Shown here one piece after another: positions 1 through 61,846 of a stretch of 61,846 nucleotides of DNA. The stretch comes from a virus: positions 1 through 61,846 of the IMG/VR virus record IMGVR_UViG_3300030329_003801, one strand, 5' to 3'. Numbering within the stretch: position 1 is the stretch's first letter; every line of letters begins with the position of its first letter. The position numbers and the translations under genes are program-made. Under the pieces are notes generated by a model, which saw only the letters and a program-made list of their open reading frames with translations, made no database searches and had not been told where the DNA came from.

Positions 1-143
1 ATAAAAAAGTTGGAGAAGAAAAACAAAAAGTTAAATCAATAAAATATTCTGTATTATATATGAAAGCAATTAAAGCACTACAGGAAGCACAAACAAGAAT
101 TGAAACTTTAGAAACTAAAGTTAAAACATTGGAGGATGCATAA
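1..143 (+). CDS. C-terminus of S74-type tail fibre protein (partial)
   Basis: The frame is open from base 3 to the TAA at 141-143, so the gene begins outside the window. The 46 visible residues form a helical tail (KAIKALQEAQTRIETLETKV) of the kind that ends Peptidase_S74 intramolecular chaperone domains. It closely resembles the end of the protein at 2271-3548, and both finish KTLEDA, so the two are probably paralogues. In this family the tail helps trimerise the fibre and is then removed by self-cleavage. Its stop overlaps the next ATG (TAATG). The catalytic Ser-Lys part is not in view. Confidence 0.7.
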   Translation, partial: KKVGEEKQKVKSIKYSVLYMKAIKALQEAQTRIETLETKVKTLEDA

Positions 144-661
144 TGGCTAAAACAACAATAGCAACAGGTGGAATAGCAGACGCTGCAGTAACTAAAGCTA
201 AATCAACAGGTCTTAGCACACCAGCTTGGGATGCAAGAGCATCTGCAAATCAAACTGGTTTAACAAGTGGCGGTTGGACTAAAGTACAATTTGATACTGA
301 AATTTTTGATTCTGACTCTGCATACGATACAACTAATGATAAATTTGTTGTTCCTAGCGGGGAAGGTGGGAAGTACTTCGTTGTGGCTTCTGCTAAAATA
401 AATGATGCAGGCACAGCTACACTTCTAGGTACCGGCATGAGATTAACAGTTGGTGGAAGTAATGTAAAACAAGCTGTTAATTTTATGGTTAATGGTACAA
501 TGAATACTGAAGGAAAAACTGTTGCTGCAATTTTAAATTTATCCGCCGCTGACGAAGTAGAAGTTTATGCATATGCACAAGATAACGGTGGCAGTGCTTG
601 TAGTATTACTGGTGGTTCAGATTATGATACTTACTTTTCTGGGTTTAAATTAGGAGTATAA
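143..661 (+). CDS. Tail-associated protein with C1q/TNF-like jelly-roll domain
   Basis: 172 residues. From about residue 45 the sequence has the C1q-like strand order: an F-D-T-E strand, then GGKYFVVASAKI, an L-N-L segment followed by a D-E-V-E-V strand, and the closing YFSGFKL signature. Such domains form trimers and serve as receptor-binding tips in phages. Lying between an S74 fibre end and further fibre genes, it is most likely an accessory fibre or adhesin. The start overlaps the upstream stop (TAATG). The fold is assigned by pattern only. Confidence 0.6.
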   Translation: MAKTTIATGGIADAAVTKAKSTGLSTPAWDARASANQTGLTSGGWTKVQFDTEIFDSDSAYDTTNDKFVVPSGEGGKYFVVASAKINDAGTATLLGTGMRLTVGGSNVKQAVNFMVNGTMNTEGKTVAAILNLSAADEVEVYAYAQDNGGSACSITGGSDYDTYFSGFKLGV

Positions 662-976
662 ATGAGTATATCAAATAAAATAACATTATATTTAGGAAGA
701 ACACCAGACTTTTTATCAGAAGTAATTATACAGGATGATGGCTCTGGTCCCTATATTAAAGAATGGAATATATCTTCTGAAAAAGCTAAACCAACAGATT
801 CTCAACTTAATGCTTTTAATACAGAAGCCACTAAAATTGAAAATAATAATAAAGTTCGCAATACTCGTAAAACAGGTTATGGTGATATAGGTGAGCAGCT
901 TGATGAGATATACAAAGATATTGACGCTTGGAAAGCTCGTATTAAAAAAATTAAAGATGATAATCCAAAGGAGTAA
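662..976 (+). CDS. Small fibre-cluster protein
   Basis: 104 residues. The C-terminal half has the pattern GYGDIGEQLDEIYKDIDAW followed by a lysine-rich helix, which recurs in small phage proteins next to tail fibre genes and may act in fibre assembly or attachment. No catalytic motif is visible. The start lies directly after the upstream stop and the gene is followed by GGAGTAAA before 980, so it belongs to one fibre operon. Confidence 0.6.
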   Translation: MSISNKITLYLGRTPDFLSEVIIQDDGSGPYIKEWNISSEKAKPTDSQLNAFNTEATKIENNNKVRNTRKTGYGDIGEQLDEIYKDIDAWKARIKKIKDDNPKE

Positions 977-979
977 AAT

Positions 980-2110
980 ATGGCACTAAGTAAAATAAGT
1001 AATGATATGTTCACAACTATATCAAGACCTAATTCAACCCCCTTGATTGTGAACGGCGACATGGCCGTGGCCCAGAGAAGTACCAGTGTTACTGGTAAAA
1101 CAAGTAATGGATTTTATACTTGTGATAGAATGGAGTTAAGTTTAAGTGGTCTTGGAACACATACAATAATACAAGAAGCATTAACAAGTGGAGCTGCTTT
1201 TAACGCTGGTTTTGCAAATGCTTGGAGAATAGATACAACAACAGCAGATAGTTCTCCGGGATCTGGTGATGAATTATTACTTCAATATCCTGTGGAAGGA
1301 CAAGATTTACAAGTATTTAAAAAAGGTACAGCAAGTGCTGAGAAATGGACATTAGCTTTTTGGGTTAAATGTAGTAACACAGGAACAGGACAAGTAAATT
1401 TAAGTGATATGGATAATACTAGACAATGTTCAGCTACTTATACAATTAGTTCAGCAGACACGTGGGAACATAAAGTATTAAATTTTGCAGCAGATACAAC
1501 TGGAGCTTTTGGTGATGATAATGGTGAAAGTTTACGAATAGAATGGTGGCTAGATAGTGGTTCAAATTATGAAGGTGGAGCTGCCCCTACAGCATGGGAA
1601 GCTACAGCTAATGGAGATAGAAATGCTTCTGGAAATTTAAATATTGGATCAGCTACTTCAAAAGATTGGGCAATTACGGGAATCCAGCTCGAGGTTGGAG
1701 AATTTAACAGTTCGACACTGCCCCCATTTCAACATGAAAGTTATCAAGAAAATTATGAACGTTGTTTAAGATATTATTATAAACTTGTACCTAGCACTGG
1801 ATTTAGATATGCTGGTTGGGGCCAAGTTGATAATGATGATGAAGTAATATTAGGGATCACTTGGTTTAAAACACATATGAGAGCAGCACCAAGTGCTTTA
1901 GAACAATCTGGTACTGCTAGTCATTATAAAGTTAGAGAAGCAACCACAGTCACTTGTGACGCCGTGCCTACATTTACTAATGCTGATACTTGGTATGCAG
2001 CAACTTCGTTTAAAAAAGATGGAATTACAAGCAGTAATGGTTTTGCACAAGGAGAACCACTGAAAGTTGGAATAGATGGCGGTTATTTAGCATGGAGTGC
2101 GGAGTTATAA
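980..2110 (+). CDS. Tail fibre / receptor-binding protein
   Basis: 376 residues. It starts MALSKISNDMF, then has NGDMAVAQRSTS, a beta-rich middle that looks like a carbohydrate-binding jelly roll (about residues 40-245, ending WAITGIQLEVGE), and a C-terminal unit that opens with PPFQHESYQENYERC. The same architecture is common in marine phage fibres and in predicted sugar-binding tail proteins. The two ends of the middle domain are more G+C-rich than its centre. Role in host recognition is inferred from fold and position among fibre genes. Confidence 0.65.
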   Translation: MALSKISNDMFTTISRPNSTPLIVNGDMAVAQRSTSVTGKTSNGFYTCDRMELSLSGLGTHTIIQEALTSGAAFNAGFANAWRIDTTTADSSPGSGDELLLQYPVEGQDLQVFKKGTASAEKWTLAFWVKCSNTGTGQVNLSDMDNTRQCSATYTISSADTWEHKVLNFAADTTGAFGDDNGESLRIEWWLDSGSNYEGGAAPTAWEATANGDRNASGNLNIGSATSKDWAITGIQLEVGEFNSSTLPPFQHESYQENYERCLRYYYKLVPSTGFRYAGWGQVDNDDEVILGITWFKTHMRAAPSALEQSGTASHYKVREATTVTCDAVPTFTNADTWYAATSFKKDGITSSNGFAQGEPLKVGIDGGYLAWSAEL

Positions 2111-2111
2111 A

Positions 2112-2270
2112 ATGGCAACTTTAAAATACGTATATATACAAACAAATTCAGACAATAAAAAAATTTACGCTAAGATTGACACTGACGGAAAATCTTATTC
2201 TTCATGTTCAGAAGATAATGAAGAATTTAAAAAATGGGTGGCAGACGGCGGAACCGTGGAAGGAGGATAG
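2112..2270 (+). CDS. Small protein between fibre genes
   Basis: 52 residues, beginning MATLKYVYIQTNSDNKK and ending EFKKWVADGGTVEGG. It fills the gap between two fibre genes exactly: one base after the upstream stop and directly before the next ATG, and its own last codons (GGAAGGAGGATAG) carry the ribosome-binding site for 2271. Spacing and codon use support a real gene. Function unknown; probably a fibre accessory. Confidence 0.6.
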   Translation: MATLKYVYIQTNSDNKKIYAKIDTDGKSYSSCSEDNEEFKKWVADGGTVEGG

Positions 2271-3548
2271 ATGGCATACGTAGGACAAGAAATTAAAGGA
2301 GGCACGTTTAGTGTACTAGATACAAGTGGAAACACTTATAATGGTTCTAATGTAACTTTTAATTTAGGTACTCATGTATCTTCACCGGCACAGCTCATAG
2401 TCTCACATGACGGCGTAATTCAAAAACCCGTAACAGATTATACTTTAGCTACAGGTGGAACACAAATTACATTTACAACTGCTCCTGCAAGTGGAGCATC
2501 AATATTTATAACAGAAATATCTGGTGCAGTAGGTGCACCAATGAACCGTGATATAAATGGTGATGAATTAATTTTAGATGCTGATGCAGATACAAGCATT
2601 ACAGCAGATACAGATGATCAGATAGATGTTAGAGTTGGTGGTACAGATCAAATTACAATCAAGGACGGAGCACTTTCTCCAGTGACAGATAATGACATTG
2701 ATTTAGGAACATCAAGTTTAGAATTTAAAGATGCATACTTTGATGGAACGGTGACAAGTGACGCAGGTTTATTTGATACACTTGGTGTTGGAACTGCTAG
2801 GGATTTAGGAACTTTACATGTTAGATCTGCCGATAGTGGAGGAGGTGCAAACACAAGTGCTGATGAATTAGTTGTTGAAGGAAGCGGTCATGCTGGAATG
2901 ACTATTTTAAGTGGCAATACTAATCAAGGTGGTATTTATTTTGGTGATGATGGTGATGATAATATTGGATATATAGTTTATAATCATAATGGTAATTCAA
3001 TGTCTTTTGCTGCCAATGCTTCTGAAATGATGCGTTTGACCAGTGATGGTGATTTAATTGTAGGTGGTACAGCATTAAATGCAGAAGGAGGATTAGCTGT
3101 AGAAGTTAATGCTTATAATGGAGCAACAAGATTAAGTTGGAATAGAGCATCAGGACAAAGCAGTAATACATCAGTAGTACAAGAATTTAGACACGCAACA
3201 AGTGTAGTTGGTAGTATTTCTCATACAAATTCTTCAACAACTTTTGCGACATCATCAGATTACAGATTAAAAGAAAATGTATCTTATACTTGGGATGCAA
3301 CCACAAGATTAAAACAATTAAAACCAGCAAGGTTTAATTTTAAAGTAGATAAAGATAAAGATGACGAGGTTACCAGAATTGTTGACGGATTTTTAGCACA
3401 TGAAGTATCAGGTGTAGTTCCAGAAGCAGTTGTAGGAGAAAAAGATGGAGCAGAAATGCAAGGAATTGACCAAGCTAAAATTGTTCCATTATTAGTTAAA
3501 ACTATTCAAGAACTTGAAATACGAATTAAAACATTAGAAGATGCTTAA
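2271..3548 (+). CDS. Tail fibre protein with C-terminal S74 self-cleaving chaperone
   Basis: 425 residues. The N-terminal 90 residues form a beta-rich attachment domain. A repeat-rich shaft follows (D-I-D-L-G-T-S and A-D-T-S-I-T motifs). The C-terminal Peptidase_S74 domain starts at S329-D-Y-R-L-K334, where Ser and Lys form the self-cleavage dyad in this family, and ends with a helical tail in KTLEDA. The domain trimerises the fibre and is then released. Strong SD (GGAGG) upstream. Confidence 0.85.
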   Translation: MAYVGQEIKGGTFSVLDTSGNTYNGSNVTFNLGTHVSSPAQLIVSHDGVIQKPVTDYTLATGGTQITFTTAPASGASIFITEISGAVGAPMNRDINGDELILDADADTSITADTDDQIDVRVGGTDQITIKDGALSPVTDNDIDLGTSSLEFKDAYFDGTVTSDAGLFDTLGVGTARDLGTLHVRSADSGGGANTSADELVVEGSGHAGMTILSGNTNQGGIYFGDDGDDNIGYIVYNHNGNSMSFAANASEMMRLTSDGDLIVGGTALNAEGGLAVEVNAYNGATRLSWNRASGQSSNTSVVQEFRHATSVVGSISHTNSSTTFATSSDYRLKENVSYTWDATTRLKQLKPARFNFKVDKDKDDEVTRIVDGFLAHEVSGVVPEAVVGEKDGAEMQGIDQAKIVPLLVKTIQELEIRIKTLEDA

Positions 3549-3560
3549 TGCTTCTAGGTC

Positions 3561-3704
3561 ATGGTTAAAAGAACAAGTACAAGAGACATTTATTTTACAT
3601 CAATTAAAAAAAGAACAAGTATAGGTAATTCTACTCGGAGCAAACCGAAAAACAAGCACAAGAGGAGGAATTGGAAAAAGTACAATAGACAAGGGAAAAA
3701 ATAA
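3561..3704 (+). CDS. Small basic protein
   Basis: 47 residues, strongly basic, with KPKNKHKRRNWKKYNRQGKK at the C-terminus. A pattern of this type (RPKNK-KRR-W-KKYRGQG) recurs as a small gene in marine phage tail regions. The stop overlaps the ATG of the next gene (TAATG), which supports translation. It could bind nucleic acid or an acidic surface; the function is unknown. Confidence 0.6.
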   Translation: MVKRTSTRDIYFTSIKKRTSIGNSTRSKPKNKHKRRNWKKYNRQGKK

Positions 3705-4483
3705 TGAAATTTATTACAAAAAATTTAATATTATTACTTATACTTATTACTATAGTAGTATTTTCTAAACCAATAGTAGCAGACTCAACGAATGACCAAA
3801 ATACACAAACGAATACTTCAGGCAGTAACACGAATATTACAGGTGGGTATCAATCGACTACTACCAACAATAACGATGGACAAACAAATACAACGACAAC
3901 AACATCTACCACCACTAATAGCACAACTGGGTCAGATATCCCCGTTAATTCTGCCAACAGCCCAAGTTTCTCTTCTATGTCTCAAGATGTGTGTAGCATG
4001 GGTGTTAGCGGCTCCCTTTCTACTCTCGGGGTTGGTATATCTGGTGGCAAGCACGTCAGGGACTTAAATTGTGAGAGAATAAAACTTTCAAAGGTACTGT
4101 ATGACTATGGTATGAAAGTTGCGGCTGTGTCAATTTTGTGTCAAGATGAGAGAGTTTTTGAAGCTATGCAAATGGCAGGAACTCCTTGTCCATTTGAAGG
4201 TAAGATTGGTAAGGAAGCATTAGACCAATGGAATAAATATGACATTGAGAGACCAGATTATGATTCTTATGTATCTAAATTAGAAAATCGTTCTCGTATA
4301 GATGAAGAATTAGCAGAGATTGTTAAACAAAAAGAATTAGAAAGAATAGCAGAAGAACAAAGAATTGCTGAAGAAAAAAGAATAGAAGAAGAAAGAATTG
4401 CTGAAGAACTAAGAATAGCAGAAGAAAAAAGATTATTACAAGAAGAAAAAGATAACAAACCTTCAATACAAGTACATGATTGA
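3704..4483 (+). CDS. Predicted secreted protein with coiled-coil tail
   Basis: 259 residues. Residues 1-27 form a signal peptide (basic start, leucine/isoleucine core, IVADS cleavage-like end). A Ser/Thr/Asn/Gln-rich stretch follows (about 28-85), then a cysteine-containing domain (85-190, four Cys) and a long charged helix rich in RIAEE repeats (about 200-250). The signal implies export to the periplasm of the infected cell. It opens a run of exported and membrane proteins. Family not recognised. Confidence 0.65.
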   Translation: MKFITKNLILLLILITIVVFSKPIVADSTNDQNTQTNTSGSNTNITGGYQSTTTNNNDGQTNTTTTTSTTTNSTTGSDIPVNSANSPSFSSMSQDVCSMGVSGSLSTLGVGISGGKHVRDLNCERIKLSKVLYDYGMKVAAVSILCQDERVFEAMQMAGTPCPFEGKIGKEALDQWNKYDIERPDYDSYVSKLENRSRIDEELAEIVKQKELERIAEEQRIAEEKRIEEERIAEELRIAEEKRLLQEEKDNKPSIQVHD

Positions 4484-4550
4484 GATAATTATAATAGCTT
4501 ATGCAGTTAGTATTACAGGTGGATTAATTATAATAGCTTTAGATTTGTAG
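4476..4550 (+). CDS. Tiny membrane peptide
   Basis: 24 codons starting inside the end of the upstream gene (ATG 4476, upstream stop 4481-4483) and ending 4 bases before the next ATG. The product is almost entirely hydrophobic (MIEIIIIAYAV then TGGLIIIALDL), one membrane helix. Its fit between two genes and its single hydrophobic helix suggest a real mini-protein, perhaps acting in lysis with the next gene, but 24 codons can arise by chance. Confidence 0.4.
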   Translation: MIEIIIIAYAVSITGGLIIIALDL

Positions 4551-4554
4551 TAAT

Positions 4555-4815
4555 ATGTGGAGATGGACAGCACTTGTTACATATTTAATTATATGTGTGT
4601 ATGACTTTGTTGTAGTGCCTGTATGGTATGGTTTAAATAGACCAAACATACAAATGTTTGTTGATATACTTAACACAGTTGAAGACCCATTAATACAATT
4701 AGAATTAATGAAAAAATTAACTGGTCAACACAATCCTTTTACCTTGATGGGTGGAGGATTATTTCATTTAGCCTTTGGTGCTTTATTAACAGGAACAGCG
4801 ATAAATAAAAAATGA
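4555..4815 (+). CDS. Small membrane protein, holin-like
   Basis: 86 residues with two hydrophobic segments: residues 5-26 (after MWRW) and about 65-82 (FTLMGGGLFHLAFGALL). They are joined by a polar loop. Size and topology resemble phage holins and related inner-membrane proteins. The stop overlaps the next gene by four bases. A second holin-type protein lies at 31817, so this one may serve another membrane role within the secreted-protein island. Confidence 0.5.
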   Translation: MWRWTALVTYLIICVYDFVVVPVWYGLNRPNIQMFVDILNTVEDPLIQLELMKKLTGQHNPFTLMGGGLFHLAFGALLTGTAINKK

Positions 4816-6728
4816 GATTAATAACTTTATTTATTTTACTTAGTTTTAGTCTTAATGCTGAAACAATAACAACAGGAAATTTACTTCCTAACTCTGGAGA
4901 TGGAGTAGATTGGGGTTCTAGTAGTACAGACCAAATTCATCCAGATTCTGGTTCTGGTTATGTAAGTAATGGTAGTACAATAAATGGATTTGATATTAAT
5001 TGTTCTACTTCTCAATCTAACTGTGGATATAAATATAGTGTAGGTGGTGACTTTGAAGTTACTGGAACAGCAACAGTAAGCGTAGACGATATAGCATTAA
5101 CAAATAATTCTATTAATCAATCTATGCTTGATAATGGGATAATATTAAATAGTTATGTTGATGTTGCAAACTGCGAAAGCACACAGGGTAATTGTGAATC
5201 TAAAGGTGGCAATAATGATTCTCATACAACAACTGTAAAATTAAAAAATTCTAGTGGAACTGTATTAAGTACAACAACACAAACAAGAACAGAAGTTACA
5301 GGATTTCACGGCAATTGTAATGGTTATCCTAATTCAAGTGCGTCTGGTGTAACAGCAGGATGTGGTCAATACAATGACAGAATTATTTATAATGATGTAG
5401 GAAGTAATAAAGTAGATTGGTCTTGGTCTGGTACAGATAGTAATTACACAAATCAATCTAGACAAGGCCCAAATTTATTAGGTGCATCTTTAACGATGAC
5501 CTATAATAATACAGAGTATGACCCTATTGATGACAGCACACAAGATGTTATTGATGACATTGATGATTCCATTGATGATGCTGTTGATGATATAATTTTT
5601 GAAGATGATTATACTTTTGATGATTCATGGTATGATGAGCAGTATACTTGGTATGAAGAAGATTACACTTGGGAAGATGATTTTTATTTTGAAGAAGAAT
5701 ATGATACATCTTTTGAAGAAGGAACTTCATTTGAAGAATTTGAAATGGAGGAGTTTGACGAAATAGCCTTTGAAGAATTCGAGATAGAAGAATTTGAAAT
5801 GGAAAATTTTGAAACTTTTGAAGAAATGCCTGTGATGGAAGAGGTATTTTTTGAGGAGGATTTCACTGAAACTCCAATAATGGAGGAAATATTTGAAGAA
5901 GAATTTGAAGAAGAATTTGCTGATTTTCTAGAAGAAACTGGCATGGAAGAAGAATTCATGGAATTTCTTGAGGAAGAAGGTATAACAGCAGAAGAGTTCT
6001 TTGAAGAAGTCATAGAAGAAAGTTTTGAGGAAGAGTCTGACTTTGTAGAACCTACAGAGGAGGCTTTAGATGAAGAAATTACTGACGATAATATGGAAGA
6101 GAATACAGAAGTCATGGCTGAAGAGTCAGAGACTGAAGAAAGCTCATTCGAGGTTGCTTCAAATGAGGAAGAAACAATGGAGGAGTCCCCAAGTAATGAC
6201 GGGGAACTAGAAGAAGACGATGGACAAGTATCAGAAGAACCTAATGAAGAAAGCGAACCCAATAGCGAAACTTCTGATGAGTCCGACATTTCATCAACAG
6301 ATGAAGATGAGCAAGAAGACGTACAACCGGAAGAAGATAAAGACATTAAAGGAGGAGACTTTAAAGGAAAAGTAGACATAGCAAAATTTGAGAAAAAACT
6401 AAAGAAAGACATAAAGAAATTAGTTCAACAAGTTAAGGCTAGCACTCAAAACTTATCTAAAGAAGATATATTCTTTAAAAGTAACAATAATTTAAACGCC
6501 TATCTCAAAACTGATTTTTATAAACCAAAAGATATCTATACAGAACAGAATTTGGATTTATTTAATCAGATAGATTTAGGCGTTTATGACAGAGATATTT
6601 ACACAACTGTAACTCTTGCCAGTTATGTAAATAATGACCCTGTTGAAAAACATAACAAAAAATTAAAAGAAATAAAAATAAAGAAACAACAATTATTGAT
6701 TGAATTGGAGGCATTGAGAAAAAAATGA
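4812..6728 (+). CDS. Exported protein with beta domain and very acidic repeat region
   Basis: 638 residues. A signal peptide spans residues 1-16. A beta-rich, cysteine-containing domain follows (about 17-235, opening TTGNLLPNSGDGVDW). Residues about 236-520 are very rich in Asp, Glu and aromatics, in repeats such as EEFEMEEFDE. A lysine-rich region and terminal coiled coil (about 520-638) complete it. The acidic stretch could bind divalent cations. Export is well supported; function is unknown. It may be a surface or virion-associated adhesin, or a periplasmic factor in lysis. Confidence 0.65.
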   Translation: MRLITLFILLSFSLNAETITTGNLLPNSGDGVDWGSSSTDQIHPDSGSGYVSNGSTINGFDINCSTSQSNCGYKYSVGGDFEVTGTATVSVDDIALTNNSINQSMLDNGIILNSYVDVANCESTQGNCESKGGNNDSHTTTVKLKNSSGTVLSTTTQTRTEVTGFHGNCNGYPNSSASGVTAGCGQYNDRIIYNDVGSNKVDWSWSGTDSNYTNQSRQGPNLLGASLTMTYNNTEYDPIDDSTQDVIDDIDDSIDDAVDDIIFEDDYTFDDSWYDEQYTWYEEDYTWEDDFYFEEEYDTSFEEGTSFEEFEMEEFDEIAFEEFEIEEFEMENFETFEEMPVMEEVFFEEDFTETPIMEEIFEEEFEEEFADFLEETGMEEEFMEFLEEEGITAEEFFEEVIEESFEEESDFVEPTEEALDEEITDDNMEENTEVMAEESETEESSFEVASNEEETMEESPSNDGELEEDDGQVSEEPNEESEPNSETSDESDISSTDEDEQEDVQPEEDKDIKGGDFKGKVDIAKFEKKLKKDIKKLVQQVKASTQNLSKEDIFFKSNNNLNAYLKTDFYKPKDIYTEQNLDLFNQIDLGVYDRDIYTTVTLASYVNNDPVEKHNKKLKEIKIKKQQLLIELEALRKK

Positions 6729-7192
6729 AAGTCATTGATAAATTATCTACTTACGCAGCCCTCGTTGGAGTGGTCAGTGCAATCGGAGGAGGATTCTACG
6801 CTTGGGGGGAGTTTAATAATCGTATTTCCGTTTTAGAAAATAAAGATTTTATTGTTAACGAAACTGTTAATCTTGACCCTGTTAATAAAAGAATATCTGA
6901 ATTAGAAGTTGATTTAATAGATAGAATAAAACAAGGAGACAAAGAAGTGGAAGCAAAAATTAAACCGCAAGATTTATCTGGTCTTCTTAAATCAATTCAA
7001 GAGGTTAGAGAGCAAGTAGCAGCTATTAGACCTCACCCTAGTTTAGACCCAATTTATAATTCAATTAAAGTAATTGAAGGTGTAATATCTGAAGTATCTA
7101 AACAAATTGCAATTGCATTAAAAGAAAATGAGCTTCAAGATATTCAAATTGAAGAAATTAAAGAATCTACAAGTAATCCTTTAGGTGGATAA
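6725..7192 (+). CDS. Membrane-anchored coiled-coil protein
   Basis: 155 residues with one N-terminal membrane segment (about residues 10-28, YAALVGVVSAIGGGFYAWG) and a long helical body with heptad spacing. Start overlaps the upstream stop (ATGA). The layout of a short cytoplasmic end, one helix and a coiled coil resembles spanin-like or inner-membrane accessory proteins, but no lipobox or proline-rich outer partner is obvious. Function unknown. Confidence 0.55.
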   Translation: MKVIDKLSTYAALVGVVSAIGGGFYAWGEFNNRISVLENKDFIVNETVNLDPVNKRISELEVDLIDRIKQGDKEVEAKIKPQDLSGLLKSIQEVREQVAAIRPHPSLDPIYNSIKVIEGVISEVSKQIAIALKENELQDIQIEEIKESTSNPLGG

Positions 7193-7587
7193 TGAAAGTA
7201 TCTGAGCACACAAATGTACAGATGCCACTTAAGACGGTTGTTAGTCTTATTACACTGGTCGCTGTCGGAACGTGGGCATACTTCGGGATTATTGAAAGGC
7301 TAAATTCTGTTGAGACTCGTGTTACGCTATCTGAAGCTGACCTTACGAAGAATACAGAATTTCGTATAAGATGGCCAAGAGGAGAATTGGGCTCGCTCCC
7401 GGCAGATGCTCAGCAGGATTTATTAATCGAGTTTATGAGTTCTCAACTTGAGTCTATGTTAGAAGATATGGAGTCAATGATGAGCAATTCTGTAAATATA
7501 AAAAGAGCACAGCAGGATATAGAACGTCTAATTGGGGATGTAGAAAAGCTCAAGGATAAATTAAGGGAGTCCAATGGAAGTCATTAG
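7192..7587 (+). CDS. Membrane-anchored coiled-coil protein (G+C-richer)
   Basis: 131 residues: a short N-terminus, a membrane helix at about 15-33 (VVSLITLVAVGTWAYFGII), a conserved-looking segment EFRIRWPRGELGSLPADAQQ, and a C-terminal helix. It overlaps the previous gene by one base and has the same anchor-plus-coiled-coil layout, so the two may work as a pair. Its DNA is clearly richer in G+C than its neighbours, which suggests strong protein-level conservation or a different origin. Confidence 0.6.
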   Translation: MKVSEHTNVQMPLKTVVSLITLVAVGTWAYFGIIERLNSVETRVTLSEADLTKNTEFRIRWPRGELGSLPADAQQDLLIEFMSSQLESMLEDMESMMSNSVNIKRAQQDIERLIGDVEKLKDKLRESNGSH

Positions 7588-7894
7588 CGTAATACTTATG
7601 TTTGTTTTCGGGAACATGAATGACCAAAATCATCAAATGACACAATATATTCCCATGCAATCATTATCATCATGCATGAAAGAAGTAAGATTATTAAAGA
7701 AGAAAAAAACAGATTACACAAAAGATGCTTTTTGTAGTCCGGGTATTGTAGAAATAAAAGATGGTGAAGTTATAGCTTTATATAATGAAATACCAGAAGG
7801 AGCTACAATGGTAAAAAAAAATATAAGTAAAGAAGCATTCGAAAGATGGACTTTAAAAGCTAAAGAAAAATGGAACAAGGATAAAAGTGATTAA
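7574..7894 (+). CDS. Probable exported small protein
   Basis: 106 residues, overlapping the previous gene by 14 bases with GGGAG ahead of its ATG. The N-terminus (MEVISVILMFVFGN) resembles a short signal sequence. Two cysteines follow (SSCMKE and DAFCSPG), which could form a disulphide outside the cytoplasm. The C-terminus is lysine-rich. Family not recognised; it belongs to the membrane/secreted island by position. Confidence 0.5.
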   Translation: MEVISVILMFVFGNMNDQNHQMTQYIPMQSLSSCMKEVRLLKKKKTDYTKDAFCSPGIVEIKDGEVIALYNEIPEGATMVKKNISKEAFERWTLKAKEKWNKDKSD

Positions 7895-8126
7895 AATATG
7901 GTTTATGCTAATATTAGTATCTATACCCAACGCACCTTCAATTAAGTACAATGGATTTATATATCCAGATGAGGAAGAGTGCCAAGTAGCAAGATATGAA
8001 TTTTATGAGGCATATAATAATAAATCTACAAAATATAAATCAGTAACAGCAGTAGATGCGTACTGTATAGAATTTGAAAGTTTTCCAATACAAGGATTAA
8101 AAAGATTAAACGAGACAGGAGTATAA
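7887..8126 (+). CDS. Small exported protein
   Basis: 79 residues from a GTG start overlapping the upstream gene by 8 bases. A hydrophobic start (IWFMLILVSIPNAPS) looks like a signal peptide. Two cysteines (EECQVA and DAYCIEF) repeat the pattern of the preceding gene, so the two may be distant relatives. Function unknown. Confidence 0.5.
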   Translation: MIKIWFMLILVSIPNAPSIKYNGFIYPDEEECQVARYEFYEAYNNKSTKYKSVTAVDAYCIEFESFPIQGLKRLNETGV

Positions 8127-8129
8127 AAA

Positions 8130-9188
8130 ATGGCATCAACGTACACGACAAGATTACGTCTAGAAAAGCAAGGTACAGGTGAAAATGCAAACACTTGGGG
8201 TGATAAAACTAACGATACCTTTGACCTTATTGATGAAGCTATCTATGGGTATGCTGCAAAGAGTGTTGCAGGTGGCTCTAATGTAACTTTAACAAATAGT
8301 AATGCAACAGCAGATGAATCACGTCAAAGTGTATTAGAATTTACTGGTACATTAACTGGTAATATTAATGTTTTATTACCAACAGTAGAATCAAAATATA
8401 TTGTTTATAATAATACAGCAGGTAGTTACACACTGACTGTAGCTACCACAGGAAATACAGGAACTGGAACGGCTGTTACTCAAGGCTCTCATGCTTTAAT
8501 GTATAGTAATGGAACTTTTGTAAAAGATGTATTTGCTCAAGGTATTAATAATCTTGTTTGTAAAGGAACTCTATCAGTTGCAGGTGCTGTTGAATTAGAT
8601 GGTGGCAATGTCACCATTAATGAAACCTCTGCTGATGTTGATTTTAGAGTTGAATCAAATGGTAATACACACGCTTTATTTGTTGATGGTGGAAACAATA
8701 GAGTTGGTATATTAAATGACAGCCCTTCAGTAGCATTAGATGTTACTGGTGCAGTCACTGCTTCTGGAACTGTAACAGGTAATTTATTTAGTGGTAGTGG
8801 TCAAGATATTACAAAAGTAATTCCAGCAGGTGGAATTATTATGGCTGGATTTGCTGCTGAACCTACAAAATCTGATGGCTCAACAAAAAGATATTTATTA
8901 TGTAATGGTCAAGCAGTTAGTAGATCAACATATGATTCTTTATTTTCTGCTATAAGTACAACTTTTGGTGCTGGTGATGGTTCTTCAACATTTAACGTAC
9001 CAGATATGTTAGGTCGTATGCCAATTGGTGCTGGAGCAGGTTCTGGATTAACATCTAGAACTCTTGGTGCTAAAGTTGGTGCAGAAAACTTAGCTAGTGG
9101 TAGTAATATATCTTCTGGAAGCAATTATAGTTATGCAATTACAAACCCTGCTACAGGAGTAAACTTCTTTATTGCAACAGAAGAATAA
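8130..9188 (+). CDS. Tail fibre protein with collar domain
   Basis: 352 residues. The N-terminus (STYTTRLRLEKQGTGENANT, then WGDKTNDTFDLIDEAI) is the module that attaches many marine phage fibres to the tail. A beta-rich shaft occupies about 60-225. Residues about 230-325 are a phage tail-collar domain with LLCNGQAVSRSTYDSLFSAI and FNVPDMLGRMPIGAG. Collar domains cap fibres and may bind receptors. It sits directly before the nozzle gene. Confidence 0.8.
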   Translation: MASTYTTRLRLEKQGTGENANTWGDKTNDTFDLIDEAIYGYAAKSVAGGSNVTLTNSNATADESRQSVLEFTGTLTGNINVLLPTVESKYIVYNNTAGSYTLTVATTGNTGTGTAVTQGSHALMYSNGTFVKDVFAQGINNLVCKGTLSVAGAVELDGGNVTINETSADVDFRVESNGNTHALFVDGGNNRVGILNDSPSVALDVTGAVTASGTVTGNLFSGSGQDITKVIPAGGIIMAGFAAEPTKSDGSTKRYLLCNGQAVSRSTYDSLFSAISTTFGAGDGSSTFNVPDMLGRMPIGAGAGSGLTSRTLGAKVGAENLASGSNISSGSNYSYAITNPATGVNFFIATEE

Positions 9189-9190
9189 TT

Positions 9191-11026
9191 ATGCCAATTA
9201 ACAAAATTCAATTTCAACCGGGTTTTGATAAACAAAACACTGAAATTACAGCAAAAGGTAAATGGATTGATGGTGACAAAGCTCGTTTTCGTTATGGATT
9301 TCCAGAGAAAATGGGTGGATGGGAAAAAGTATCTACTACAACATTTATTGGTGTAGCAAGAAGTCAATTAGCTTGGAACTCACTAGATGGTACTGCTTAT
9401 GATGCTTTTGGTAGTAATAAGAAATTATACATTTATAATGAAGGTAATTTCTTTGATGCTACGCCAACTCGTTCATCTGCTGATATTACAAGTGTTTTTA
9501 CCACATCAAGTGGTTCATCTGTTTTTACAGTAACACATTCATCACATGGAGCTTCTGAAGGTGATTATGTCACTATATCAAGTACCAGTGCTACTATTGG
9601 TGGTGTTGCTGCTTCTACAGTTGATGGAGAATATGAAATAGCATCTGTACCAACAACTTCAACATATACGATAGATGTTGGAACAAATGCATCTTCTTCT
9701 GTTTCTACAACTGGAAACTGTTCAGTAGAATATGAGGTTACAGCAGGAAGAGATAAAGCATTATCTGGATATGGATGGGGTACTGGAACTTGGGATTCAT
9801 CAAATACTTGGGATACACCTAATACATCTGCTTCAGTAACTATTGCTTTAAGAAATTGGGCTTTAGATACTTGGGGTGAAGATTTAATTGCACTTGATAT
9901 TGATGGTGGAATTTATGCATGGGATACATCTGGAGGTGTATTAACAGCAAGTAATATAGCATCAGCTATATCTAATGCACCAACAAAAACAAAGTTTGCT
10001 ATTGTTTCCAACCCAGATAGACATTTAATTTGTATGGGAACAGAAACAACTATTGGAAGTACATCTACACAAGATCCAATGTTTATTCGTTGGTCTGATC
10101 AAGATGATTATACTTCTTGGACAGCAACAGCTACTAATTCAGCAGGTTCTCAAAGAATTACTGATGGAAGTGAAATTGTTACTGCTGTTCGTACAAGAGG
10201 TCAAATAATTATACTAACTGATACGTCAGCACATGGTATGTCATTTATTGGTGCACCATTTACTTTTGGTTTTCAACAGCTAGGTTCTAACTGTGGAGCT
10301 ATTAGTCCTCATTGTGCTATTGATGTAGGTGGTATAGTGTACTGGATGAGTAGTGATGCTTTTTATAGATTTGATGGTACTGTAAGAAAAATACCATGTA
10401 CAGTTGAGGATTTTGTATTTGACAACATCGAGCCAAAACAATATGCTCAAGTGTATGCAGGTTCTAATTCTGCATTTGGTGAAGTATGGTGGCTTTATTG
10501 CACAACAGCTTCTAACCAAAATGATAGATATGTAATTTTTAACTATCAAGAAAACTTATGGTATACTGGCTCTATAGATAGAAGTACATGGATTGATTCT
10601 GGAACTTATTCTTTGCCATATGCAACAAAATATGATGGTAGTGCTAATACAACAGTTTACTCCCATGAAAATGGATTTAATGATGATGGATCTACAATGA
10701 CATCTTATATTGAGAGTGGAGATTTTGATATAGGTGATGGAGATCAAATTATGTTTGTTAAAAAAGCAATACAAGATTTTAAAGGTCAAGTAGGTAATGT
10801 TAATATAAGTTTAAAATCACGATATTATCCAACTGACACGCAAACAACGAAAGGCCCATTTTATTTATCTACTTCTACACAGCGATTTAATCCTCGAACT
10901 AGAGGAAGACAAGTTGCTGTTCGAGTAGAGAGTAATGGATATGATGGAGTCAATAATGATGCAATATCAGAAAACTGGCGTTTAGGAACTCTTCGTTTTG
11001 AAATTCAACCAGATGGAATGAGATAA
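9191..11026 (+). CDS. Packaged-DNA stabilisation / tail nozzle protein (P22 gp10-like)
   Basis: 611 residues. Starts MPINKIQFQPGFDKQNTE and shows the beta-propeller-like repeats of this family, including GAPFTFGFQQLGSNCGAIS and a following G-I-V-Y-W-M-S segment. Members close the portal channel of short-tailed phages and form the tail hub. The order with gp4-like (60224) and portal (52713) genes supports a P22-type short tail. ATG is two bases after the previous stop. An insert at about 95-180 is rich in Ser and Thr. Confidence 0.8.
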   Translation: MPINKIQFQPGFDKQNTEITAKGKWIDGDKARFRYGFPEKMGGWEKVSTTTFIGVARSQLAWNSLDGTAYDAFGSNKKLYIYNEGNFFDATPTRSSADITSVFTTSSGSSVFTVTHSSHGASEGDYVTISSTSATIGGVAASTVDGEYEIASVPTTSTYTIDVGTNASSSVSTTGNCSVEYEVTAGRDKALSGYGWGTGTWDSSNTWDTPNTSASVTIALRNWALDTWGEDLIALDIDGGIYAWDTSGGVLTASNIASAISNAPTKTKFAIVSNPDRHLICMGTETTIGSTSTQDPMFIRWSDQDDYTSWTATATNSAGSQRITDGSEIVTAVRTRGQIIILTDTSAHGMSFIGAPFTFGFQQLGSNCGAISPHCAIDVGGIVYWMSSDAFYRFDGTVRKIPCTVEDFVFDNIEPKQYAQVYAGSNSAFGEVWWLYCTTASNQNDRYVIFNYQENLWYTGSIDRSTWIDSGTYSLPYATKYDGSANTTVYSHENGFNDDGSTMTSYIESGDFDIGDGDQIMFVKKAIQDFKGQVGNVNISLKSRYYPTDTQTTKGPFYLSTSTQRFNPRTRGRQVAVRVESNGYDGVNNDAISENWRLGTLRFEIQPDGMR

Positions 11027-11199
11027 TGAGTAAAATAACTAACGTAAGATTACCTTCACCTTCTATAGAATACAATGTTCAGCAAATGAGTGAATTAATT
11101 AGAGCAATTGAAACAGTTATTCTTACTCTTAATACAAGTTATTCAGCAGAAGAAAATAAACTTGTTATGGAGAGAATGGTATTTCTGTTTGGAGATTAG
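11026..11199 (+). CDS. Small conserved-type protein after nozzle gene
   Basis: 57 residues beginning MSKITNVRLPSPSIEYN and ending with a helix plus MERMVFLFGD. The start overlaps the upstream stop (TAATG) and the stop is followed at once by the next ATG, so the fit is exact. Small genes of this pattern follow nozzle genes in other short-tailed marine phages. Probably a tail component or its assembly helper. Confidence 0.65.
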   Translation: MSKITNVRLPSPSIEYNVQQMSELIRAIETVILTLNTSYSAEENKLVMERMVFLFGD

Positions 11200-11571
11200 A
11201 TGGCAACAACAAATACATATACAAATGCAAAAGCTGTTTTAAGAGGTAATACAACTATTTATACAGCACCTTCAGCAGGTACATCTATTGTTAAATCAAT
11301 ACGAGTATCAAATACTGAAGAGAATACAGACAGAGACATAACATTAACAGTTACTGATGGTGATTCGGTAGTATATTATTTGGAAGTTAATAGAACTATA
11401 CAAAAAAAAAGTTCACAGGAACTTTTAGCGGCAGGAAATATGAAAACAGATTCAGCCGATTCTTCTGTTAGTTCTTCAACACCTATAATTTTAAAATCAT
11501 CAGAGGTTTTAAAAGCAACAACAACAGGAAGTGACATACACGTTATAGTATCAGTATTGGAGATGACATAA
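11200..11571 (+). CDS. Small structural protein
   Basis: 123 residues, predicted all-beta, starting MATTNTYTNAKAVLRGNTT and containing paired strands such as DITLTVTDGDSVVYYLEV. Composition and location between nozzle and internal-protein genes suggest a tail or head-tail structural protein. The stop overlaps the next start. No enzyme motif is visible. Confidence 0.55.
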   Translation: MATTNTYTNAKAVLRGNTTIYTAPSAGTSIVKSIRVSNTEENTDRDITLTVTDGDSVVYYLEVNRTIQKKSSQELLAAGNMKTDSADSSVSSSTPIILKSSEVLKATTTGSDIHVIVSVLEMT

Positions 11572-12116
11572 TGGGAGGAATATTAGACATAATTAATGAT
11601 TTTATTAAATATCAACGTAAAGATCCAGAAGGATTTTTTGGTGGGCCTGATGGAATGGAATTTCATGTTGATGATCAAAATGTAATTCAATTTATAAAAA
11701 GAAGAGCTCAAACGGATGATGTAAATTCTAAAGAATATCGAGAAGAATTAATGAAGTTTATGGAAGAAACATCTTCAAAAAAAGTACAGTCCGAGCCAGA
11801 AGAACCAAAAGAAGAGTTAAACTGGAAAAATTATATTGGTGAGGATATAAGAGTAGGCGGGGGATCCGGAATTGGAAATATAGAAAGGGCTAACACAAAT
11901 ACACAATGGAAAATACCAAATATGAAATCTGGTGGAGGAATAGCTGGTATAGATACTGGTAAAGATAGTGTTCATGCATTATTACAGCCCGGAGAATATG
12001 TTTTCAATAGACCATCTATTCTTGGTTTAGGAGACGGAAGTATTGAAAAAGGATGGAAAGTTGCAGAAAATATAATGAAAAAAGCAGAAAGAAAAGCAGA
12101 TTCTCTTGGAGTATAG
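11571..12116 (+). CDS. Structural protein with GEYVFNR terminal motif
   Basis: 181 residues. The C-terminal half has SGGGIAGIDTGKDSVHALL followed by QPGEYVFNR, a motif that ends many phage tape-measure and tail-associated proteins (G-T-D-S-V-P-A-L-L-S-P-G-E-F-V-x-N). Here it is on a short protein without a long helical body, so it is not a tape measure. It may be a tail or ejection accessory. Overlaps the next start by 11 bases. Confidence 0.5.
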   Translation: MGGILDIINDFIKYQRKDPEGFFGGPDGMEFHVDDQNVIQFIKRRAQTDDVNSKEYREELMKFMEETSSKKVQSEPEEPKEELNWKNYIGEDIRVGGGSGIGNIERANTNTQWKIPNMKSGGGIAGIDTGKDSVHALLQPGEYVFNRPSILGLGDGSIEKGWKVAENIMKKAERKADSLGV

Positions 12117-12528
12117 AAAACCAATTTTAGAGGATTTGGCAGAAACTGTTAAGTTATTATTTAGGTTCAGGGAAGAATTTGGAAACTTATTCCCAGAAGC
12201 CGATTTAAATATGGTAGCACAAACAGTTGAACAACATAATAATTATGGATTTATTCATAATGCCTATAGTGATGGAAATCTTGTAGGTAGTATAGGAGCA
12301 ATACCATCACAGTGGTGGTTTTCTTCTGAGAAATTCATATCAGAAACATGGTTTTATGTATTACCCAAATACAGAAACTATAAAACAGCTAAGAAATTAT
12401 TGGCGGAATTAAAGAAATATGCTGGAAATAGGACAGTATTACTGCCTGTCAGCACAGGATTTGATAAGCCACAATTATACAAAAGGTTAAAATTTAAAAA
12501 TATGGGAAATATTTGGAGGTACAATTAA
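12106..12528 (+). CDS. GNAT-like acyltransferase
   Basis: 140 residues from a TTG start inside the previous gene. The GNAT order is visible: a first helix pair, a strand with DGNLVGSIGAIPSQW, the central strand ISETWFYVLPKYRN, a helix with KTAKKLLAELKKYA, and the closing VLLPVSTGF...YKRLKFKNMG. GNAT enzymes move acyl groups from acyl-CoA to amines. Such genes sit in tail regions of many marine phages; the substrate cannot be told. Confidence 0.7.
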   Translation: MEYRKPILEDLAETVKLLFRFREEFGNLFPEADLNMVAQTVEQHNNYGFIHNAYSDGNLVGSIGAIPSQWWFSSEKFISETWFYVLPKYRNYKTAKKLLAELKKYAGNRTVLLPVSTGFDKPQLYKRLKFKNMGNIWRYN

Positions 12529-13641
12529 ATGTGTTTTGGAGGTACAACATATCAGACAACACAAAAGTCTGAACTTCCACCGTGGTTGGAAGATGCTTAT
12601 AAGAGATTAACTCAACAAGCAGAAGCAGCAGGTGGTATTGGTGCTAAATATGTGCCATATGGAGGTGAACGGTTAGCTCCGTTTACTGCTCAACAACAGG
12701 CAGCAATGGCTGGAGCAACTCCTGTGTCAACATATTACGGGCAAGAAAGACAAGCGTATAAGCCGTATACAGATTATGCCGCACAGGCAACTATGCAGGC
12801 AGCAGCACCAACAACAGGTATGGTAGATCAATATATGAATCCTTACCAACAATCTGTTATTGATACGACTTTACAAGAACAACGAAGACGTTCTGATATA
12901 CAAGGACAAGCTATGAGAGATCAAGCTGTTAAGTCTGGTGCTTTTGGTGGGGCTAGACAAGGTGTTCAGGAATCAGAAAGACAACGTAATCTTGCAGACC
13001 TCCAAGCAAGAACCGAAGCACAATTAAGAGCACAAAATTATCAACAAGCTGTAGGACAAGCACAAGAACAACAAAGAAGACTTGCTGGTATGGGTCAGCA
13101 AATGGGTGGTTTAGGTGCACAAAGAATGCAATTAGGTGCGGCAGGAATTGGTGGAGTTCAAAGAGGACTACAAGGAATGCAACAAGCTGGTGCACAACAA
13201 CAGCAACAATTACAAAGAGGAATGGATATTGCTTATGGTGATTTTCTTAAACAACAACAATTCCCTTATTCTCAAGCAGCATTTACAGGAGGCATACTTG
13301 GTGGTTTACCATCACCTCAAATGGCAACTGTATATGGTCAACAACCCGGCCCAAGTCCTTTCCAACAAATAGGTGGAGCAGGATTAGCTGGATTAGGTAT
13401 GGCTGGTATGTTTGGCATGGGGCCTTTTGCAGGATCTGATATTAGATTAAAAACAGATATCAAACCAATTGGAAAATCCCCTTCAGGCGTAAATATCTAC
13501 TCATTCCAGTATAAGGATCAAGAAGGTACTTATGAAGGCGTAATGGCACATGAAGTTCCTTGGGCATCTGTAATGAATGATAACGGATACTATATTGTTG
13601 ATTATTCAAAAGTAGACGTAGAATTTAAGAAATTAAATTAG
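12529..13641 (+). CDS. Gln-rich virion protein with S74-like C-terminal domain
   Basis: 370 residues. The body (about 20-290) is rich in Gln, Ala and Gly, with YGGERLAPFTAQQQAA and long helices. The C-terminus carries G-S303-D-I-R-L-K308-T-D-I, then VYEGVMAHE-type residues. This is an abbreviated Peptidase_S74 motif: Ser and Lys are present but the usual trimerising tail is missing. Probably an internal or ejection protein rather than a fibre, since it sits between nozzle and giant-protein genes. Confidence 0.65.
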   Translation: MCFGGTTYQTTQKSELPPWLEDAYKRLTQQAEAAGGIGAKYVPYGGERLAPFTAQQQAAMAGATPVSTYYGQERQAYKPYTDYAAQATMQAAAPTTGMVDQYMNPYQQSVIDTTLQEQRRRSDIQGQAMRDQAVKSGAFGGARQGVQESERQRNLADLQARTEAQLRAQNYQQAVGQAQEQQRRLAGMGQQMGGLGAQRMQLGAAGIGGVQRGLQGMQQAGAQQQQQLQRGMDIAYGDFLKQQQFPYSQAAFTGGILGGLPSPQMATVYGQQPGPSPFQQIGGAGLAGLGMAGMFGMGPFAGSDIRLKTDIKPIGKSPSGVNIYSFQYKDQEGTYEGVMAHEVPWASVMNDNGYYIVDYSKVDVEFKKLN

Positions 13642-13649
13642 GAGATAAA

Positions 13650-15458
13650 ATGGCACCTGTATCAAATACAATTACATCTACTACATCAGCAACACAAGAT
13701 CTTGAAGTCTTTAAGAATTATCCAACAGAAAAAAATAATAATTTATTACAACAAAAGTATGGAAGCCAAGACGAATTTCTTAAACAAATTCAAGCTGAAG
13801 GATATGCGGAAGGATTTAAAGGACAAGAACTAAATCTTCCTGCAACGGAAATGTTGGACGAAGCTGCAATAAATAAATTTCTTTATCCATCAGGAATAAA
13901 TAATATTGATGATACGCATGTTATGTCTAAAGAACATTCTGATGAAATTATGAATCAATCAACATTAAAATCAATTGTTCCAGCAGTAACGACTGGAGGA
14001 GGTCAACAAAGAGCAATTGATAAAACAATGTTAATTAGACTTGATGATGGTCTTACATATTATCCACACGAAATGAGTGAAAGAGGATATAGTGATAGCC
14101 AAATAACAAAAGGTCTTAGACAGGGATTTTTAACTGACAATCCAGAAAATATGGAAGTTTTCAATAACTTTATGAATAATCAAGGTATAAGTTCTGTTGA
14201 AACTTCAAAACAAATACCACAAAATAAATTTGATTGGGAAGAAAGAAGTATAGGTATTCCTACAAAAAAAACAGAAAAAAAACCAAAAACTTTTTTAGGT
14301 TATGAATTAAAAGAACACGAACCTTATAAAAGAAAAATTGATCCAATCAAGCCATTTGTAGATTATTCAAACACTATTGAGAGAGATAGAGAACGACTTG
14401 CAGCTGTTGGAATGGATTCAGATATATTGATTCCTTTAATGGAAAAAGATTCTGGTGGTTATATGTCACAATGGGGATTACCGATTGTTAATCCAGATGG
14501 AAAAATGTGGTTCTATGATTCAGACAAGAAAGCAAAAATTCCTTTTACAGATCAAAATATATTAGCAGACCGAAGAGTTAAAGAGCTTCTTAAAAGAGAA
14601 GAAGTAATGAAACAAGCTGAGTTAAGTAATCCGGGTGATCAAAATGCTGCTGAAGTAGCATTAGATGATTATATTCTTAAACAAGAAAAGAATAAATTTA
14701 ATAAAAAAAATTACGTTGATGATGAAGGTTTACATCTTACACTTAATGTAGGACAGGAAGCCAAGACGGGTGAACCCGGTAGTGGAAGAGCTACAGATAC
14801 AGGCGGTCTTCTTGAAGTTCAAAGAAGAAAAATGGATCAGCTTATGAAAAAATCTGAAACAGGATTAAATAAAGAAGATAAAAAAGACTTAACAGATACT
14901 TTAAAAGGCCAAGGCGTTGATACTACAGGTATGAATGATAAAGCTCTATTAGCTGCAACTATTGGGTTTGGTATTATGGCATCTAAACGATCAGATATGT
15001 TAGGAGCTATTGGTGAAGGTGGACTTGCAGGATTAAAACTTGCTGCTGATATTAAAGATAAGCAAGGAGGAAAATCCTCTGATATTCAAATGATTACCGT
15101 TAAGAACGATGAAGGCGAAAATGTTATTGTTCGGTATAACAAGAAAAAAGGCACATACGAAGAAACGGGATTAAAATCTGGAGCAAGTACATCAAATAGC
15201 ACATTACAAAAAATACAAACATTATCAAAAATTGCTAATGTTCCAGAAGATGTAGTAGCAACTTTTATTTTAAATAGTTTAACAGAATCGAAAGGAAAAC
15301 CAAGAGAAGATCAAATTACAACAATGATGTCTATTCTTTCAAGAACAATTTCGGGAATGACCGAAGACCCTGAAAAGTTGAGAAATATAGCAGAAAAAAT
15401 TGTTGATGAAAATATGAAAAGTGGATCAAATTTTAAAGAATCAGATATAGGATTATAA
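13650..15458 (+). CDS. Putative internal virion protein
   Basis: 602 residues, mostly helical and charged. A short segment near residues 430-475 is less polar (LLAATIGFGIMASKRSDML, then AIGEGGLAGLKLA). No enzymatic motif is recognised. Its place directly before the giant polyvalent gene, four bases apart, and after the Gln-rich virion protein suggests an ejected core protein. The internal YYPHEMSERGYSDSQITKGL segment may be a small folded unit. Confidence 0.5.
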   Translation: MAPVSNTITSTTSATQDLEVFKNYPTEKNNNLLQQKYGSQDEFLKQIQAEGYAEGFKGQELNLPATEMLDEAAINKFLYPSGINNIDDTHVMSKEHSDEIMNQSTLKSIVPAVTTGGGQQRAIDKTMLIRLDDGLTYYPHEMSERGYSDSQITKGLRQGFLTDNPENMEVFNNFMNNQGISSVETSKQIPQNKFDWEERSIGIPTKKTEKKPKTFLGYELKEHEPYKRKIDPIKPFVDYSNTIERDRERLAAVGMDSDILIPLMEKDSGGYMSQWGLPIVNPDGKMWFYDSDKKAKIPFTDQNILADRRVKELLKREEVMKQAELSNPGDQNAAEVALDDYILKQEKNKFNKKNYVDDEGLHLTLNVGQEAKTGEPGSGRATDTGGLLEVQRRKMDQLMKKSETGLNKEDKKDLTDTLKGQGVDTTGMNDKALLAATIGFGIMASKRSDMLGAIGEGGLAGLKLAADIKDKQGGKSSDIQMITVKNDEGENVIVRYNKKKGTYEETGLKSGASTSNSTLQKIQTLSKIANVPEDVVATFILNSLTESKGKPREDQITTMMSILSRTISGMTEDPEKLRNIAEKIVDENMKSGSNFKESDIGL

Positions 15459-15461
15459 AAA

Positions 15462-18400
15462 ATGACACCCTTAGAGCAGCTAAGATCCAATAAGCCAGAT
15501 TTGTACGGCATAGCAGAATCCCAACTAACGGATATGCTATGGGATCAACTCGGCAAAGACAAATACGCAGACGAAAGTATATTCCGTGAATACTTGACGA
15601 CAGATACGGGACTGTTTGATAAGTCAAGATTAAAAACAATCACACCTACAATTGAATCAGAACAACAAGTCCTTCCAGAAGAGAAGGTAGACGAAGAGGT
15701 ATCACCATTTCGTCAAAAAGAATATTGGGTAGATGTTCTTCAGAATATAGCCCAACAAGCTGTTACAACAACTGGACTGACAATGCAGGGGATGTCTGGC
15801 CTTAAAGCATTTTCAGAATTACCAGAAGAAAAACAGAAACTTGTTTTTGCTGAAGATACGGCACTTTACAAAACTTTTAAAAAACTTGGTTTATTAAATG
15901 AGGATGACAAACTAGATCTTTCTTGGTTGCCATCGGAAGATCGTGAAATAGGATATTTAAGAGAAAAATCAACAGAAATATTAGCTAATCCTGATTCTTA
16001 TACTGATGATAGAATAGAATGGGCAAAAAATACACAACAATTTTTACAGGATAGAGAAGAAGCAAGAGTTGATATAAAGGACAGACCGTTATATAAAGCT
16101 GGTGAAAAAGTTCAAGAATGGGGTAAAGAAGCTATTCCTATTGACCGTGAAAAATGGTCACAAAATTATCTTGCTAATCTTTTATTAGATACAACAGGAG
16201 TAATTGGTTCAACGCTTCCGTTCATTGCAACAGGCATGGTTGGATCTTCAATTAGAGTTGGTGCGGTAACACTTGCTCTTCCAGCAACAATGTCTGTAGG
16301 TGCAGGAGAGGCTGTAGAAAGAGCTTATGATTATCAGGAGCAAGACGGAGTAAGAAACGAAGATGATATTGCCATTGCGGCTATTCTTGGTACAGTTCCG
16401 GGTGCTGTTGATTACATGCCTGTTGGAATATTATTAAATAGATTTAATCATTATAGACCGGAAGGTAAAAAATTTATAAGAAGATTTCTTGAAGCGGCTG
16501 TTTCTCAAGGATTGTGGGAAGGTACTACAGAGGAAGTTCAACAATTTCTGCAAAATATGATTGCTCAAGATTATAATGCTAATCAAAAACTTAGTGAAAA
16601 TCTTGGAAAACAATTCCTTCCAGCTTTTCTTGGTGGTGGAATTATGGGTGGTATTGGTATGTCAGGAAAGACTACCCCTACAGATCCAAAAGATGAAATT
16701 AAAGAAAAAGTAATTGACAAAGAAATAGGCGATAAACCAACAGAAGAACAAAAGGAAAAAGCTGATGAAGGCAGTCCTGATGAAGTAAAAAAAGATTTTT
16801 CTCCTGATGGATTTCCACCTGTTGGAGCAACAAACATTGATGTTAATGAAGCTGGTGTTGACATAGGAAACGGAAAAATTATTTCTTATGACCGTGATCC
16901 AGAAGATGATTCCATGCATGTTAAAATGGAGATGGAAGATGGGACAATTATTGATCGTCCTGTTGATGAAATTGACATGGTGTGGAATGATAGACCAGAT
17001 GTAGATCTTCCTGAAGGAGCACCTTTAACAAAAGCACAACAAGAACAGTATGATGCGGCTGAACCCGGAACGATTGTTACTATTACTAATGAAGATGGTC
17101 AAGTTGTTCAGTATATGGAAAAACCTGCTGTTGCTGAAGAAGAGGTAATACCAGATGAGGAAATAACAGAAGAACAGGCGGCACAAAGAGATAATCATCA
17201 ACAGGCAGATAGTTCTTTTTGGACAACTCTTTATACTATTCAGCAAAAATTAGGTGATGAGTCTGCTGAAAGATACTTTAATGAAGCTATAAAAAAAATG
17301 AAGTTTCCTCCTGTAGATAGGGAAACAGGGGAAAGACAAACTTGGGAAGATGTAAAGGATGATTTAAGAAAAAATCCAGACAAATATGCTGGTTATGGAG
17401 GCACAACTGTTGCTAATCAGGAATGGCTTAACATGCCTGTGGGAAATGCTCGAAGTTTTTTTAAAGCACATAAATGGATACACACGCAGGCTGGTGAGGA
17501 AATGCTTCCCATTCCGGAAACGGATGAGGAATTTTTCCAGCAACAAGAAGAAAAAAGAAAACCTAAAGAAGAAGTAGCATCAGTTGAAGAAGAGGTAACT
17601 CCTGTTGAAGAAGTAAAAGAACCAAAAACAAAAGTATTAACTGATAATATTAAAAAATTAGGTGACTGGAATAATGTATTTGAAGCTAATAAAGAAAATG
17701 AAGATGCAGTAAATCAATTAACAAATTTTAATCTTGAAGATTTAATAGAATATGAAAATAATGTTACTGTATTAAATCAAGCTAAAAATAAATTATATAA
17801 AACTAAAGCACTTGGCGATAATACTGTTGCAAAAAGCAATATTCAATTAGTTCAAAATAGAATAGCTGAACTAGAAGGTAGACCAGTAGAAGAAGTAACT
17901 CCTATTGTAAAACCTGTTGAAGAAAAGAAACCAAAAGAATTTATAGATGAAATATTATCTAGTAAAGAAACAGAAGAAAAAGTTGAGGAAAAAGTAGAAG
18001 ATAAAACAACTGGTGCAGAAGAATTAGCTGGAATGAATAATGAGCAAATTGGTTCTTTAATAGATGATATTGTTAGTGAAGTTGAAGTAGAAGAAAAAGC
18101 ACCAGTTGAAAAGAAAGTTGTAGAAGAAAAAGTTAAGGAAATAGTTGAAGAAGCAAAACCTACACAACAAATATCTGCTAAATATTTAAAATCAAAAGAA
18201 CCAATAAAATTAAAAAGTCAAAAAGCAAGAGGAGAGGAATTAGCGTCTGTTTTTTTAGATGCCGTTCCTTTAAATAAAAATGCAATAATTGAAGAATTAA
18301 AATCTATAGGTATTGATAAAGTATTAAATTTAAAACAAATTCAAGATAATATAAATAATATTAAAAAACAAGCATTAGATTTAAATATTATAAATGATAT

Positions 18401-21400
18401 AAATATTTCAAATGAAGAATTATTTGCTGAAATTATATTAAAAAATAATGCAGAGTCCATAAAAGCAAATAAAAGAAGAGTAGAAGAAGCTGAAAAAATA
18501 GGTATAACAAAAGAGGAATTGAAAAAAGAAAGTTTTGCTACTTTAGCAAAATTAGCAGATAATAATTATGTAAAGAATATACAATCAGATCAAGGAATTA
18601 CTGCTTTTTTAGTAAGATTTTTTAATAATGCTAAAGCATTAAGTTTAGGATACAAAAGAGGTAGTGGTGAAAGATTAGCAAATGATTTTGAAATGTTACT
18701 TTATCATGTTCCTTTTATTGATACTAAAAATTATCAAGAAGTTTTAGCAGTACAAAATTTAAGAGCAAATTACAAATTAAAAAATAATAAACAAATATTT
18801 AATGATTTAGTTAATAAAAAAATAACTGCATCAGATATAGTAAAACAAGTAGAAGCTCCTTCTGAAATTAAGGTAGAGGGATATACAAAACCTTTTAATA
18901 ATATAGGACAATGGAATAAAAGTGCAATTTCAAAATCAGATATTGTACATGATAAAACACCTACTGGTAAACCGAAAGGAAATGTAACTAACCGAAAAAA
19001 TGCTTATGAGACATTATTAGATCTTATTAATACAGATATATCTGTACTCATTAATAAAGAAAATAATGTTGGATTACTTAATGTAACAAAAGGCGTATTG
19101 GAGAAAAATGCATATATAAATTATTCTGAAACTGGTTTAAGTCAATATTTTATTGGATCTGAAGGTATCACTCCTAAAAATGTAAAATCAAATTTAGAAT
19201 CCGTTAATGATAGAATTGCAGAAATAAAAGGGGAAAAGAAACCTGTAGCAGAAGAAAAACCTAAAGTAGAATTTGTTCCTCTTAAAAATGCTAAACCGGA
19301 AGAGTATTTTGATTTGTTTGAAACAGATCCAAAAAAATACGATAAAAATATTCCTGAAATGTTTACGATTAATTATAATAAGAATGAATCTGTTAGGGAG
19401 GAATCATATACTGATCTAATTTTAATACCTGTTGATGATGCGTTGAAATTAATAAATACACCTAAAGCAGAATCTTTAGTTGAAGGAAGGGTTGATTCCA
19501 TAAAAAAAGATATAGTTTCTGGAAGAAAAATAACAAAACTTACTACTGCTTTGTATATGGGAATTGAATCTGAACATTTGAAAAAAGCAGGTGGAAATCT
19601 ACCGAATATAATTGAACCTGATTCATCCGGTTCTATGATTAGAGGTGGTTCTGAAGGAAGACATATTGTCCACGCATTTAAGGAATTAGGCATAGATAAA
19701 GTTCCATTTGTATTAACTGCCGATGGTAAACCCGGTGAGTTTAAATTTAGACATAAGAATAATTGGAGGCCAAATTATGTTATTGTTAATGAAACTCAAC
19801 CAACTTTTCCAGATAAAAAAGTTTCTACAAAAAATTGGATTTATTATTCTGATCTAGTAGAAGAAAAACCTAAAGTAGAACTCTTTAAAGAAAAAGAAGT
19901 TGTTTCTGAAAAGGGAGGTATTTGGAGAAGAAAAGGCCTATATTATGTAAACAGTGACTATAAAAATTGGAGAGTTCATAAGGTTGGTTTTACCCCTCTT
20001 AATCCTTGGCAGTTTGATTATCTTACCCCTGAAGGAAACTGGCAATTTATTGGAACTTATTCAAAGGTTGGAATATCACAAGGATGGATTGAAAGATTTG
20101 CTTTAGCATTTGAACAAGATCCCTCAAAGTTTCTAGGAAGTAGAATGGGAACTTTCCAAAACAAAAGTGGAGAAGGAACCAAAGAAAGAGAATTTACATT
20201 TGCTTTTAACACAAAATGGACTAAGGATCTTTTTGAAAAATTAAATCCAAAATTAAATAAGGAATTAGGTGATCAATTTCTTCCTAGTGGTAATAAGATA
20301 GGAGAATATTACATATATATTACGCCAAGAAAATACGAGGAAAGACCAGAACTTGATATAGCTACTCGTGATTTTTATAAAAGATTATATAAAGAAGATT
20401 GGGTTCAAGGAACGAATATTAAAGGTGAGTATGATATAATATTTACAAAAGAAAAACCTAAAGTAGAAACTCCTAAACCTATATTCTCTCTTTCTGGAAC
20501 TAAACCAGCAACTACGCCTGATAATTTAACAACGATAGATTATAAGACAGAAATTGTACCATTAAGTCAACTTATTACATCAGACAATAAAAATAAATTT
20601 CCTCAAGTATTACAGCCAAGGGAAAGAGATTCTAAGCCATCTGAAATGCAGGTGGAACTTATTGCTAAAAATCCAAAAGCAGACTGGCTTGGTGAAGAAA
20701 ATAGAACTGATCAAGGTGCTCCTATTGTTGGCCCAGATAATGTTGTTGAAAGTGGTAACGGTAGGGTAATGGGTTTAAGATTATCCTCCAAACAATTTCC
20801 TACAGAATTTCAAAAATATTTACAGGACATAGCAGTAGATATTGGAACAGATACAGTAGAACAAAAGAAAATTGCTGATACTTTAGAAAAGAAATTTAAC
20901 GAAGGAGATCCTTCTATTGTTGTAAGAAGAAGGGTAACTTCTTTTTCTGAACAAGAAAGAATTAAGTTTACACAAGATTCTAATTCATCAAGTCTTTTAA
21001 CTAAATCACCTGCTGAACAAGCTAGGATTGATGCCTCTAGAATGCCAGAGGGACTTATTGATTTGTATGAAGGTGGATTGGTAGCACTGGAAAAAAATCG
21101 TGAATTTGTAAGAGGATTCTATAATATTATTCCTAAAAATGAACAACGAGAAATATTAGATGATGCTGGTGATCTAACACAAAATGGAGTTAGAAGAATT
21201 GAAAATTCTTTAATTATAAGGGCTTTTGGAGATATTAGTTTATTTAACAGAATAGCAGAATCAACTACTCCAGAGGTTAAGGCATTAAGTGAATCATTCT
21301 TAATGGCAGCACCTAGATGGATTAAGTTAAGAGAAAGTGTAGAAAGTGGCGTAATACCTAAAGAATTTGATTTAACTTATCATGTTATTGATGCTGTTAA

Positions 21401-24400
21401 TCAAATAAGACAAGCAAGAAAAAAGAACATGCCTTTTTATTCTTTTTTAAATCAATATTCATTTCTGGATACAGGAGAAATACATCCTTATACAAAATTG
21501 TTGTCTACGGTATTTTATCGTGGTAAAGATTATAAGAATTTAGAAACTGCGGACAATATATCTAAAGTCCTATCCCAATACGCCGATAGTTCACGAAAAT
21601 TTGATGATCTTTTTTTAAACGAACAAACCCCTGCACAAATATTAGAGCGTTCAATATTGAATGTTAAAAAAGAAATTTTACCAATTACGGAGGAAGAATT
21701 AAATGGCTACAGAACAAAAGCAGAACAAGTTTCCCCAACAAGACCAGAATCCGATGCAGTATTTCTGGGCGAAAAAGGGGAAAGAAACATTGACTTTGGT
21801 AATGTCAGAGAAACAGGAGACTCTCTCCGAGCAGGAGTACCTGACGTTGCTGAAAGACCGAGTCCAGAACTTAGCAGAGAAGAGCAAGAACGTTTGGGAG
21901 AATCTTCAGAGCGTATTACCGAATCAGGAACTGGCCCTATTAACAGACTGGCAAGAGAGCAAGAGTCTAGGGAATCTGGGAGAAGACCTGATAACGCACA
22001 GCCTGAACAGTTGGATGAATTTACCTCTGGAGCTGAACGAGGTAAAGTTTCCGATACAAGTGAATCAAGACAACAATCTGAAAGAGATTTACAATACGAC
22101 CAACTTGCTAGAGTGGCTTCATCAAAGCTATCCCAAGTATTAGATAAAGTAACAATTAGAACAAAAGAAGGTTCTAGAAAACTTACTCCAATAGAAAAAG
22201 AAAATGTTATTGATGCTTTAACTTTATCAAGAGATTCTTATGTAGAAAAATTTACTGATGAAGGTTTAGGTGGCATTGTTGATATTAAAGGTAGAGTAAA
22301 CTTTACTGTACCTGATTTTGTTAAAAACTTTGAATTAACTGTTGAAGAATTATCATTACCTCCTGAATTAGCTAAAGTTAGAGATAATATTGTTAAAGAT
22401 TTTGCTCTTCCCTATGGGGTAGAAGAATTTGATAGATCTGAAAAAATAAAAGTTAGTAATTGGATTAATATATTTGATCAAAGACTTCCTGAAGATAATA
22501 ATTTTACTCGTGAATATTTAAACTCCAACATTGTTAATACAGCTATTAATAATAAATTTGGGAATCTTCCTAATCCAAGAAAATATTTTTTACAAAAATC
22601 AAATGATTCATTAAAGAATCTTATTAAAGCATTAAAAGAAATTTCAGAAGAATATAAAAGAAAACCTCCCGTTCCTCTTAGTGCAGATGTATCTCCTGAT
22701 GTTAAAAACAAAGATTATAAAAAAGCTAAACCTTTTTTTGAAAAATCTTGGGCTGATGCAAAAGATGCTGGTCTAGGAATAAATGAATGGTTAAGACAAA
22801 TAATAGCAGATCTAAAAAAAGCATTTGGAAAAGTTAAAGAACATCTTAATATAGCTTTATCACATTTAAAAAGATTTGCACAAAGTCTAAGACAAGGTTC
22901 TCTTACTAATACAACTAAAGAAGGAGAGCAAAGTAAATATCAATTAAAACATACGCCTATAAGTAAAGCTAAAAAAATGGAAACATTTACTCCTATTGAT
23001 TTAGATGGACATCTAAAAAAAGGAATGAATGATCTTAGAAAACGAAGAGGAGATATTGATAGATTTGTAACAACAGAGCTTGATTACAAAGATGAAAATG
23101 AAATGGTCAATAACCTTGGAGCTGAACAGGTTGAAGCTGTTGCTCTTGCAATTGATCAATTAGATAGTGGAAAAGGATTTGTTCTTGGTGATCAAACAGG
23201 TGTAGGAAAAGGTCGTGTAGTTGCAGCAATGCTACGATGGTCTAAATTAAGAGGAAAGAATGCAGTATTTGTAACGCAGAAACCTGCTTTATATGCTGAT
23301 ATGATTCGTGACTTAAATGATATTGGTGAAAATATTCAGGATATAAAAATACTTCCAACAAATAATGGTTTAAATATTGATGTTAGTGATGTACCAACAT
23401 TTGGGGAAATTGTCACACCAAGTAAAAAAGAACATGAACAAGAATTAGATAGATTAACAAAATTAGGTAATATGGAAGAATACGATTATGTATTTACTAC
23501 CTATGACCAAATGAATAGAATTGGTGGTAAAATAGATACTCGTCATCAATTCTTAGAAACAATTGCAGAAAATTCTATATTTATTCTTGATGAAAGTCAC
23601 ACAGGTGGAGGACAAGGAATAGGTAAGTTTTCTTCTGTTCCTTTTGATTCAGTTGGAATGACACGAGCTGATTTTCTAAGAGATTTGTTAAGAAGATCTC
23701 AAGGTGCTATGTATTCATCAGCAACATGGGCAAAGAATCCAAAGGTTATGGATTTATATTTAAATACCGATATTCAAGATTCTATTCCAGATGCAGAAGA
23801 GTTTATTGATACTATGATAAAAGGAGGTCTTCCTTTACAATCTGTTGTATCTAATATGTTAGCTGAAACTGGTCAATATAGAAGAGTGGAAAAAAGTTTT
23901 CAAGGTATAAGATTTAATACTGTTGAAATTAATATAGATAAAAAAGGTTTAACTGAAACAGCGAATAATCTTTCTTCTGTTTATCAAGACCTTGTTTCTT
24001 TAGATAGAAAAATTTCAGCTATTACCAGAGCATTAATAAATATTGATCCTGTATTACAAGAAGCAAGAAAAAAAGGGGCTAAAGTTCAAATAACACCAAG
24101 TAATTTTAAATCTCAAATGCATTATATTTCTGGACAGTTAATGACTGCTATGAAAATAAAAGAAGTAGGTGAGATGGCAATTAAAGAACACAAAGCTGGA
24201 AGAAAGCCAATGATTGTTTTATCAAGAACAATGGAGGCTTTTCTTACGCAATATGCTGCTGAAAATAATCTTAAATCAGGAGATGTCATTAACTTAACAT
24301 ACAATGATCTCTTACTTAAATATTTAAAACGATTAAAACAATTTAAAGTAAAAATAGAAAAGCAAAAAGTTGCAAGTATAGGAACACATCAAGCAAAAAT

Positions 24401-27400
24401 TGTTAATAGAGAACCTGTCTTTATATTAAACAATTCTTCTATAGAAAATATTGCAGAAAGTCTTGGTTATGGAGATATTATAGGAGAATTTAATGCATTA
24501 GAACAAAAAATAAAATCTTTAGATTTTAAAGATTTAAGTGTTAAACCTATAGATGATCTTATTGTTACTTTAGAAAATGCTGGGATAAAAGTTAGGGAAC
24601 TAACTGGTCGTGGTATGACTATTACTAAAGATAACAAATTAAAATCTAGAGCTAATAGCCCATCTGTTATTCGCAATGGTGTTAATGAATTTAATGCTGG
24701 AGAAGTAAATGCTCTTGTAATGAATAGAACAGCAGGAACAGGATTATCTATGCATTCTAGTGAATCATTTGCTGATCAAAAACAACGTCATATGATTGTC
24801 TTAGAAGCAGAACCTAATGTTACAGATTTTGTTCAAATTTTAGGTAGAATAAATAGAACTGGACAAGTTATTGTTCCTCAGTATTCATTGTTTAATACAA
24901 GTCATCCAGCTGAAAAAAGAATTGCGGCAATGCTGGAAAGAAAAATGGCATCTCTTAATGCTTCAACAAGTGGATCAATTAAAAATGATTATAGCGTTAA
25001 GGGTATTGTAGACTTTATGAATGCGGCTGGTGATAAAGCCGTAAGGGAATTTTTGCAATCTAATGCAAGTATGAGATCTTTGTTTACTAATTCAGATAAA
25101 GAATTAGAAGAAATAACAGGTATAGCTGATGCTGTAGCTCGTGGATTATTAATAATGGATCCAGCAACAGCTAATAAATTTTATGATTTTGTTTTAAAAA
25201 GATATACAGAAATTAAAGAAGAAGAAACAGGACTTGGTATTAATAAGAATAATATTATTATTATGCCAGATACTCAAGCTGTAACAACCGAACAACAAGA
25301 ATTACATGATGGATTATCTGATGGAAGCCCTTTTCAAAAGCCAGTATATCTTGATAATATTACTATGAAAAAAGTTGTTAAACCTTATACTGTAGCTCAA
25401 TTAAGAAAGAAAATTGAAGATGTTCTTGAAGGAAAAAATATTCAACAATTTTCAGCAAATGAAATTGCAGAAACAAGAAAAGTTTTTGAAGAAGCTATTA
25501 ATGAAGTAAAAACAAAATTTCAAACAGAGACTGAGGATATTGTAGATCCAAAGAAAAAAACTGAAAAAGAACATCGATCAGCAAAAGAAATAAAAAGATT
25601 AGAAACACTCTGGACTGCAATAGAATCACATATTGCTAAATATCCAATTGGTTCTACTATTCAAATAAGAGTTGGAAAAGAAGAAGAGTCTCCTGTTTAT
25701 GACGGAATGGTTATTAATAGAAAAAGAGATACTTCAAAGAATCCTGCAACATCAGGAGCAATACAAATAACACTTGCTTTGGCAAATGGAGAAACACAGC
25801 AAGTAACTGTTGCTCTTTCTCGTTTTATTAAGAATGATGGAACAAGCGGTGAGTCTATATTACGATCAGTTGAATCATCTAAAGTACAAGAATTATTTAC
25901 ATCAGGACAAAAAGAAACAACTGAAGAAAGACATCTTATAACAGGAAATCTTTTATTGGGATCAAGTTTAATTAAAGGTGGAAACTTTGTTAACATTCAG
26001 AAAAGAGTAGGTGATACAGCAGAATTTGATCAGGTGATTGGTATTCTTATGCCTAAAACATTTGATGTTAAAAAAGCTATTGAAAATATGCCTTTTAAAT
26101 TTGGTAGTGAAGAGGAAGTATATCAGTATTTTGTTGAAGCTGGAAAAAATGCTAAAGTTAAAAATTACAGAGGCGATATTGAAATATTTGCCGCTCCGTC
26201 TTTACCCAATGTAGCTTTCATAAGAGTTAAGAAAAGTGCAAAACTTATATTAGAAAATGAAGCTATAACAAATAGACTTCAAAATGGATGGAAGAAAATG
26301 ACTGGGGAATTTAGTCATGCAGGAAGAATTTCTCTCGTGGAAAATGCACCAAATAAAAGTAGCTTGTATGATGTTCTACAGCATATGCATGAACTAGGAA
26401 TTAAATTTCAAACAGTAACTAATCGTGAAGCTGCTCAAAGTGCAAAAGATAATGTTAGACCAAACAATGCTGGAGAAGGCGGTAGTGTTGGTGCAATGAA
26501 AACACCAAAAGATCTAATTGACTCTATAAAGGATGAAACAAATGTTAGCCGTAATTCCCTGTTCAAGAGAATAAGAAACAGTATGACTTCAATGGCACAA
26601 TCTGTCAATGAAAGATACAGTGCAAGAAAGAATCCTAGAGTTGGAGAAACAAGACAGTTTAATAGCAGAACTAATGAACATGCTGATAATATTATTATGC
26701 CAGAGGTTAATGATAGTATTAATATTAAAACAGGCATATTCCCAGCAATAACTACTGGTATGTTAAAAAAAATATTACCACCATTTGTTGTTGCTAAAAG
26801 ATTTGCAGATAAAACTATTTTTGATTTTGTTAGAAAAGCAATTGCAGCACAGGCAATGATAAGAAAAGTTGGATATAGATTAGAGGATGATTTTTTAAGT
26901 ATTAAAAGAAAATACAAGAAAGCAGATTTTAATAAAGTTGTTGATATATTGTGGTCTGGTGATTCAGCAGGAAGAATATTTACCGCCAAAGAATTAAAAG
27001 AAGGATTTACATTTACAAAAGAGGAAAAGGCAGAGTTAAAAAAACAAGGACACAGTGCAAAAGAAATAAACAGAGCTGAAAAAGAAAGTAAGTTTACTGA
27101 CGATGAAGTTGCAATGTACTTGGAAATGAGAAAACTATTTGAAAAAATAGGAAGGTATATTGATAAACATAACTTTAATATGGTTCCTTTCATAAGAAGA
27201 ATGAAAACACTTCGCAAGAAACAAATGGAATCACAGGTTAATCCAGAATTTCTTAATGATTTAAGAACATTGTTTGCAAGAAAGTTTTTATTGGAAAGAC
27301 AATTTAGAAATAACATTGGTAATCCAGAATTATTACGACAAGAACTTCAATCAATTGATGAACAAATATTATCTATTCCTTTAATAAAGTATAGTGATGC

Positions 27401-29933
27401 AGCATTTGAAAAATTTAATAGTTCTGTTGGTCAATATGTTTTAGAAGAAAGAAAATTAATGAGCATATCTGTTAGAAAAAAAGTTGGATATGTTCCTCAT
27501 ATATTCTTTGGATCATTTAGATTAAAAGTATTAAAAGGAATAGATAAAGAATCTGGTCAGGAAATTTGGGAAGATCTTATTGTTCCTGAAACATCGAAAG
27601 ATTTGGCTAAAAAATTAAAAGCACAAGGTAGATCAGAAAAACAAATACAAGATATTATTAATGATCTTGAATCAAGTAAGCATACTTTATTTTACAACAC
27701 AAAAGATGAAGCTCTCAAGGCAGCACAAAGATATGTAAAGGAAAATCCGACAGGTACTGTTAAGATTGCACCTGTTAATATAAATTATATGTTTGATGAC
27801 AGGACTGTGTTGAATGACAGGGAGTACAAAAACATTATGGAGGGAATTACTTCTTCTTTATCAGAAGAATTAAAACCTGAAGATGTTGCTGTTGTTGGTG
27901 AAAGAGCAAAAGAAACAATGAAAAGAAGAGGCAGACGAAGAATACCAACTTTTTCTATGAAAAGAAAAGGTATTCCGGGTTATGAAAAAAATCTTAATCA
28001 AGTTTTTAAAATGTTTGCGGCATCCGTTTCTCGTTATAGATATATGGATGAATTAAAATATGATCATGTTAATCTTATGGAAAGAAAAGGCTGGGGGGAA
28101 GTTAGTGAAATTACTGATCCTGATGGAAGAAAAATAGCTGAATGGCTTCAAACTTATTGGAAAGATTTAAATAATGAACAACAAGGAGGAGAACATACTG
28201 TAGATAGACTTTTGGATGAAATGCAAAAAACTTTTGCTGGTAATCCAAAACTATGGGCTACATTTGCAATTTCTTCACCTGTTGTTGCTCTTGGTTTGGG
28301 TTCTACTTTAGGTACAGCAGGACTTGCTGGTCTTGGTGGATACCTAATGTATAAAGCAATGAAGACGCAAAAATTTAAATCTCGTGCTGTAACAGGACAA
28401 ATGCTTTCAATTTCAGCTCATATGAAACTCGGTGCTTTCTTTAATATATCTTCAGCATTTGTTAACTTATCTCAGTTAGCCAATGTATATACAAAACATG
28501 GTGGAACAAATACAACAGTTGCACTTAGAAGAGCAACAGCAGCATTATTTAGAATGGCTAGAAGAGACTTTGAGACAATACTTAAAAATCCAGAAAAGTA
28601 TAGTACAGCAAAAGTTAATGCGGCAAGAGATGCATTAATGTTAAAAAAATATGCAGATGTAAAATCAGAATATTTTTATACTGATGAAAATCCTGATATA
28701 TTTGCAGAAAGAAGTAAGCTCGGAGAATTTTCAATGATGTGGTTTCAGACGGCTGAGACAATTAACCGTTCAGTTTCATTCTTTGCTGGATTTCATGAAT
28801 CAACAAAAGCAGGAAAAAATAGAAAACAATCTATAGAAGCAGGTAAAAAATCTATTCAAGAACAACAATTTAGTTATGATAATTCAGCAAAACCAGAGTT
28901 ATTAAGAAGCACTCTACTTCGTGTTCCACTTCAATTTAAAAACTGGATGATGCAACAAATCGCTTTTATGGGTGGTCTTAGAGGATGGGAATGGCCTCGT
29001 TTCTTAGCTCTTTATTTTTTACTAGCTGGTGCATTAGGAAATACATTCCTTGCTTTAGCAGATCATATACTTAGATTGTTTGGATTTTCTCCAATGCAAT
29101 ACATCAAAGAATGGTCTGTAGAAATGGCAGGTAAAGGAGAAACAGAAGCAATGGTTGGTCAAATGATTGCTCATGGATTGCCGTCAGTAGTGTCATCTAC
29201 GGGATGGGGGCCGGGAATAAATCTTTCATCAAGAGTTGGATTAGGAGATAAAGGTCTTCCAACAGAATTAAGAGATTTTCAAGGGCCACTTTTAAGTACT
29301 TTTCTTAATATGTATAAATTAAGTTCAGAAGGTGCATCCATTGGAGATCATATTGCAAACATTACACCAGCAGGTAAAGTATTTAAAGGTGTTGAAGCAA
29401 TGGCAGGAGGAATGCCTTTGGAATCTGTGTTTACAGATTTTCCAGAGTTTAGTCAGAATTTTATGGCTAATTGGCGTGATGAACAAGAAGCAACAGTTGT
29501 TGATGCTTATCGTAATAGAAATATTAAGATAGAAGGATTTAGTGACGGAGATCTTCTACGAATGATGTTAGGATTCCAGACAACAAAAGAAGCACAGATT
29601 TCGGATTTTGTTGGAGGAATAAAAAAACAAAATGAACTTCGTTCAGAGGAAATGAATTTTGTTAAAACAAAAATAAATAATGCCGTAAGAAAATATAAGA
29701 ATAATTCTGATAAACTTGGAAAAGAGTTACAAAAGATCATTGAAGAAGCAATGGAAGACGGTGTCAATATTACTTATCAAGGTATTAAGAGAATGATTAT
29801 TGATGCTCACCTTTCCCTGATGGACAGGGAGTTCAAAAATGCTCCTAAACATCAAAAGGAATGGATATTAAACAATATTCAGAACATGGAAAACCTGTAC
29901 GGTTCTGATGCAATAGGGAGTTATATAGACTAA
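15462..29933 (+). CDS. Giant polyvalent protein: ParB/DdrB-like domains, Strawberry-notch helicase, LPD-type C-terminus
   Basis: 4823 residues in one open frame. About 240-395 is an alanine/glycine-rich hydrophobic region; about 540-1050 is acidic and Lys/Glu-rich. Around 1310-1440 a ParB/sulfiredoxin-like segment has EGRHIVHAF. About 1690-2070 matches the DdrB-like ParB type (VESGNGRVMGLRL near 1762). The helicase has Walker A G2576-DQTGVGKG, Walker B-like D2710-ESH, and Q3125-ILGRINRTGQ (motif VI), as in Strawberry-notch ATPases. The C-terminus (about 3700-4700) is helical with membrane segments near 4265-4297 and 4510-4540. Such polyvalent proteins are thought to be packaged and injected, acting against host defences or preparing the incoming DNA. 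Ejection here is inferred. Confidence 0.85.
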   Translation: MTPLEQLRSNKPDLYGIAESQLTDMLWDQLGKDKYADESIFREYLTTDTGLFDKSRLKTITPTIESEQQVLPEEKVDEEVSPFRQKEYWVDVLQNIAQQAVTTTGLTMQGMSGLKAFSELPEEKQKLVFAEDTALYKTFKKLGLLNEDDKLDLSWLPSEDREIGYLREKSTEILANPDSYTDDRIEWAKNTQQFLQDREEARVDIKDRPLYKAGEKVQEWGKEAIPIDREKWSQNYLANLLLDTTGVIGSTLPFIATGMVGSSIRVGAVTLALPATMSVGAGEAVERAYDYQEQDGVRNEDDIAIAAILGTVPGAVDYMPVGILLNRFNHYRPEGKKFIRRFLEAAVSQGLWEGTTEEVQQFLQNMIAQDYNANQKLSENLGKQFLPAFLGGGIMGGIGMSGKTTPTDPKDEIKEKVIDKEIGDKPTEEQKEKADEGSPDEVKKDFSPDGFPPVGATNIDVNEAGVDIGNGKIISYDRDPEDDSMHVKMEMEDGTIIDRPVDEIDMVWNDRPDVDLPEGAPLTKAQQEQYDAAEPGTIVTITNEDGQVVQYMEKPAVAEEEVIPDEEITEEQAAQRDNHQQADSSFWTTLYTIQQKLGDESAERYFNEAIKKMKFPPVDRETGERQTWEDVKDDLRKNPDKYAGYGGTTVANQEWLNMPVGNARSFFKAHKWIHTQAGEEMLPIPETDEEFFQQQEEKRKPKEEVASVEEEVTPVEEVKEPKTKVLTDNIKKLGDWNNVFEANKENEDAVNQLTNFNLEDLIEYENNVTVLNQAKNKLYKTKALGDNTVAKSNIQLVQNRIAELEGRPVEEVTPIVKPVEEKKPKEFIDEILSSKETEEKVEEKVEDKTTGAEELAGMNNEQIGSLIDDIVSEVEVEEKAPVEKKVVEEKVKEIVEEAKPTQQISAKYLKSKEPIKLKSQKARGEELASVFLDAVPLNKNAIIEELKSIGIDKVLNLKQIQDNINNIKKQALDLNIINDINISNEELFAEIILKNNAESIKANKRRVEEAEKIGITKEELKKESFATLAKLADNNYVKNIQSDQGITAFLVRFFNNAKALSLGYKRGSGERLANDFEMLLYHVPFIDTKNYQEVLAVQNLRANYKLKNNKQIFNDLVNKKITASDIVKQVEAPSEIKVEGYTKPFNNIGQWNKSAISKSDIVHDKTPTGKPKGNVTNRKNAYETLLDLINTDISVLINKENNVGLLNVTKGVLEKNAYINYSETGLSQYFIGSEGITPKNVKSNLESVNDRIAEIKGEKKPVAEEKPKVEFVPLKNAKPEEYFDLFETDPKKYDKNIPEMFTINYNKNESVREESYTDLILIPVDDALKLINTPKAESLVEGRVDSIKKDIVSGRKITKLTTALYMGIESEHLKKAGGNLPNIIEPDSSGSMIRGGSEGRHIVHAFKELGIDKVPFVLTADGKPGEFKFRHKNNWRPNYVIVNETQPTFPDKKVSTKNWIYYSDLVEEKPKVELFKEKEVVSEKGGIWRRKGLYYVNSDYKNWRVHKVGFTPLNPWQFDYLTPEGNWQFIGTYSKVGISQGWIERFALAFEQDPSKFLGSRMGTFQNKSGEGTKEREFTFAFNTKWTKDLFEKLNPKLNKELGDQFLPSGNKIGEYYIYITPRKYEERPELDIATRDFYKRLYKEDWVQGTNIKGEYDIIFTKEKPKVETPKPIFSLSGTKPATTPDNLTTIDYKTEIVPLSQLITSDNKNKFPQVLQPRERDSKPSEMQVELIAKNPKADWLGEENRTDQGAPIVGPDNVVESGNGRVMGLRLSSKQFPTEFQKYLQDIAVDIGTDTVEQKKIADTLEKKFNEGDPSIVVRRRVTSFSEQERIKFTQDSNSSSLLTKSPAEQARIDASRMPEGLIDLYEGGLVALEKNREFVRGFYNIIPKNEQREILDDAGDLTQNGVRRIENSLIIRAFGDISLFNRIAESTTPEVKALSESFLMAAPRWIKLRESVESGVIPKEFDLTYHVIDAVNQIRQARKKNMPFYSFLNQYSFLDTGEIHPYTKLLSTVFYRGKDYKNLETADNISKVLSQYADSSRKFDDLFLNEQTPAQILERSILNVKKEILPITEEELNGYRTKAEQVSPTRPESDAVFLGEKGERNIDFGNVRETGDSLRAGVPDVAERPSPELSREEQERLGESSERITESGTGPINRLAREQESRESGRRPDNAQPEQLDEFTSGAERGKVSDTSESRQQSERDLQYDQLARVASSKLSQVLDKVTIRTKEGSRKLTPIEKENVIDALTLSRDSYVEKFTDEGLGGIVDIKGRVNFTVPDFVKNFELTVEELSLPPELAKVRDNIVKDFALPYGVEEFDRSEKIKVSNWINIFDQRLPEDNNFTREYLNSNIVNTAINNKFGNLPNPRKYFLQKSNDSLKNLIKALKEISEEYKRKPPVPLSADVSPDVKNKDYKKAKPFFEKSWADAKDAGLGINEWLRQIIADLKKAFGKVKEHLNIALSHLKRFAQSLRQGSLTNTTKEGEQSKYQLKHTPISKAKKMETFTPIDLDGHLKKGMNDLRKRRGDIDRFVTTELDYKDENEMVNNLGAEQVEAVALAIDQLDSGKGFVLGDQTGVGKGRVVAAMLRWSKLRGKNAVFVTQKPALYADMIRDLNDIGENIQDIKILPTNNGLNIDVSDVPTFGEIVTPSKKEHEQELDRLTKLGNMEEYDYVFTTYDQMNRIGGKIDTRHQFLETIAENSIFILDESHTGGGQGIGKFSSVPFDSVGMTRADFLRDLLRRSQGAMYSSATWAKNPKVMDLYLNTDIQDSIPDAEEFIDTMIKGGLPLQSVVSNMLAETGQYRRVEKSFQGIRFNTVEINIDKKGLTETANNLSSVYQDLVSLDRKISAITRALINIDPVLQEARKKGAKVQITPSNFKSQMHYISGQLMTAMKIKEVGEMAIKEHKAGRKPMIVLSRTMEAFLTQYAAENNLKSGDVINLTYNDLLLKYLKRLKQFKVKIEKQKVASIGTHQAKIVNREPVFILNNSSIENIAESLGYGDIIGEFNALEQKIKSLDFKDLSVKPIDDLIVTLENAGIKVRELTGRGMTITKDNKLKSRANSPSVIRNGVNEFNAGEVNALVMNRTAGTGLSMHSSESFADQKQRHMIVLEAEPNVTDFVQILGRINRTGQVIVPQYSLFNTSHPAEKRIAAMLERKMASLNASTSGSIKNDYSVKGIVDFMNAAGDKAVREFLQSNASMRSLFTNSDKELEEITGIADAVARGLLIMDPATANKFYDFVLKRYTEIKEEETGLGINKNNIIIMPDTQAVTTEQQELHDGLSDGSPFQKPVYLDNITMKKVVKPYTVAQLRKKIEDVLEGKNIQQFSANEIAETRKVFEEAINEVKTKFQTETEDIVDPKKKTEKEHRSAKEIKRLETLWTAIESHIAKYPIGSTIQIRVGKEEESPVYDGMVINRKRDTSKNPATSGAIQITLALANGETQQVTVALSRFIKNDGTSGESILRSVESSKVQELFTSGQKETTEERHLITGNLLLGSSLIKGGNFVNIQKRVGDTAEFDQVIGILMPKTFDVKKAIENMPFKFGSEEEVYQYFVEAGKNAKVKNYRGDIEIFAAPSLPNVAFIRVKKSAKLILENEAITNRLQNGWKKMTGEFSHAGRISLVENAPNKSSLYDVLQHMHELGIKFQTVTNREAAQSAKDNVRPNNAGEGGSVGAMKTPKDLIDSIKDETNVSRNSLFKRIRNSMTSMAQSVNERYSARKNPRVGETRQFNSRTNEHADNIIMPEVNDSINIKTGIFPAITTGMLKKILPPFVVAKRFADKTIFDFVRKAIAAQAMIRKVGYRLEDDFLSIKRKYKKADFNKVVDILWSGDSAGRIFTAKELKEGFTFTKEEKAELKKQGHSAKEINRAEKESKFTDDEVAMYLEMRKLFEKIGRYIDKHNFNMVPFIRRMKTLRKKQMESQVNPEFLNDLRTLFARKFLLERQFRNNIGNPELLRQELQSIDEQILSIPLIKYSDAAFEKFNSSVGQYVLEERKLMSISVRKKVGYVPHIFFGSFRLKVLKGIDKESGQEIWEDLIVPETSKDLAKKLKAQGRSEKQIQDIINDLESSKHTLFYNTKDEALKAAQRYVKENPTGTVKIAPVNINYMFDDRTVLNDREYKNIMEGITSSLSEELKPEDVAVVGERAKETMKRRGRRRIPTFSMKRKGIPGYEKNLNQVFKMFAASVSRYRYMDELKYDHVNLMERKGWGEVSEITDPDGRKIAEWLQTYWKDLNNEQQGGEHTVDRLLDEMQKTFAGNPKLWATFAISSPVVALGLGSTLGTAGLAGLGGYLMYKAMKTQKFKSRAVTGQMLSISAHMKLGAFFNISSAFVNLSQLANVYTKHGGTNTTVALRRATAALFRMARRDFETILKNPEKYSTAKVNAARDALMLKKYADVKSEYFYTDENPDIFAERSKLGEFSMMWFQTAETINRSVSFFAGFHESTKAGKNRKQSIEAGKKSIQEQQFSYDNSAKPELLRSTLLRVPLQFKNWMMQQIAFMGGLRGWEWPRFLALYFLLAGALGNTFLALADHILRLFGFSPMQYIKEWSVEMAGKGETEAMVGQMIAHGLPSVVSSTGWGPGINLSSRVGLGDKGLPTELRDFQGPLLSTFLNMYKLSSEGASIGDHIANITPAGKVFKGVEAMAGGMPLESVFTDFPEFSQNFMANWRDEQEATVVDAYRNRNIKIEGFSDGDLLRMMLGFQTTKEAQISDFVGGIKKQNELRSEEMNFVKTKINNAVRKYKNNSDKLGKELQKIIEEAMEDGVNITYQGIKRMIIDAHLSLMDREFKNAPKHQKEWILNNIQNMENLYGSDAIGSYID
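21703..22143 (+). CDS. Nested gene in +1 frame of the giant gene
   Basis: 146 codons, ATG preceded by GGAGG nine bases upstream (21689-21693). The product looks like a folded protein, with NPMQYFWAKKGKETLTLVMS, a segment rich in Gln/Leu/Trp and the ending NLLEWLHQSYPKY. In the main frame the same DNA codes for a disordered Arg/Glu/Ser/Pro linker between the ParB-like and helicase domains. Local G+C is 47-50% in three counted 60-base lines, against 23-27% in lines just outside, as expected where both frames are constrained. Function unknown. Confidence 0.65.
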   Translation: MATEQKQNKFPQQDQNPMQYFWAKKGKETLTLVMSEKQETLSEQEYLTLLKDRVQNLAEKSKNVWENLQSVLPNQELALLTDWQESKSLGNLGEDLITHSLNSWMNLPLELNEVKFPIQVNQDNNLKEIYNTTNLLEWLHQSYPKY

Positions 29934-30127
29934 TGGCTGACTGGGAAAAAGAGATTGCGGAGCTTAAAACTGATGTCCGTTATATTAGAGAAGATATAGG
30001 AATTATGCAAAAACAGATAAGAGATCTCAATAAAACCAGTCATATGGGTGTTGGTGGATTAAAAGTTTTCCTTTTAATTGGCGGAATTCTGGGAGCTATT
30101 TGGACTTTTATGAAAATAACAGATTAA
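29933..30127 (+). CDS. XhlA-like small membrane protein (holin accessory)
   Basis: 64 residues: a helical coiled coil (EIAELKTDVRYIREDIGIMQ) then a C-terminal membrane segment (about 43-60, VFLLIGGILGAIWTFM). This is the layout of XhlA/haemolysin-type proteins that help lysis in several phages. The start overlaps the giant gene's stop. It begins the lysis and tail-end block. Confidence 0.65.
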   Translation: MADWEKEIAELKTDVRYIREDIGIMQKQIRDLNKTSHMGVGGLKVFLLIGGILGAIWTFMKITD

Positions 30128-30130
30128 CTC

Positions 30131-30160
30131 TTGACAACTACATGTAGTAGAACATATGTA
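30131..30160 (+). promoter_or_regulatory. Sigma70-type promoter with palindrome in spacer
   Basis: TTGACA (30131-30136), an 18-base spacer and TATGTA (30155-30160) lie just before the metallophosphoesterase start. The spacer contains the perfect 12-base palindrome ACTACATGTAGT (30137-30148), which could be an operator. An open frame also runs through it from the TTG, but the coding start at 30182 is better placed. Confidence 0.5.
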
Positions 30161-30181
30161 GAACACAAACAATATATAGAT

Positions 30182-30889
30182 ATGAAATCATACAAGAAAA
30201 TTTTTGTGATTTCAGATTTGCATGCACCATACTCGCACCCCGATAGTCTGGAGTTCATAAGCAAAATTAATAAGAAATACTCTCCCGATTGTGTAGTAAA
30301 TATGGGAGATGAGCTGGATTTTTCAGCATCAAGTTATCACGAATCATCTACAGAATTATATAATCCTTCTAAAGAGTTAGAAGAAGGTAGAAAAATACTA
30401 AAAAAGCTGGAAAAAATGTTTCCTTCCATGCATTTATTACATTCTAATCATGGCAGTATGGCTTTTAGAAAAGCAAATACAGCAGGATTAGCACAAAGTT
30501 TATTAAAACCTTATCACGAAATGATAGGAGTTAGTAATAAATGGACATGGCATGATACCCTAACATTAAATACACCAATGGGTAATGTATATTTTGTTCA
30601 CCAGCAATCATCAAATGTTTTACAGGTTTGTGCTGCAGTATCCATGAATGTGGTTCAAGCACACTACCATACGAAAGCGGTCATAAATTACATAAGTAGC
30701 CCAGAGAAATTAATGTGGGCAATGAATGTAGGATGTATGATTGATAAGAATCATCTCGCTTTTAAATATAGCAGGGTCATAGTCAAAAGACCGATATTAT
30801 CCTGTGCAGTTATTACAAATGGAATACCACAATTAGTACCTATGGTTTTAAAAAGAAATGGTAGATGGGACAAAAAAGTTCATCTATGA
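30182..30889 (+). CDS. Calcineurin-like metallophosphoesterase
   Basis: 235 residues from ATG 30182; an upstream in-frame TTG at 30131 is less likely because it lies in the promoter. Metal-binding motifs are in order: D12-L-H14, G42-D43-E-L-D, N89-H90-G, H140 and H161-Y-H163. The usual G-N-H-E is S-N-H-G here and G-H-x-H is A-H-Y-H. The family cleaves phosphoesters of nucleic acids, nucleotides or proteins with a two-metal centre. In phages such enzymes act in DNA metabolism or on host signals; the substrate is unknown. Confidence 0.75.
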   Translation: MKSYKKIFVISDLHAPYSHPDSLEFISKINKKYSPDCVVNMGDELDFSASSYHESSTELYNPSKELEEGRKILKKLEKMFPSMHLLHSNHGSMAFRKANTAGLAQSLLKPYHEMIGVSNKWTWHDTLTLNTPMGNVYFVHQQSSNVLQVCAAVSMNVVQAHYHTKAVINYISSPEKLMWAMNVGCMIDKNHLAFKYSRVIVKRPILSCAVITNGIPQLVPMVLKRNGRWDKKVHL

Positions 30890-31176
30890 AACAGAATGCC
30901 AAATACGATTTAAGACTAGGTTGGGTTATGAAAGAAGAAAAAAAAATAGACTTGGTTAATCATCCTCCTCATTACAAATATGGTAATATGGAGATATTAG
31001 ACATCATTAAAGAAAAATCAAAGAATACACATATGAACCATTATGAGTTTGGCATATGGGGTCAAATGATCCAATATCTTTTTAGGTTTGATTTAAAAGG
31101 AAGTTGGATAACAGATTTAAAAAAAGCAAGATTTTATCTAGATGCCCTTATCAGAGAAGAAGAAAATAAAAAATAA
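30886..31176 (+). CDS. DUF3310 family protein
   Basis: 96 residues from ATG 30886, which overlaps the upstream stop (ATGA); an earlier ATG at 30865 is possible. The signature VNHPPHYKYGNMEILDII, the segment IQYLFRFDLKG and KARFYLDALI define DUF3310, a short phage family of unknown role often called nucleotide-kinase-like. It commonly occurs with phage nucleotide or DNA metabolism genes. Confidence 0.75.
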   Translation: MKQNAKYDLRLGWVMKEEKKIDLVNHPPHYKYGNMEILDIIKEKSKNTHMNHYEFGIWGQMIQYLFRFDLKGSWITDLKKARFYLDALIREEENKK

Positions 31177-31330
31177 TACTGATGTTTCTGGTTGGGATGA
31201 ACTAGTTCAAAATCTTAACGCAAGATTAAAATTAGAAAAAGTGAAAGTGAAAGTTAATAAAAATGGAAATAAGTCAAGACGTAGAATACATGGCAAGAAC
31301 CCTGTGGGGCGAAGCCAGAGGAGAAGGTAA
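31142..31330 (+). CDS. Small basic protein overlapping two genes
   Basis: 62 codons that overlap the end of the DUF3310 gene by 35 bases and the start of the hydrolase gene by 68. The product has a helix (GWDELVQNLNARLKLEKVKV) and an Arg-rich end. The gap it bridges (31177-31262) has no other coding frame, and the overlap is visibly richer in G+C than the surroundings. Both points favour a real gene. Function unknown. Confidence 0.45.
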   Translation: MPLSEKKKIKNNTDVSGWDELVQNLNARLKLEKVKVKVNKNGNKSRRRIHGKNPVGRSQRRR

Positions 31331-31667
31331 AGATGGACAGATTGCTGTCGGTCATGTTATTAAAAATAGAGCAGAAAAGAAAACATGGTATGGTAAAACT
31401 ATAATGGATGTTTGTCTTAAAAAGTGGCAATTCTCTTGTTGGAATGAAAATGATCCCAACAGAGAAAAGATACTTGCTCTGTCTTTAGATGACTTGCAAG
31501 ATCAAATAGAGATTGCAGCAGGTGTAATTAGTGGTCAGTACATCGATACTACAGAAGGAAGTACACACTATTATGCCAATTCAATGCCGAAACCACCTAA
31601 GTGGGCTGTCGGCAAAGAACCAGTAATGGTGATGGGTAATCATTATTTTTTTAATAATATTGAATAG
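31263..31667 (+). CDS. Cell wall hydrolase, SleB/CwlJ type (endolysin)
   Basis: 134 residues. The family motif MARTLWGE17-ARGEG includes the probable catalytic Glu17, followed by AVGHVIKNRA and the closing THYYANSMPKPPKWA and V-M-G-N-H-Y-F-F. These enzymes cut the glycan strand or crosslinks of peptidoglycan. There is no signal peptide, so release by a holin is likely. Holin-type genes follow at 31676-32433, forming a lysis cassette. Confidence 0.85.
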   Translation: MEISQDVEYMARTLWGEARGEGKDGQIAVGHVIKNRAEKKTWYGKTIMDVCLKKWQFSCWNENDPNREKILALSLDDLQDQIEIAAGVISGQYIDTTEGSTHYYANSMPKPPKWAVGKEPVMVMGNHYFFNNIE

Positions 31668-31675
31668 GAGGTAAT

Positions 31676-31813
31676 ATGAAACTCATTAAAGATTTGTGGG
31701 CACACTTAAAAGAATGGTCAGATTGGTCTATGAAAGATTGGATCAAGGCTGGTATTGTTTGTGTTGTTGTTTTATTTGTCATTTACAAAATGACAGGTGG
31801 AGGAGCAGCGTAG
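31676..31813 (+). CDS. Small membrane protein in lysis cassette
   Basis: 45 residues: MKLIKDLWAHLKEWSDWSM, a short amphipathic part, then one membrane helix (IKAGIVCVVVLFVIYKM). Strong SD (AGGAGG) nine bases upstream. A similar small protein is common next to endolysins in marine phages. Possible holin partner or antiholin; the function is not proven. Confidence 0.65.
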   Translation: MKLIKDLWAHLKEWSDWSMKDWIKAGIVCVVVLFVIYKMTGGGAA

Positions 31814-31816
31814 CCC

Positions 31817-32209
31817 ATGTTAAATTTATTAATTAAACCCTTGCTCGGCGTTGCCGGGCAAGCGGTATCTGGCTTCGTAGAAACAAAGAAAGCGAAAGCT
31901 CAATTGAAACTTACGGAAGTTCAAGCAGCAACTAAGTTAAAACAAGACCAAATAGCCGGTAAAATTTCTTGGGAAGCATCAGCCGTAGACCAAATGAAAG
32001 GGTCGTGGAAAGATGAGCTAATTTTAATTTGTCTTTTGGCTCCAGCGACACTCGTATTTTTTCCCGGAATGACAGAACATATTGAAAAAGGGTTTGTAGC
32101 CCTGCAGTCACTCCCGGATTATTATAAACACCTTTTATATATTGCGTGCTCAGCAAGCTTTGGCATCAAGGCCGGAAAAGGTGCAATGGGATTGATTAAG
32201 AAAAAATGA
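31817..32209 (+). CDS. Holin, 3-TM (gene-transfer-agent type)
   Basis: 130 residues. An amphipathic N-terminal part precedes the family signature KGSWKDELILICLLAPATLV, two further hydrophobic stretches, and YIACSASFGIKAGKG near the end. This matches the 3-TM holin family found in gene transfer agents and alphaproteobacterial phages. It makes inner-membrane lesions that let the endolysin reach the wall. Unusually G+C-rich for this region. Stop overlaps the next start (ATGA). Confidence 0.75.
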   Translation: MLNLLIKPLLGVAGQAVSGFVETKKAKAQLKLTEVQAATKLKQDQIAGKISWEASAVDQMKGSWKDELILICLLAPATLVFFPGMTEHIEKGFVALQSLPDYYKHLLYIACSASFGIKAGKGAMGLIKKK

Positions 32210-32433
32210 TTACACCACAAAGATTAACAGCGTGGAGAATATTTCCACGTTTATTAATTACACTCTATGGGTTTTCTTTTTACAGAACAACTGAATGGTT
32301 TATGGCTCTACCAGACCCAACGAATGCACAATCAGCTTTTGTATCTGTTATTGTAGGTGCAGGTGCTGCATGGTTTGGTTTATATGTAGGAGGTACTAGG
32401 AATACTAAAGTTGAAAACAAAGAAACAAATTAG
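32206..32433 (+). CDS. Small two-helix membrane protein
   Basis: 75 residues. Starts MITPQRLTAWRIFPRLLITL, then has a membrane segment and a second one in AFVSVIVGAGAAWFGLYV. The upstream stop overlaps its ATG, so it is translationally coupled to the holin. It probably modulates holin action or is part of the lysis complex; function inferred from position. Confidence 0.6.
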   Translation: MITPQRLTAWRIFPRLLITLYGFSFYRTTEWFMALPDPTNAQSAFVSVIVGAGAAWFGLYVGGTRNTKVENKETN

Positions 32434-32446
32434 AACGGAGTAAAAA

Positions 32447-32692
32447 ATGTCACCTGTATTTGTAGAAATGATTTACATGTTGCCTGAACACAGTCAGCTT
32501 GTTCAAGTAATGATGTTTAAAATAAATGATGAAGCACCTGAGTTTCGCAAATCACAGGAATTTGTTGACAATTTAAAGTCTTCTATTCATGGTAAAATAC
32601 TTAACTATAGAATAATAACACAAGAGAATTTTGAAAATCAAAGTTATAAAGATTTGTTTGAAGAGGATTTAGAAAAAATTACTGTTCATTAA
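32447..32692 (+). CDS. Unknown small soluble protein
   Basis: 81 residues with a mixed alpha/beta pattern (VFVEMIYMLPEHSQLVQVMM and a later K-I-L-N-Y-R-I-I strand) and an acidic C-terminus. Well-placed SD (ACGGAG). No family recognised. It sits between lysis and tail-end genes of the rightward operon. Confidence 0.5.
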   Translation: MSPVFVEMIYMLPEHSQLVQVMMFKINDEAPEFRKSQEFVDNLKSSIHGKILNYRIITQENFENQSYKDLFEEDLEKITVH

Positions 32693-32697
32693 TAGAT

Positions 32698-32871
32698 ATG
32701 GCTAAAAAGAAAAAAGAAAAAGTTAAGGAAGAAAAATATTATTCTCAGTGGTATTGGGGGCGAGACTGGTTAAACAATAAAGTTAAAAATTGGTACTATG
32801 GGCCTAGATTAGATTGGATGTATCTTAGAAATAAAAATAAAGAAAAAGATGCTAAAAAGAATACACGTTAA
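32698..32871 (+). CDS. Small Lys/Trp/Tyr-rich protein
   Basis: 57 residues with lysine clusters at both ends and an aromatic centre (KYYSQWYWGRDWLNNKV then NWYYGPRLDWMYL). It overlaps the next gene by 23 bases. The pattern suggests a compact aromatic-rich helix or strand pair, possibly a small structural protein. No family recognised. Confidence 0.5.
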   Translation: MAKKKKEKVKEEKYYSQWYWGRDWLNNKVKNWYYGPRLDWMYLRNKNKEKDAKKNTR

Positions 32872-33115
32872 TCAACATAATATAAGGTACAATAAAAAAC
32901 ATGGAACAAATAAACCTGTTATTACTGTTAAAACTTCAAAGTCAAATGATTACGGACACGAAGTTAACATCAAAGGTGAAAGTAGGGTAATTTATAGTCC
33001 TGATAAGCCACTATCGTGTGGAGCAAAGGTTTGGATTGAAACTAAAGCAGAAGTCAAAGTTGTTAACAAAGAGAATAGAAAAGAAAAAACACTCGGTCAT
33101 ATCTCTTTGGGATAA
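32849..33115 (+). CDS. Conserved-type phage protein of unknown function
   Basis: 88 residues: MLKRIHVNQHNIRYNKKHGT, then PVITVKTSKSNDYGHEVNI, S-R-V-I-Y and the S-C-G-A-K-V-W-I-E-T motif. All-beta and basic. Small proteins with this motif order occur in many unrelated phages next to a gene like the following one. The two probably act as a pair. Confidence 0.6.
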   Translation: MLKRIHVNQHNIRYNKKHGTNKPVITVKTSKSNDYGHEVNIKGESRVIYSPDKPLSCGAKVWIETKAEVKVVNKENRKEKTLGHISLG

Positions 33116-33338
33116 AACATCTAAATTAGCACAAGATGAAGGAAAAATTCCTGTCGTAGCTTTGTGCCAAAAACATCGCAAGGGATTTTGGATTGTTGTA
33201 AAAGATAATGATCTAAATAAATTGCATCAAATAATGGAGAAAGATAATGCCAAAAGTTGGAAAGAAAAAGTTTCCATATACGAAGAAGGGAAAGAAAGAA
33301 GCCAAGAAGTATGCGAAAAAAAAGAAAAAGAAAGTTAA
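33018..33338 (+). CDS. Small protein with SLWDKT...PVVAL...FWIVV core
   Basis: The frame opens at an ATG inside the upstream gene, but the likely domain starts near residue 28. Visible core: SLWDKTSKLAQDEGKIPVVA, then KGFWIVVKDNDL. The strand-helix-strand pattern resembles small phage nuclease-like or Holliday-junction-type folds, but no complete active site is seen. The true start is uncertain, for example TTG 33060. The last part overlaps the basic gene at 33247. Confidence 0.45.
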   Translation: MEQRFGLKLKQKSKLLTKRIEKKKHSVISLWDKTSKLAQDEGKIPVVALCQKHRKGFWIVVKDNDLNKLHQIMEKDNAKSWKEKVSIYEEGKERSQEVCEKKEKES

Positions 33339-33357
33339 AAGTAAAAAAGGATACTAA
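33247..33357 (+). CDS. Very small Lys-rich protein
   Basis: 36 residues, MPKVGKKKFPYTKKGKKEAK followed by a Tyr, Ala and Lys-rich tail. This exact type of short peptide (PKVGKK-F-Y-T-x-x-G) recurs in many marine phage genomes. It begins inside the previous gene and its stop overlaps the next start. It may coat or condense DNA in the virion, though this is not shown. Confidence 0.6.
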   Translation: MPKVGKKKFPYTKKGKKEAKKYAKKKKKKVKSKKGY

Positions 33358-33521
33358 TGTCAAGAAGAAGAAAACCGTCAAGGGCTTCATCTAGAAGAAG
33401 AGTTAAAGTGGAAGAAGGAAAAGCTATGCGTACACCTTTGTCTTCAAGAAAGATTAGTGACATTGTTAAAGATATTAAGAAACTTAAAAAGAAAAAGAAA
33501 AAGAAAAGAGGGAAAAAATAA
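33357..33521 (+). CDS. Small Arg/Lys-rich protein
   Basis: 54 residues with an Arg/Ser-rich N-terminus (MSRRRKPSRASSRRRVKVEE) and a Lys-rich C-terminus. Both ends overlap neighbours by one base (TAATG). The middle has RTPLSSRKISDIVKDIKK. Charge suggests nucleic-acid binding or virion DNA packing. It forms a tandem of basic mini-genes with 33247. Confidence 0.55.
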   Translation: MSRRRKPSRASSRRRVKVEEGKAMRTPLSSRKISDIVKDIKKLKKKKKKKRGKK

Positions 33522-35023
33522 TGAAAAACTATCTAGGAAAAACAGAGCAAGTTAAAGCACCACGCAATTGGAAGTCATCTCCTGATTCACCAGAGACACA
33601 ACTTGCCTATGTAACACAACAAGAAATAGACATGCTCGTAAAAGCAAATATTCATGGGTCTATGCAAGGTAAACCTAACATAGGGCCAAAAGGTATTATT
33701 AGTTTAGATGGCACAGGTGGTTCTATTACAACAAAAAAGAAAACGACAACAAAAAAGAAAACGACAACAGCAGGAACTGGTGGTGGATGGGGTTATTTTG
33801 ATAGTTTAGCTGGTGCTTCTAATCCAAATAATTCAGAAAAAAAACGAAAAGAATTGGAACAACGAGCCAACTCTATTGCTAATAGTCAGGGCTGGGATAC
33901 AGGTAAAGATAGTGCACATCAACAAGCAGTTAATAATGCACAAACAATTTATGGTGGTGGAACAACAGAAAAAGGTTTTAAATGGGGAACTACTACGGGT
34001 GATGGAGATGATGGAACTGCTGATGATGGTGAAACTGTTGTAACTGAAGATAAAATAGAAAATTACAATATTCCCGGAGTTGGAGATGTAAGTAAAAGAT
34101 TATATAATCTTTATCAAACATTGGTTAAAGCATATGGTCAAGCTAAAGCCAAACAAATTATTCAATTAGGAAAAACTGAAGACGATTGGGCTGATAAAAA
34201 TCTTGAAACTCTAACAGAAAAAATTTCTAAAGGAGGTCTTGAAGATTTTAGTCTTCTAGGATTGGCTTCGAATGTATTAAAAAAAGCACCATATGAAAAT
34301 GAATTTCTTGGTTCAGCAGGAGCGGCAAATATACTTAATAAGTTAGAATCAATAACTGATCCAGAAGAAAAACAAGAATATGTTAATAGAATAATTTCAG
34401 CTAATAAAGGTGCTGAACAAATGTTTGGCCCAGATCTTAAAAAAGGTATTACCCCAGACCAATTTGAAAAAATTTTGGTTCAATCAAATCAGGGTAACAA
34501 AAATTTTGACAAGAATTATTACAAAACAAAAGAAGATTACTGGACTATTAATCCACCTCGTACTCGAGGTGATTTAGAACAAGCGGCAGCAGACGGAGTT
34601 ACATGGATACCGGGATTTGGCCCTGTTGAAAGACCAGATCGTGGTGGTAATCAACAAGGTGGTGGTGGTGGTGGTAGTGGTAGTGGTGTTGGTGATCCTA
34701 CTGATTCTACTGATCCTACTGATCCGGGTAGTGGAATGATGCCATCTGGTACATATCTTGCAACACAATTTAATAAAAATCTAGGTCTTACAGGAATAGA
34801 TCCATATCAAAATCAACTATATACGGGTGGGCCAGAACAAAATTATATTGCTGGTGGATATTGGAATCCAAGTGAAAATAAGTTTCTTAGCTCTCCTTGG
34901 GGAACTCAAGACCTCTGGCAAGGAGCAATGCCTATGCAAGAAGGTGGGCCAGTAAGAGCTCCATCATCAAAAGTTACAAATGGTGGTGGTGGATTATTTA
35001 ACTTTAAGGCATATGGATTCTAA
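33521..35023 (+). CDS. Putative virion protein with Gly/Pro linker
   Basis: 500 residues. The N-terminus (PDSPETQLAYVTQQEIDMLV, then LVKANIHGSMQGKPN and GPKGIISLDG) is a recurring module of marine phage proteins. A Thr/Lys linker follows, then a helical middle (about 190-380), a Gly-rich and D-P-T repeat region (about 385-410), and a C-terminus ending EGGPVRAPSSK. Likely virion or tail associated; no enzyme motif. Its stop overlaps the next gene. Confidence 0.5.
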   Translation: MKNYLGKTEQVKAPRNWKSSPDSPETQLAYVTQQEIDMLVKANIHGSMQGKPNIGPKGIISLDGTGGSITTKKKTTTKKKTTTAGTGGGWGYFDSLAGASNPNNSEKKRKELEQRANSIANSQGWDTGKDSAHQQAVNNAQTIYGGGTTEKGFKWGTTTGDGDDGTADDGETVVTEDKIENYNIPGVGDVSKRLYNLYQTLVKAYGQAKAKQIIQLGKTEDDWADKNLETLTEKISKGGLEDFSLLGLASNVLKKAPYENEFLGSAGAANILNKLESITDPEEKQEYVNRIISANKGAEQMFGPDLKKGITPDQFEKILVQSNQGNKNFDKNYYKTKEDYWTINPPRTRGDLEQAAADGVTWIPGFGPVERPDRGGNQQGGGGGGSGSGVGDPTDSTDPTDPGSGMMPSGTYLATQFNKNLGLTGIDPYQNQLYTGGPEQNYIAGGYWNPSENKFLSSPWGTQDLWQGAMPMQEGGPVRAPSSKVTNGGGGLFNFKAYGF

Positions 35024-35127
35024 TGGCTATTACAAGATCAAGTATTCCAACCTTAATAAAAAGAAAACCGAGTGGTAAAGAAAAGAAAAGAAAAAAGAAA
35101 AGAAAAAAGCGTACCCGAAAAAGTTAA
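35023..35127 (+). CDS. Short basic protein
   Basis: 34 residues: MAITRSSIPTLIKRKPSGKE and then a Lys/Arg-rich tail. The opening AITR-S-x-I-P is shared with short phage proteins that precede peptidase genes. It starts on the previous stop (TAATG) and runs into the peptidase gene by 56 bases. Confidence 0.5.
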   Translation: MAITRSSIPTLIKRKPSGKEKKRKKKRKKRTRKS

Positions 35128-35443
35128 AATCGGATATCAAGATGTTCTTATTGAGTGGTCATCGGCTAGTTTTTCTAGGCCGTCTGATTCCTATGGAGAA
35201 TATGACCATCGTAAAAATACTATTTCCATTCAGGACGAACTTTCTAATTTGGATGAAGCAAATACATTACTCCATGAAATACTACATGGAATTGTGTACA
35301 TTAATTCTTTAACTGTTGGAGGGCAGCCATTAGATAAAGAAGATAAAGAAGAGATTGTCATTAACCAAATAACCAATGGTTTAATGCAAGTATTTAGGGA
35401 TAACAAATGGTTATTAGATTTCTTAAAGGAGAAAATCAAATGA
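35072..35443 (+). CDS. Zinc metallopeptidase-like protein (HExxH)
   Basis: 123 residues from a GTG start. After a basic N-terminus comes YGEYDHRKNTISIQDEL and the zinc motif H68-E69-I-L-H72 within LLHEILHGIVY. The arrangement resembles ImmA/IrrE-type and related small phage metallopeptidases. In other phages such proteins may cleave repressors or process proteins; the target here is unknown. It lies in the terminal part of the late operon. Confidence 0.65.
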   Translation: MVKKRKEKRKEKSVPEKVKIGYQDVLIEWSSASFSRPSDSYGEYDHRKNTISIQDELSNLDEANTLLHEILHGIVYINSLTVGGQPLDKEDKEEIVINQITNGLMQVFRDNKWLLDFLKEKIK

Positions 35444-35574
35444 GAAAAATATCGGAGGAACAACTCCAACAAATAATTAGTTATCTTTCTAAACAACCTT
35501 ACATGGAAGTTTTTAGATTAATGCAAATGTTACTTAATCTACCTAAGGAAGAAACAAAAAATACTAAACAATAG
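35440..35574 (+). CDS. Small helical protein, last gene of rightward operon
   Basis: 44 residues, two predicted helices (MRKISEEQLQQIISYLSKQP and VFRLMQMLLNLP). Starts four bases inside the peptidase gene (ATGA) and ends directly at a strong terminator. It may be a partner of the peptidase; the function is unknown. Confidence 0.55.
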   Translation: MRKISEEQLQQIISYLSKQPYMEVFRLMQMLLNLPKEETKNTKQ

Positions 35575-35607
35575 ATCGTCACCTTTGTGGTGGCGGTCTT
35601 TTTTTTT
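35574..35607 (+). terminator. Intrinsic terminator of the rightward late operon
   Basis: A ten-pair stem (GATCGTCACC against GGTGGCGGTC, two G-U pairs) with loop TTTGT is followed by nine T. It begins in the stop codon of the last rightward gene. Confidence 0.9.
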
Positions 35608-35686
35608 GGCTAAACACGAGTTTGGTTGGAAAGCTCTAAACCCAAATTTAAAATCAAAAGAGAGCTGGGGCGGTAGGCGGGAAAAC

Positions 35687-35718
35687 AAAAGGGGCGTATT
35701 TTGCGGTACGCCCCTTTT
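35687..35718. terminator. Bidirectional terminator between convergent operons
   Basis: AAAAGGGGCGTA pairs with TACGCCCCTTTT around the loop TTTTGCGG, twelve pairs in all, so both strands carry a T run. It separates the rightward late operon from the leftward genes ending at 35855. The rest of 35607-35855 (248 bases) holds no gene I can support; its first half is strikingly G+C-rich for this genome. Confidence 0.85.
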
Positions 35719-35854
35719 TACAAGGAAATATAAACGACAGGCAATTCAATAATGAAACAAATAATAGTGGAAAGAAAGCAAGCCCATAAAAGCCACCACC
35801 ATTATTCTACATTATCGTTTCCCAATGGAGATCATTACCCAAGACCTCCTACCA

Positions 35855-36097
35855 TCATGGCTTCTGGGCAACTGGTAATTCATTTATCGGTATAATATGT
35901 AAATTAGTTCCTTTCCAGTTTTCTTTTGGAAATTTACTGGCAAAATCTTTTGTTACAAGATACTTATCTGGCCAAACTCTATTTCCATGTTGATCTTTAT
36001 AAGTGATTGATACAAGCAAATCTTCTTTCAATCTATAATCTGCTATGCCAATGCTACGATTGTACCAAATTGGCTTTGATATGTTGTATTCTCTCAT
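35855..36097 (-). CDS. Unknown small protein
   Basis: 80 residues: WYNRSIGIADYRLKEDLLVS, then IT-Y-K-D-Q-H-G and the ending LHIIPINELPVAQ. Probably a small alpha/beta domain. It has its own upstream space with a copy of the 15-base palindrome (36112-36126), so it may be separately transcribed from the rest of the leftward operon. Family not recognised. Confidence 0.55.
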   Translation of the reverse strand: MREYNISKPIWYNRSIGIADYRLKEDLLVSITYKDQHGNRVWPDKYLVTKDFASKFPKENWKGTNLHIIPINELPVAQKP

Positions 36098-36111
36098 TTT
36101 TTACCTTTCTT

Positions 36112-36126
36112 TTGAAATGATTTCAT
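36112..36126 (-). promoter_or_regulatory. Copy A of shared palindromic operator
   Basis: TTGAAATGATTTCAT matches TTGnAAwnATTnCAA with one end mismatch. It lies 15 bases before the 36097 start codon, close enough to affect initiation of transcription or ribosome entry. Confidence 0.5.
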
Positions 36127-36221
36127 AAAAAAACTCTCTAATTTAGCTCTCAGAACAAAAAAGTAGAGTCCCTTATACGATTGGTCATGTCCTATACAAA
36201 ACCTACTGTATCAATCATTTT

Positions 36222-36803
36222 TCAATGTTTATCCTCGTATCCTTTAGCATTAGGGTTAGAATAGTAATCTTTTCTAACCGAACTCAAAAAATCCTCATTA
36301 CTAGTCTCTTTTTTTATATTTTCTCTATTAGCATCAATTTCAGTCCTCTCACTTGCAGAAGTAATGTTCTTACTAACATCTTTTGCATCGGTAAAAACAA
36401 CAGGGTTAGCTGGTTTGGTAGGTGGAGCATTACTCGTCTCTTCTTTTCTTAATCTATCCTGTTCTTCTTCTGCTTTTCTTTCCTTATTCCTATGTCCATT
36501 TGTTATTAACTCATAAAAATCTTTATTGGTTAATTGAATGTGTTGTTTATCATCATAAACAATAACCCAAGTTCTTATGTGACTACCAGATGTTGTCGTT
36601 AAATCCCACTTCTTAAAAGAATGAACATTTTTTGTTGGTGATGTACCTGCTGTTAAGTATTCAAGCATTTGAATCTTTCCAAGAATTCTTTCATCTCCAT
36701 TATGATTAAAGTGTAAAGTCCACAACACATCTTCGTTAATGTTTGTTTCTGGATTTATTCCTCCATCACTAATTTGATCTATATTTACAATCGTTTTACT
36801 CAT
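36222..36803 (-). CDS. Unknown protein with charged linker
   Basis: 193 residues. An N-terminal domain of about 100 residues (ending IQLTNKDFYELITNG) has alternating strands and no known motif. A charged helix rich in Glu, Arg and Lys and a Pro/Thr/Ser-rich tail follow. Overlaps the DnaA-like gene by 8 bases, so it belongs to the replication operon. Confidence 0.55.
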   Translation of the reverse strand: MSKTIVNIDQISDGGINPETNINEDVLWTLHFNHNGDERILGKIQMLEYLTAGTSPTKNVHSFKKWDLTTTSGSHIRTWVIVYDDKQHIQLTNKDFYELITNGHRNKERKAEEEQDRLRKEETSNAPPTKPANPVVFTDAKDVSKNITSASERTEIDANRENIKKETSNEDFLSSVRKDYYSNPNAKGYEDKH

Positions 36804-37083
36804 ACAAGTTCCTTATTTCTTCTTTAATTTTTTTACAGTCGGCAAAATCTTTTTCACCAAGACTTTTTCTGTAGTAATCTACCGAAGGTCTTTTTCGATT
36901 AACAATTTTTGCTATTTCTTCCTGTTTTAAATTTGTTAATTCAATCAAGAGAAGAACAATTTTCTTTCGTAAATTAACTTCTTCTTTATTTCTTCTTTCT
37001 TTAGATGTAACAACCCATCTAGGAACATTAAAACGAGAACAACAATACTCTAAAACAATTTCTGGATCTAAAGGTCTGTTCAT
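36796..37083 (-). CDS. DnaA domain IV-like DNA-binding protein
   Basis: 95 residues. The helices match the C-terminal DNA-binding domain of DnaA: L-D-P-E-I-V-L-E-Y, then F-N-V...S-K-E-R-R, then the helix-turn-helix LKQEEIAKIVNRKRPSVDYY. There is no ATPase domain. The domain binds DnaA boxes, so the protein may mark the phage origin, or block host initiation. Its start overlaps the stop of the small gene at 37080. Confidence 0.7.
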   Translation of the reverse strand: MNRPLDPEIVLEYCCSRFNVPRWVVTSKERRNKEEVNLRKKIVLLLIELTNLKQEEIAKIVNRKRPSVDYYRKSLGEKDFADCKKIKEEIRNLYE

Positions 37084-37175
37084 AACAAAACTGATAAAAA
37101 AGCTAGAGCAGGAGTAACTAAAACAAAAATTATAATTGAGATCATTATCATATATGTAATTAAATCTATATTCAT
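37080..37175 (-). CDS. 31-residue membrane mini-protein
   Basis: Reads MNIDLITYMIMISIIIFVLV and continues hydrophobic to the stop. The ATG touches the upstream stop and the stop overlaps the next start (ATGA), so it sits exactly in the gap between two genes. One membrane helix. A role at the inner membrane is possible, but nothing more can be said. Confidence 0.5.
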   Translation of the reverse strand: MNIDLITYMIMISIIIFVLVTPALAFLSVLL

Positions 37176-37399
37176 TAGTTTAACCTTTCTTTTATATCGT
37201 TATATGCTCCTCTTAAATGATCTTCTGCTTTATTAAAAAGAAACAAAACACCTTGTGGGCCACTTTCCTCTATTCTTAATCTGGATTCATCCCAATATTT
37301 TTGTTTAAAAGAAATAGTTTTTTTATCATCATCAATAGTTGCTTTACCTTCTTTTACTATATTAACAATAGTGTTAATAAATTTTTCTCTTCCTGACAT
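37175..37399 (-). CDS. Unknown small protein
   Basis: 74 residues with the opening MSGREKFINTIVNIVKEGK, a short strand pair and the ending EDHLRGAYNDIKERLN. Mostly helical. Strong SD (GGAG). No recognised family; the gene lies between the DNA-binding and nuclease genes of the leftward operon. Confidence 0.5.
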   Translation of the reverse strand: MSGREKFINTIVNIVKEGKATIDDDKKTISFKQKYWDESRLRIEESGPQGVLFLFNKAEDHLRGAYNDIKERLN

Positions 37400-37412
37400 T
37401 TCTACTCCTTTT

Positions 37413-37808
37413 CTACAGTTGACCTGATAACTGCATTTCCGTTCTTAAATTTGCTCCTTTTGAGCGAAGTAATTGTATCCAATTACAAAATGAATCATAG
37501 TCTATTTTTGCCTTCAAATATTCTTTTCTAGCAGGACTAAGTTGATCTTTAATAAATGTTGTGCTGTACTCTTGACTTGCATTAGCTCTTATCTCGCTTT
37601 CTCCTACTCCTTTTCCCCCATCCAGAAATTCCGTAGATTTTCCGTCTCTCGTTGGTTTCTTTAAGTCTATTAGATCCTCGTATTTTGACTGTGCTTCTAT
37701 GAGAACGTACCCTAGTTCTCTTTGTCGGTGAATTATCTTGTTGGGATCGAATTGTAATATCTCCCAATCCTCCTTTATGGGCATTCCAATATCTTTTTGC
37801 TCTGCCAT
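37413..37808 (-). CDS. Helical protein overlapping the HNH gene
   Basis: 131 residues, mainly helical, with ARKEYLKAKIDYDSFCNWIQ and a C-terminal LRSKGANLRTEMQLSGQL. Its first 227 bases are shared in another frame with the HNH gene's basic tail. Preceded by GGAGG. Unknown, but its coupling to the nuclease suggests a joint role in recombination or DNA processing. Confidence 0.6.
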   Translation of the reverse strand: MAEQKDIGMPIKEDWEILQFDPNKIIHRQRELGYVLIEAQSKYEDLIDLKKPTRDGKSTEFLDGGKGVGESEIRANASQEYSTTFIKDQLSPARKEYLKAKIDYDSFCNWIQLLRSKGANLRTEMQLSGQL

Positions 37809-38049
37809 AGGGATCTACCTCCTTGTTAATTTCCCAGAATTTTTTTTCAGTAATTCTGTGCAACTCTGAGTGATGAAAAACACAGAGTGGCACAGTAAAT
37901 TGATCACCCACCTTGAGCGACATCGCTTGTGGTTGTGATAGCGTAAGATGATGTGCTTGGACATCACTTCTTCCACAAATGAGACATGGCTGTTCAGAAA
38001 TTCTTCGTAAGTGTTGTTCTGATCTGTATCTCGGTTCATCACTTCTCAA
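37582..38049 (-). CDS. HNH-type nuclease, DUF968-like
   Basis: 155 residues from a TTG start overlapping the SSB-like gene. Zinc and active-site residues: C22-L-I-C25, A-H33-H34, C56-V-F-H59-H60 and H64, followed by EVDPYGRAKRYWN. This fits the DUF968/HNH group of phage nucleases. The C-terminal 70 residues are very basic and encoded where the next gene overlaps. The enzyme probably cuts DNA during recombination or concatemer processing. Confidence 0.65.
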   Translation of the reverse strand: MRSDEPRYRSEQHLRRISEQPCLICGRSDVQAHHLTLSQPQAMSLKVGDQFTVPLCVFHHSELHRITEKKFWEINKEVDPYGRAKRYWNAHKGGLGDITIRSQQDNSPTKRTRVRSHRSTVKIRGSNRLKETNERRKIYGISGWGKRSRRKRDKS

Positions 38050-38294
38050 AATGGAATATCTGGTTCTTCTTCTGAAGATCTATTACTATTAAAACCAGAA
38101 GTTTTTTCTTGAGGTGTTGTAATTTTAAGAGAAACCATAGGAGAGCCATCCTTTGTTTTTCCACCCCACAACGCACCATTGTAAACACCAGCAGGAATAG
38201 TCTGCTCTATCGTAATTTTATTATTTGTATAGCTAGGGTGCTTTTCATCCTTTTTATAATCGTTTTTAAATAGATTTATTTTAACTTCAACCAT
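38046..38294 (-). CDS. Single-strand DNA-binding-like protein
   Basis: 82 residues. The central part (ITIEQTIPAGVYNGALWGGK then SPMVSLKIT) fits a small OB-type barrel. The C-terminus is an acidic tail ending D-I-P-F, the signature by which bacterial SSB recruits partners. Directly beside ERF, the exonuclease and a nuclease, a role in coating single-stranded DNA is likely. Shorter than bacterial SSB (about 170 residues). Confidence 0.6.
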   Translation of the reverse strand: MVEVKINLFKNDYKKDEKHPSYTNNKITIEQTIPAGVYNGALWGGKTKDGSPMVSLKITTPQEKTSGFNSNRSSEEEPDIPF

Positions 38295-39021
38295 CTACTG
38301 TTTTCCTCCATGCTCTGACATTATTCTCAACATCTTTTCTGAACCTTTCAGATAATCCATTGACAAAATTTACATTATCTTTGACGAGTTTGTCAATATC
38401 GTCATTTGATTTTAATTTTCTTAATTCTGATAGAAAATTATTAACTTTTTCAACTTCTGATCCTCCGTTTTCTTGACCTCCAACCACTTTAAGATTAGTA
38501 TTTTTCTTACTATTTGATTGAAATTTTAAAGTATCATCAAAATTGTGTGCAGGTAAACCATCTGCATCTGGAGAAGCAACCATATCTTTATCTTCTCCTG
38601 TCGGTATCATAAACAATCCTCTTAAAAACTGTTTTAAAGCATAGGATTGTGCTGTGCCGTAGGCTTGAGCTCCACGAGGATCAACTCGTATTGTTCTTCG
38701 TAGTGGGTGTGCCCACATCTTGCCAGATTTGTGGACAAGAATAAAATTAAAGACAATAATCAATGATTTATTATCAACTTTCTCATCAATCTCATCCATC
38801 ATTATAGTTAGTCCAGCTTCAGCCAATACCTTACCATAAACTTCTAGGAAATCATCAATACCTGCAAAGTTATAGTTTGCAAATTCATTTCGATTTCCTT
38901 TATAAAGTTTAACTGCCCCACTTGATACCTCATTGAGAGCATTAGCAATCTCTGGTGGCATGGGTGGAAGAGAGGGTAAGATACTGTTCTCTGGAACTTG
39001 GACATATTTAATATCGTTCAT
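38287..39021 (-). CDS. ERF-family single-strand annealing protein
   Basis: 244 residues from ATG 39021, which has GGAGG five bases upstream and overlaps the exonuclease stop (TAATG); an ATG 12 bases earlier would place the SD inside the gene. The ERF core is clear: Y-N-F-A-G-I-D-D, a long strand region, then AQAYGTAQSYALKQFLRGLF and M-I-P-T-G-E-D-K-D. ERF proteins anneal complementary single strands, here paired with the adjacent exonuclease. Confidence 0.85.
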   Translation of the reverse strand: MNDIKYVQVPENSILPSLPPMPPEIANALNEVSSGAVKLYKGNRNEFANYNFAGIDDFLEVYGKVLAEAGLTIMMDEIDEKVDNKSLIIVFNFILVHKSGKMWAHPLRRTIRVDPRGAQAYGTAQSYALKQFLRGLFMIPTGEDKDMVASPDADGLPAHNFDDTLKFQSNSKKNTNLKVVGGQENGGSEVEKVNNFLSELRKLKSNDDIDKLVKDNVNFVNGLSERFRKDVENNVRAWRKTVDG

Positions 39022-39911
39022 TAGAACCTCCATATCTTTCTTCTTGCATTAAGTTTTTCTTTATTTTTCCAAGTCCAATCATCTGGATTTGGTGGATGCA
39101 TCTCAGCAACTTCTTGCCAAGTTTGACACCTAGAAAGTGTTGTTTTCAGCGAAGAAATAACTGAATACAATCTTTCTTTCCAATCTTCGTCTGGATTTTC
39201 TTCCATATATTCTCGAATTGAAAACTTATTTGTATCAGCAGAATAGGTTACTTTTTTTGTTTTCCTATCTGTTGATTTTCTTGATAAAATTTGATGAAAT
39301 TCAACATCACCTTTTTCCTTATTGTAATCTTGTCCATAATAATAAAACATTCCTTGCAACCAATAACCAAAATTCATTTCAGACGATTGTTTTTTCGGAA
39401 CTTTAATATCTACTGTTAAAGGAAATCTATCTTTCTCAAATTCATAATCGGTATAACCAATCATGTCTGGTAGATCTTCATCACCAAATAATTCAGATAG
39501 ACTAATAATAACTTTCTTTTGTGTACCTTTATAGTTTCCAGATTTTTGAACAACATCAATTACCTTATCTACCATTGGTCGAAGTGTTTTTCTTTTTTCT
39601 TTTTCCTCATCTGATTGAGGAAGAATATCACCATTCTCATCTTTTTTTTCTACTGCCCCATCAAATAATGCTTCTGCATAATTATAAACTGTGTCTGGAT
39701 TATTAGGTCTTTGTTCAGCAAAAAGAGTACCAGAACTCTCAATAACATTACCCCCAATCATAGCTATATTGGGAGAAAAGCTACATTTAAAACCATAAGT
39801 CATTAACCAATCAGAATTATAACAAAGGTAAGAATTCAAGTGGGCAGGTGATAAATGGTGAATACCAAATCTTTTCCATACTAATGGATCTCTAAATTTT
39901 GTGTCTATCAT
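39021..39911 (-). CDS. RecB/Cas4-like PD-(D/E)XK exonuclease
   Basis: 296 residues. An N-terminal LSPAHLNSYLCYNSDWL motif as in phage RecB-like nucleases, then the active-site pattern IGYTD155-YEF and V-D168-I-K170, and a Q-motif YWLQGMFYYYG. These residues bind metal and cut DNA ends. Together with ERF and the SSB-like protein it forms a red-like recombination set. Start overlaps the upstream stop. Confidence 0.8.
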   Translation of the reverse strand: MIDTKFRDPLVWKRFGIHHLSPAHLNSYLCYNSDWLMTYGFKCSFSPNIAMIGGNVIESSGTLFAEQRPNNPDTVYNYAEALFDGAVEKKDENGDILPQSDEEKEKRKTLRPMVDKVIDVVQKSGNYKGTQKKVIISLSELFGDEDLPDMIGYTDYEFEKDRFPLTVDIKVPKKQSSEMNFGYWLQGMFYYYGQDYNKEKGDVEFHQILSRKSTDRKTKKVTYSADTNKFSIREYMEENPDEDWKERLYSVISSLKTTLSRCQTWQEVAEMHPPNPDDWTWKNKEKLNARRKIWRF

Positions 39912-40093
39912 GGTAATTTCTCCTCCGATATAAGAGTTGCATTTTCATAATCTTTTTCCTCAACATAAAGATCATTATAAGTGATTTCATAACCACCTTC
40001 TTTAACTAAAATTTTTTCTGCTTCTTTCTTTGTATGTGCTTCAATCTCATAAACTAATTCTGCACTTACACTAAATGTATATCTATTTTTCAC
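39908..40093 (-). CDS. DpnD/PcfM-like small protein
   Basis: 61 residues from a GTG start with GGAGG upstream. The pattern Y-T-F-S-V...YEIEAHTKKEAEKIL then EGGYEITYNDLY resembles the DpnD/PcfM group of short alpha/beta proteins, found on mobile elements. Another one lies at 43777. No function is established. Confidence 0.55.
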   Translation of the reverse strand: MKNRYTFSVSAELVYEIEAHTKKEAEKILVKEGGYEITYNDLYVEEKDYENATLISEEKLP

Positions 40094-40269
40094 GAATACC
40101 TCCTTCTACAATTAGGACACAAACGATGAAATTTGTGTTCACTTAAAAATTCATTATTGCAAATTTCAAAATTCATACACTTCTTCATTTCTTTTTTATG
40201 CTTGTTATCAGCTTTTGGTTTTGAATTGTTATAATAATCTGGTTTTTCCATTTTTAATTCTTTCTTCAT
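40090..40269 (-). CDS. Small zinc-ribbon protein
   Basis: 59 residues. The C-terminus has C31-M-N-F-E-I-C37, F-L-S-E-H-K-F-H-R-L and C51-P-N-C54, a four-cysteine zinc finger typical of small phage proteins in replication operons. Stop overlaps the next GTG start. It may bind DNA or regulate transcription. Confidence 0.65.
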   Translation of the reverse strand: MKKELKMEKPDYYNNSKPKADNKHKKEMKKCMNFEICNNEFLSEHKFHRLCPNCRRRYS

Positions 40270-40277
40270 GGGTAGTT

Positions 40278-40415
40278 TTATCTGCCTACGATTTCTCGCA
40301 CTTCAATGGCACTACCCAAGCCAGTTAAATTTCTGTAATTTGAAGGTAGAGCATCAAGCAGGATGTAAAGAAAACTAAAGACCTTCCTGTCAAAATCTTT
40401 TTCACATTTTCTCAC
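40278..40415 (-). CDS. Small protein, first gene of the leftward operon
   Basis: 45 residues from GTG 40415, chosen because GGAGG lies seven bases upstream; the frame is open to 40475. Reads VRKCEKDFDRKVFSFLYILL, then ALPSNYRNLTGLGSA. Mostly hydrophobic then polar. Family not recognised; position next to the operon promoter suggests early expression. Confidence 0.5.
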   Translation of the reverse strand: MRKCEKDFDRKVFSFLYILLDALPSNYRNLTGLGSAIEVREIVGR

Positions 40416-40536
40416 TACTCTACCTCCAGTATCAAGGGATGAGAACAAAAAACGAATAAGGGAATATACAAACAATTAGGATATATCCGTCTTGTTGCCA
40501 TTGTATATAATTTTTTCATTTTTATTCTCATATACC

Positions 40537-40564
40537 CATATAATGACTTTTTTGACATTATCAA
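40537..40564 (-). promoter_or_regulatory. Leftward promoter of the replication operon
   Basis: On the minus strand TTGATA (40559-40564), a 16-base spacer and TATATG (40537-40542) form a sigma70-like promoter about 120 bases before the 40415 start. Two further TTGACA boxes point rightward at 40552-40557 and 40579-40584, overlapping or adjoining it. Confidence 0.5.
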
Positions 40565-40578
40565 CACTTTTTTTTAAT

Positions 40579-40810
40579 TTGACAAAACTTTTTTTACACA
40601 TTAAAGAATATATATTAACTTGGTTGACTATTATGAAAAGTCTTGTCTGGTAATCGTGAGAGTCCTAGTGCTGAATCGAAAGACCACTTTGATTTGAGAG
40701 TTCGAGGACATAAAGACACTACAGGATATGGGTCAATAATTAAGTTCCTGTCTCGATGAATTGACATCGTGAGTATAAAACACACCCAAGTTAATATAAA
40801 GGGAGTATAA
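40579..40810 (+). promoter_or_regulatory. Rightward promoter and structured leader
   Basis: TTGACA (40579-40584) with weak TAAAGA (40602-40607) would start a leader of about 195 bases before the 40811 gene. It has four stems: GTCCT/AGGAC (40662-40666 with 40705-40709) enclosing AATCgAAAG/CTTTGATT (40674-40694), ACAGGA/TCCTGT (40721-40726 with 40746-40751), and CGATG/CATCG (40754-40758 with 40765-40769). ATCGTGAG occurs twice. It is richer in G+C than the flanks and has no open frame of note. It could be a regulatory RNA, an origin, or both. Confidence 0.45.
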
Positions 40811-41701
40811 ATGGGAGATGGAAAAAAGAAAATAATTTTTGTGAAGTGGTTTCCAGACGATTACATTACAGGGTGTGAACTCTTAACTTGGCAAACTGAA
40901 CTCGTTTACTCAAGAATAATACAAAGAATTTATAATACTAGAAACAACCTATATGACGAAGAAAATACTTGGAATATACTTATCCAAAAGATAGAAAAAT
41001 ATGCAGATATAGAGAAAATAAAGGAAGAATTACTAAAAAAAGACAAGATTTATTTAGAAGATGATAAGATAAAAAATCAGGGGTGTGATAAATACCTTAA
41101 AGAAGCTCTAGATTATTTAGAAGATCAAAGAAAAAAAGGTAAAAAAGGGGCAGATAAAAGATGGGGTGATGGCACAGCCAATGGCACAGCTAATGGCACA
41201 GCTATAGCCAACCATAAACCACAAGCCACAAACCATAAACCATTAAATTATAAAACTATAATGGAGACATGGAACAGGATAGTCCCCACCTCTCATATTC
41301 AACAAATGAATGATACAAGAAAGAAATTGTTTCAATCTAGGTTTAAACCTTTCTTTAAAGAAAGTTATGAGGAATGGGAGAAATTTTTAAATAGAATATC
41401 CAAGATTAGTTTCTTATGGGGAAGTAATGATAGACAATGGAAAGCAGACTTTAACTGGGTTTTAAATGAAAACAATCTTCTCAAAATATTAGAGGGAAAG
41501 TATGAAACTGAAACAAAAAATACTTCTACATTTTCATCTGATAGACATTATGATTCAAGGTTAAAAATGTTTAGCGAGGGTAAAGTAACTAATTTTATGA
41601 AGGTTTTTGCTAATCAACATGAGGGTGAAGTAAGAGAAATGGTACAAAAAGGTGATTTAACTAAAGAAAGAGCAACAGAATTGGGGATAAAAATTGGCTA
41701 A
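40811..41701 (+). CDS. Replication initiator / helicase-loader-like protein (DUF1376, DnaD type)
   Basis: 296 residues. The N-terminus (FVKWFPDDYITGCELLTWQT, then ELVYSRIIQRIY) matches the DUF1376 winged-helix type. A linker holds a triplicated N-G-T-A repeat. The C-terminus has FLWGSNDRQWKADFNWVL and LKILEGKYE, typical of phage proteins that load host helicase at the origin. This agrees with the absence of a phage polymerase. SD GGGAG upstream. Confidence 0.7.
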   Translation: MGDGKKKIIFVKWFPDDYITGCELLTWQTELVYSRIIQRIYNTRNNLYDEENTWNILIQKIEKYADIEKIKEELLKKDKIYLEDDKIKNQGCDKYLKEALDYLEDQRKKGKKGADKRWGDGTANGTANGTAIANHKPQATNHKPLNYKTIMETWNRIVPTSHIQQMNDTRKKLFQSRFKPFFKESYEEWEKFLNRISKISFLWGSNDRQWKADFNWVLNENNLLKILEGKYETETKNTSTFSSDRHYDSRLKMFSEGKVTNFMKVFANQHEGEVREMVQKGDLTKERATELGIKIG

Positions 41702-42218
41702 AAGAGGAAGACCTAAAAAAGAACCTGTTGTAAGGGATAAAGGGACACCAGAACTGATTATGCACAAAACAATGCTAGTTGGTGATGGAGATTCCACACT
41801 AACGACTACTGCTATTGATATTCATTTAGCGAGAAAACTTATATCAGTAGATCAACACACAGCAGGAAGAAGATTTTCTCACCTACACTATGTAGAATTT
41901 GGCAAAGTTTATAGTCAAAGTAGCATGGGGAAGATATTATCTGGTCAATCACAAAGTAGGGAAATATTGGGAAATCCAAGCAGATTTGAGGAGTTTATTC
42001 ATAAGTATTATGATGGGGCAAGATTGTACTTATACACACATGGTGGCATAAATGTGTTAAGAACAGCACTAAGTATCATTTGCTATGATAAAAGACCTAA
42101 TTATCTTAAAAATATCTATGAGCCAATGGACGATATTATACTTGCTGAAGTGAGAAAAAGTTTAACTTTATTAAAAAAATTTTTTAATGAGCCAGTTAAG
42201 AAAATCATTGGAAAATAG
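41694..42218 (+). CDS. AT-hook-bearing phage protein of unknown function
   Basis: 174 residues from a TTG start overlapping the upstream gene by 8. The start KRGRPKKEP is an AT-hook-like motif. The body has DKGTPELIMHKTMLVGDGD, DQHTAGRRFSHLHYVEFG and a helical end. Proteins with this G-T-P-E-L and Q-H-x-A-G pattern recur in marine phages next to replication genes. Probably DNA-binding; function unknown. The stop lies inside the hairpin GGAAAAT/ATTTTCC (42210-42227). Confidence 0.6.
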   Translation: MAKRGRPKKEPVVRDKGTPELIMHKTMLVGDGDSTLTTTAIDIHLARKLISVDQHTAGRRFSHLHYVEFGKVYSQSSMGKILSGQSQSREILGNPSRFEEFIHKYYDGARLYLYTHGGINVLRTALSIICYDKRPNYLKNIYEPMDDIILAEVRKSLTLLKKFFNEPVKKIIGK

Positions 42219-42227
42219 CGATTTTCC

Positions 42228-42373
42228 TTGACAAATTGAAATTTTTTCTTTAAAATTACACTTATAATTGTAAAATGGGTTAAGTATGTCAAGAGTTATT
42301 TAAAATAATCTTGAATAAATATTTTTACATAAAAAAAACACAGTAAAACAGCCGATAATATCGGCTTTTTTTT
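42228..42373 (+). ncRNA. Candidate small RNA: promoter to terminator without a gene
   Basis: TTGACA (42228-42233), a 17-base spacer and TAAAAT (42251-42256) form a near-consensus promoter. About 90 bases later GCCGA/TCGGC with eight T (42351-42373) ends transcription. No open frame longer than a few codons lies between, and the next gene is on the other strand. A perfect TATAAT sits at 42263, and a reverse TTGACA at 42287-42292 faces the first. A short antisense or regulatory RNA is the simplest reading; an unused spacer is the alternative. Confidence 0.45.
42351..42373 (+). terminator. Intrinsic terminator
   Basis: GCCGA, loop TAATA, TCGGC, then eight T. It ends rightward transcripts just before the convergent glucosaminidase gene, whose stop it adjoins. 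Confidence 0.75.
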
Positions 42374-42893
42374 ATTCTAATTGCATAAAATTTACTTGCA
42401 ACTTTTTAACAATTTTCTTAACTTTTTCTTCGTACAAAGGGTCTTCTGCATAATTGTAAAGTTTATCAACTAACTTATCAACATTTATTTCATTCATAAC
42501 ATACTGTGTAAAAAGAGTATCTTTAAATTCCTCGTAGTTAATATCTGTTGTTAGTAGTTCCATATAGTGTTCAACTGATTCACATTTTGTCTTATACGAC
42601 CTCAATTTCTTTTTATTACCATCTAAAGAAGTAATATAATCTTCTCCCTCCAAAGCAATAATACCAAATAGGTTATTTGCCTCCTTATAAAATCTGGAAG
42701 TTCCATATCCTGTTTCCTGTATAGCTTGAGCTATCACCAGAACAAGTGGTATTCGCAAGGGTGGATCAATAATAGCATTATATTCAATCGCACATTGTTT
42801 TACTTCTTCAATAAATGAATGTTGGTACATAAAATCATAATCAATTTGTGGCTGATTACACAAAAGAAATAATGTTGCACATAAATGTTTCAT
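42372..42893 (-). CDS. Glucosaminidase (Bax/FlgJ-like peptidoglycan hydrolase)
   Basis: 173 residues. The N-terminus (MKHLCATLFLLCNQPQ) looks like a short signal sequence. The domain shows L-R-I-P-L-V-L-V-I-A-Q-A-I-Q-E60-TGYGTSRF and A-N-N-L-F-G, with Glu60 the expected catalytic acid. The family cleaves between glucosamine and muramic acid in peptidoglycan. It is expressed leftward with small early-type genes and so separately from the SleB hydrolase at 31263. It may act in host wall remodelling rather than final lysis. Confidence 0.8.
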   Translation of the reverse strand: MKHLCATLFLLCNQPQIDYDFMYQHSFIEEVKQCAIEYNAIIDPPLRIPLVLVIAQAIQETGYGTSRFYKEANNLFGIIALEGEDYITSLDGNKKKLRSYKTKCESVEHYMELLTTDINYEEFKDTLFTQYVMNEINVDKLVDKLYNYAEDPLYEEKVKKIVKKLQVNFMQLE

Positions 42894-43042
42894 TTAGTTT
42901 CTTTCTTGTTATCATTAATTTCTTTCTCGGCTGATTTTACACAATCATCTTGATAAGTTTGCCATAAATTTTCTGTTTCTATACAGATCATAATATATCT
43001 ACGAGCAAGTTCATCAATTTTTTTACCAATATCATCATTCAT
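42890..43042 (-). CDS. Small helical protein
   Basis: 50 residues: MNDDIGKKIDELARRYIMIC, then ENLWQTYQDDCVKSAEKEI and a Lys-rich end. Start overlaps the upstream gene by 8 bases and the stop overlaps the hydrolase ATG (ATGA). It is coupled to the hydrolase and may regulate it; this is inferred from position only. Confidence 0.55.
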   Translation of the reverse strand: MNDDIGKKIDELARRYIMICIETENLWQTYQDDCVKSAEKEINDNKKETK

Positions 43043-43532
43043 TAAATATTTTTTTTAGTTTTAAGTAATCTTTTCTGGGAATAATAAATCGCAAATCACT
43101 ATTAACTTCAGTAATATCAAAACCCTCCCTATCTTCTAAAAAAACTTCTAATTCACACCAAAATTCATTTTTCTCTTTGTATTGTTTTCTGACTTCTAAA
43201 TTACCACACCAATTCTCGTACATAGTATCTTGTGCTTCTTCCAAAAAACTTTCACCAGAGAGTGCTACATAGTAATCACCTTTTTGATAGAAATAATCAT
43301 CTTTATCAAAAGTTTTTAATATTGTTATGTCCTCAAACTTGTTGATATTGTATGTTGCCCATTTAGAATAGTTTACTTCAAATGCATAAAAAGGTTTATA
43401 CTTTTCTGATTTAACTAAAAGTAATCTTCTTTCAGTAGCAGACCACTTGTAAGGAGTTAAATAAACACCCTTTACATTCATTTTTGTTTTACCATCAAGA
43501 GTAAGTCCTGTGTATATATCTGTTTCAATCAT
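43035..43532 (-). CDS. Unknown acidic/aromatic protein
   Basis: 165 residues from ATG 43532, chosen because it overlaps the upstream stop (ATGA) with GAGG eight bases before; an ATG 18 bases upstream is possible. Mixed alpha/beta with many aromatics (DDYFYQKGDYYVALSGESFL). No family recognised. Confidence 0.55.
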   Translation of the reverse strand: MIETDIYTGLTLDGKTKMNVKGVYLTPYKWSATERRLLLVKSEKYKPFYAFEVNYSKWATYNINKFEDITILKTFDKDDYFYQKGDYYVALSGESFLEEAQDTMYENWCGNLEVRKQYKEKNEFWCELEVFLEDREGFDITEVNSDLRFIIPRKDYLKLKKIFNE

Positions 43533-43780
43533 TGTATTTGCCTCAACCATGCATTAGGGATCTTATCCAATTTCCTTTTTTGCAATAAACATAAGGCAAC
43601 AGGATTAGGAATAATAGTCATACCATTTTTATAGTTATAAACTTGTCGCCAAGTTAAACCAAGATATGTTGCTGTATCTAGAACATTACCTTTGAACATT
43701 TCACCAACCAATTCATCAAATTGTTCAGAAGTCATTTTCTTTTTTCTTTTAACAAAAGTTTCTAATTCAATTCTTTTCAC
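43529..43780 (-). CDS. HTH-type DNA-binding protein (putative regulator)
   Basis: 83 residues from a GTG start. Residues about 17-70 fit a helix-turn-helix: SEQFDELVGEMFKGNVLDTA, YLGLTWRQVYNYKNG and NPVALCLLQK, as in small Cro/antitoxin-like repressors. It is a candidate to bind the palindrome repeated through this region. No toxin partner is obvious nearby. Confidence 0.55.
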   Translation of the reverse strand: MKRIELETFVKRKKKMTSEQFDELVGEMFKGNVLDTATYLGLTWRQVYNYKNGMTIIPNPVALCLLQKRKLDKIPNAWLRQIQ

Positions 43781-43950
43781 CTAACCTCCTCTATTTCACA
43801 AAATTGATAATCTATAAATTTTTCTCGGTGTACTTGGTCATCACTATAACCTTGTTCATCAAAAATCTTTATAGCTTCTTTTTCTGTTTTAGCTTTAACA
43901 TCAATTTCTTTACCATAATGTTCAGCAATTAAAATTCTATAAGTTTTCAT
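43777..43950 (-). CDS. DpnD/PcfM-like small protein
   Basis: 57 residues: MKTYRILIAEHYGKEIDVKA, then T-E-K-E-A-I-K-I-F-D-E-Q-G-Y. Same strand-helix pattern as the gene at 39908. Stop overlaps the next GTG. Function unknown. Confidence 0.55.
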   Translation of the reverse strand: MKTYRILIAEHYGKEIDVKAKTEKEAIKIFDEQGYSDDQVHREKFIDYQFCEIEEVR

Positions 43951-44183
43951 TATGCCCTACCACTTTCTTTATCCACATAAATATCAGCTTCAAGATCTAT
44001 CTTTTCTAAAAGTATGTGACTAGGTATATCATTTCTATTAATAAAAATATGATCCTTTTCTTTATTTAATGCATTAGTTTCATAAAGATATTCAATCATT
44101 TTTGTTAATGTAAATGTTGTTAATTTTTTTTTGTCTTTGTTATAAAAATATAAAAGCAAATCTTTTTTATTAGTTCCTACCAT
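43950..44183 (-). CDS. Unknown small protein
   Basis: 77 residues with a charged middle helix (TLTKMIEYLYETNALNKE) and a C-terminal strand region (DIYVDKESGRA). Overlaps its upstream neighbour by 14 bases and abuts the next one. Not recognised. Confidence 0.5.
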   Translation of the reverse strand: MVGTNKKDLLLYFYNKDKKKLTTFTLTKMIEYLYETNALNKEKDHIFINRNDIPSHILLEKIDLEADIYVDKESGRA

Positions 44184-44418
44184 TTTTTTCCTCCTTTTTT
44201 TTTTGAAAGTTCTTTAATGCACCATCAGATAAATGACTAATTATTTTTCCAAAGTGCATAACAGCAGAACGAAGTGAAGATGAATTTAAAAAATCAAGCA
44301 TAGAAAGTTCAACTATTTTTTCTATGTCCTCCCTTGATAGTTCCTCACCCTCACTTAATTTCTGCCCAATCACCAATGATTGTGTGTGAAATTTATCAAA
44401 TTCCTTATCAAATTCCAT
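44170..44418 (-). CDS. Unknown helical protein
   Basis: 82 residues, helical: SLVIGQKLSEGEELSREDIE and LRSAVMHFGKIISHLSDGA, with a lysine-rich end. Starts directly after the upstream stop. Could be a small regulator of host functions; no motif supports more. Confidence 0.5.
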   Translation of the reverse strand: MEFDKEFDKFHTQSLVIGQKLSEGEELSREDIEKIVELSMLDFLNSSSLRSAVMHFGKIISHLSDGALKNFQKKKEEKNGRN

Positions 44419-44419
44419 A

Positions 44420-44869
44420 TTAATTTATTGATAACTCCTCTATTTTTTCAATTTGATTTGCTGATAAAGGAAGCAAAGTGCTATCTTTATCTATTGAACG
44501 ACCAATAAACATTTTAAACTCTATTTCATGAATAGTGTTTTTACAATCTTGGTCTTTACTGATACCAGCTCTCGCTGTTTCAATTTTCTCAATTTTAAAA
44601 AAACGAAAACTATTCTTGTCTGGATCGCAAAGAGTATTCATAAGTCTAAATATTCTTTTTTGTGCATGTTCATAAAGTTTAACAACATCACCAACCTTAA
44701 TTGTTTTATCAATAAGATTGCTTTGTTCATGTTTTTTTATATCTTCTGGTAAACATTCTAAAACTTCTCTAACCATTTCTTTATTTGGTTGAAAGAAAGT
44801 AGTTGTTGTGCCATCTTTTTCTTTTTTTTCTTTAAGAACTTTAACTGATGGTTTATTTTTATTTTTCAT
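44420..44869 (-). CDS. Unknown protein, first in its leftward unit
   Basis: 149 residues. Lysine-rich start, then a helix with EMVREVLECLPEDIKKHEQ and a beta-rich second half containing KVGDVVKLYEHAQKRIFRLM. Its promoter region holds copy B of the palindrome 41 bases upstream, and the SD is AAGGAG. Not recognised. Confidence 0.5.
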   Translation of the reverse strand: MKNKNKPSVKVLKEKKEKDGTTTTFFQPNKEMVREVLECLPEDIKKHEQSNLIDKTIKVGDVVKLYEHAQKRIFRLMNTLCDPDKNSFRFFKIEKIETARAGISKDQDCKNTIHEIEFKMFIGRSIDKDSTLLPLSANQIEKIEELSIN

Positions 44870-44909
44870 TTTTTACTCCTTGTTAATTATAAAAGAGTAA
44901 ATCATAGTA

Positions 44910-44924
44910 TTGAAATGATTGCAA
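44910..44924 (-). promoter_or_regulatory. Copy B of shared palindromic operator
   Basis: TTGAAATGATTGCAA is a perfect match to TTGnAAwnATTnCAA. On the minus strand a TATGAT -10-like box follows, so the palindrome would lie in the promoter spacer. Flanking CATAG is shared with copy C at the same distance. Confidence 0.6.
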
Positions 44925-44940
44925 GAACATTTTTAACTAA

Positions 44941-45165
44941 TTATTTTTCCCTTTCTTTTGCTTCTTCATCTGTAATAATTTCATAATCCCACATAAACAT
45001 CTCGCATATTTCATCAAGTGGCATAGTTTTTAAAGTTTCTTTATCTTCTTCATTATCCATGTCAGTTTCATGTATATCAATTAATGCAGTTCTTAAATCT
45101 TCTTTATCTTCATAAACTTGATAATTCCAACTTCCTTGTAAATCTATTCTTAATACTTTACTCAT
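44941..45165 (-). CDS. Small acidic protein
   Basis: 74 residues, strongly acidic, with IDLQGSWNYQVYEDKEDLRT and LDEICEMFMWDYEIITDEE. Small acidic phage proteins often mimic DNA or block host enzymes, but this is only a possibility here. A perfect hairpin lies upstream (45192-45217). Confidence 0.5.
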   Translation of the reverse strand: MSKVLRIDLQGSWNYQVYEDKEDLRTALIDIHETDMDNEEDKETLKTMPLDEICEMFMWDYEIITDEEAKEREK

Positions 45166-45191
45166 TATTTCATTTTTTCCTCTCGAATATT

Positions 45192-45217
45192 ATGGGGACG
45201 ACTTATTTCGTCCCCAT
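45192..45217. other. Perfect 10-bp hairpin between leftward genes
   Basis: ATGGGGACGA pairs with TCGTCCCCAT around CTTATT. Neither side has a T run, so it is not a classic terminator. It may be an RNA processing or stability site between the genes at 45227 and 45165. Confidence 0.6.
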
Positions 45218-45226
45218 TAGGAGTAA

Positions 45227-45727
45227 TTAATTTATAACACTTTCTTTTAATACTGATTGCAAACTTTTAGAAATAGGAACGACTTTTTTATCTAATTCCT
45301 TTTTCTCTTGTATTCTTTCGTTCTCAACATCTTTATAGACATTGTTGGTAATATCTCGAAGAACACCAGATACACAATTATTAACAAATTTCTTTCTGGT
45401 TAATCTTTCTGCATTAGTCCAAAGTCCTACATGGTTTTGTAAATCTTTAATTGTAATACGATAAGGTTTCACAACTCCTTTATCATCTCTCATCATTAAA
45501 GAAGTATTATATAGTTTTTCGACTAATCTCATTCTGATTAACCATTCATCAATATTGCTTTCTGTTATTTCACTTAATCCAACAATCATTGTTTCATAGA
45601 CTAAGTGCTTGGTAATTGGTTGTATATCGAAAACTTTACTACCTTTCTTGTTTTCAACAGGGACATAGTAATCATCTGGGTTTCTTTTAAATCCCATAAT
45701 ATTTCTGATACTCCATCTTAAAGCCAT
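45227..45727 (-). CDS. Unknown helical protein
   Basis: 166 residues beginning MALRWSIRNIMGFKRNPDDY, with a basic helical C-terminus (ERIQEKKELDKKVVPISKSL). Contains LRDITNNVYKDVEN. No recognised family. It abuts the following small gene with a two-base gap and SD GGAGG lies in the upstream end. Confidence 0.5.
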   Translation of the reverse strand: MALRWSIRNIMGFKRNPDDYYVPVENKKGSKVFDIQPITKHLVYETMIVGLSEITESNIDEWLIRMRLVEKLYNTSLMMRDDKGVVKPYRITIKDLQNHVGLWTNAERLTRKKFVNNCVSGVLRDITNNVYKDVENERIQEKKELDKKVVPISKSLQSVLKESVIN

Positions 45728-45729
45728 TT

Positions 45730-46041
45730 TTACTCACCTCCTTCAAATTTAATAGTTTGAACTGCTGTATCTCTATCAGCAAGATATCGATAACTTTCAT
45801 CATGTTCAGATACCATTTCTACATCAAAATTATTTTCTAATGCTTCTAAAATAAAACTATCATCATTTCTACCATATCTAAAAACATCAATTACATTGTT
45901 GTCTTTATCGGTTGCAAAATGAAGATAATTTTTACCATCAAAAAATAATTTATAATTATTTCTAAAAATAACATCAAATTCTTTAAGTTTTTTAATGTCA
46001 TTTAATGGTATTTTTGCAGTTGGTCTATAATATGTGGACAT
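45730..46041 (-). CDS. Unknown small protein
   Basis: 103 residues from ATG 46041. The frame is open 18 bases further to a TTG, but those codons are the ribosome-binding site itself (GGAAAGGAGG), so ATG 46041 is the start. It overlaps the upstream stop (TAATG). Contains DVIFRNNYKLFFDGKNYLHF and a C-terminal LADRDTAVQTIKF. Not recognised. Confidence 0.6.
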   Translation of the reverse strand: MSTYYRPTAKIPLNDIKKLKEFDVIFRNNYKLFFDGKNYLHFATDKDNNVIDVFRYGRNDDSFILEALENNFDVEMVSEHDESYRYLADRDTAVQTIKFEGGE

Positions 46042-46301
46042 TACACACCTCCTTTCCAATTTGGTAAATTCATATATTCTTTCATATCCATATCTAAATA
46101 ACCATTATCACCCTCGTTGTCAGATAACTGCACTCTTGCTCTAATTTCAGTATCATTATGAGGTAAAGCAAAAGTAATAGGATAGAAAAAACTAGTATTA
46201 AGTTTATCCAAATTATCTGGTTTAAATGTTCTATTCCTATTTGCTTTAATAGATTTGTTATTTATTTTTATTAATTCTTCTTTGGTAAAATATTTTGGCA
46301 T
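46041..46301 (-). CDS. Unknown small protein
   Basis: 86 residues from ATG 46301, which has GGAG eight bases upstream; a GTG at 46349 overlapping the previous gene is the alternative. Contains YPITFALPHNDTEIRARVQL and DNEGDNGYLDMDMKEYMN. Not recognised. Confidence 0.5.
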   Translation of the reverse strand: MPKYFTKEELIKINNKSIKANRNRTFKPDNLDKLNTSFFYPITFALPHNDTEIRARVQLSDNEGDNGYLDMDMKEYMNLPNWKGGV

Positions 46302-46341
46302 TTTTAAATCTCCATTTCCTAATGCTGTTTTAATAACTAAT

Positions 46342-46839
46342 TCACACACTTCTTTTTACAATCTCATTAAAAAGTTTTGAATAATATTCATTTTCATCCA
46401 TATCAATAATAACAGAAACTATTCTATCATCTTCGTTCTTAATGGCATAGACGGGATAACAACCATCCCCATAGCCACTAGAAAAAGCAACACCAACTTC
46501 TGCACCATGTTCATTAATCATCTCGCCACCACCTTTTTCAGATTTTGTGAGCATACATGCTCCTTGATAAGAGTATTCTTTGCTATGAGCTTCTGGGTGT
46601 GGCAGTTCAATAAAAATACCATCTTTAATTAATTCATTCATAGTTTTATTATATTCGGAAATAATTTCATCATATTGACTAAAGTCTTTTCCATACTGCA
46701 ACTCTTTACCAGAAGCAGTATGTCTGTATCGTCTAACATCTCTATAATCATCATTTTTAAATGAAGAAACATAACATGGATCAGTAATCATTAATTGACC
46801 ACTATCCACTCCAACACTACCTATATAAACTTTTTCCAT
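46342..46839 (-). CDS. DUF4241-like protein
   Basis: 165 residues from ATG 46839, with AAGGAG seven bases upstream; an in-frame ATG at 46884 lacks one. The start VYIGSVGVDSGQLMITDPCY and the end VAFSSGYGDGCYPVYAIKNE, followed by R-I-V-S-V-I-I-D-M-D, match the DUF4241 pattern (S-G-x-G-D-G-x-Y). That family is widespread in bacteria and phages without a known function. Confidence 0.6.
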   Translation of the reverse strand: MEKVYIGSVGVDSGQLMITDPCYVSSFKNDDYRDVRRYRHTASGKELQYGKDFSQYDEIISEYNKTMNELIKDGIFIELPHPEAHSKEYSYQGACMLTKSEKGGGEMINEHGAEVGVAFSSGYGDGCYPVYAIKNEDDRIVSVIIDMDENEYYSKLFNEIVKRSV

Positions 46840-46888
46840 TTTTAACTCCTTTGTTGAAAGTTTATTCATATCTTTTTTTTGCATAGAT

Positions 46889-46903
46889 TTGAAATAATTG
46901 CAA
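46889..46903 (-). promoter_or_regulatory. Copy C of shared palindromic operator
   Basis: TTGAAATAATTGCAA, a perfect match, 50 bases before the 46839 start codon. It differs from copy B only at the central base and shares its CATAG flank. Confidence 0.6.
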
Positions 46904-46905
46904 CA

Positions 46906-47244
46906 TTATTCAATTTTTTCTAATACTTCTTTGTCTTTTCCCTCTAAAGCAATAAGTATTTCTCTTAATTTATCTTCTTTTTCCTTTGTAAAACAATGCA
47001 CTCTATCAAACATAGGAAAACCATTAACACTCTTTGGTAGTTCATGTTTTTCCCCATAATAACAAAAGAAAAAAGTATGTTCTTTTTTAACACACCCAAA
47101 AGCTATTGGTAAAAAAATCATTCTTAAATTATCTGCCCATCTTTGAGGATTTTCATCATAACATTCCCAAGAGGTAAAAACACAGTTAGCCCTATAATCT
47201 AGAGCTAACTTTTTGATTTCTTTTAGTTCTTTATCTGTTATCAA
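46906..47244 (-). CDS. Unknown protein
   Basis: 112 residues from a TTG start overlapping the upstream stop. Contains DYRANCVFTSWECYDENPQR, a hydrophobic F-L-P-I-A-F-G segment, and a Lys/Glu-rich C-terminal helix. Three cysteines in all. Not recognised. Confidence 0.5.
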   Translation of the reverse strand: MITDKELKEIKKLALDYRANCVFTSWECYDENPQRWADNLRMIFLPIAFGCVKKEHTFFFCYYGEKHELPKSVNGFPMFDRVHCFTKEKEDKLREILIALEGKDKEVLEKIE

Positions 47245-47543
47245 TTTAACCCTACCTCTTTCATAATTTGGGGAAATAGTTTAACAAATTGTTCATCTTG
47301 CTTTTTACCAGAATGAATTAATTTGGCATATTCACGAACACTTATTTGTATTTCATCAATCAAATAATTGATATGATCGTCAATATTTTCTGGTGGCATG
47401 ATAAATATATCTCTATCTGCTTTCTTACACCAAGCATCTAGGACTTGTTCTAATTTGGATAATAAAAACTGTTTTTGATCTTTTCCTTTAAAAGAAGAAG
47501 CAAACAATTTTAAATCCTCTTTGGTTACATCTGGTTTAATCAT
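47241..47543 (-). CDS. Unknown helical protein, first in its leftward unit
   Basis: 100 residues, helical: TKEDLKLFASSFKGKDQKQF and HINYLIDEIQISVREYAKLI. Its ATG is immediately preceded by seven AT repeats with no visible SD, so the message may be leaderless. Copy D of the palindrome is 21 bases upstream. Confidence 0.5.
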   Translation of the reverse strand: MIKPDVTKEDLKLFASSFKGKDQKQFLLSKLEQVLDAWCKKADRDIFIMPPENIDDHINYLIDEIQISVREYAKLIHSGKKQDEQFVKLFPQIMKEVGLN

Positions 47544-47563
47544 ATATATATATATGGTACTTT

Positions 47564-47578
47564 TTGAAAAAATTTCAA
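47564..47578 (-). promoter_or_regulatory. Copy D of shared palindromic operator and leftward promoter
   Basis: TTGAAAAAATTTCAA. Read leftward, its TTGAAA (47573-47578) with an 18-base spacer and TATATA (47549-47554) forms a promoter starting at about the ATG of 47543. A rightward TATACT (47606-47611) for the 47646 gene lies close by, so the site could control both directions. Confidence 0.55.
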
Positions 47579-47645
47579 TAGTTTATTTTGACTTTTTTTA
47601 CTTTTTATACTAATGATTAATAAACCATTAAAAAAGGAGTATAAA

Positions 47646-47789
47646 ATGGCTAATAAAGAAAAACCAAGTAGACCAATGTTCACCAAATGGAGAAAAAACA
47701 AAGGTCAGTTTGCAAGAAAGGATTATCACAAGGAACTTCCTAAAAAAATAGCTGAATATCTTGGAAGAAAAGAGGTAAGTCATGGATAA
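47646..47789 (+). CDS. Small basic protein
   Basis: 47 residues, MANKEKPSRPMFTKWRKNKG and an Arg/Lys-rich helix. SD AAGGAG seven bases upstream. One of only three rightward genes in this mostly leftward region. Overlaps the next gene by 8 bases. Confidence 0.55.
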   Translation: MANKEKPSRPMFTKWRKNKGQFARKDYHKELPKKIAEYLGRKEVSHG

Positions 47790-47955
47790 TAGGAAAATTA
47801 AAAAGAAATCAAAGGCACAAAGGGAAAGAGAAAAAGCCGAATTAATCCAAGAGCTAGGGTATGATCCAGATCGTGATCCAATGCAGGATTATTGGGATCA
47901 TGAAAGCGACAAGATCGCTATTCACCAAGAATTTCACGATAACGAAACATCATAA
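47782..47955 (+). CDS. Small charged protein
   Basis: 57 residues: basic N-terminal helix (KIKKKSKAQREREKAELIQE), then an acidic end with D-P-D-R-D-P-M-Q-D-Y-W-D-H-E. Translationally linked to the previous gene by overlap. Ends directly at the hairpin 47961-47977. Not recognised. Confidence 0.55.
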   Translation: MDNRKIKKKSKAQREREKAELIQELGYDPDRDPMQDYWDHESDKIAIHQEFHDNETS

Positions 47956-47980
47956 AAAAAGGGGGGAAATTCCCCCCTAA
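47954..47980 (-). terminator. Terminator of leftward unit 48003-49141
   Basis: GGGGGGA and TCCCCCC pair around AAT. On the minus strand the stem is followed by seven T, so it stops leftward transcription; the rightward side has only a weak T stretch. Confidence 0.75.
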
Positions 47981-48002
47981 TTCATAATATTATATAATTC
48001 AT

Positions 48003-48218
48003 TTATTCGTCTGGCTCGAACTCCTCTCCATAGTCAGCTACTTTCTGCCTATATTCTGTGGTATCATCTTTAAATATACAAGGATCATATTCGTTTTTTC
48101 TATCCTCAATACATTCATCACAAACATAACCACAAGAAATGCCCATTTTATCATAAAGAATAAAAGGAATATTATCTTTCCTACAATTAGGACATTCATC
48201 AAGTATTCTATCAAACAT
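48003..48218 (-). CDS. Small zinc-binding-type protein
   Basis: 71 residues with C9-P-N-C12 and C29, C33-D-E-C36, a probable zinc ribbon, and an acidic tail ending EEFEPDE. It could bind DNA or a host protein. Last gene of its unit. Confidence 0.55.
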   Translation of the reverse strand: MFDRILDECPNCRKDNIPFILYDKMGISCGYVCDECIEDRKNEYDPCIFKDDTTEYRQKVADYGEEFEPDE

Positions 48219-48220
48219 AT

Positions 48221-48589
48221 TTACCTGTCCCTGTTTATTTTAATATTATCTTTACTGACATTGAGGCAAACAACATATAAATACCAAACATCAATATCAT
48301 AGGGAAACATTCTGGTTTTACAGCAGTTAAAATGATAACCTTTTTTATCAAATTCTTCCTTGTAATAATCTCCCATATGATTGTCAGTAAAATAATCTTC
48401 TATATTCTTACATAACCAAAATGTTTCACAACTTTGATTTTTACCATTAAAGGCAATCATATTGGGGTTATTTTGTTCAATGGGAATAATCCTGTCACAT
48501 TCTTTGACATAATCAAATTCTTGCTTGATTTGTTCCCATTCTTTATCAGTAAAACTTCTTTTCTGGTGTATATAGTTTGTATATCCCAT
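48221..48589 (-). CDS. Unknown conserved-type protein
   Basis: 122 residues: MGYTNYIHQKRSFTDKEWEQ, several cysteines and aromatics, and DIDVWYLYVVCLNVSKDN. The opening G-Y-T-x-Y with D-K-E-W recurs in small proteins of phages and mobile elements. Function unknown. SD AAGGAG upstream. Confidence 0.55.
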   Translation of the reverse strand: MGYTNYIHQKRSFTDKEWEQIKQEFDYVKECDRIIPIEQNNPNMIAFNGKNQSCETFWLCKNIEDYFTDNHMGDYYKEEFDKKGYHFNCCKTRMFPYDIDVWYLYVVCLNVSKDNIKINRDR

Positions 48590-48615
48590 TTTTATTATAT
48601 CTCCTTTTTAAAGTT

Positions 48616-48645
48616 AAAAAGGGGAATAATTAAATTCCCCTAGTT
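48616..48645 (-). terminator. Hairpin terminator between leftward genes
   Basis: GGGGAAT and ATTCCCC pair around AATTAA (48621-48640); reading leftward five T follow. It may partly stop transcripts from 49141-48650. Confidence 0.6.
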
Positions 48646-48649
48646 TTAG

Positions 48650-48736
48650 TTATATTAATAAATTAACTGCTAGAATAATTATAATACTAATTAAAAGAAC
48701 AGAAACAATAAAAGTAAATTTTCTTATAAAGTTCAT
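48650..48736 (-). CDS. 28-residue membrane mini-protein
   Basis: MNFIRKFTFIVSVLLISIII and a hydrophobic end. The ATG overlaps the upstream stop (ATGA). Basic N-terminus plus one membrane helix, the typical positive-inside form. Comparable to the mini-proteins at 4476 and 37080. Confidence 0.5.
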   Translation of the reverse strand: MNFIRKFTFIVSVLLISIIIILAVNLLI

Positions 48737-48939
48737 TTTGCTTTTACTCCTTTTTCTAGTTCTTTCAGCTTGGTAATAATCTCACTAGCGTCAAGCTTAT
48801 TTAGTGGTAGTGTTATATCAACATCATTCTTAAAATGTGGAAAGTTTGAAACAATAGAATTAATCAACCAAAGCTGTTTAGAACTAGCTGATTGATCCTT
48901 TGCTTGATCTCTCCATTTATCACTTATTTCAAAAGCCAT
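48733..48939 (-). CDS. Unknown small protein
   Basis: 68 residues: MAFEISDKWRDQAKDQSASS, then KQLWLINSIVSNF and a C-terminal lysine-rich helix. The S-x-K-Q-x-x-x-I pattern occurs in small proteins of other phages. Not recognised further. Confidence 0.5.
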   Translation of the reverse strand: MAFEISDKWRDQAKDQSASSKQLWLINSIVSNFPHFKNDVDITLPLNKLDASEIITKLKELEKGVKAK

Positions 48940-48943
48940 TTTT

Positions 48944-49141
48944 TTATACTCCTAGTTTTTCAATTTCAATATTTTCATCATGAAAATAATGTCTGGTTAT
49001 ATACTCACATTGTGAAATTAATTTCACTAAATGCTTCTTTTGTTCTTTTTCAAGATCAGAAGAAATGATTTGAAGTCCCTTACTATCAAAATCTTCTATA
49101 ACTTTTTCAAGATCTTCGGTAAGATTTTCAAAGTAAAACAT
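48944..49141 (-). CDS. Small acidic helical protein
   Basis: 65 residues: NLTEDLEKVIEDFDSKGLQI, KKHLVKLISQCEYITRHYF and an acidic end. SD AAGGAG upstream. First gene of the unit controlled from the 49186 region. Not recognised. Confidence 0.5.
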   Translation of the reverse strand: MFYFENLTEDLEKVIEDFDSKGLQIISSDLEKEQKKHLVKLISQCEYITRHYFHDENIEIEKLGV

Positions 49142-49185
49142 ATTTTTATTACTCCTTTGTTAAATGGTTTAATTTCTTTTATATT

Positions 49186-49208
49186 ATGTTTGCAAATATT
49201 ACAAACAT
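49186..49208. promoter_or_regulatory. Copy E of shared palindrome inside a larger inverted repeat
   Basis: ATGTTTG and CAAACAT flank nine bases; TTGCAAATATTACAA (49190-49204) matches the shared motif with one mismatch. It lies between divergent genes (49141 leftward, 49250 rightward), and overlaps likely promoter boxes on both strands, so it could control both. Confidence 0.6.
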
Positions 49209-49249
49209 ATATTAATAATAAATTATTAATTAAATATAGGAGTTATTAT

Positions 49250-49627
49250 ATGAATGAATTACATATATTAAACAAAGATGAAGCAAGAGCCGAAAAGGTG
49301 GCAATGCTTAACGATCAATTAAGATCAAAAATAGGTCAAGGTCTACCTGTTGGAAATAATGATTTTGTCATAACTCAAGGTATCTGGGATTGTTTCAATG
49401 ATGATGAAATGACAACCTTATTCCACAATATTAAAACTTTTGACGATTTCAGCGAGGACAACGATCCACACAAAGAGAGAGACTTTGGATCACTCACAGC
49501 AAAAGGAAGAAAAATATTCTGGAAGATAGACTATTACGATAATAACCTTGAATATCATAGCCCAGATAATACAGATCCAACACAAACAAGACGAGTTATG
49601 ACAGTTATGCTGTCTGACGAGTATTAA
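49250..49627 (+). CDS. DUF3768 family protein
   Basis: 125 residues from ATG 49250, chosen for its SD (AGGAG, seven bases); the frame is open further upstream through the operator region. Signature: LNDQLRSKIGQGLPVG, F-D-D-F-S-E-D-N-D-P-H-K-E-R-D-F-G, KIFWKIDYYDNN and RRVMTVMLSDEY. DUF3768 proteins are common in alphaproteobacteria and their phages and plasmids. Function unknown. Confidence 0.8.
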   Translation: MNELHILNKDEARAEKVAMLNDQLRSKIGQGLPVGNNDFVITQGIWDCFNDDEMTTLFHNIKTFDDFSEDNDPHKERDFGSLTAKGRKIFWKIDYYDNNLEYHSPDNTDPTQTRRVMTVMLSDEY

Positions 49628-49633
49628 ACCAAT

Positions 49634-49666
49634 AAAAAAAGGGGAGTAAAAAACTCCCCTTATTTA
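49634..49666. terminator. Bidirectional terminator
   Basis: GGGGAGT and ACTCCCC pair around AAAAA. Seven T follow on the minus strand and TTATTT on the plus strand. It separates the convergent genes 49250 and 49684. Confidence 0.8.
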
Positions 49667-49683
49667 ATCATATAATAATTAAA

Positions 49684-49866
49684 CTATTTAACCATAGCTA
49701 GAAAATCTTTCTTCGCTTTTTGAACTTCTTCATTACTCATCAACATCAATCTTCTAATGGCTTCAATTCGTTGATCTTCAGTTAAATAGGGTTTCATTAA
49801 TCCAAACAAGTATTTGTGTAATGAACTTCTAAACAGATCAATTTTTACTTTCTTTGTTTTATTCAT
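49684..49866 (-). CDS. Unknown small basic protein
   Basis: 60 residues, helical and basic: KVKIDLFRSSLHKYLFGLMK and RLMLMSNEEVQKAKKDFLA. Lies alone on the minus strand just before the terminase genes, with copy F of the palindrome 22 bases upstream. Possibly a regulator; not recognised. Confidence 0.5.
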   Translation of the reverse strand: MNKTKKVKIDLFRSSLHKYLFGLMKPYLTEDQRIEAIRRLMLMSNEEVQKAKKDFLAMVK

Positions 49867-49887
49867 GATTAGATCTTTAAAGGAAGT

Positions 49888-49902
49888 TTGAAAAGATTAC
49901 AA
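49888..49902 (-). promoter_or_regulatory. Copy F of shared palindromic operator
   Basis: TTGAAAAGATTACAA fits TTGnAAwnATTnCAA. Read leftward, TTGTAA with 17 bases to TAAAGA could be a promoter for the 49866 gene. It is 40 bases before the small terminase ATG on the other strand. Confidence 0.55.
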
Positions 49903-49941
49903 GATAATTAATAATAATAATTAATAGGATAAAGTATTGAT

Positions 49942-50466
49942 ATGACTAGAAAAACAGCAATAACACCAGAACAAGCTTTGGCTCAATATATTCAAATGGG
50001 ACAAAGCAGGACATTGAATAGATTGCACAAAATTCTGAATAAAGCAGTATCGTACGATAGTCTACGAAGGTGGTGTCATCAAGGTAATTGGGTTGAAAAG
50101 GCTAAAGCTACAGATCGCAAAACTACTGAAATAATGACCGAAAAACACGCTATAGAACTGGCTGAAAGAACATTTAACGAGATAGACGAGCTTAAGGGCA
50201 TTAATAAGCAGTTATTGTTCAAGGTGTCAAAAGAGTTAGAAAAGATTAATTATGATCTAAAGGCAGAACAAATAAAGTCATTAGGAGATCTTGCCTTATC
50301 TGTGTCCAAGCAGATCCAACTGCTGTCTGGTGGTGTTGACTCAAGACATGAAGCTATTAACATAGAGAGCTTAAATAAAAACGAATTACAAACAATGATC
50401 CAAACATTAACTCATGAGCTAGGGCTTGATCTTGGTGGTGTCAGTAATGACAAGAAAGTGAATTGA
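49942..50466 (+). CDS. terS: Terminase small subunit
   Basis: 174 residues. The N-terminal half includes a helix-turn-helix, SYDSLRRWCHQGNWVEKA, as in small terminases that recognise the packaging start. A central helical oligomerisation region and a C-terminal tail follow (ELGLDLGGVSNDK). Its position ahead of the large terminase supports the call. One other gene, Hsp20, lies between. Confidence 0.75.
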   Translation: MTRKTAITPEQALAQYIQMGQSRTLNRLHKILNKAVSYDSLRRWCHQGNWVEKAKATDRKTTEIMTEKHAIELAERTFNEIDELKGINKQLLFKVSKELEKINYDLKAEQIKSLGDLALSVSKQIQLLSGGVDSRHEAINIESLNKNELQTMIQTLTHELGLDLGGVSNDKKVN

Positions 50467-50528
50467 TTAGATTGAAAAGAAAAAGAAAAGCTGGATTAAA
50501 TAGAGTCCCAGCAAGGCAAAAACAATAA
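50463..50528 (+). CDS. Possible 21-residue basic peptide
   Basis: TTG start overlapping the terminase stop, reading MIRLKRKRKAGLNRVPARQK plus Gln. No clear SD. Tiny basic peptides also precede the portal gene (52645), but at this length chance is a real alternative. Confidence 0.25.
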   Translation: MIRLKRKRKAGLNRVPARQKQ

Positions 50529-50616
50529 GTCAGACCCCACCCACCCACTTTTTCATTGATCATAACATCCATATAGGCCATCTCAAAATATTTTAATACA
50601 TATATAGATATACCCC

Positions 50617-50645
50617 TTGACTTTTTATTTCAATAGGTCTATATT
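50617..50645 (+). promoter_or_regulatory. Strong promoter ahead of packaging genes
   Basis: TTGACT, a 17-base spacer and TATATT (50640-50645). It is the best sigma70-type promoter of the rightward late region and sits about 95 bases before the Hsp20 start. The rest of 50528-50738 holds only this promoter and the leader hairpins. Confidence 0.7.
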
Positions 50646-50687
50646 TTTATATATATTTTTCCAGTTTGCACCAATGTGGTGTAATAA

Positions 50688-50713
50688 CCCGTGCCATTCA
50701 GGACGGGATTTTT
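50688..50713 (+). terminator. Leader terminator (attenuator) before Hsp20
   Basis: CCCGTgCC pairs with GGACGGG (one bulged G) around ATTCA, followed by ATTTTT. Just upstream CACCA-ATG-TGGTG (50669-50681) forms another hairpin. A terminator between promoter and first gene would yield a leader RNA of roughly 60 bases and gate the packaging genes. Confidence 0.65.
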
Positions 50714-50737
50714 AACTTGCTACGACAGGAGTAACAA

Positions 50738-51154
50738 ATGAACGAGCTAATGACGTTGTCAAACCGCTTGACCCCAAGCCTATTCAGGCAAATGGTAATC
50801 GGTTTTGATGATTTTTTCAACGACATCCACAACGTGGACAAAACATACCCACCCTATAATATCAAAAAGACAGGGGAAGACATCTATACGCTGGAAATGG
50901 CGATAGCTGGATTTAAAAAATCCGATATCAAAGTAAACGTAGAGAATAATATCCTCAAGATTACAGGGGAACAAAAGAAGAACGACAATGACTATATCCA
51001 TAAAGGTATGGCAACTCGTAACTTCATAAGGTCTTTTTCTCTGGCTCGACACATAGAGGTCGAGGAAGCGAAGATGGAGGACGGTCTTTTAAAAATAAAG
51101 ATCATTCGCAATCTTCCAAAAGAGCTAAGACCAAAGGAAATTAAAATCGTATAA
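50738..51154 (+). CDS. Small heat-shock protein, Hsp20/IbpA type
   Basis: 138 residues with the alpha-crystallin domain: YPPYNIKKTGEDIYTLEMAI, A-G-F, KKSDIKVNVENNILKITGE, then RNFIRSFSLARHIEVEEAKM and GLLKIKI. Such chaperones hold unfolded proteins. Known in T4-like cyanophages and some marine phages. Placed between terminase genes, it may keep structural or host proteins soluble. SD CAGGAG; stop overlaps the terminase start. Confidence 0.9.
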   Translation: MNELMTLSNRLTPSLFRQMVIGFDDFFNDIHNVDKTYPPYNIKKTGEDIYTLEMAIAGFKKSDIKVNVENNILKITGEQKKNDNDYIHKGMATRNFIRSFSLARHIEVEEAKMEDGLLKIKIIRNLPKELRPKEIKIV

Positions 51155-52632
51155 TGGAGCAAGTCCAGATTAATAAATCCGAAAAATTTATCGCCTTACA
51201 AAAGGCGATAAAGCGTTTAGGAGATCTGGAACAAACCCAAAAGGCACATGATTCTTTACTGGAATATGCTAAAGTTCAAATGCCCGGCTATATGTCGCCA
51301 AGCCATATAAAGCTCTTAGCATCAAAGCTAGAAGCCGTAGAAAGAGGAGAGATTAAACGACTAGCTATATTCATGCCCCCAAGGCACGGAAAAAGCCAGT
51401 TGACATCGCAATTCTTTCCATCATGGTTTATCGGCAGAAATCCATCGAAGTATATTATCGCAACAACATACTCACAGGATTTAGCAGACGATTTTGGTCG
51501 ATCAGTAAGAAACCAAATCTTAGATGACAATTTTAAGAAAACTTTTCCAGAATGTATCTTGTCAAAGGATTCAACATCTGTTAAAAGGTTTCATACTGAC
51601 TTAGGAGGTGTGTACTACGCTGTTGGTGCAGGGGGTGCAATAACGGGTAGAGGTGCACACCTTCTTTTAATTGATGATCCTATCAAGGGACGGGAAGAAG
51701 CAGACTCCGATGCAATGAGAGAAAATCTCATCAACTGGTATAAGTCAACAGCCTATTCACGTTTACAACCCGGAGGATCAATTATTCTTATCCAGACACG
51801 TTGGCATGAGGATGATCTTGCAGGATGGATTCTAAAAGAAACAAAACATGAACCGTGGGAGGTCATAGAGTTTCCAGCCGTATTGGACGATAAAGCAGCC
51901 AAGATTCTAAAAAGAAAAAAAGGCGAAGCATTATGGCCCGAAGCATACGGAATGGACAGATTAGAGGAAATACAAAAGACTGCAGGAAGCCGTGAATGGA
52001 ATGCTTTGTATATGCAGCGACCTGCTGCTGAAGAAGGAAATATTATTAAGCGGTGGTGGTGGAAACAATGGGAGCACAATGAACCACCAGAATGTCAGTA
52101 TATATTACAATCATGGGATACAGCCTATACCACAAATGATAAAAGCGATTATTCCGCTTGTACCACTTGGGGTATATTTGAGGATAAGCAAAAAATAACA
52201 AATGCTGTTCTTATTTCAGCACAAAGAGATAGATGGGCATTTCCTGATTTAAAATCAAAAGCTGTAGAGTTCTATAATACTTATCAGCCTGATGTTATTC
52301 TAGTGGAAGCAAAAGCATCGGGATGGTCACTCATACAGGAATTACAAAGAGCAGGGTTGCCGATTACACCGTACAACCCGAAGAAGATGGATAAAAGAGC
52401 AAGAGCTCATGCCGTCACACCCATATTTGAAGCAGGGCGTGTTTGGTTTCCAAAAGGAAAATGGTGGGCAGAAGATGTTATTAATCAATGTGCACAGTTT
52501 CCAACATCAAACTACGATGACTTTGTAGATTCAACTACACAGGCATTACTAAGATTAAGACAAGGATTTTTTGTAACACACCCACAGGATGTTCCGTTTG
52601 AACCATCTAAACCAAGTGGAAGTTATTGGTGA
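51154..52632 (+). CDS. terL: Terminase large subunit
   Basis: 492 residues. ATPase: Walker A F-M74-PPRHGKS81 and Walker B L170-LLIDD175 with GRGAH before it. Nuclease (RNase H fold): S320-WD322, V384-E385-AKASG and Y454-D-D-F-V-D459. It moves DNA into the capsid and cuts concatemers. Full length, with no obvious defects. Confidence 0.95.
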   Translation: MEQVQINKSEKFIALQKAIKRLGDLEQTQKAHDSLLEYAKVQMPGYMSPSHIKLLASKLEAVERGEIKRLAIFMPPRHGKSQLTSQFFPSWFIGRNPSKYIIATTYSQDLADDFGRSVRNQILDDNFKKTFPECILSKDSTSVKRFHTDLGGVYYAVGAGGAITGRGAHLLLIDDPIKGREEADSDAMRENLINWYKSTAYSRLQPGGSIILIQTRWHEDDLAGWILKETKHEPWEVIEFPAVLDDKAAKILKRKKGEALWPEAYGMDRLEEIQKTAGSREWNALYMQRPAAEEGNIIKRWWWKQWEHNEPPECQYILQSWDTAYTTNDKSDYSACTTWGIFEDKQKITNAVLISAQRDRWAFPDLKSKAVEFYNTYQPDVILVEAKASGWSLIQELQRAGLPITPYNPKKMDKRARAHAVTPIFEAGRVWFPKGKWWAEDVINQCAQFPTSNYDDFVDSTTQALLRLRQGFFVTHPQDVPFEPSKPSGSYW

Positions 52633-52644
52633 TAGGAGTAAATA

Positions 52645-52713
52645 ATGGCTAATAAACAATATCAATGGTTTTTAACAAAAAGAAAAAGAATTAAAAAGAA
52701 AAAGAAAAAATAA
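52645..52713 (+). CDS. 22-residue basic peptide before portal
   Basis: MANKQYQWFLTKRKRIKKKK plus two Lys. SD AGGAG seven bases upstream, and the stop overlaps the portal ATG (TAATG), so it may serve to couple portal translation. Too short to assign a function. Confidence 0.45.
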   Translation: MANKQYQWFLTKRKRIKKKKKK

Positions 52714-55190
52714 TGGCTAGAGAAAAAACATCAGAATTTAATCAAATGGTTTCTCGTGAATCTGTCGATGTACAGATGCCTGACGAGAAAGAACCAGAAA
52801 TTAGAAAAACAAAACATAATGATAATCTTGCAGAAAAGATTGATGATGATTTGTTAGATGATTTAGCAAGTGATTTAATTGATAAATATGAATCGGATAA
52901 AAGAAGCAGAAGCGATTGGGAAGAAACTATTAGAAAAGGTATTGAACTTTTAGGATTAAAACTAGAAGAAACAACAAAACCATTTCCGGGTGCTTGTGCA
53001 GCACATCATCCTTTAATGGTAGAAGCTGCTGTTCAATTTCAATCACAAGCAATTAAAGAATTATTCCCAGCTAATGGGCCTGTACAAACAAAAGTTTTAG
53101 GAGATTATACAGAAGAAAAAGTAAAACAAGCATACCGTGTTAAAGAATTTATGAATTATCAAATTACGGATAAGATGGAAGAATTCTTTGATGACTTAGA
53201 TCAAATGCTTTTTTATCTTCCAATAGTTGGTTCATGCTTTAAAAAGATTTATTATGATGAAACATTAAAAAGACCGGTAGCACGATTTATTCCTGTAGAA
53301 GATTTTGTTATATCTTATGATACACCAGACCTTCGTACATCAGGACGATATACGCATGTTATTCGTATAGAAGAAAATGAATTATTAAAAAGACAAGTTA
53401 CAGGATTTTATGCTGAAATGGATATGGAAGAAGATCCTGATCCAAGTGCAAACAAAGGCGATATTGCAGAAAAGTTAGAACAAGTTCAAGGAAGAAGCAG
53501 AGACATTGGAAGTAAAGATAGAATATATACTTTACTTGAAATGCATATTGATATGGATTTTGATGACTTCAGAGATGAAGATGGTATAGCTGTTCCTTAC
53601 ATTATTACAATTTGTCTTGATACAAAAAGAATTTTATCAATTAGAAGAAATTACAATGAAGAAGATGATACAAAAAAACGCATACAACATTTTGTTCATT
53701 ATAAATTCTTACCGGGATTTGGGTTTTATGGTTTAGGATATGTTCACCTCCTAGGCAACTTGCAAAAATCAGCAACAACTGTTCTACGTTCTATTATTGA
53801 TGCTGGTCAGTTTGCTAATCTTCCTGCTGGATTTAAAGCAAGAGGAATGCGAATTGAAGGAGGCGATCAACCAATAGGATTTGGTGAATTTAAAGATGTT
53901 GAAGGATACGGAGATGATATTAAAAAATCTGTTGTTCCTTTACCATTTAAAGAACCATCACAAGTTTTAACTCAATTATTGGGTTCAATGACGGATGAAG
54001 GAAGAAGACTTGCTGCTATTACTGATCTTCAAACAGGAGATGGTAATACACAAGCTCCTGTAGGCACAACTGTTGCTTTATTGGAGCAAGGTACAAAAGT
54101 TATGTCTTCTATCCATAAACGATTGCACAATTCACAAAAAGAAGAATTAAAAGTATTATCAAGAATTAATTCTGAATCACTTCCTGATTATTATCCTTAT
54201 GATGTATCAGGTGTAAGTCGTTTTGTTTTCAAAAAAGATTTTGACGGAAGAGTGGATGTTCTTCCTGTTTCTGATCCAAATATTTTTTCTACAGCACAAA
54301 GAGTTATTTTGGCACAAACACAATTACAAATGGCACAATCTGCACCGCAAATACATGATTTGCGTGAAGCATACAAAAGAATGTATGATGCATTAAATGT
54401 TCCTAATGTAGAAGATATTTTAATGCCAGAAATGGGTGATAAGCCAAAAGATCCAGCAACAGAAAATTATGCAATGTTACAGACACGACCTGTTAAGGCG
54501 TATCCGTGGCAAGACCATGAAGCACATGTGGCTGTGCATCAGGCATTTATGATGGATCCATCAAATGTTCCACCATCACAAAATCCACAGCAACAACAAC
54601 AAATGCAAATGGCAATGCAACAAATGATTACTGCTCATATTGCAGAACATAAAGCTCATTTATACAGACAAATGATTGAGCAGGAAAGTGGAGCTGAACT
54701 TCCAACACCGCCAGAATATACTCGTGAAAATATGGCGAAGGATGATGGATATGAATCTCTTGATCCTGATGTAGAAAATCAAGTGGCTAGAGCTCAAGCC
54801 CAAGCCTCTCAAATTATTTCACAAAGAAATCAAGCGTTGATACAAGCACAACAAAATCAACAAATGAATCAAGATCCTCGTATTCAAATTATGAAGGAAG
54901 ATTTAAGACTTAGAGAACAAGAACAAATGGCGAACGTTCAAAATGATCAACAACGAAATATTCTTAAAGCAGAGGAAATTCGTTTAAAAGAATCAGAGCA
55001 ACGCAATCAGGATGAAATTGATATTATGAAAATTAATACTGATAAAGAAATTGCAATGCAAAAAATGGCTGTTGATTCTAGTACAAAAACAAGAGCTATG
55101 CGTTCACAAGAAGTACGAGATGCCTCAAGGGCAAAATCAAATGAACGAATAGCGAACAAAAGGGAGAAAACCGATGGGAAAGAAAAATAA
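52713..55190 (+). CDS. Portal protein (P22-like)
   Basis: 825 residues. Core patterns of P22-type portals: WEETIRKGIELLGLKLEETT, then PFPGACAAHHPLMVEAAVQF, GSCFKKIYYDE and GLGYVHLLGNLQKSATTVLR. The long Gln-rich C-terminus (about 630-800) is the extended barrel found in P22-like portals that reach into the capsid. The portal forms the dodecameric DNA channel and docks terminase. Confidence 0.9.
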   Translation: MAREKTSEFNQMVSRESVDVQMPDEKEPEIRKTKHNDNLAEKIDDDLLDDLASDLIDKYESDKRSRSDWEETIRKGIELLGLKLEETTKPFPGACAAHHPLMVEAAVQFQSQAIKELFPANGPVQTKVLGDYTEEKVKQAYRVKEFMNYQITDKMEEFFDDLDQMLFYLPIVGSCFKKIYYDETLKRPVARFIPVEDFVISYDTPDLRTSGRYTHVIRIEENELLKRQVTGFYAEMDMEEDPDPSANKGDIAEKLEQVQGRSRDIGSKDRIYTLLEMHIDMDFDDFRDEDGIAVPYIITICLDTKRILSIRRNYNEEDDTKKRIQHFVHYKFLPGFGFYGLGYVHLLGNLQKSATTVLRSIIDAGQFANLPAGFKARGMRIEGGDQPIGFGEFKDVEGYGDDIKKSVVPLPFKEPSQVLTQLLGSMTDEGRRLAAITDLQTGDGNTQAPVGTTVALLEQGTKVMSSIHKRLHNSQKEELKVLSRINSESLPDYYPYDVSGVSRFVFKKDFDGRVDVLPVSDPNIFSTAQRVILAQTQLQMAQSAPQIHDLREAYKRMYDALNVPNVEDILMPEMGDKPKDPATENYAMLQTRPVKAYPWQDHEAHVAVHQAFMMDPSNVPPSQNPQQQQQMQMAMQQMITAHIAEHKAHLYRQMIEQESGAELPTPPEYTRENMAKDDGYESLDPDVENQVARAQAQASQIISQRNQALIQAQQNQQMNQDPRIQIMKEDLRLREQEQMANVQNDQQRNILKAEEIRLKESEQRNQDEIDIMKINTDKEIAMQKMAVDSSTKTRAMRSQEVRDASRAKSNERIANKREKTDGKEK

Positions 55191-55419
55191 AGAAAAAACA
55201 GAAATTAATAAAGAACTTTGGATGATGAATGATAAAATTTATGAAACAGATCTTGATATTATGAAAAATATGGAAATAACTCCAGAACAAGCAATGATGG
55301 GTGGAGGTAAAGTAATGCGTTATTTTCATGGCGGAGGAGTTTTACCTTTGGATAATAAACATCAAGGACAATATGATATTCAAGTAAAAAAAATAAAAGG
55401 AAAAGGTAAAGTCCTATAG
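55174..55419 (+). CDS. Small protein following portal
   Basis: 81 residues, charged N-terminal helix then GGGKVMRYFHGGGVLPLDN. The G-G-K-V-x-R-Y-x-x-G-G motif recurs in small phage proteins near portals. Overlaps portal by 17 bases. Unknown role, perhaps head assembly. Confidence 0.55.
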   Translation: MGKKNKEKTEINKELWMMNDKIYETDLDIMKNMEITPEQAMMGGGKVMRYFHGGGVLPLDNKHQGQYDIQVKKIKGKGKVL

Positions 55420-55613
55420 TGGATGTAGTTAAATTTATAAAGTTTTTAAAAACAAAAGTAGAGAGGGAACGAGAGTTGATATCAGATTCTCTTGTTGATG
55501 GTCGTATTCCAAAAGAAGATTACGAAAAAACTGTTGGCAAGGCTTCTGGTTTAAAAATGTGTTTGGATTTAATAAGGGAAAGTTCAAAAAATTTAGAGGA
55601 TAATAATGAGTGA
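55419..55613 (+). CDS. Small helical protein
   Basis: 64 residues from a GTG that overlaps the upstream stop. KFIKFLKTKVERERELISDS and EDYEKTVGKASGLKMCLDLI are helical. A similar short protein occurs at this position in other podovirus-like genomes. Unknown function. Confidence 0.55.
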   Translation: MDVVKFIKFLKTKVERERELISDSLVDGRIPKEDYEKTVGKASGLKMCLDLIRESSKNLEDNNE

Positions 55614-55962
55614 ATTTTCGTTAGTTGAAAAAGAATTAAAAGATAAAAAACATCCTGTGGCTGTTGGTCACAGAATTTTAGTAAAAACATTAGATGTCGC
55701 AGACAGAACGAATAAAGGAATTTATTTGCCCGGAAAAGCTGTTGAAGATCATCGTGCTGTTGCATCCATTGGAAAAATAATCCAAATGGGTGAAGATGCA
55801 TATAACAGAGATGATATGTCAAAGCCTTGGGCAAAAATAGGAGATTACGTTATGTTCGGAAAATATGCTGGACACCGTTTTAAATATGGTGATGCAGAAT
55901 TACGAATAATGAACGATGACGAGATTCTGGCATTTGTGCCAGATGTTAAAAGTGTAAGTTAA
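55606..55962 (+). CDS. GroES-like co-chaperonin
   Basis: 118 residues. Fits the Cpn10 barrel: H-P-V-A-V-G-H-R-I-L-V-K at the start, a mobile-loop region ADRTNKGIYLPGKAVE, A-S-I-G-K-I, GDYVMFGKYAG and the end LRIMNDDEILAFVPD. A phage cap for host GroEL could help fold the capsid protein. Position between portal and scaffold supports this. A small hairpin (55980-55995) follows. Confidence 0.7.
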   Translation: MSEFSLVEKELKDKKHPVAVGHRILVKTLDVADRTNKGIYLPGKAVEDHRAVASIGKIIQMGEDAYNRDDMSKPWAKIGDYVMFGKYAGHRFKYGDAELRIMNDDEILAFVPDVKSVS

Positions 55963-56015
55963 CTGCACTTTTTTTTAACCGTAGCAATAGCTACGCAATC
56001 TTTGGAGAAAAACCA

Positions 56016-56981
56016 ATGCATGTAGTACACGATATAGAGGGTAAAGGCAAAAAACCTCAACGTGTAGTTGATGACGGAAAGGAAGAAAAACTAGAGCCGT
56101 TAAAGGCAGAAGTTCTAGAAGATCTAGACGAACAAAAAAATCTTCCAAAAAACGAAAATCAACAACACGAAAATATTTCTGAAATAGAATCGCAAGAGGA
56201 AGAAGAAGAAATAATTGCCCAATCTGACAGCGAAGAGGATGATATTCCTCAAACTGAAAGGAAGAAAAAGAAGAAAACATATCAAGATCGTATCAATGAG
56301 CTTGTTAAAAGAGCAAATGATGCTGAACGAGAAAGAAATAAGTTGTATACTGTTAATCAGTCTTTGACTGATGAAATGCAGAAAATGCAACCTGATTTTC
56401 AAAAAGCTCGTGAGGATTTGTATGAATCCAAGAAAAAATCAGCAGAAGATGCTTTATCAGTAGCTCGTTCTGATCATAAGACTGCTTATGAAAGTGGTGA
56501 TTCAGATAAACTTCTCGAAGTTTCTGAAAAAATTGCTGATTTAAAGTATGAACTTAAAAATCTTGAGTCTTCTTCTAATAAACCGATTAAACAAAGCGTA
56601 AGTGAAAAAACAAGTGATGCGGTATCGAACACACCAAAACCACAAGTTGATCCGAAGGCTTTGAGGTGGTCACAAGAAAATACTTGGTTCGGAAAAGATG
56701 TAGCCATGACGGGTGCAGCTTATGGTATTGATAACCAGTTGAAGAACGAAGGATATGATCCTACCTCAGATGCTTATTATGCTGAGATTGATCGCAGAAT
56801 GAGAGATGCTTTTCCTAGCAATTTTGCAGAGGATGAGCCAAGACAAGTTGTAGCTGGTGTAAACCGAGCAACTCGTTCATCCACATCTAAGAGAGTTCGT
56901 CTTTCTGAAGGTCAAATCGCAATGGCCAAAAGATTAGGTGTGCCAAACAATGAATATGCGAAGTTTGTAAAGGAGCAATAA
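56016..56981 (+). CDS. Scaffolding protein
   Basis: 321 residues, acidic N-terminus, a Lys patch, long coiled coil (about 85-190), then a conserved-type segment WSQENTWFGKDVAMTGAAY and a basic C-terminal end (SSTSKRVRLSEGQIAMAKRL). Size, charge and position before capsid genes fit a scaffold of P22-like phages. SD GGAG upstream. Confidence 0.75.
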   Translation: MHVVHDIEGKGKKPQRVVDDGKEEKLEPLKAEVLEDLDEQKNLPKNENQQHENISEIESQEEEEEIIAQSDSEEDDIPQTERKKKKKTYQDRINELVKRANDAERERNKLYTVNQSLTDEMQKMQPDFQKAREDLYESKKKSAEDALSVARSDHKTAYESGDSDKLLEVSEKIADLKYELKNLESSSNKPIKQSVSEKTSDAVSNTPKPQVDPKALRWSQENTWFGKDVAMTGAAYGIDNQLKNEGYDPTSDAYYAEIDRRMRDAFPSNFAEDEPRQVVAGVNRATRSSTSKRVRLSEGQIAMAKRLGVPNNEYAKFVKEQ

Positions 56982-56982
56982 A

Positions 56983-57444
56983 ATGGTTGCAAAAAAAACT
57001 AAACAAACATCTCGTTCCCATACGGAACGCAAAAAAACTTATGTACCTCCTAGTAGTCTGGATGCACCTAAACCCCACTCTGATGATGTTAAATACAGAT
57101 GGATAAGGGTTCAAGCCGCTGGAGAGGACGATCCACGAAACATAGCTAAACGGAGACGTGAAGGTTATGAATTTGTTCGTGCTGAAGAGCATCCAGATGA
57201 AACCTATGCCGTACATGAAAGCGGAAAATTTGCTGGAGTTATTGGTAGTGGTGATGTCGTTTTAGCTAAGATTCCTAAAGACCTCGTTGATTCAAGAAAT
57301 GAATGGGTAAATACTCGTACAAAAAATCAGCAAAGGGCTGTAGATGAAAATCTTTTAAGAGAACAACATCCTTCAATGCCTATAAACCAACAAAGATCTT
57401 CCGATGTATCACATGGGCGTAAAAGCCCTCAGTTTGATGAATAG
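56983..57444 (+). CDS. Head-region protein
   Basis: 153 residues: basic N-terminus, then KYRWIRVQAAGEDDPRNIAK, R-R-R-E-G-Y-E-F and ESGKFAGVIGSGDVVLAKIP. This pattern recurs next to capsid genes of marine podoviruses, but its role is unknown; possibly a head-completion or minor capsid protein. Confidence 0.6.
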   Translation: MVAKKTKQTSRSHTERKKTYVPPSSLDAPKPHSDDVKYRWIRVQAAGEDDPRNIAKRRREGYEFVRAEEHPDETYAVHESGKFAGVIGSGDVVLAKIPKDLVDSRNEWVNTRTKNQQRAVDENLLREQHPSMPINQQRSSDVSHGRKSPQFDE

Positions 57445-57497
57445 CATGAGGCTACTTTCATAATACGGTTAAATTTTATCCTAAATAGGAGAATTAA

Positions 57498-58085
57498 ATG
57501 GCAAATGTTGACGCACCTAATGGTGCTAAACCGGTACGTCATTTGACAGGTGGACAAATCAGAGCTAGAGAATGGAAAATAGCTTCTGGTAGTTCAACTA
57601 GTATTTTCACTGGAGATTTCGTTAAGTTACTTAGCACTGGTTACATTGATGTAGCTGCTGCTGGTAATAGACTTCTTGGTGTTTTTGCTGGTTGTAAGTA
57701 CACTGCATCAGATGGCACACCAAAATTCGCAAAATATTGGCCTGCTAGTACTGCTACCTTGGGATCTGCTGATGTAACAGCTTACGTCTACGATGATCCG
57801 CAAATTATTTTTGCGATTCAAGGAGACGGAACTGATGCATTCACACAAGTAGGAAACCTTGCTAATATCTTAGCTACTGCTGGATCAACCACTACTGGTC
57901 AATCCAAAATGGAGCTTGACACAAGTGATATTGGTACTGGGCCTGCTAACCTTAGAATTCTTGGTATCACTGATGATCCAAAAAATTCTTGGGGTGCGAA
58001 CACTGAACAGGAAGTCGTAATCGTTGAACACGAGTTAAACGTACACACTGTTCGTGGCGATGCAGATGGAACTCCGGGAGTATAA
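57498..58085 (+). CDS. Capsid decoration-like protein
   Basis: 195 residues, all-beta: MANVDAPNGAKPVRHLTGGQ, FTGDFVKLL, GVFAGCKYTASDGTPKFAKY and a D-P-Q-I-I-F-A-I strand. It directly precedes the major capsid gene by three bases. Such proteins coat or stabilise the shell. Assigned by position and pattern. Confidence 0.6.
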   Translation: MANVDAPNGAKPVRHLTGGQIRAREWKIASGSSTSIFTGDFVKLLSTGYIDVAAAGNRLLGVFAGCKYTASDGTPKFAKYWPASTATLGSADVTAYVYDDPQIIFAIQGDGTDAFTQVGNLANILATAGSTTTGQSKMELDTSDIGTGPANLRILGITDDPKNSWGANTEQEVVIVEHELNVHTVRGDADGTPGV

Positions 58086-58088
58086 TAT

Positions 58089-59000
58089 ATGGCTATATCA
58101 CGTTCACAACTGGCAAAAGAGCTAGAACCGGGATTACACGCCCTTTTTGGCTTAGAATACAGTCGTTGGGAACAAGAACACGCACAAATCTTTCAATCAG
58201 AGAATTCTTCAAGAGCTTTTGAAGAAGAAACTTTGCTTACTGGGTTTAAAGGTGCAGTTGCAAAAGCAGAAGGAAGTGCTGTAAGTTATGACACTTCATC
58301 TGAACTATGGACTGCTCGTTATACTCACGATACTATCGCATTGGCGTTTTCAATCACTGAAGAAGCGGTTGAAGATAATCTTTACGATACGCTATCAAAA
58401 AGATATACTGCGGCTCTTGCTCGTTCAATGGCTTATACTAAGCAGGTTAAAGGTGCTAATGTCCTTAATAATGGATTCAGTTCAAGTTATCCGGGTGGCG
58501 ATGCGAAAGCATTACTTACTACTGATCACCCTTCACTTGAAGCTGGAGATTTAGCTAACGAACCATCAACTGCGGCTGATTTATCTGAATCATCCCTAGA
58601 AGCTGCTTGTATTGCTATAGGCGGTTTTGTTGATGACAGAAATATTCCTGCGGCAGTTCAACCTAGAAAATTGGTTATTCCAAAAGATTCTGCTTTTATA
58701 GCACAAAGAATCTTGAAAAGTGACCTTAGAGTTGGTACTGCTGACAATGATATCAATGCATTAAGATCAATGAATATATTCCCAGAAGGTTATACTGTGA
58801 ATCACTATTTAACTGATACTGATGCTTGGTTCATTCTCACAGATCTTATTGGTTCTGGACTTAAAATGTTCCAGAGAAGACCATTAAAGACTGCAATGGA
58901 ACCTGACTTTGAAACAGGAAATATGCGTTTCAAGGCTTCTGAAAGATATTCTTTCGGATGGTCTGACTGGAGAGCTGTTTACGGCTCACCGGGTGCGTAA
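58089..59000 (+). CDS. Major capsid protein
   Basis: 303 residues, HK97-type, of the Mu gpT-like group: a charged N-arm, YDTSSELWTARYTHDTIALA then FSITEEAVEDNLYDTL, and the A-domain end FKASERYSFGWSDWRAVYG. It follows the decoration gene and is closed by its own hairpin. Codon use is better balanced than in neighbours, typical for a highly expressed gene. Confidence 0.8.
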   Translation: MAISRSQLAKELEPGLHALFGLEYSRWEQEHAQIFQSENSSRAFEEETLLTGFKGAVAKAEGSAVSYDTSSELWTARYTHDTIALAFSITEEAVEDNLYDTLSKRYTAALARSMAYTKQVKGANVLNNGFSSSYPGGDAKALLTTDHPSLEAGDLANEPSTAADLSESSLEAACIAIGGFVDDRNIPAAVQPRKLVIPKDSAFIAQRILKSDLRVGTADNDINALRSMNIFPEGYTVNHYLTDTDAWFILTDLIGSGLKMFQRRPLKTAMEPDFETGNMRFKASERYSFGWSDWRAVYGSPGA

Positions 59001-59013
59001 TAAAGTACGAATA

Positions 59014-59037
59014 GGAGGGGGAAATTTTCCCCCTCTT
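59014..59037 (+). terminator. Hairpin after major capsid gene
   Basis: GAGGGGG pairs with CCCCCTC around an AT-rich loop. Only a weak T stretch follows, so it may reduce rather than stop read-through, or protect the capsid message. Confidence 0.6.
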
Positions 59038-59058
59038 ATCTTAATACTAGGATTAATC

Positions 59059-59107
59059 AATTATACCAACTGACCTAGCAGACAATCGTAGAAGCGATGG
59101 TATAATT
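59059..59107 (+). other. Long-range stem ahead of 59126 gene
   Basis: AATTATACCA (59059-59068) and TGGTATAATT (59098-59107) are exact inverse copies around 29 bases, with an inner ATCG/CGAT pair. Lies between two head genes. May be an RNase-processing site or control of the next gene's ribosome entry. Confidence 0.5.
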
Positions 59108-59125
59108 TAACTACGGAGAATTAAA

Positions 59126-59743
59126 ATGGCTAATACAACTTTTAGTGGTGCAGTCAGATCAGAAGCTGGTTTTAAAGTAATTAACAAAGCCGCTACTACT
59201 GGTGCAATCACAGAAACAGGAGTTAGCATTAACTCAACTGGACAACTAGTTTCATTAGGAAATAGAAAAATACAAACTTTTGCAGGAACTCTAGCATCAA
59301 CAAATGCTGCAACTACAGCATACGGTGATGGTGATGTTCTTGTGGAATTGGGAACTCTGAATACAGACCACCCAGACGATTTAGTAACAGCTACTCAATT
59401 TTTTATTCATAAAGCATTGATTGGTATTACAACTGTTTCAGGCCCAACTCTTGTTGGCGGTTTATCTTTAAGTGCTACAAGTGGTACAGCAACTAACTCT
59501 GCTGTTTCATCTGGAACAGAAATTGTTGGAGCAGGTGTTGCATCTTTTAACCCAAGAATCTCAGCAACAGATTCAGTAACTGAAATTGATATTGATTTTG
59601 ATGCAGCAGGATGTCATATATTTCATCCAAATATTAAATGTGCTATTGCAAGCAAATACTTATATGCGTTTGCTACTACAGCAGTTAATGCTGATGCAAC
59701 GGCAGGTAGATTTACGGTAGAACTGGAATATTCAGTATATTAA
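59126..59743 (+). CDS. Beta-rich head structural protein
   Basis: 205 residues: MANTTFSGAVRSEAGFKVIN, Ser/Thr/Ala-rich beta strands and the end ATAGRFTVELEYSVY. The composition resembles capsid decoration or vertex proteins. It has its own leader stem upstream and a terminator downstream, so expression is probably tuned separately from the capsid gene. Confidence 0.55.
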   Translation: MANTTFSGAVRSEAGFKVINKAATTGAITETGVSINSTGQLVSLGNRKIQTFAGTLASTNAATTAYGDGDVLVELGTLNTDHPDDLVTATQFFIHKALIGITTVSGPTLVGGLSLSATSGTATNSAVSSGTEIVGAGVASFNPRISATDSVTEIDIDFDAAGCHIFHPNIKCAIASKYLYAFATTAVNADATAGRFTVELEYSVY

Positions 59744-59751
59744 CAACAACG

Positions 59752-59780
59752 GCTAGGGTGTAACAGCCCTAGCTTTTTTT
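59752..59780 (+). terminator. Intrinsic terminator
   Basis: GCTAGGG and CCCTAGC pair around TGTAACAG, then seven T. A strong terminator inside the structural operon; genes downstream may need read-through or another promoter. Confidence 0.85.
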
Positions 59781-59792
59781 ATAGGAGGAAAA

Positions 59793-60215
59793 ATGGCAGA
59801 CGCAGTTACAAGTCAAACAATATTTGACGCTGTTGGATCGAAACACGCCATAATGAAATTTACTAACATTTCTGATGGTACTGGTGAAAGTTCGGTTGAA
59901 AAAGTTGATGTTGCATCTTTAGCAAAAGGAAGAGATGGAACATCTTGTTCAAAAGTTGACATAGAAAAAATATGGTATGATATCGGTGGAATGAGAGTAG
60001 CTTTAGAATGGAATGCATCAAGTAATGTTGTAGCATTAGTTCTAGGTGGCAGTGCAGCAGCAGGGAATGTTTCAGGACACTTAAACTTTTCAGAATTTGG
60101 TGGAATTAAAAACACTGAAGCATCTGGATACGATGGTGATATTGACTTAACAACTCATGGACATACTAACCACGATCATTATACAATTATAATGAAATTA
60201 AAGAAAACATACTAG
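59793..60215 (+). CDS. Structural protein of head-tail region
   Basis: 140 residues, all-beta, with HAIMKFTNISDGTGESSVEK, KIWYDIGGMRVALEWNA and the end THGHTNHDHYTIIMKLKK. Proteins with this pattern follow capsid genes in many marine phages. Possibly a head-tail joining protein. The His cluster is notable. SD GGAGG. Confidence 0.6.
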   Translation: MADAVTSQTIFDAVGSKHAIMKFTNISDGTGESSVEKVDVASLAKGRDGTSCSKVDIEKIWYDIGGMRVALEWNASSNVVALVLGGSAAAGNVSGHLNFSEFGGIKNTEASGYDGDIDLTTHGHTNHDHYTIIMKLKKTY

Positions 60216-60223
60216 GATAAAAT

Positions 60224-60904
60224 ATGGCTGTTTCAGGAACTACATCTTGGACTTTGCAAGTTGATGAAATAATCGATGAGGCATTAGAACGTATTGGTGG
60301 TAATCCACAAACGGGAAATGAACAAAAAAGTGCAAGAAGATCTTTAAATTTAATTTGTAAAGATTGGATTAACAGGGGTATTCTGTTATGGGCTGTAGAA
60401 GAAAAATCACAGACTTTAACGAGTGGAACAGCAAGTTATACTTTAGATAGTGATACTATTGATATTCTTGATGCTGTTGTAAGAGAAACAGACGGATCAG
60501 ACACAACAGATCAATCAATAGTAAGAATTAGTCGTGAAGATTATTTGGAAGTTCCTAATAAAACAGATAAAGCAAAACCATCTCAATGGTTTTTAGATAG
60601 ACAAAGAGATGCTCCTGTTTTATATTTGTATCCTACTCCTGATGATTCAACCGATGCTTTTGTTTATAGAAGAAGAAGAAAAATTCAGGATATAGATGCT
60701 TCTTATCAAGATGTAGATGTACCAGATAGATATTTTCCTGCTTTGATTAGCGGATTATCTTATTATATGAGTCAAAAAAGACCACAAATTGATGTTAATA
60801 GAAGACAAGAATTAAAACTTCAATATGAGGAAGAATTTGAAAGAGCAATAACAGAAGATAGGGAGAGAGTAGATGTCAGAATTATACCAGAATTTGGATA
60901 CTAA
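60224..60904 (+). CDS. Tail accessory factor / head-tail adaptor (P22 gp4-like)
   Basis: 226 residues: VDEIIDEALERIGGNPQTG, ARRSLNLICKDWINRGILLW, then PSQWFLDRQRDAPVLYLYPT and RYFPALISGLSYYMS. These match the gp4/tail-tubular-A type adaptors that bind the portal after packaging. Supports a P22-like short tail. Confidence 0.75.
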   Translation: MAVSGTTSWTLQVDEIIDEALERIGGNPQTGNEQKSARRSLNLICKDWINRGILLWAVEEKSQTLTSGTASYTLDSDTIDILDAVVRETDGSDTTDQSIVRISREDYLEVPNKTDKAKPSQWFLDRQRDAPVLYLYPTPDDSTDAFVYRRRRKIQDIDASYQDVDVPDRYFPALISGLSYYMSQKRPQIDVNRRQELKLQYEEEFERAITEDRERVDVRIIPEFGY

Positions 60905-61052
60905 TATTTGTAAAATATGTGGTCATTCTTGTCATTGTAGTGATGAAGAATCATGTTGCGGTGAACAATGTGAGTGTAAAAATTGTGATTGTAAAAAAGA
61001 AGAAAAAAAAACAATTGAATTTGAACCAGATTTTAATATAACGGTACATTAA
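60873..61052 (+). CDS. Metallothionein-like Cys-rich small protein
   Basis: 59 residues with ten cysteines within 28 positions: C13, C16, C20, C22, C28, C29, C33, C35, C38 and C40, two of them in C-x-C pairs beside His (SCHC, CEC, CDC). The density and spacing resemble metallothioneins that bind zinc, copper or cadmium. It overlaps the adaptor gene by 32 bases. Metal storage or redox protection in the virion or cell is possible; no function is shown. Confidence 0.65.
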   Translation: MSELYQNLDTNICKICGHSCHCSDEESCCGEQCECKNCDCKKEEKKTIEFEPDFNITVH

Positions 61053-61053
61053 T

Positions 61054-61437
61054 ATGGGTTATGCAAGAGGAAAATATGCTATGGCTATTTCAGATAGAAG
61101 TGGTATGGCTTTTCCATATACAGAAATGGTTAAGGAATGGAATGGATCATTTGTTCATCAATCAGAATTTGAAACAAAGCATCCTCAATTAGACCCAAAA
61201 AAACATGTTGCAGATAATGAAGCATTAAAAAATGCAAGACCAGAAGTAACTGAATATCCTTCTGCACAAATTCAAAATGGATATATTAATAATTTACATA
61301 AAACATTAGGTCATACAACTAAAACATTTGAGGGAACTTTTGGACAAGGATCAGCACAAGATGATAATGCATCACCATTGGCAACAGCTTTAACAATATC
61401 AGCAAATCTAGGATCAGAATCTGTCTCAACCTCATAG
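61054..61437 (+). CDS. Structural protein after adaptor
   Basis: 127 residues: GYARGKYAMAISDRSGMAFP, YTEMVKEWNGSFVHQSEFE, then KHPQLDPKKHVADNE. The pattern recurs directly after gp4-like adaptors. C-terminus is Ser/Ala-rich. Probably a head-tail or tail component. It starts one base after the previous stop. Confidence 0.6.
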   Translation: MGYARGKYAMAISDRSGMAFPYTEMVKEWNGSFVHQSEFETKHPQLDPKKHVADNEALKNARPEVTEYPSAQIQNGYINNLHKTLGHTTKTFEGTFGQGSAQDDNASPLATALTISANLGSESVSTS

Positions 61438-61846
61438 TATAAATTTATTTGTAGGAACACCAGCTTATGGTGGATGGTTATGTGAAGATTACTTCCATTC
61501 CATGTTAGAATTGCAAACTTTTTGTAGACAAGAAGAAATTCCAGTTCGTATACAAACATTAGGAATGGAATCTTTAGTTACAAGAGCAAGAAATACTTTA
61601 GTAGCAAATTTTTTAGATGATGAAAAAGCTACTCATTTATTGTTTGTTGATGCTGATATAGGATTTAATCCTCAAATTGTCAAAAGAATGTTAGATTTTA
61701 ATCATGAGGTAGTTTGTGCACCATATCCAATGAAATTAATTAATTGGAGTGCTATCCCACAGCTAGTTAAAGACGATTTAGACTACAAAACATTAAGTTT
61801 ACCTTATGTGTTAAATTTTGAAGACAAAGATAACGTAGAAGTTAAA
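61421..61846 (+). CDS. Glycosyltransferase family 2-like protein (partial, CTG start)
   Basis: 142 codons to the window end. Motifs: INLFVGTPAYGGWLCEDYFH, TRARNTLVANFLDDEKATHL, LFVDADIGF with the D-x-D donor site, and VVCAPYPMK. Such enzymes transfer a sugar to an acceptor and may modify a virion protein or host surface. The start is set at CTG 61421, with AGGA seven bases upstream and 17 bases overlap; the next in-frame ATG (61502) would remove the first strands. The end is cut. Confidence 0.7.
   Translation, partial: MSQPHSINLFVGTPAYGGWLCEDYFHSMLELQTFCRQEEIPVRIQTLGMESLVTRARNTLVANFLDDEKATHLLFVDADIGFNPQIVKRMLDFNHEVVCAPYPMKLINWSAIPQLVKDDLDYKTLSLPYVLNFEDKDNVEVK

Follow-up and report, generated by a model that had tools for sequence, protein, structure and literature searches.

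A conserved 15-bp palindrome at the heads of early transcription units in an uncultured marine phage, a probable operator for a shared regulator

Five exact copies of a 15-bp palindrome were found between genes, at the heads of transcription units, in the genome of an uncultured marine virus of bacteria. We consider it probable that these copies, designated sites B to F, are operators of one dimeric transcription regulator acting on the early accessory operons and probably also on the terminase/late operon, with repression as the favoured mode of action. The DNA analysed (hereafter, the window) comprised the 61,846 bases of the IMG/VR virus record IMGVR_UViG_3300030329_003801. The virus was assigned to the tailed phages because the window carries genes for the small and large terminase subunits, a portal protein, a tail-collar protein, an Erf-like annealing protein and a DnaD-like helicase-loader. 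The large terminase was approximately 41% identical to those of the Pelagibacter phages HTVC027P and HTVC023P. In the first 50 kb of each, the gene order differed from that of the window, and the motif was represented by one chance-level match in HTVC027P and was absent from HTVC023P. A host search via the terminase among bacterial genome contigs gave no match. The window also contains a single ORF of 4823 aa (15462–29933) that encodes a giant protein of the polyvalent type, has ddrB-like ParB and Strawberry-notch helicase domains and occupies nearly one-fourth of the genome. A small heat-shock gene of the Hsp20/alpha-crystallin type (50738–51154) is placed between the terminase subunit genes, and a similar ORF occupies the equivalent position in one related contig (L012).

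The motif can be written as TTGNAA-N3-TTNCAA, in which the half-site TTGNAA, often extended to TTGNAAT, flanks a short centre. Exact palindromes begin at 44910 (B), 46889 (C), 47564 (D), 49190 (E) and 49888 (F), with letters exactly as given in the first-pass annotation, which had proposed a scan of the whole genome against shuffled sequence. With a pattern drawn up post hoc from the sites already seen, TTGNAANNNTTNCAA occurred five times within 36–50 kb, whereas 200 first-order Markov shuffles gave 0.165 occurrences on average (shuffle maximum, 2). No other palindrome of the same architecture was present more than twice in that region. Only 10.4% of the region's 15-mers are intergenic, whereas B to F all lie wholly between genes (5/5; p ~1e-5 under random placement). 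Elsewhere in the window, one exact match was found, at 8074, inside a gene. When the 15-mers of the whole window were ranked by weight matrix, B to F scored 17.6–20.0, and a leave-one-out scan recovered each of them without a competing 15-mer. Below them ranked a 15-mer at 36112 (14.6) and an intragenic one at 29353 (13.7), and all remaining 15-mers scored 10.2 or less. The palindrome motif represented by B to F is thus real.

Transcription units were defined by gene directions and terminator-like hairpins, and every unit starting within 44.8–49.95 kb had a palindrome 20–67 nt before its start codon. Site B (44910–44924; TTGAAATGATTGCAA) lies 40 nt before the leftward start at 44869, and the operon behind it runs from 44869 to 42372 and includes a helix-turn-helix (HTH)-like gene at 43529. 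Site C (46889–46903; TTGAAATAATTGCAA) lies 49 nt before the leftward start at 46839, which belongs to a DUF4241 gene and has Shine-Dalgarno support. The other three exact palindromes occupy divergent gaps: D (47564–47578; TTGAAAAAATTTCAA) between the leftward start at 47543 and the rightward start at 47646, E (49190–49204; TTGCAAATATTACAA) in the middle of the gap between 49141 (leftward) and 49250 (rightward, a DUF3768 gene), and F (49888–49902; TTGAAAAGATTACAA) between 49866 (leftward) and 49942 (rightward). The rightward gene at F encodes the terminase small subunit (49942–50466, plus strand; phrog_6299, E=5.5e-12) and opens the packaging/late operon, which is read rightward from F. Two further gaps before leftward genes (45166–45226 and 48590–48732) contain terminator-like hairpins and no palindrome; the genes behind them are presumably transcribed through from C and E, respectively.

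The first-pass annotation had placed the palindromes upstream of leftward genes. This is true of the sites and too narrow as a description, for each of D, E and F precedes a rightward gene just as it does a leftward one. It had also counted a copy at 36112–36126 (site A; TTGAAATGATTTCAT) as a full member of the set and named a degenerate copy at 42236, neither of which was confirmed. The last base of site A is mismatched, the site is isolated and lies 14 nt before the start codon of the leftward gene at 36097, its matrix score barely exceeds that of the intragenic 15-mer at 29353, and it falls outside the coverage of all relatives; it is a doubtful, isolated candidate. The 42236 copy scored 8.3, which is background, and lies between two convergent gene ends, and it was rejected as a regulon member.

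The leftward replication/recombination block at 36–40 kb contained no exact site. Other elements were observed nearby. A recurring leader-like element on the minus strand (TGGCTTGGRTAGTGCCA ... AAACTAYCC) was present at 40272–40323 of the window, at about 2800–2990 of L023 and at 7898–7951 of the related contig L006; its loop, GGRTAGT, can pair with ACTAYCC in a pseudoknot-like manner. The L006 copy is inserted between E and its leftward gene and shows a compensatory G-C to A-T change, and the element had no Rfam match. At 40611–40798, directly before the helicase-loader gene at 40811, inverted repeat arms of 24 nt enclose approximately 140 nt. This stretch is approximately 95% conserved, its folding energy is ordinary (z -1.0), and it is possibly a replication origin or a structured RNA.

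Conservation in relatives, proposed earlier as a check, was borne out for the arms of B to F. The complete set is kept in L006 (IMGVR_UViG_3300030419_003948), which aligns to 37.4–59.4 kb of the window in blocks of 89–98% identity (approximately 95% over the shared stretch). There, B (at 3714), C (5659) and D (6334) are identical to the window copies, B despite a replaced gene on its right. The shorter contigs L008 and L012, at approximately 80% identity to the window, both keep E and F. Across L006, L008 and L012, changes in E are confined to the centre, though the rightward gene differs, and the sole change in F is at the central base. Orthologous sites therefore have invariant arms and differ solely at N or central positions, even where the flanks, and in places the neighbouring genes, have been replaced. 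The sites are carried by four contigs (three besides the window), and the conservation of B, C and D is drawn from a single contig of approximately 95% identity. Sites of this kind, 15-bp dyads whose outer arms stay fixed and whose centre varies freely, are the hallmark of a protein that binds DNA as a dimer.

The gene to the right of E has been exchanged: the window has DUF3768 (49250–49627), L006, L008 and L012 have DUF2958-like genes, and L012 also has DUF7249. Named phage matches of DUF3768 were Rhizobium phages and those of DUF2958 included Erythrobacter and Roseobacter phages, so these genes hint at an alphaproteobacterial host. L012 contains two E-like sites, with rightward genes behind them at 554–892 and 1012–1404. 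The second site, at 954, precedes the extra rightward gene (1012–1404, DUF7249), and because another rightward gene (DUF2958) lies behind it, it can serve a rightward gene alone. Together with the three divergent sites in the window, this extra copy shows that the restriction to leftward genes was wrong, and its position before an extra gene indicates that the site accompanies gene starts through gene exchange. Overall, the earlier reading of the palindromes as a phage regulon is supported by their enrichment, their exclusively intergenic placement at the heads of units and the conservation of their arms, and is to be taken without its leftward-only scope, site A and the 42236 copy.

The same observations bear on whether the 15-mers could have a role outside transcription, for instance in DNA packaging or partition or as a methylation-like tag. 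F adjoins the terminase genes and the sites are clustered in one part of the genome; however, promoters are indicated by the position of the sites, strictly ahead of gene starts, and by the additional copy at the extra gene of L012, and we regard a role outside transcription as extremely improbable.

Outside this clade, the set was not recovered. Among 80 terminase-relative loci, only scattered single motif matches were seen beyond the clade, none of them regulon-like, and the locus with 65% terminase identity (L027) had no motif in its 5.7 kb. A pattern scan of viral contigs (44 stretches) likewise gave just single or paired unrelated palindromes outside the clade. Three unrelated contigs (L105, L109 and L125) carry two similar palindromes of the TTGTAAAGCTTACAA and TTGTAATAATTCCAA types, 105 bp apart. 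This distribution is unexpected for a general host box, which is what the sites would be if they were operators of a borrowed host regulator, for example, a Fur-superfamily protein. TTGNAAT-N-ATTNCAA does resemble the 7-1-7 boxes of Fur, PerR and Zur (TGATAATNATTATCA, TTATAATNATTATAA and TCGTAATNATTACGA) in its 15-bp heptamer-1-heptamer layout, and B and C share the core AATNATT; that core, however, is not kept in D, E and F. A phage-encoded Fur-family binder was rejected because no FUR domain was found in the window, and a Fur-type binder would therefore have to come from the host. This origin for the sites appears quite unlikely.

Promoter geometry was considered from both edges of the palindromes. 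Hexamers resembling a -10 element scored best at an offset of 3 nt from the palindrome edge, as seen at B, on the left and right of E, and at the extra L012 copy; no such hexamer was present at this offset on either side of D or leftward of F. When all gene-facing sides were counted, the signal was reached by 0.07–0.23 of shuffles and was not significant; it was reached by 0.015 of shuffles for the sides with Shine-Dalgarno starts, a subset picked afterwards. The geometry is suggestive of operators that overlap promoter cores.

Two other readings of this geometry were weighed. In one, the TTGNAA half-sites would be plain sigma-70 -35 elements and their symmetry incidental in AT-rich divergent regions. 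TTGAAA matches TTGACA at five of six bases, and in a promoter scan hexamers 16–18 nt downstream were paired with F (49888) and with E (49190); the same scan, however, gave 29 matches compared with 50 in shuffles. A -10 hexamer 16–18 nt downstream at most sites would be expected of -35 elements, whereas mean -10 scores 8–9 nt past the palindrome (a spacer of 17–18 nt) were near background, and at E and F the far arm is conserved across relatives as well as the near arm, all of which makes plain -35 elements very unlikely. In the other reading, the palindromes would be bound by a phage middle-phase activator that, positioned beside the -10 element, replaces a missing -35 element and turns the operons on together, a logic like that of T4 MotA promoters. 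By inspection of the aligned flanks, the sides with a -10-like hexamer at 3 nt (B, both sides of E and the extra L012 copy) have no good TTGACA-like -35 element at 16–18 nt, as this reading would predict. The palindrome would, however, fall inside the spacer between -35 and -10, a position more typical of steric repression, the -10 element is missing from the expected place on several sides, and no recognisable activator was found; activation is accordingly judged unlikely.

Under the preferred reading, one dimeric regulator would bind B to F, each in the promoter region of a short operon and 20–67 nt from the start codon, so that the early accessory operons (42.4–49.9 kb) would be controlled jointly and, via F, probably the terminase/late operon too. 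Repression would be the simplest mechanism and is preferred to activation both on general grounds and because of the precedent of phage SPbeta: a dimer bound over the promoter core would keep host RNA polymerase out and might, for example, silence early genes at a later stage of infection.

The binder would probably be phage-encoded, and the leading candidate is the HTH-like protein of 83 aa at 43529–43780 (minus strand), whose sequence (DTATYLGLTWRQVYNYKNGM) resembles an HTH by eye. Its gene belongs to the operon headed by site B, which would create negative feedback if this protein binds. The protein is 100% identical in L148, the sole relative covering it, and had no significant match in Pfam, PHROGs, NCBIfam or the PDB. 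A homologue search returned just the one close contig, no phage, and a plasmid match at chance level. Its AlphaFold2 model, predicted from the single sequence, is all-helical and of low confidence (pLDDT 60), and its fold matches, weak and none of them significant, include the DNA-binding domains of the LacI family and lambda repressor. Its role as the binder of the palindromes is a plausible but unproven guess. Apart from the terminase small subunit, the scan of early proteins gave just one other recognisable candidate for DNA binding, an HTH protein resembling DnaA domain IV (36796–37083, minus strand; Bac_DnaA_C, E=6e-5, and DnaA model, E=4e-6, both below cut-off), which is less likely to be the binder. 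The predicted structure of a further candidate, at 41694–42218, was unusable (pLDDT 34).

In phage lambda, CI and Cro act on palindromic operators that have an odd centre and lie in divergent early control regions. The sites described here share this form; they differ in being single and spread over 5 kb instead of clustered as at OL and OR, and no CI-like gene, HTH_3 domain (none at E<=10) or integrase was recognised in the window. The nearest known arrangement is that of Bacillus phage SPbeta, in which about ten intergenic promoter regions contain a 15-bp motif, SPBRE; this motif is the binding site of the master repressor MrpR and had been noticed in silico long before MrpR was identified as the repressor (PMC10516654). 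The likeness drawn here is one of layout and presumed working, a 15-bp element in several promoter regions of one phage. MrpR is derived from a tyrosine recombinase and acts in a temperate phage, whereas the window had no Phage_integrase family match in a sequence-profile test, which a very diverged recombinase fold could escape. The palindromes were therefore not filed in the SPBRE/MrpR family, as no tyrosine-recombinase-like repressor was found. Phage P1 likewise has many dispersed operators for one repressor, C1 (22 sites per genome), but these are 17 bp long and asymmetric (PMC8546580), whereas the sites in the window are palindromic and confined to one region. The stoperators of Cluster A mycobacteriophages are also bound in many copies by one repressor; they are 13 bp long, asymmetric, oriented with transcription and mostly located away from promoters (PMC6550527), in contrast to the present sites, which are all symmetric and precede gene starts. 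B to F show two of the features expected of a multi-site operator regulon, namely, a short element repeated above chance in promoter regions and its retention in relatives despite changes in the flanks, most strongly at E and F. Such arrangements are already known from other phages, which limits the surprise of finding one here.

A broader interpretation, which we put forward tentatively and as a possibility only, is that the 43529-like protein represents a previously undescribed regulator family, a Cro-like switch in a clade of marine phages that are uncultured and apparently lytic, and that early accessory genes are exchanged there as cassettes carrying their own operator copy. If this were true, newly acquired genes would join the regulon at once. 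The sites provide a concrete, testable map of transcription control in a clade of uncultured marine phages, in which almost no early gene has a known function, and the palindrome can be used to recognise regulon genes on related fragments. Overall, the results suggest that the exchangeable accessory genes of these phages are wired into one common control site.
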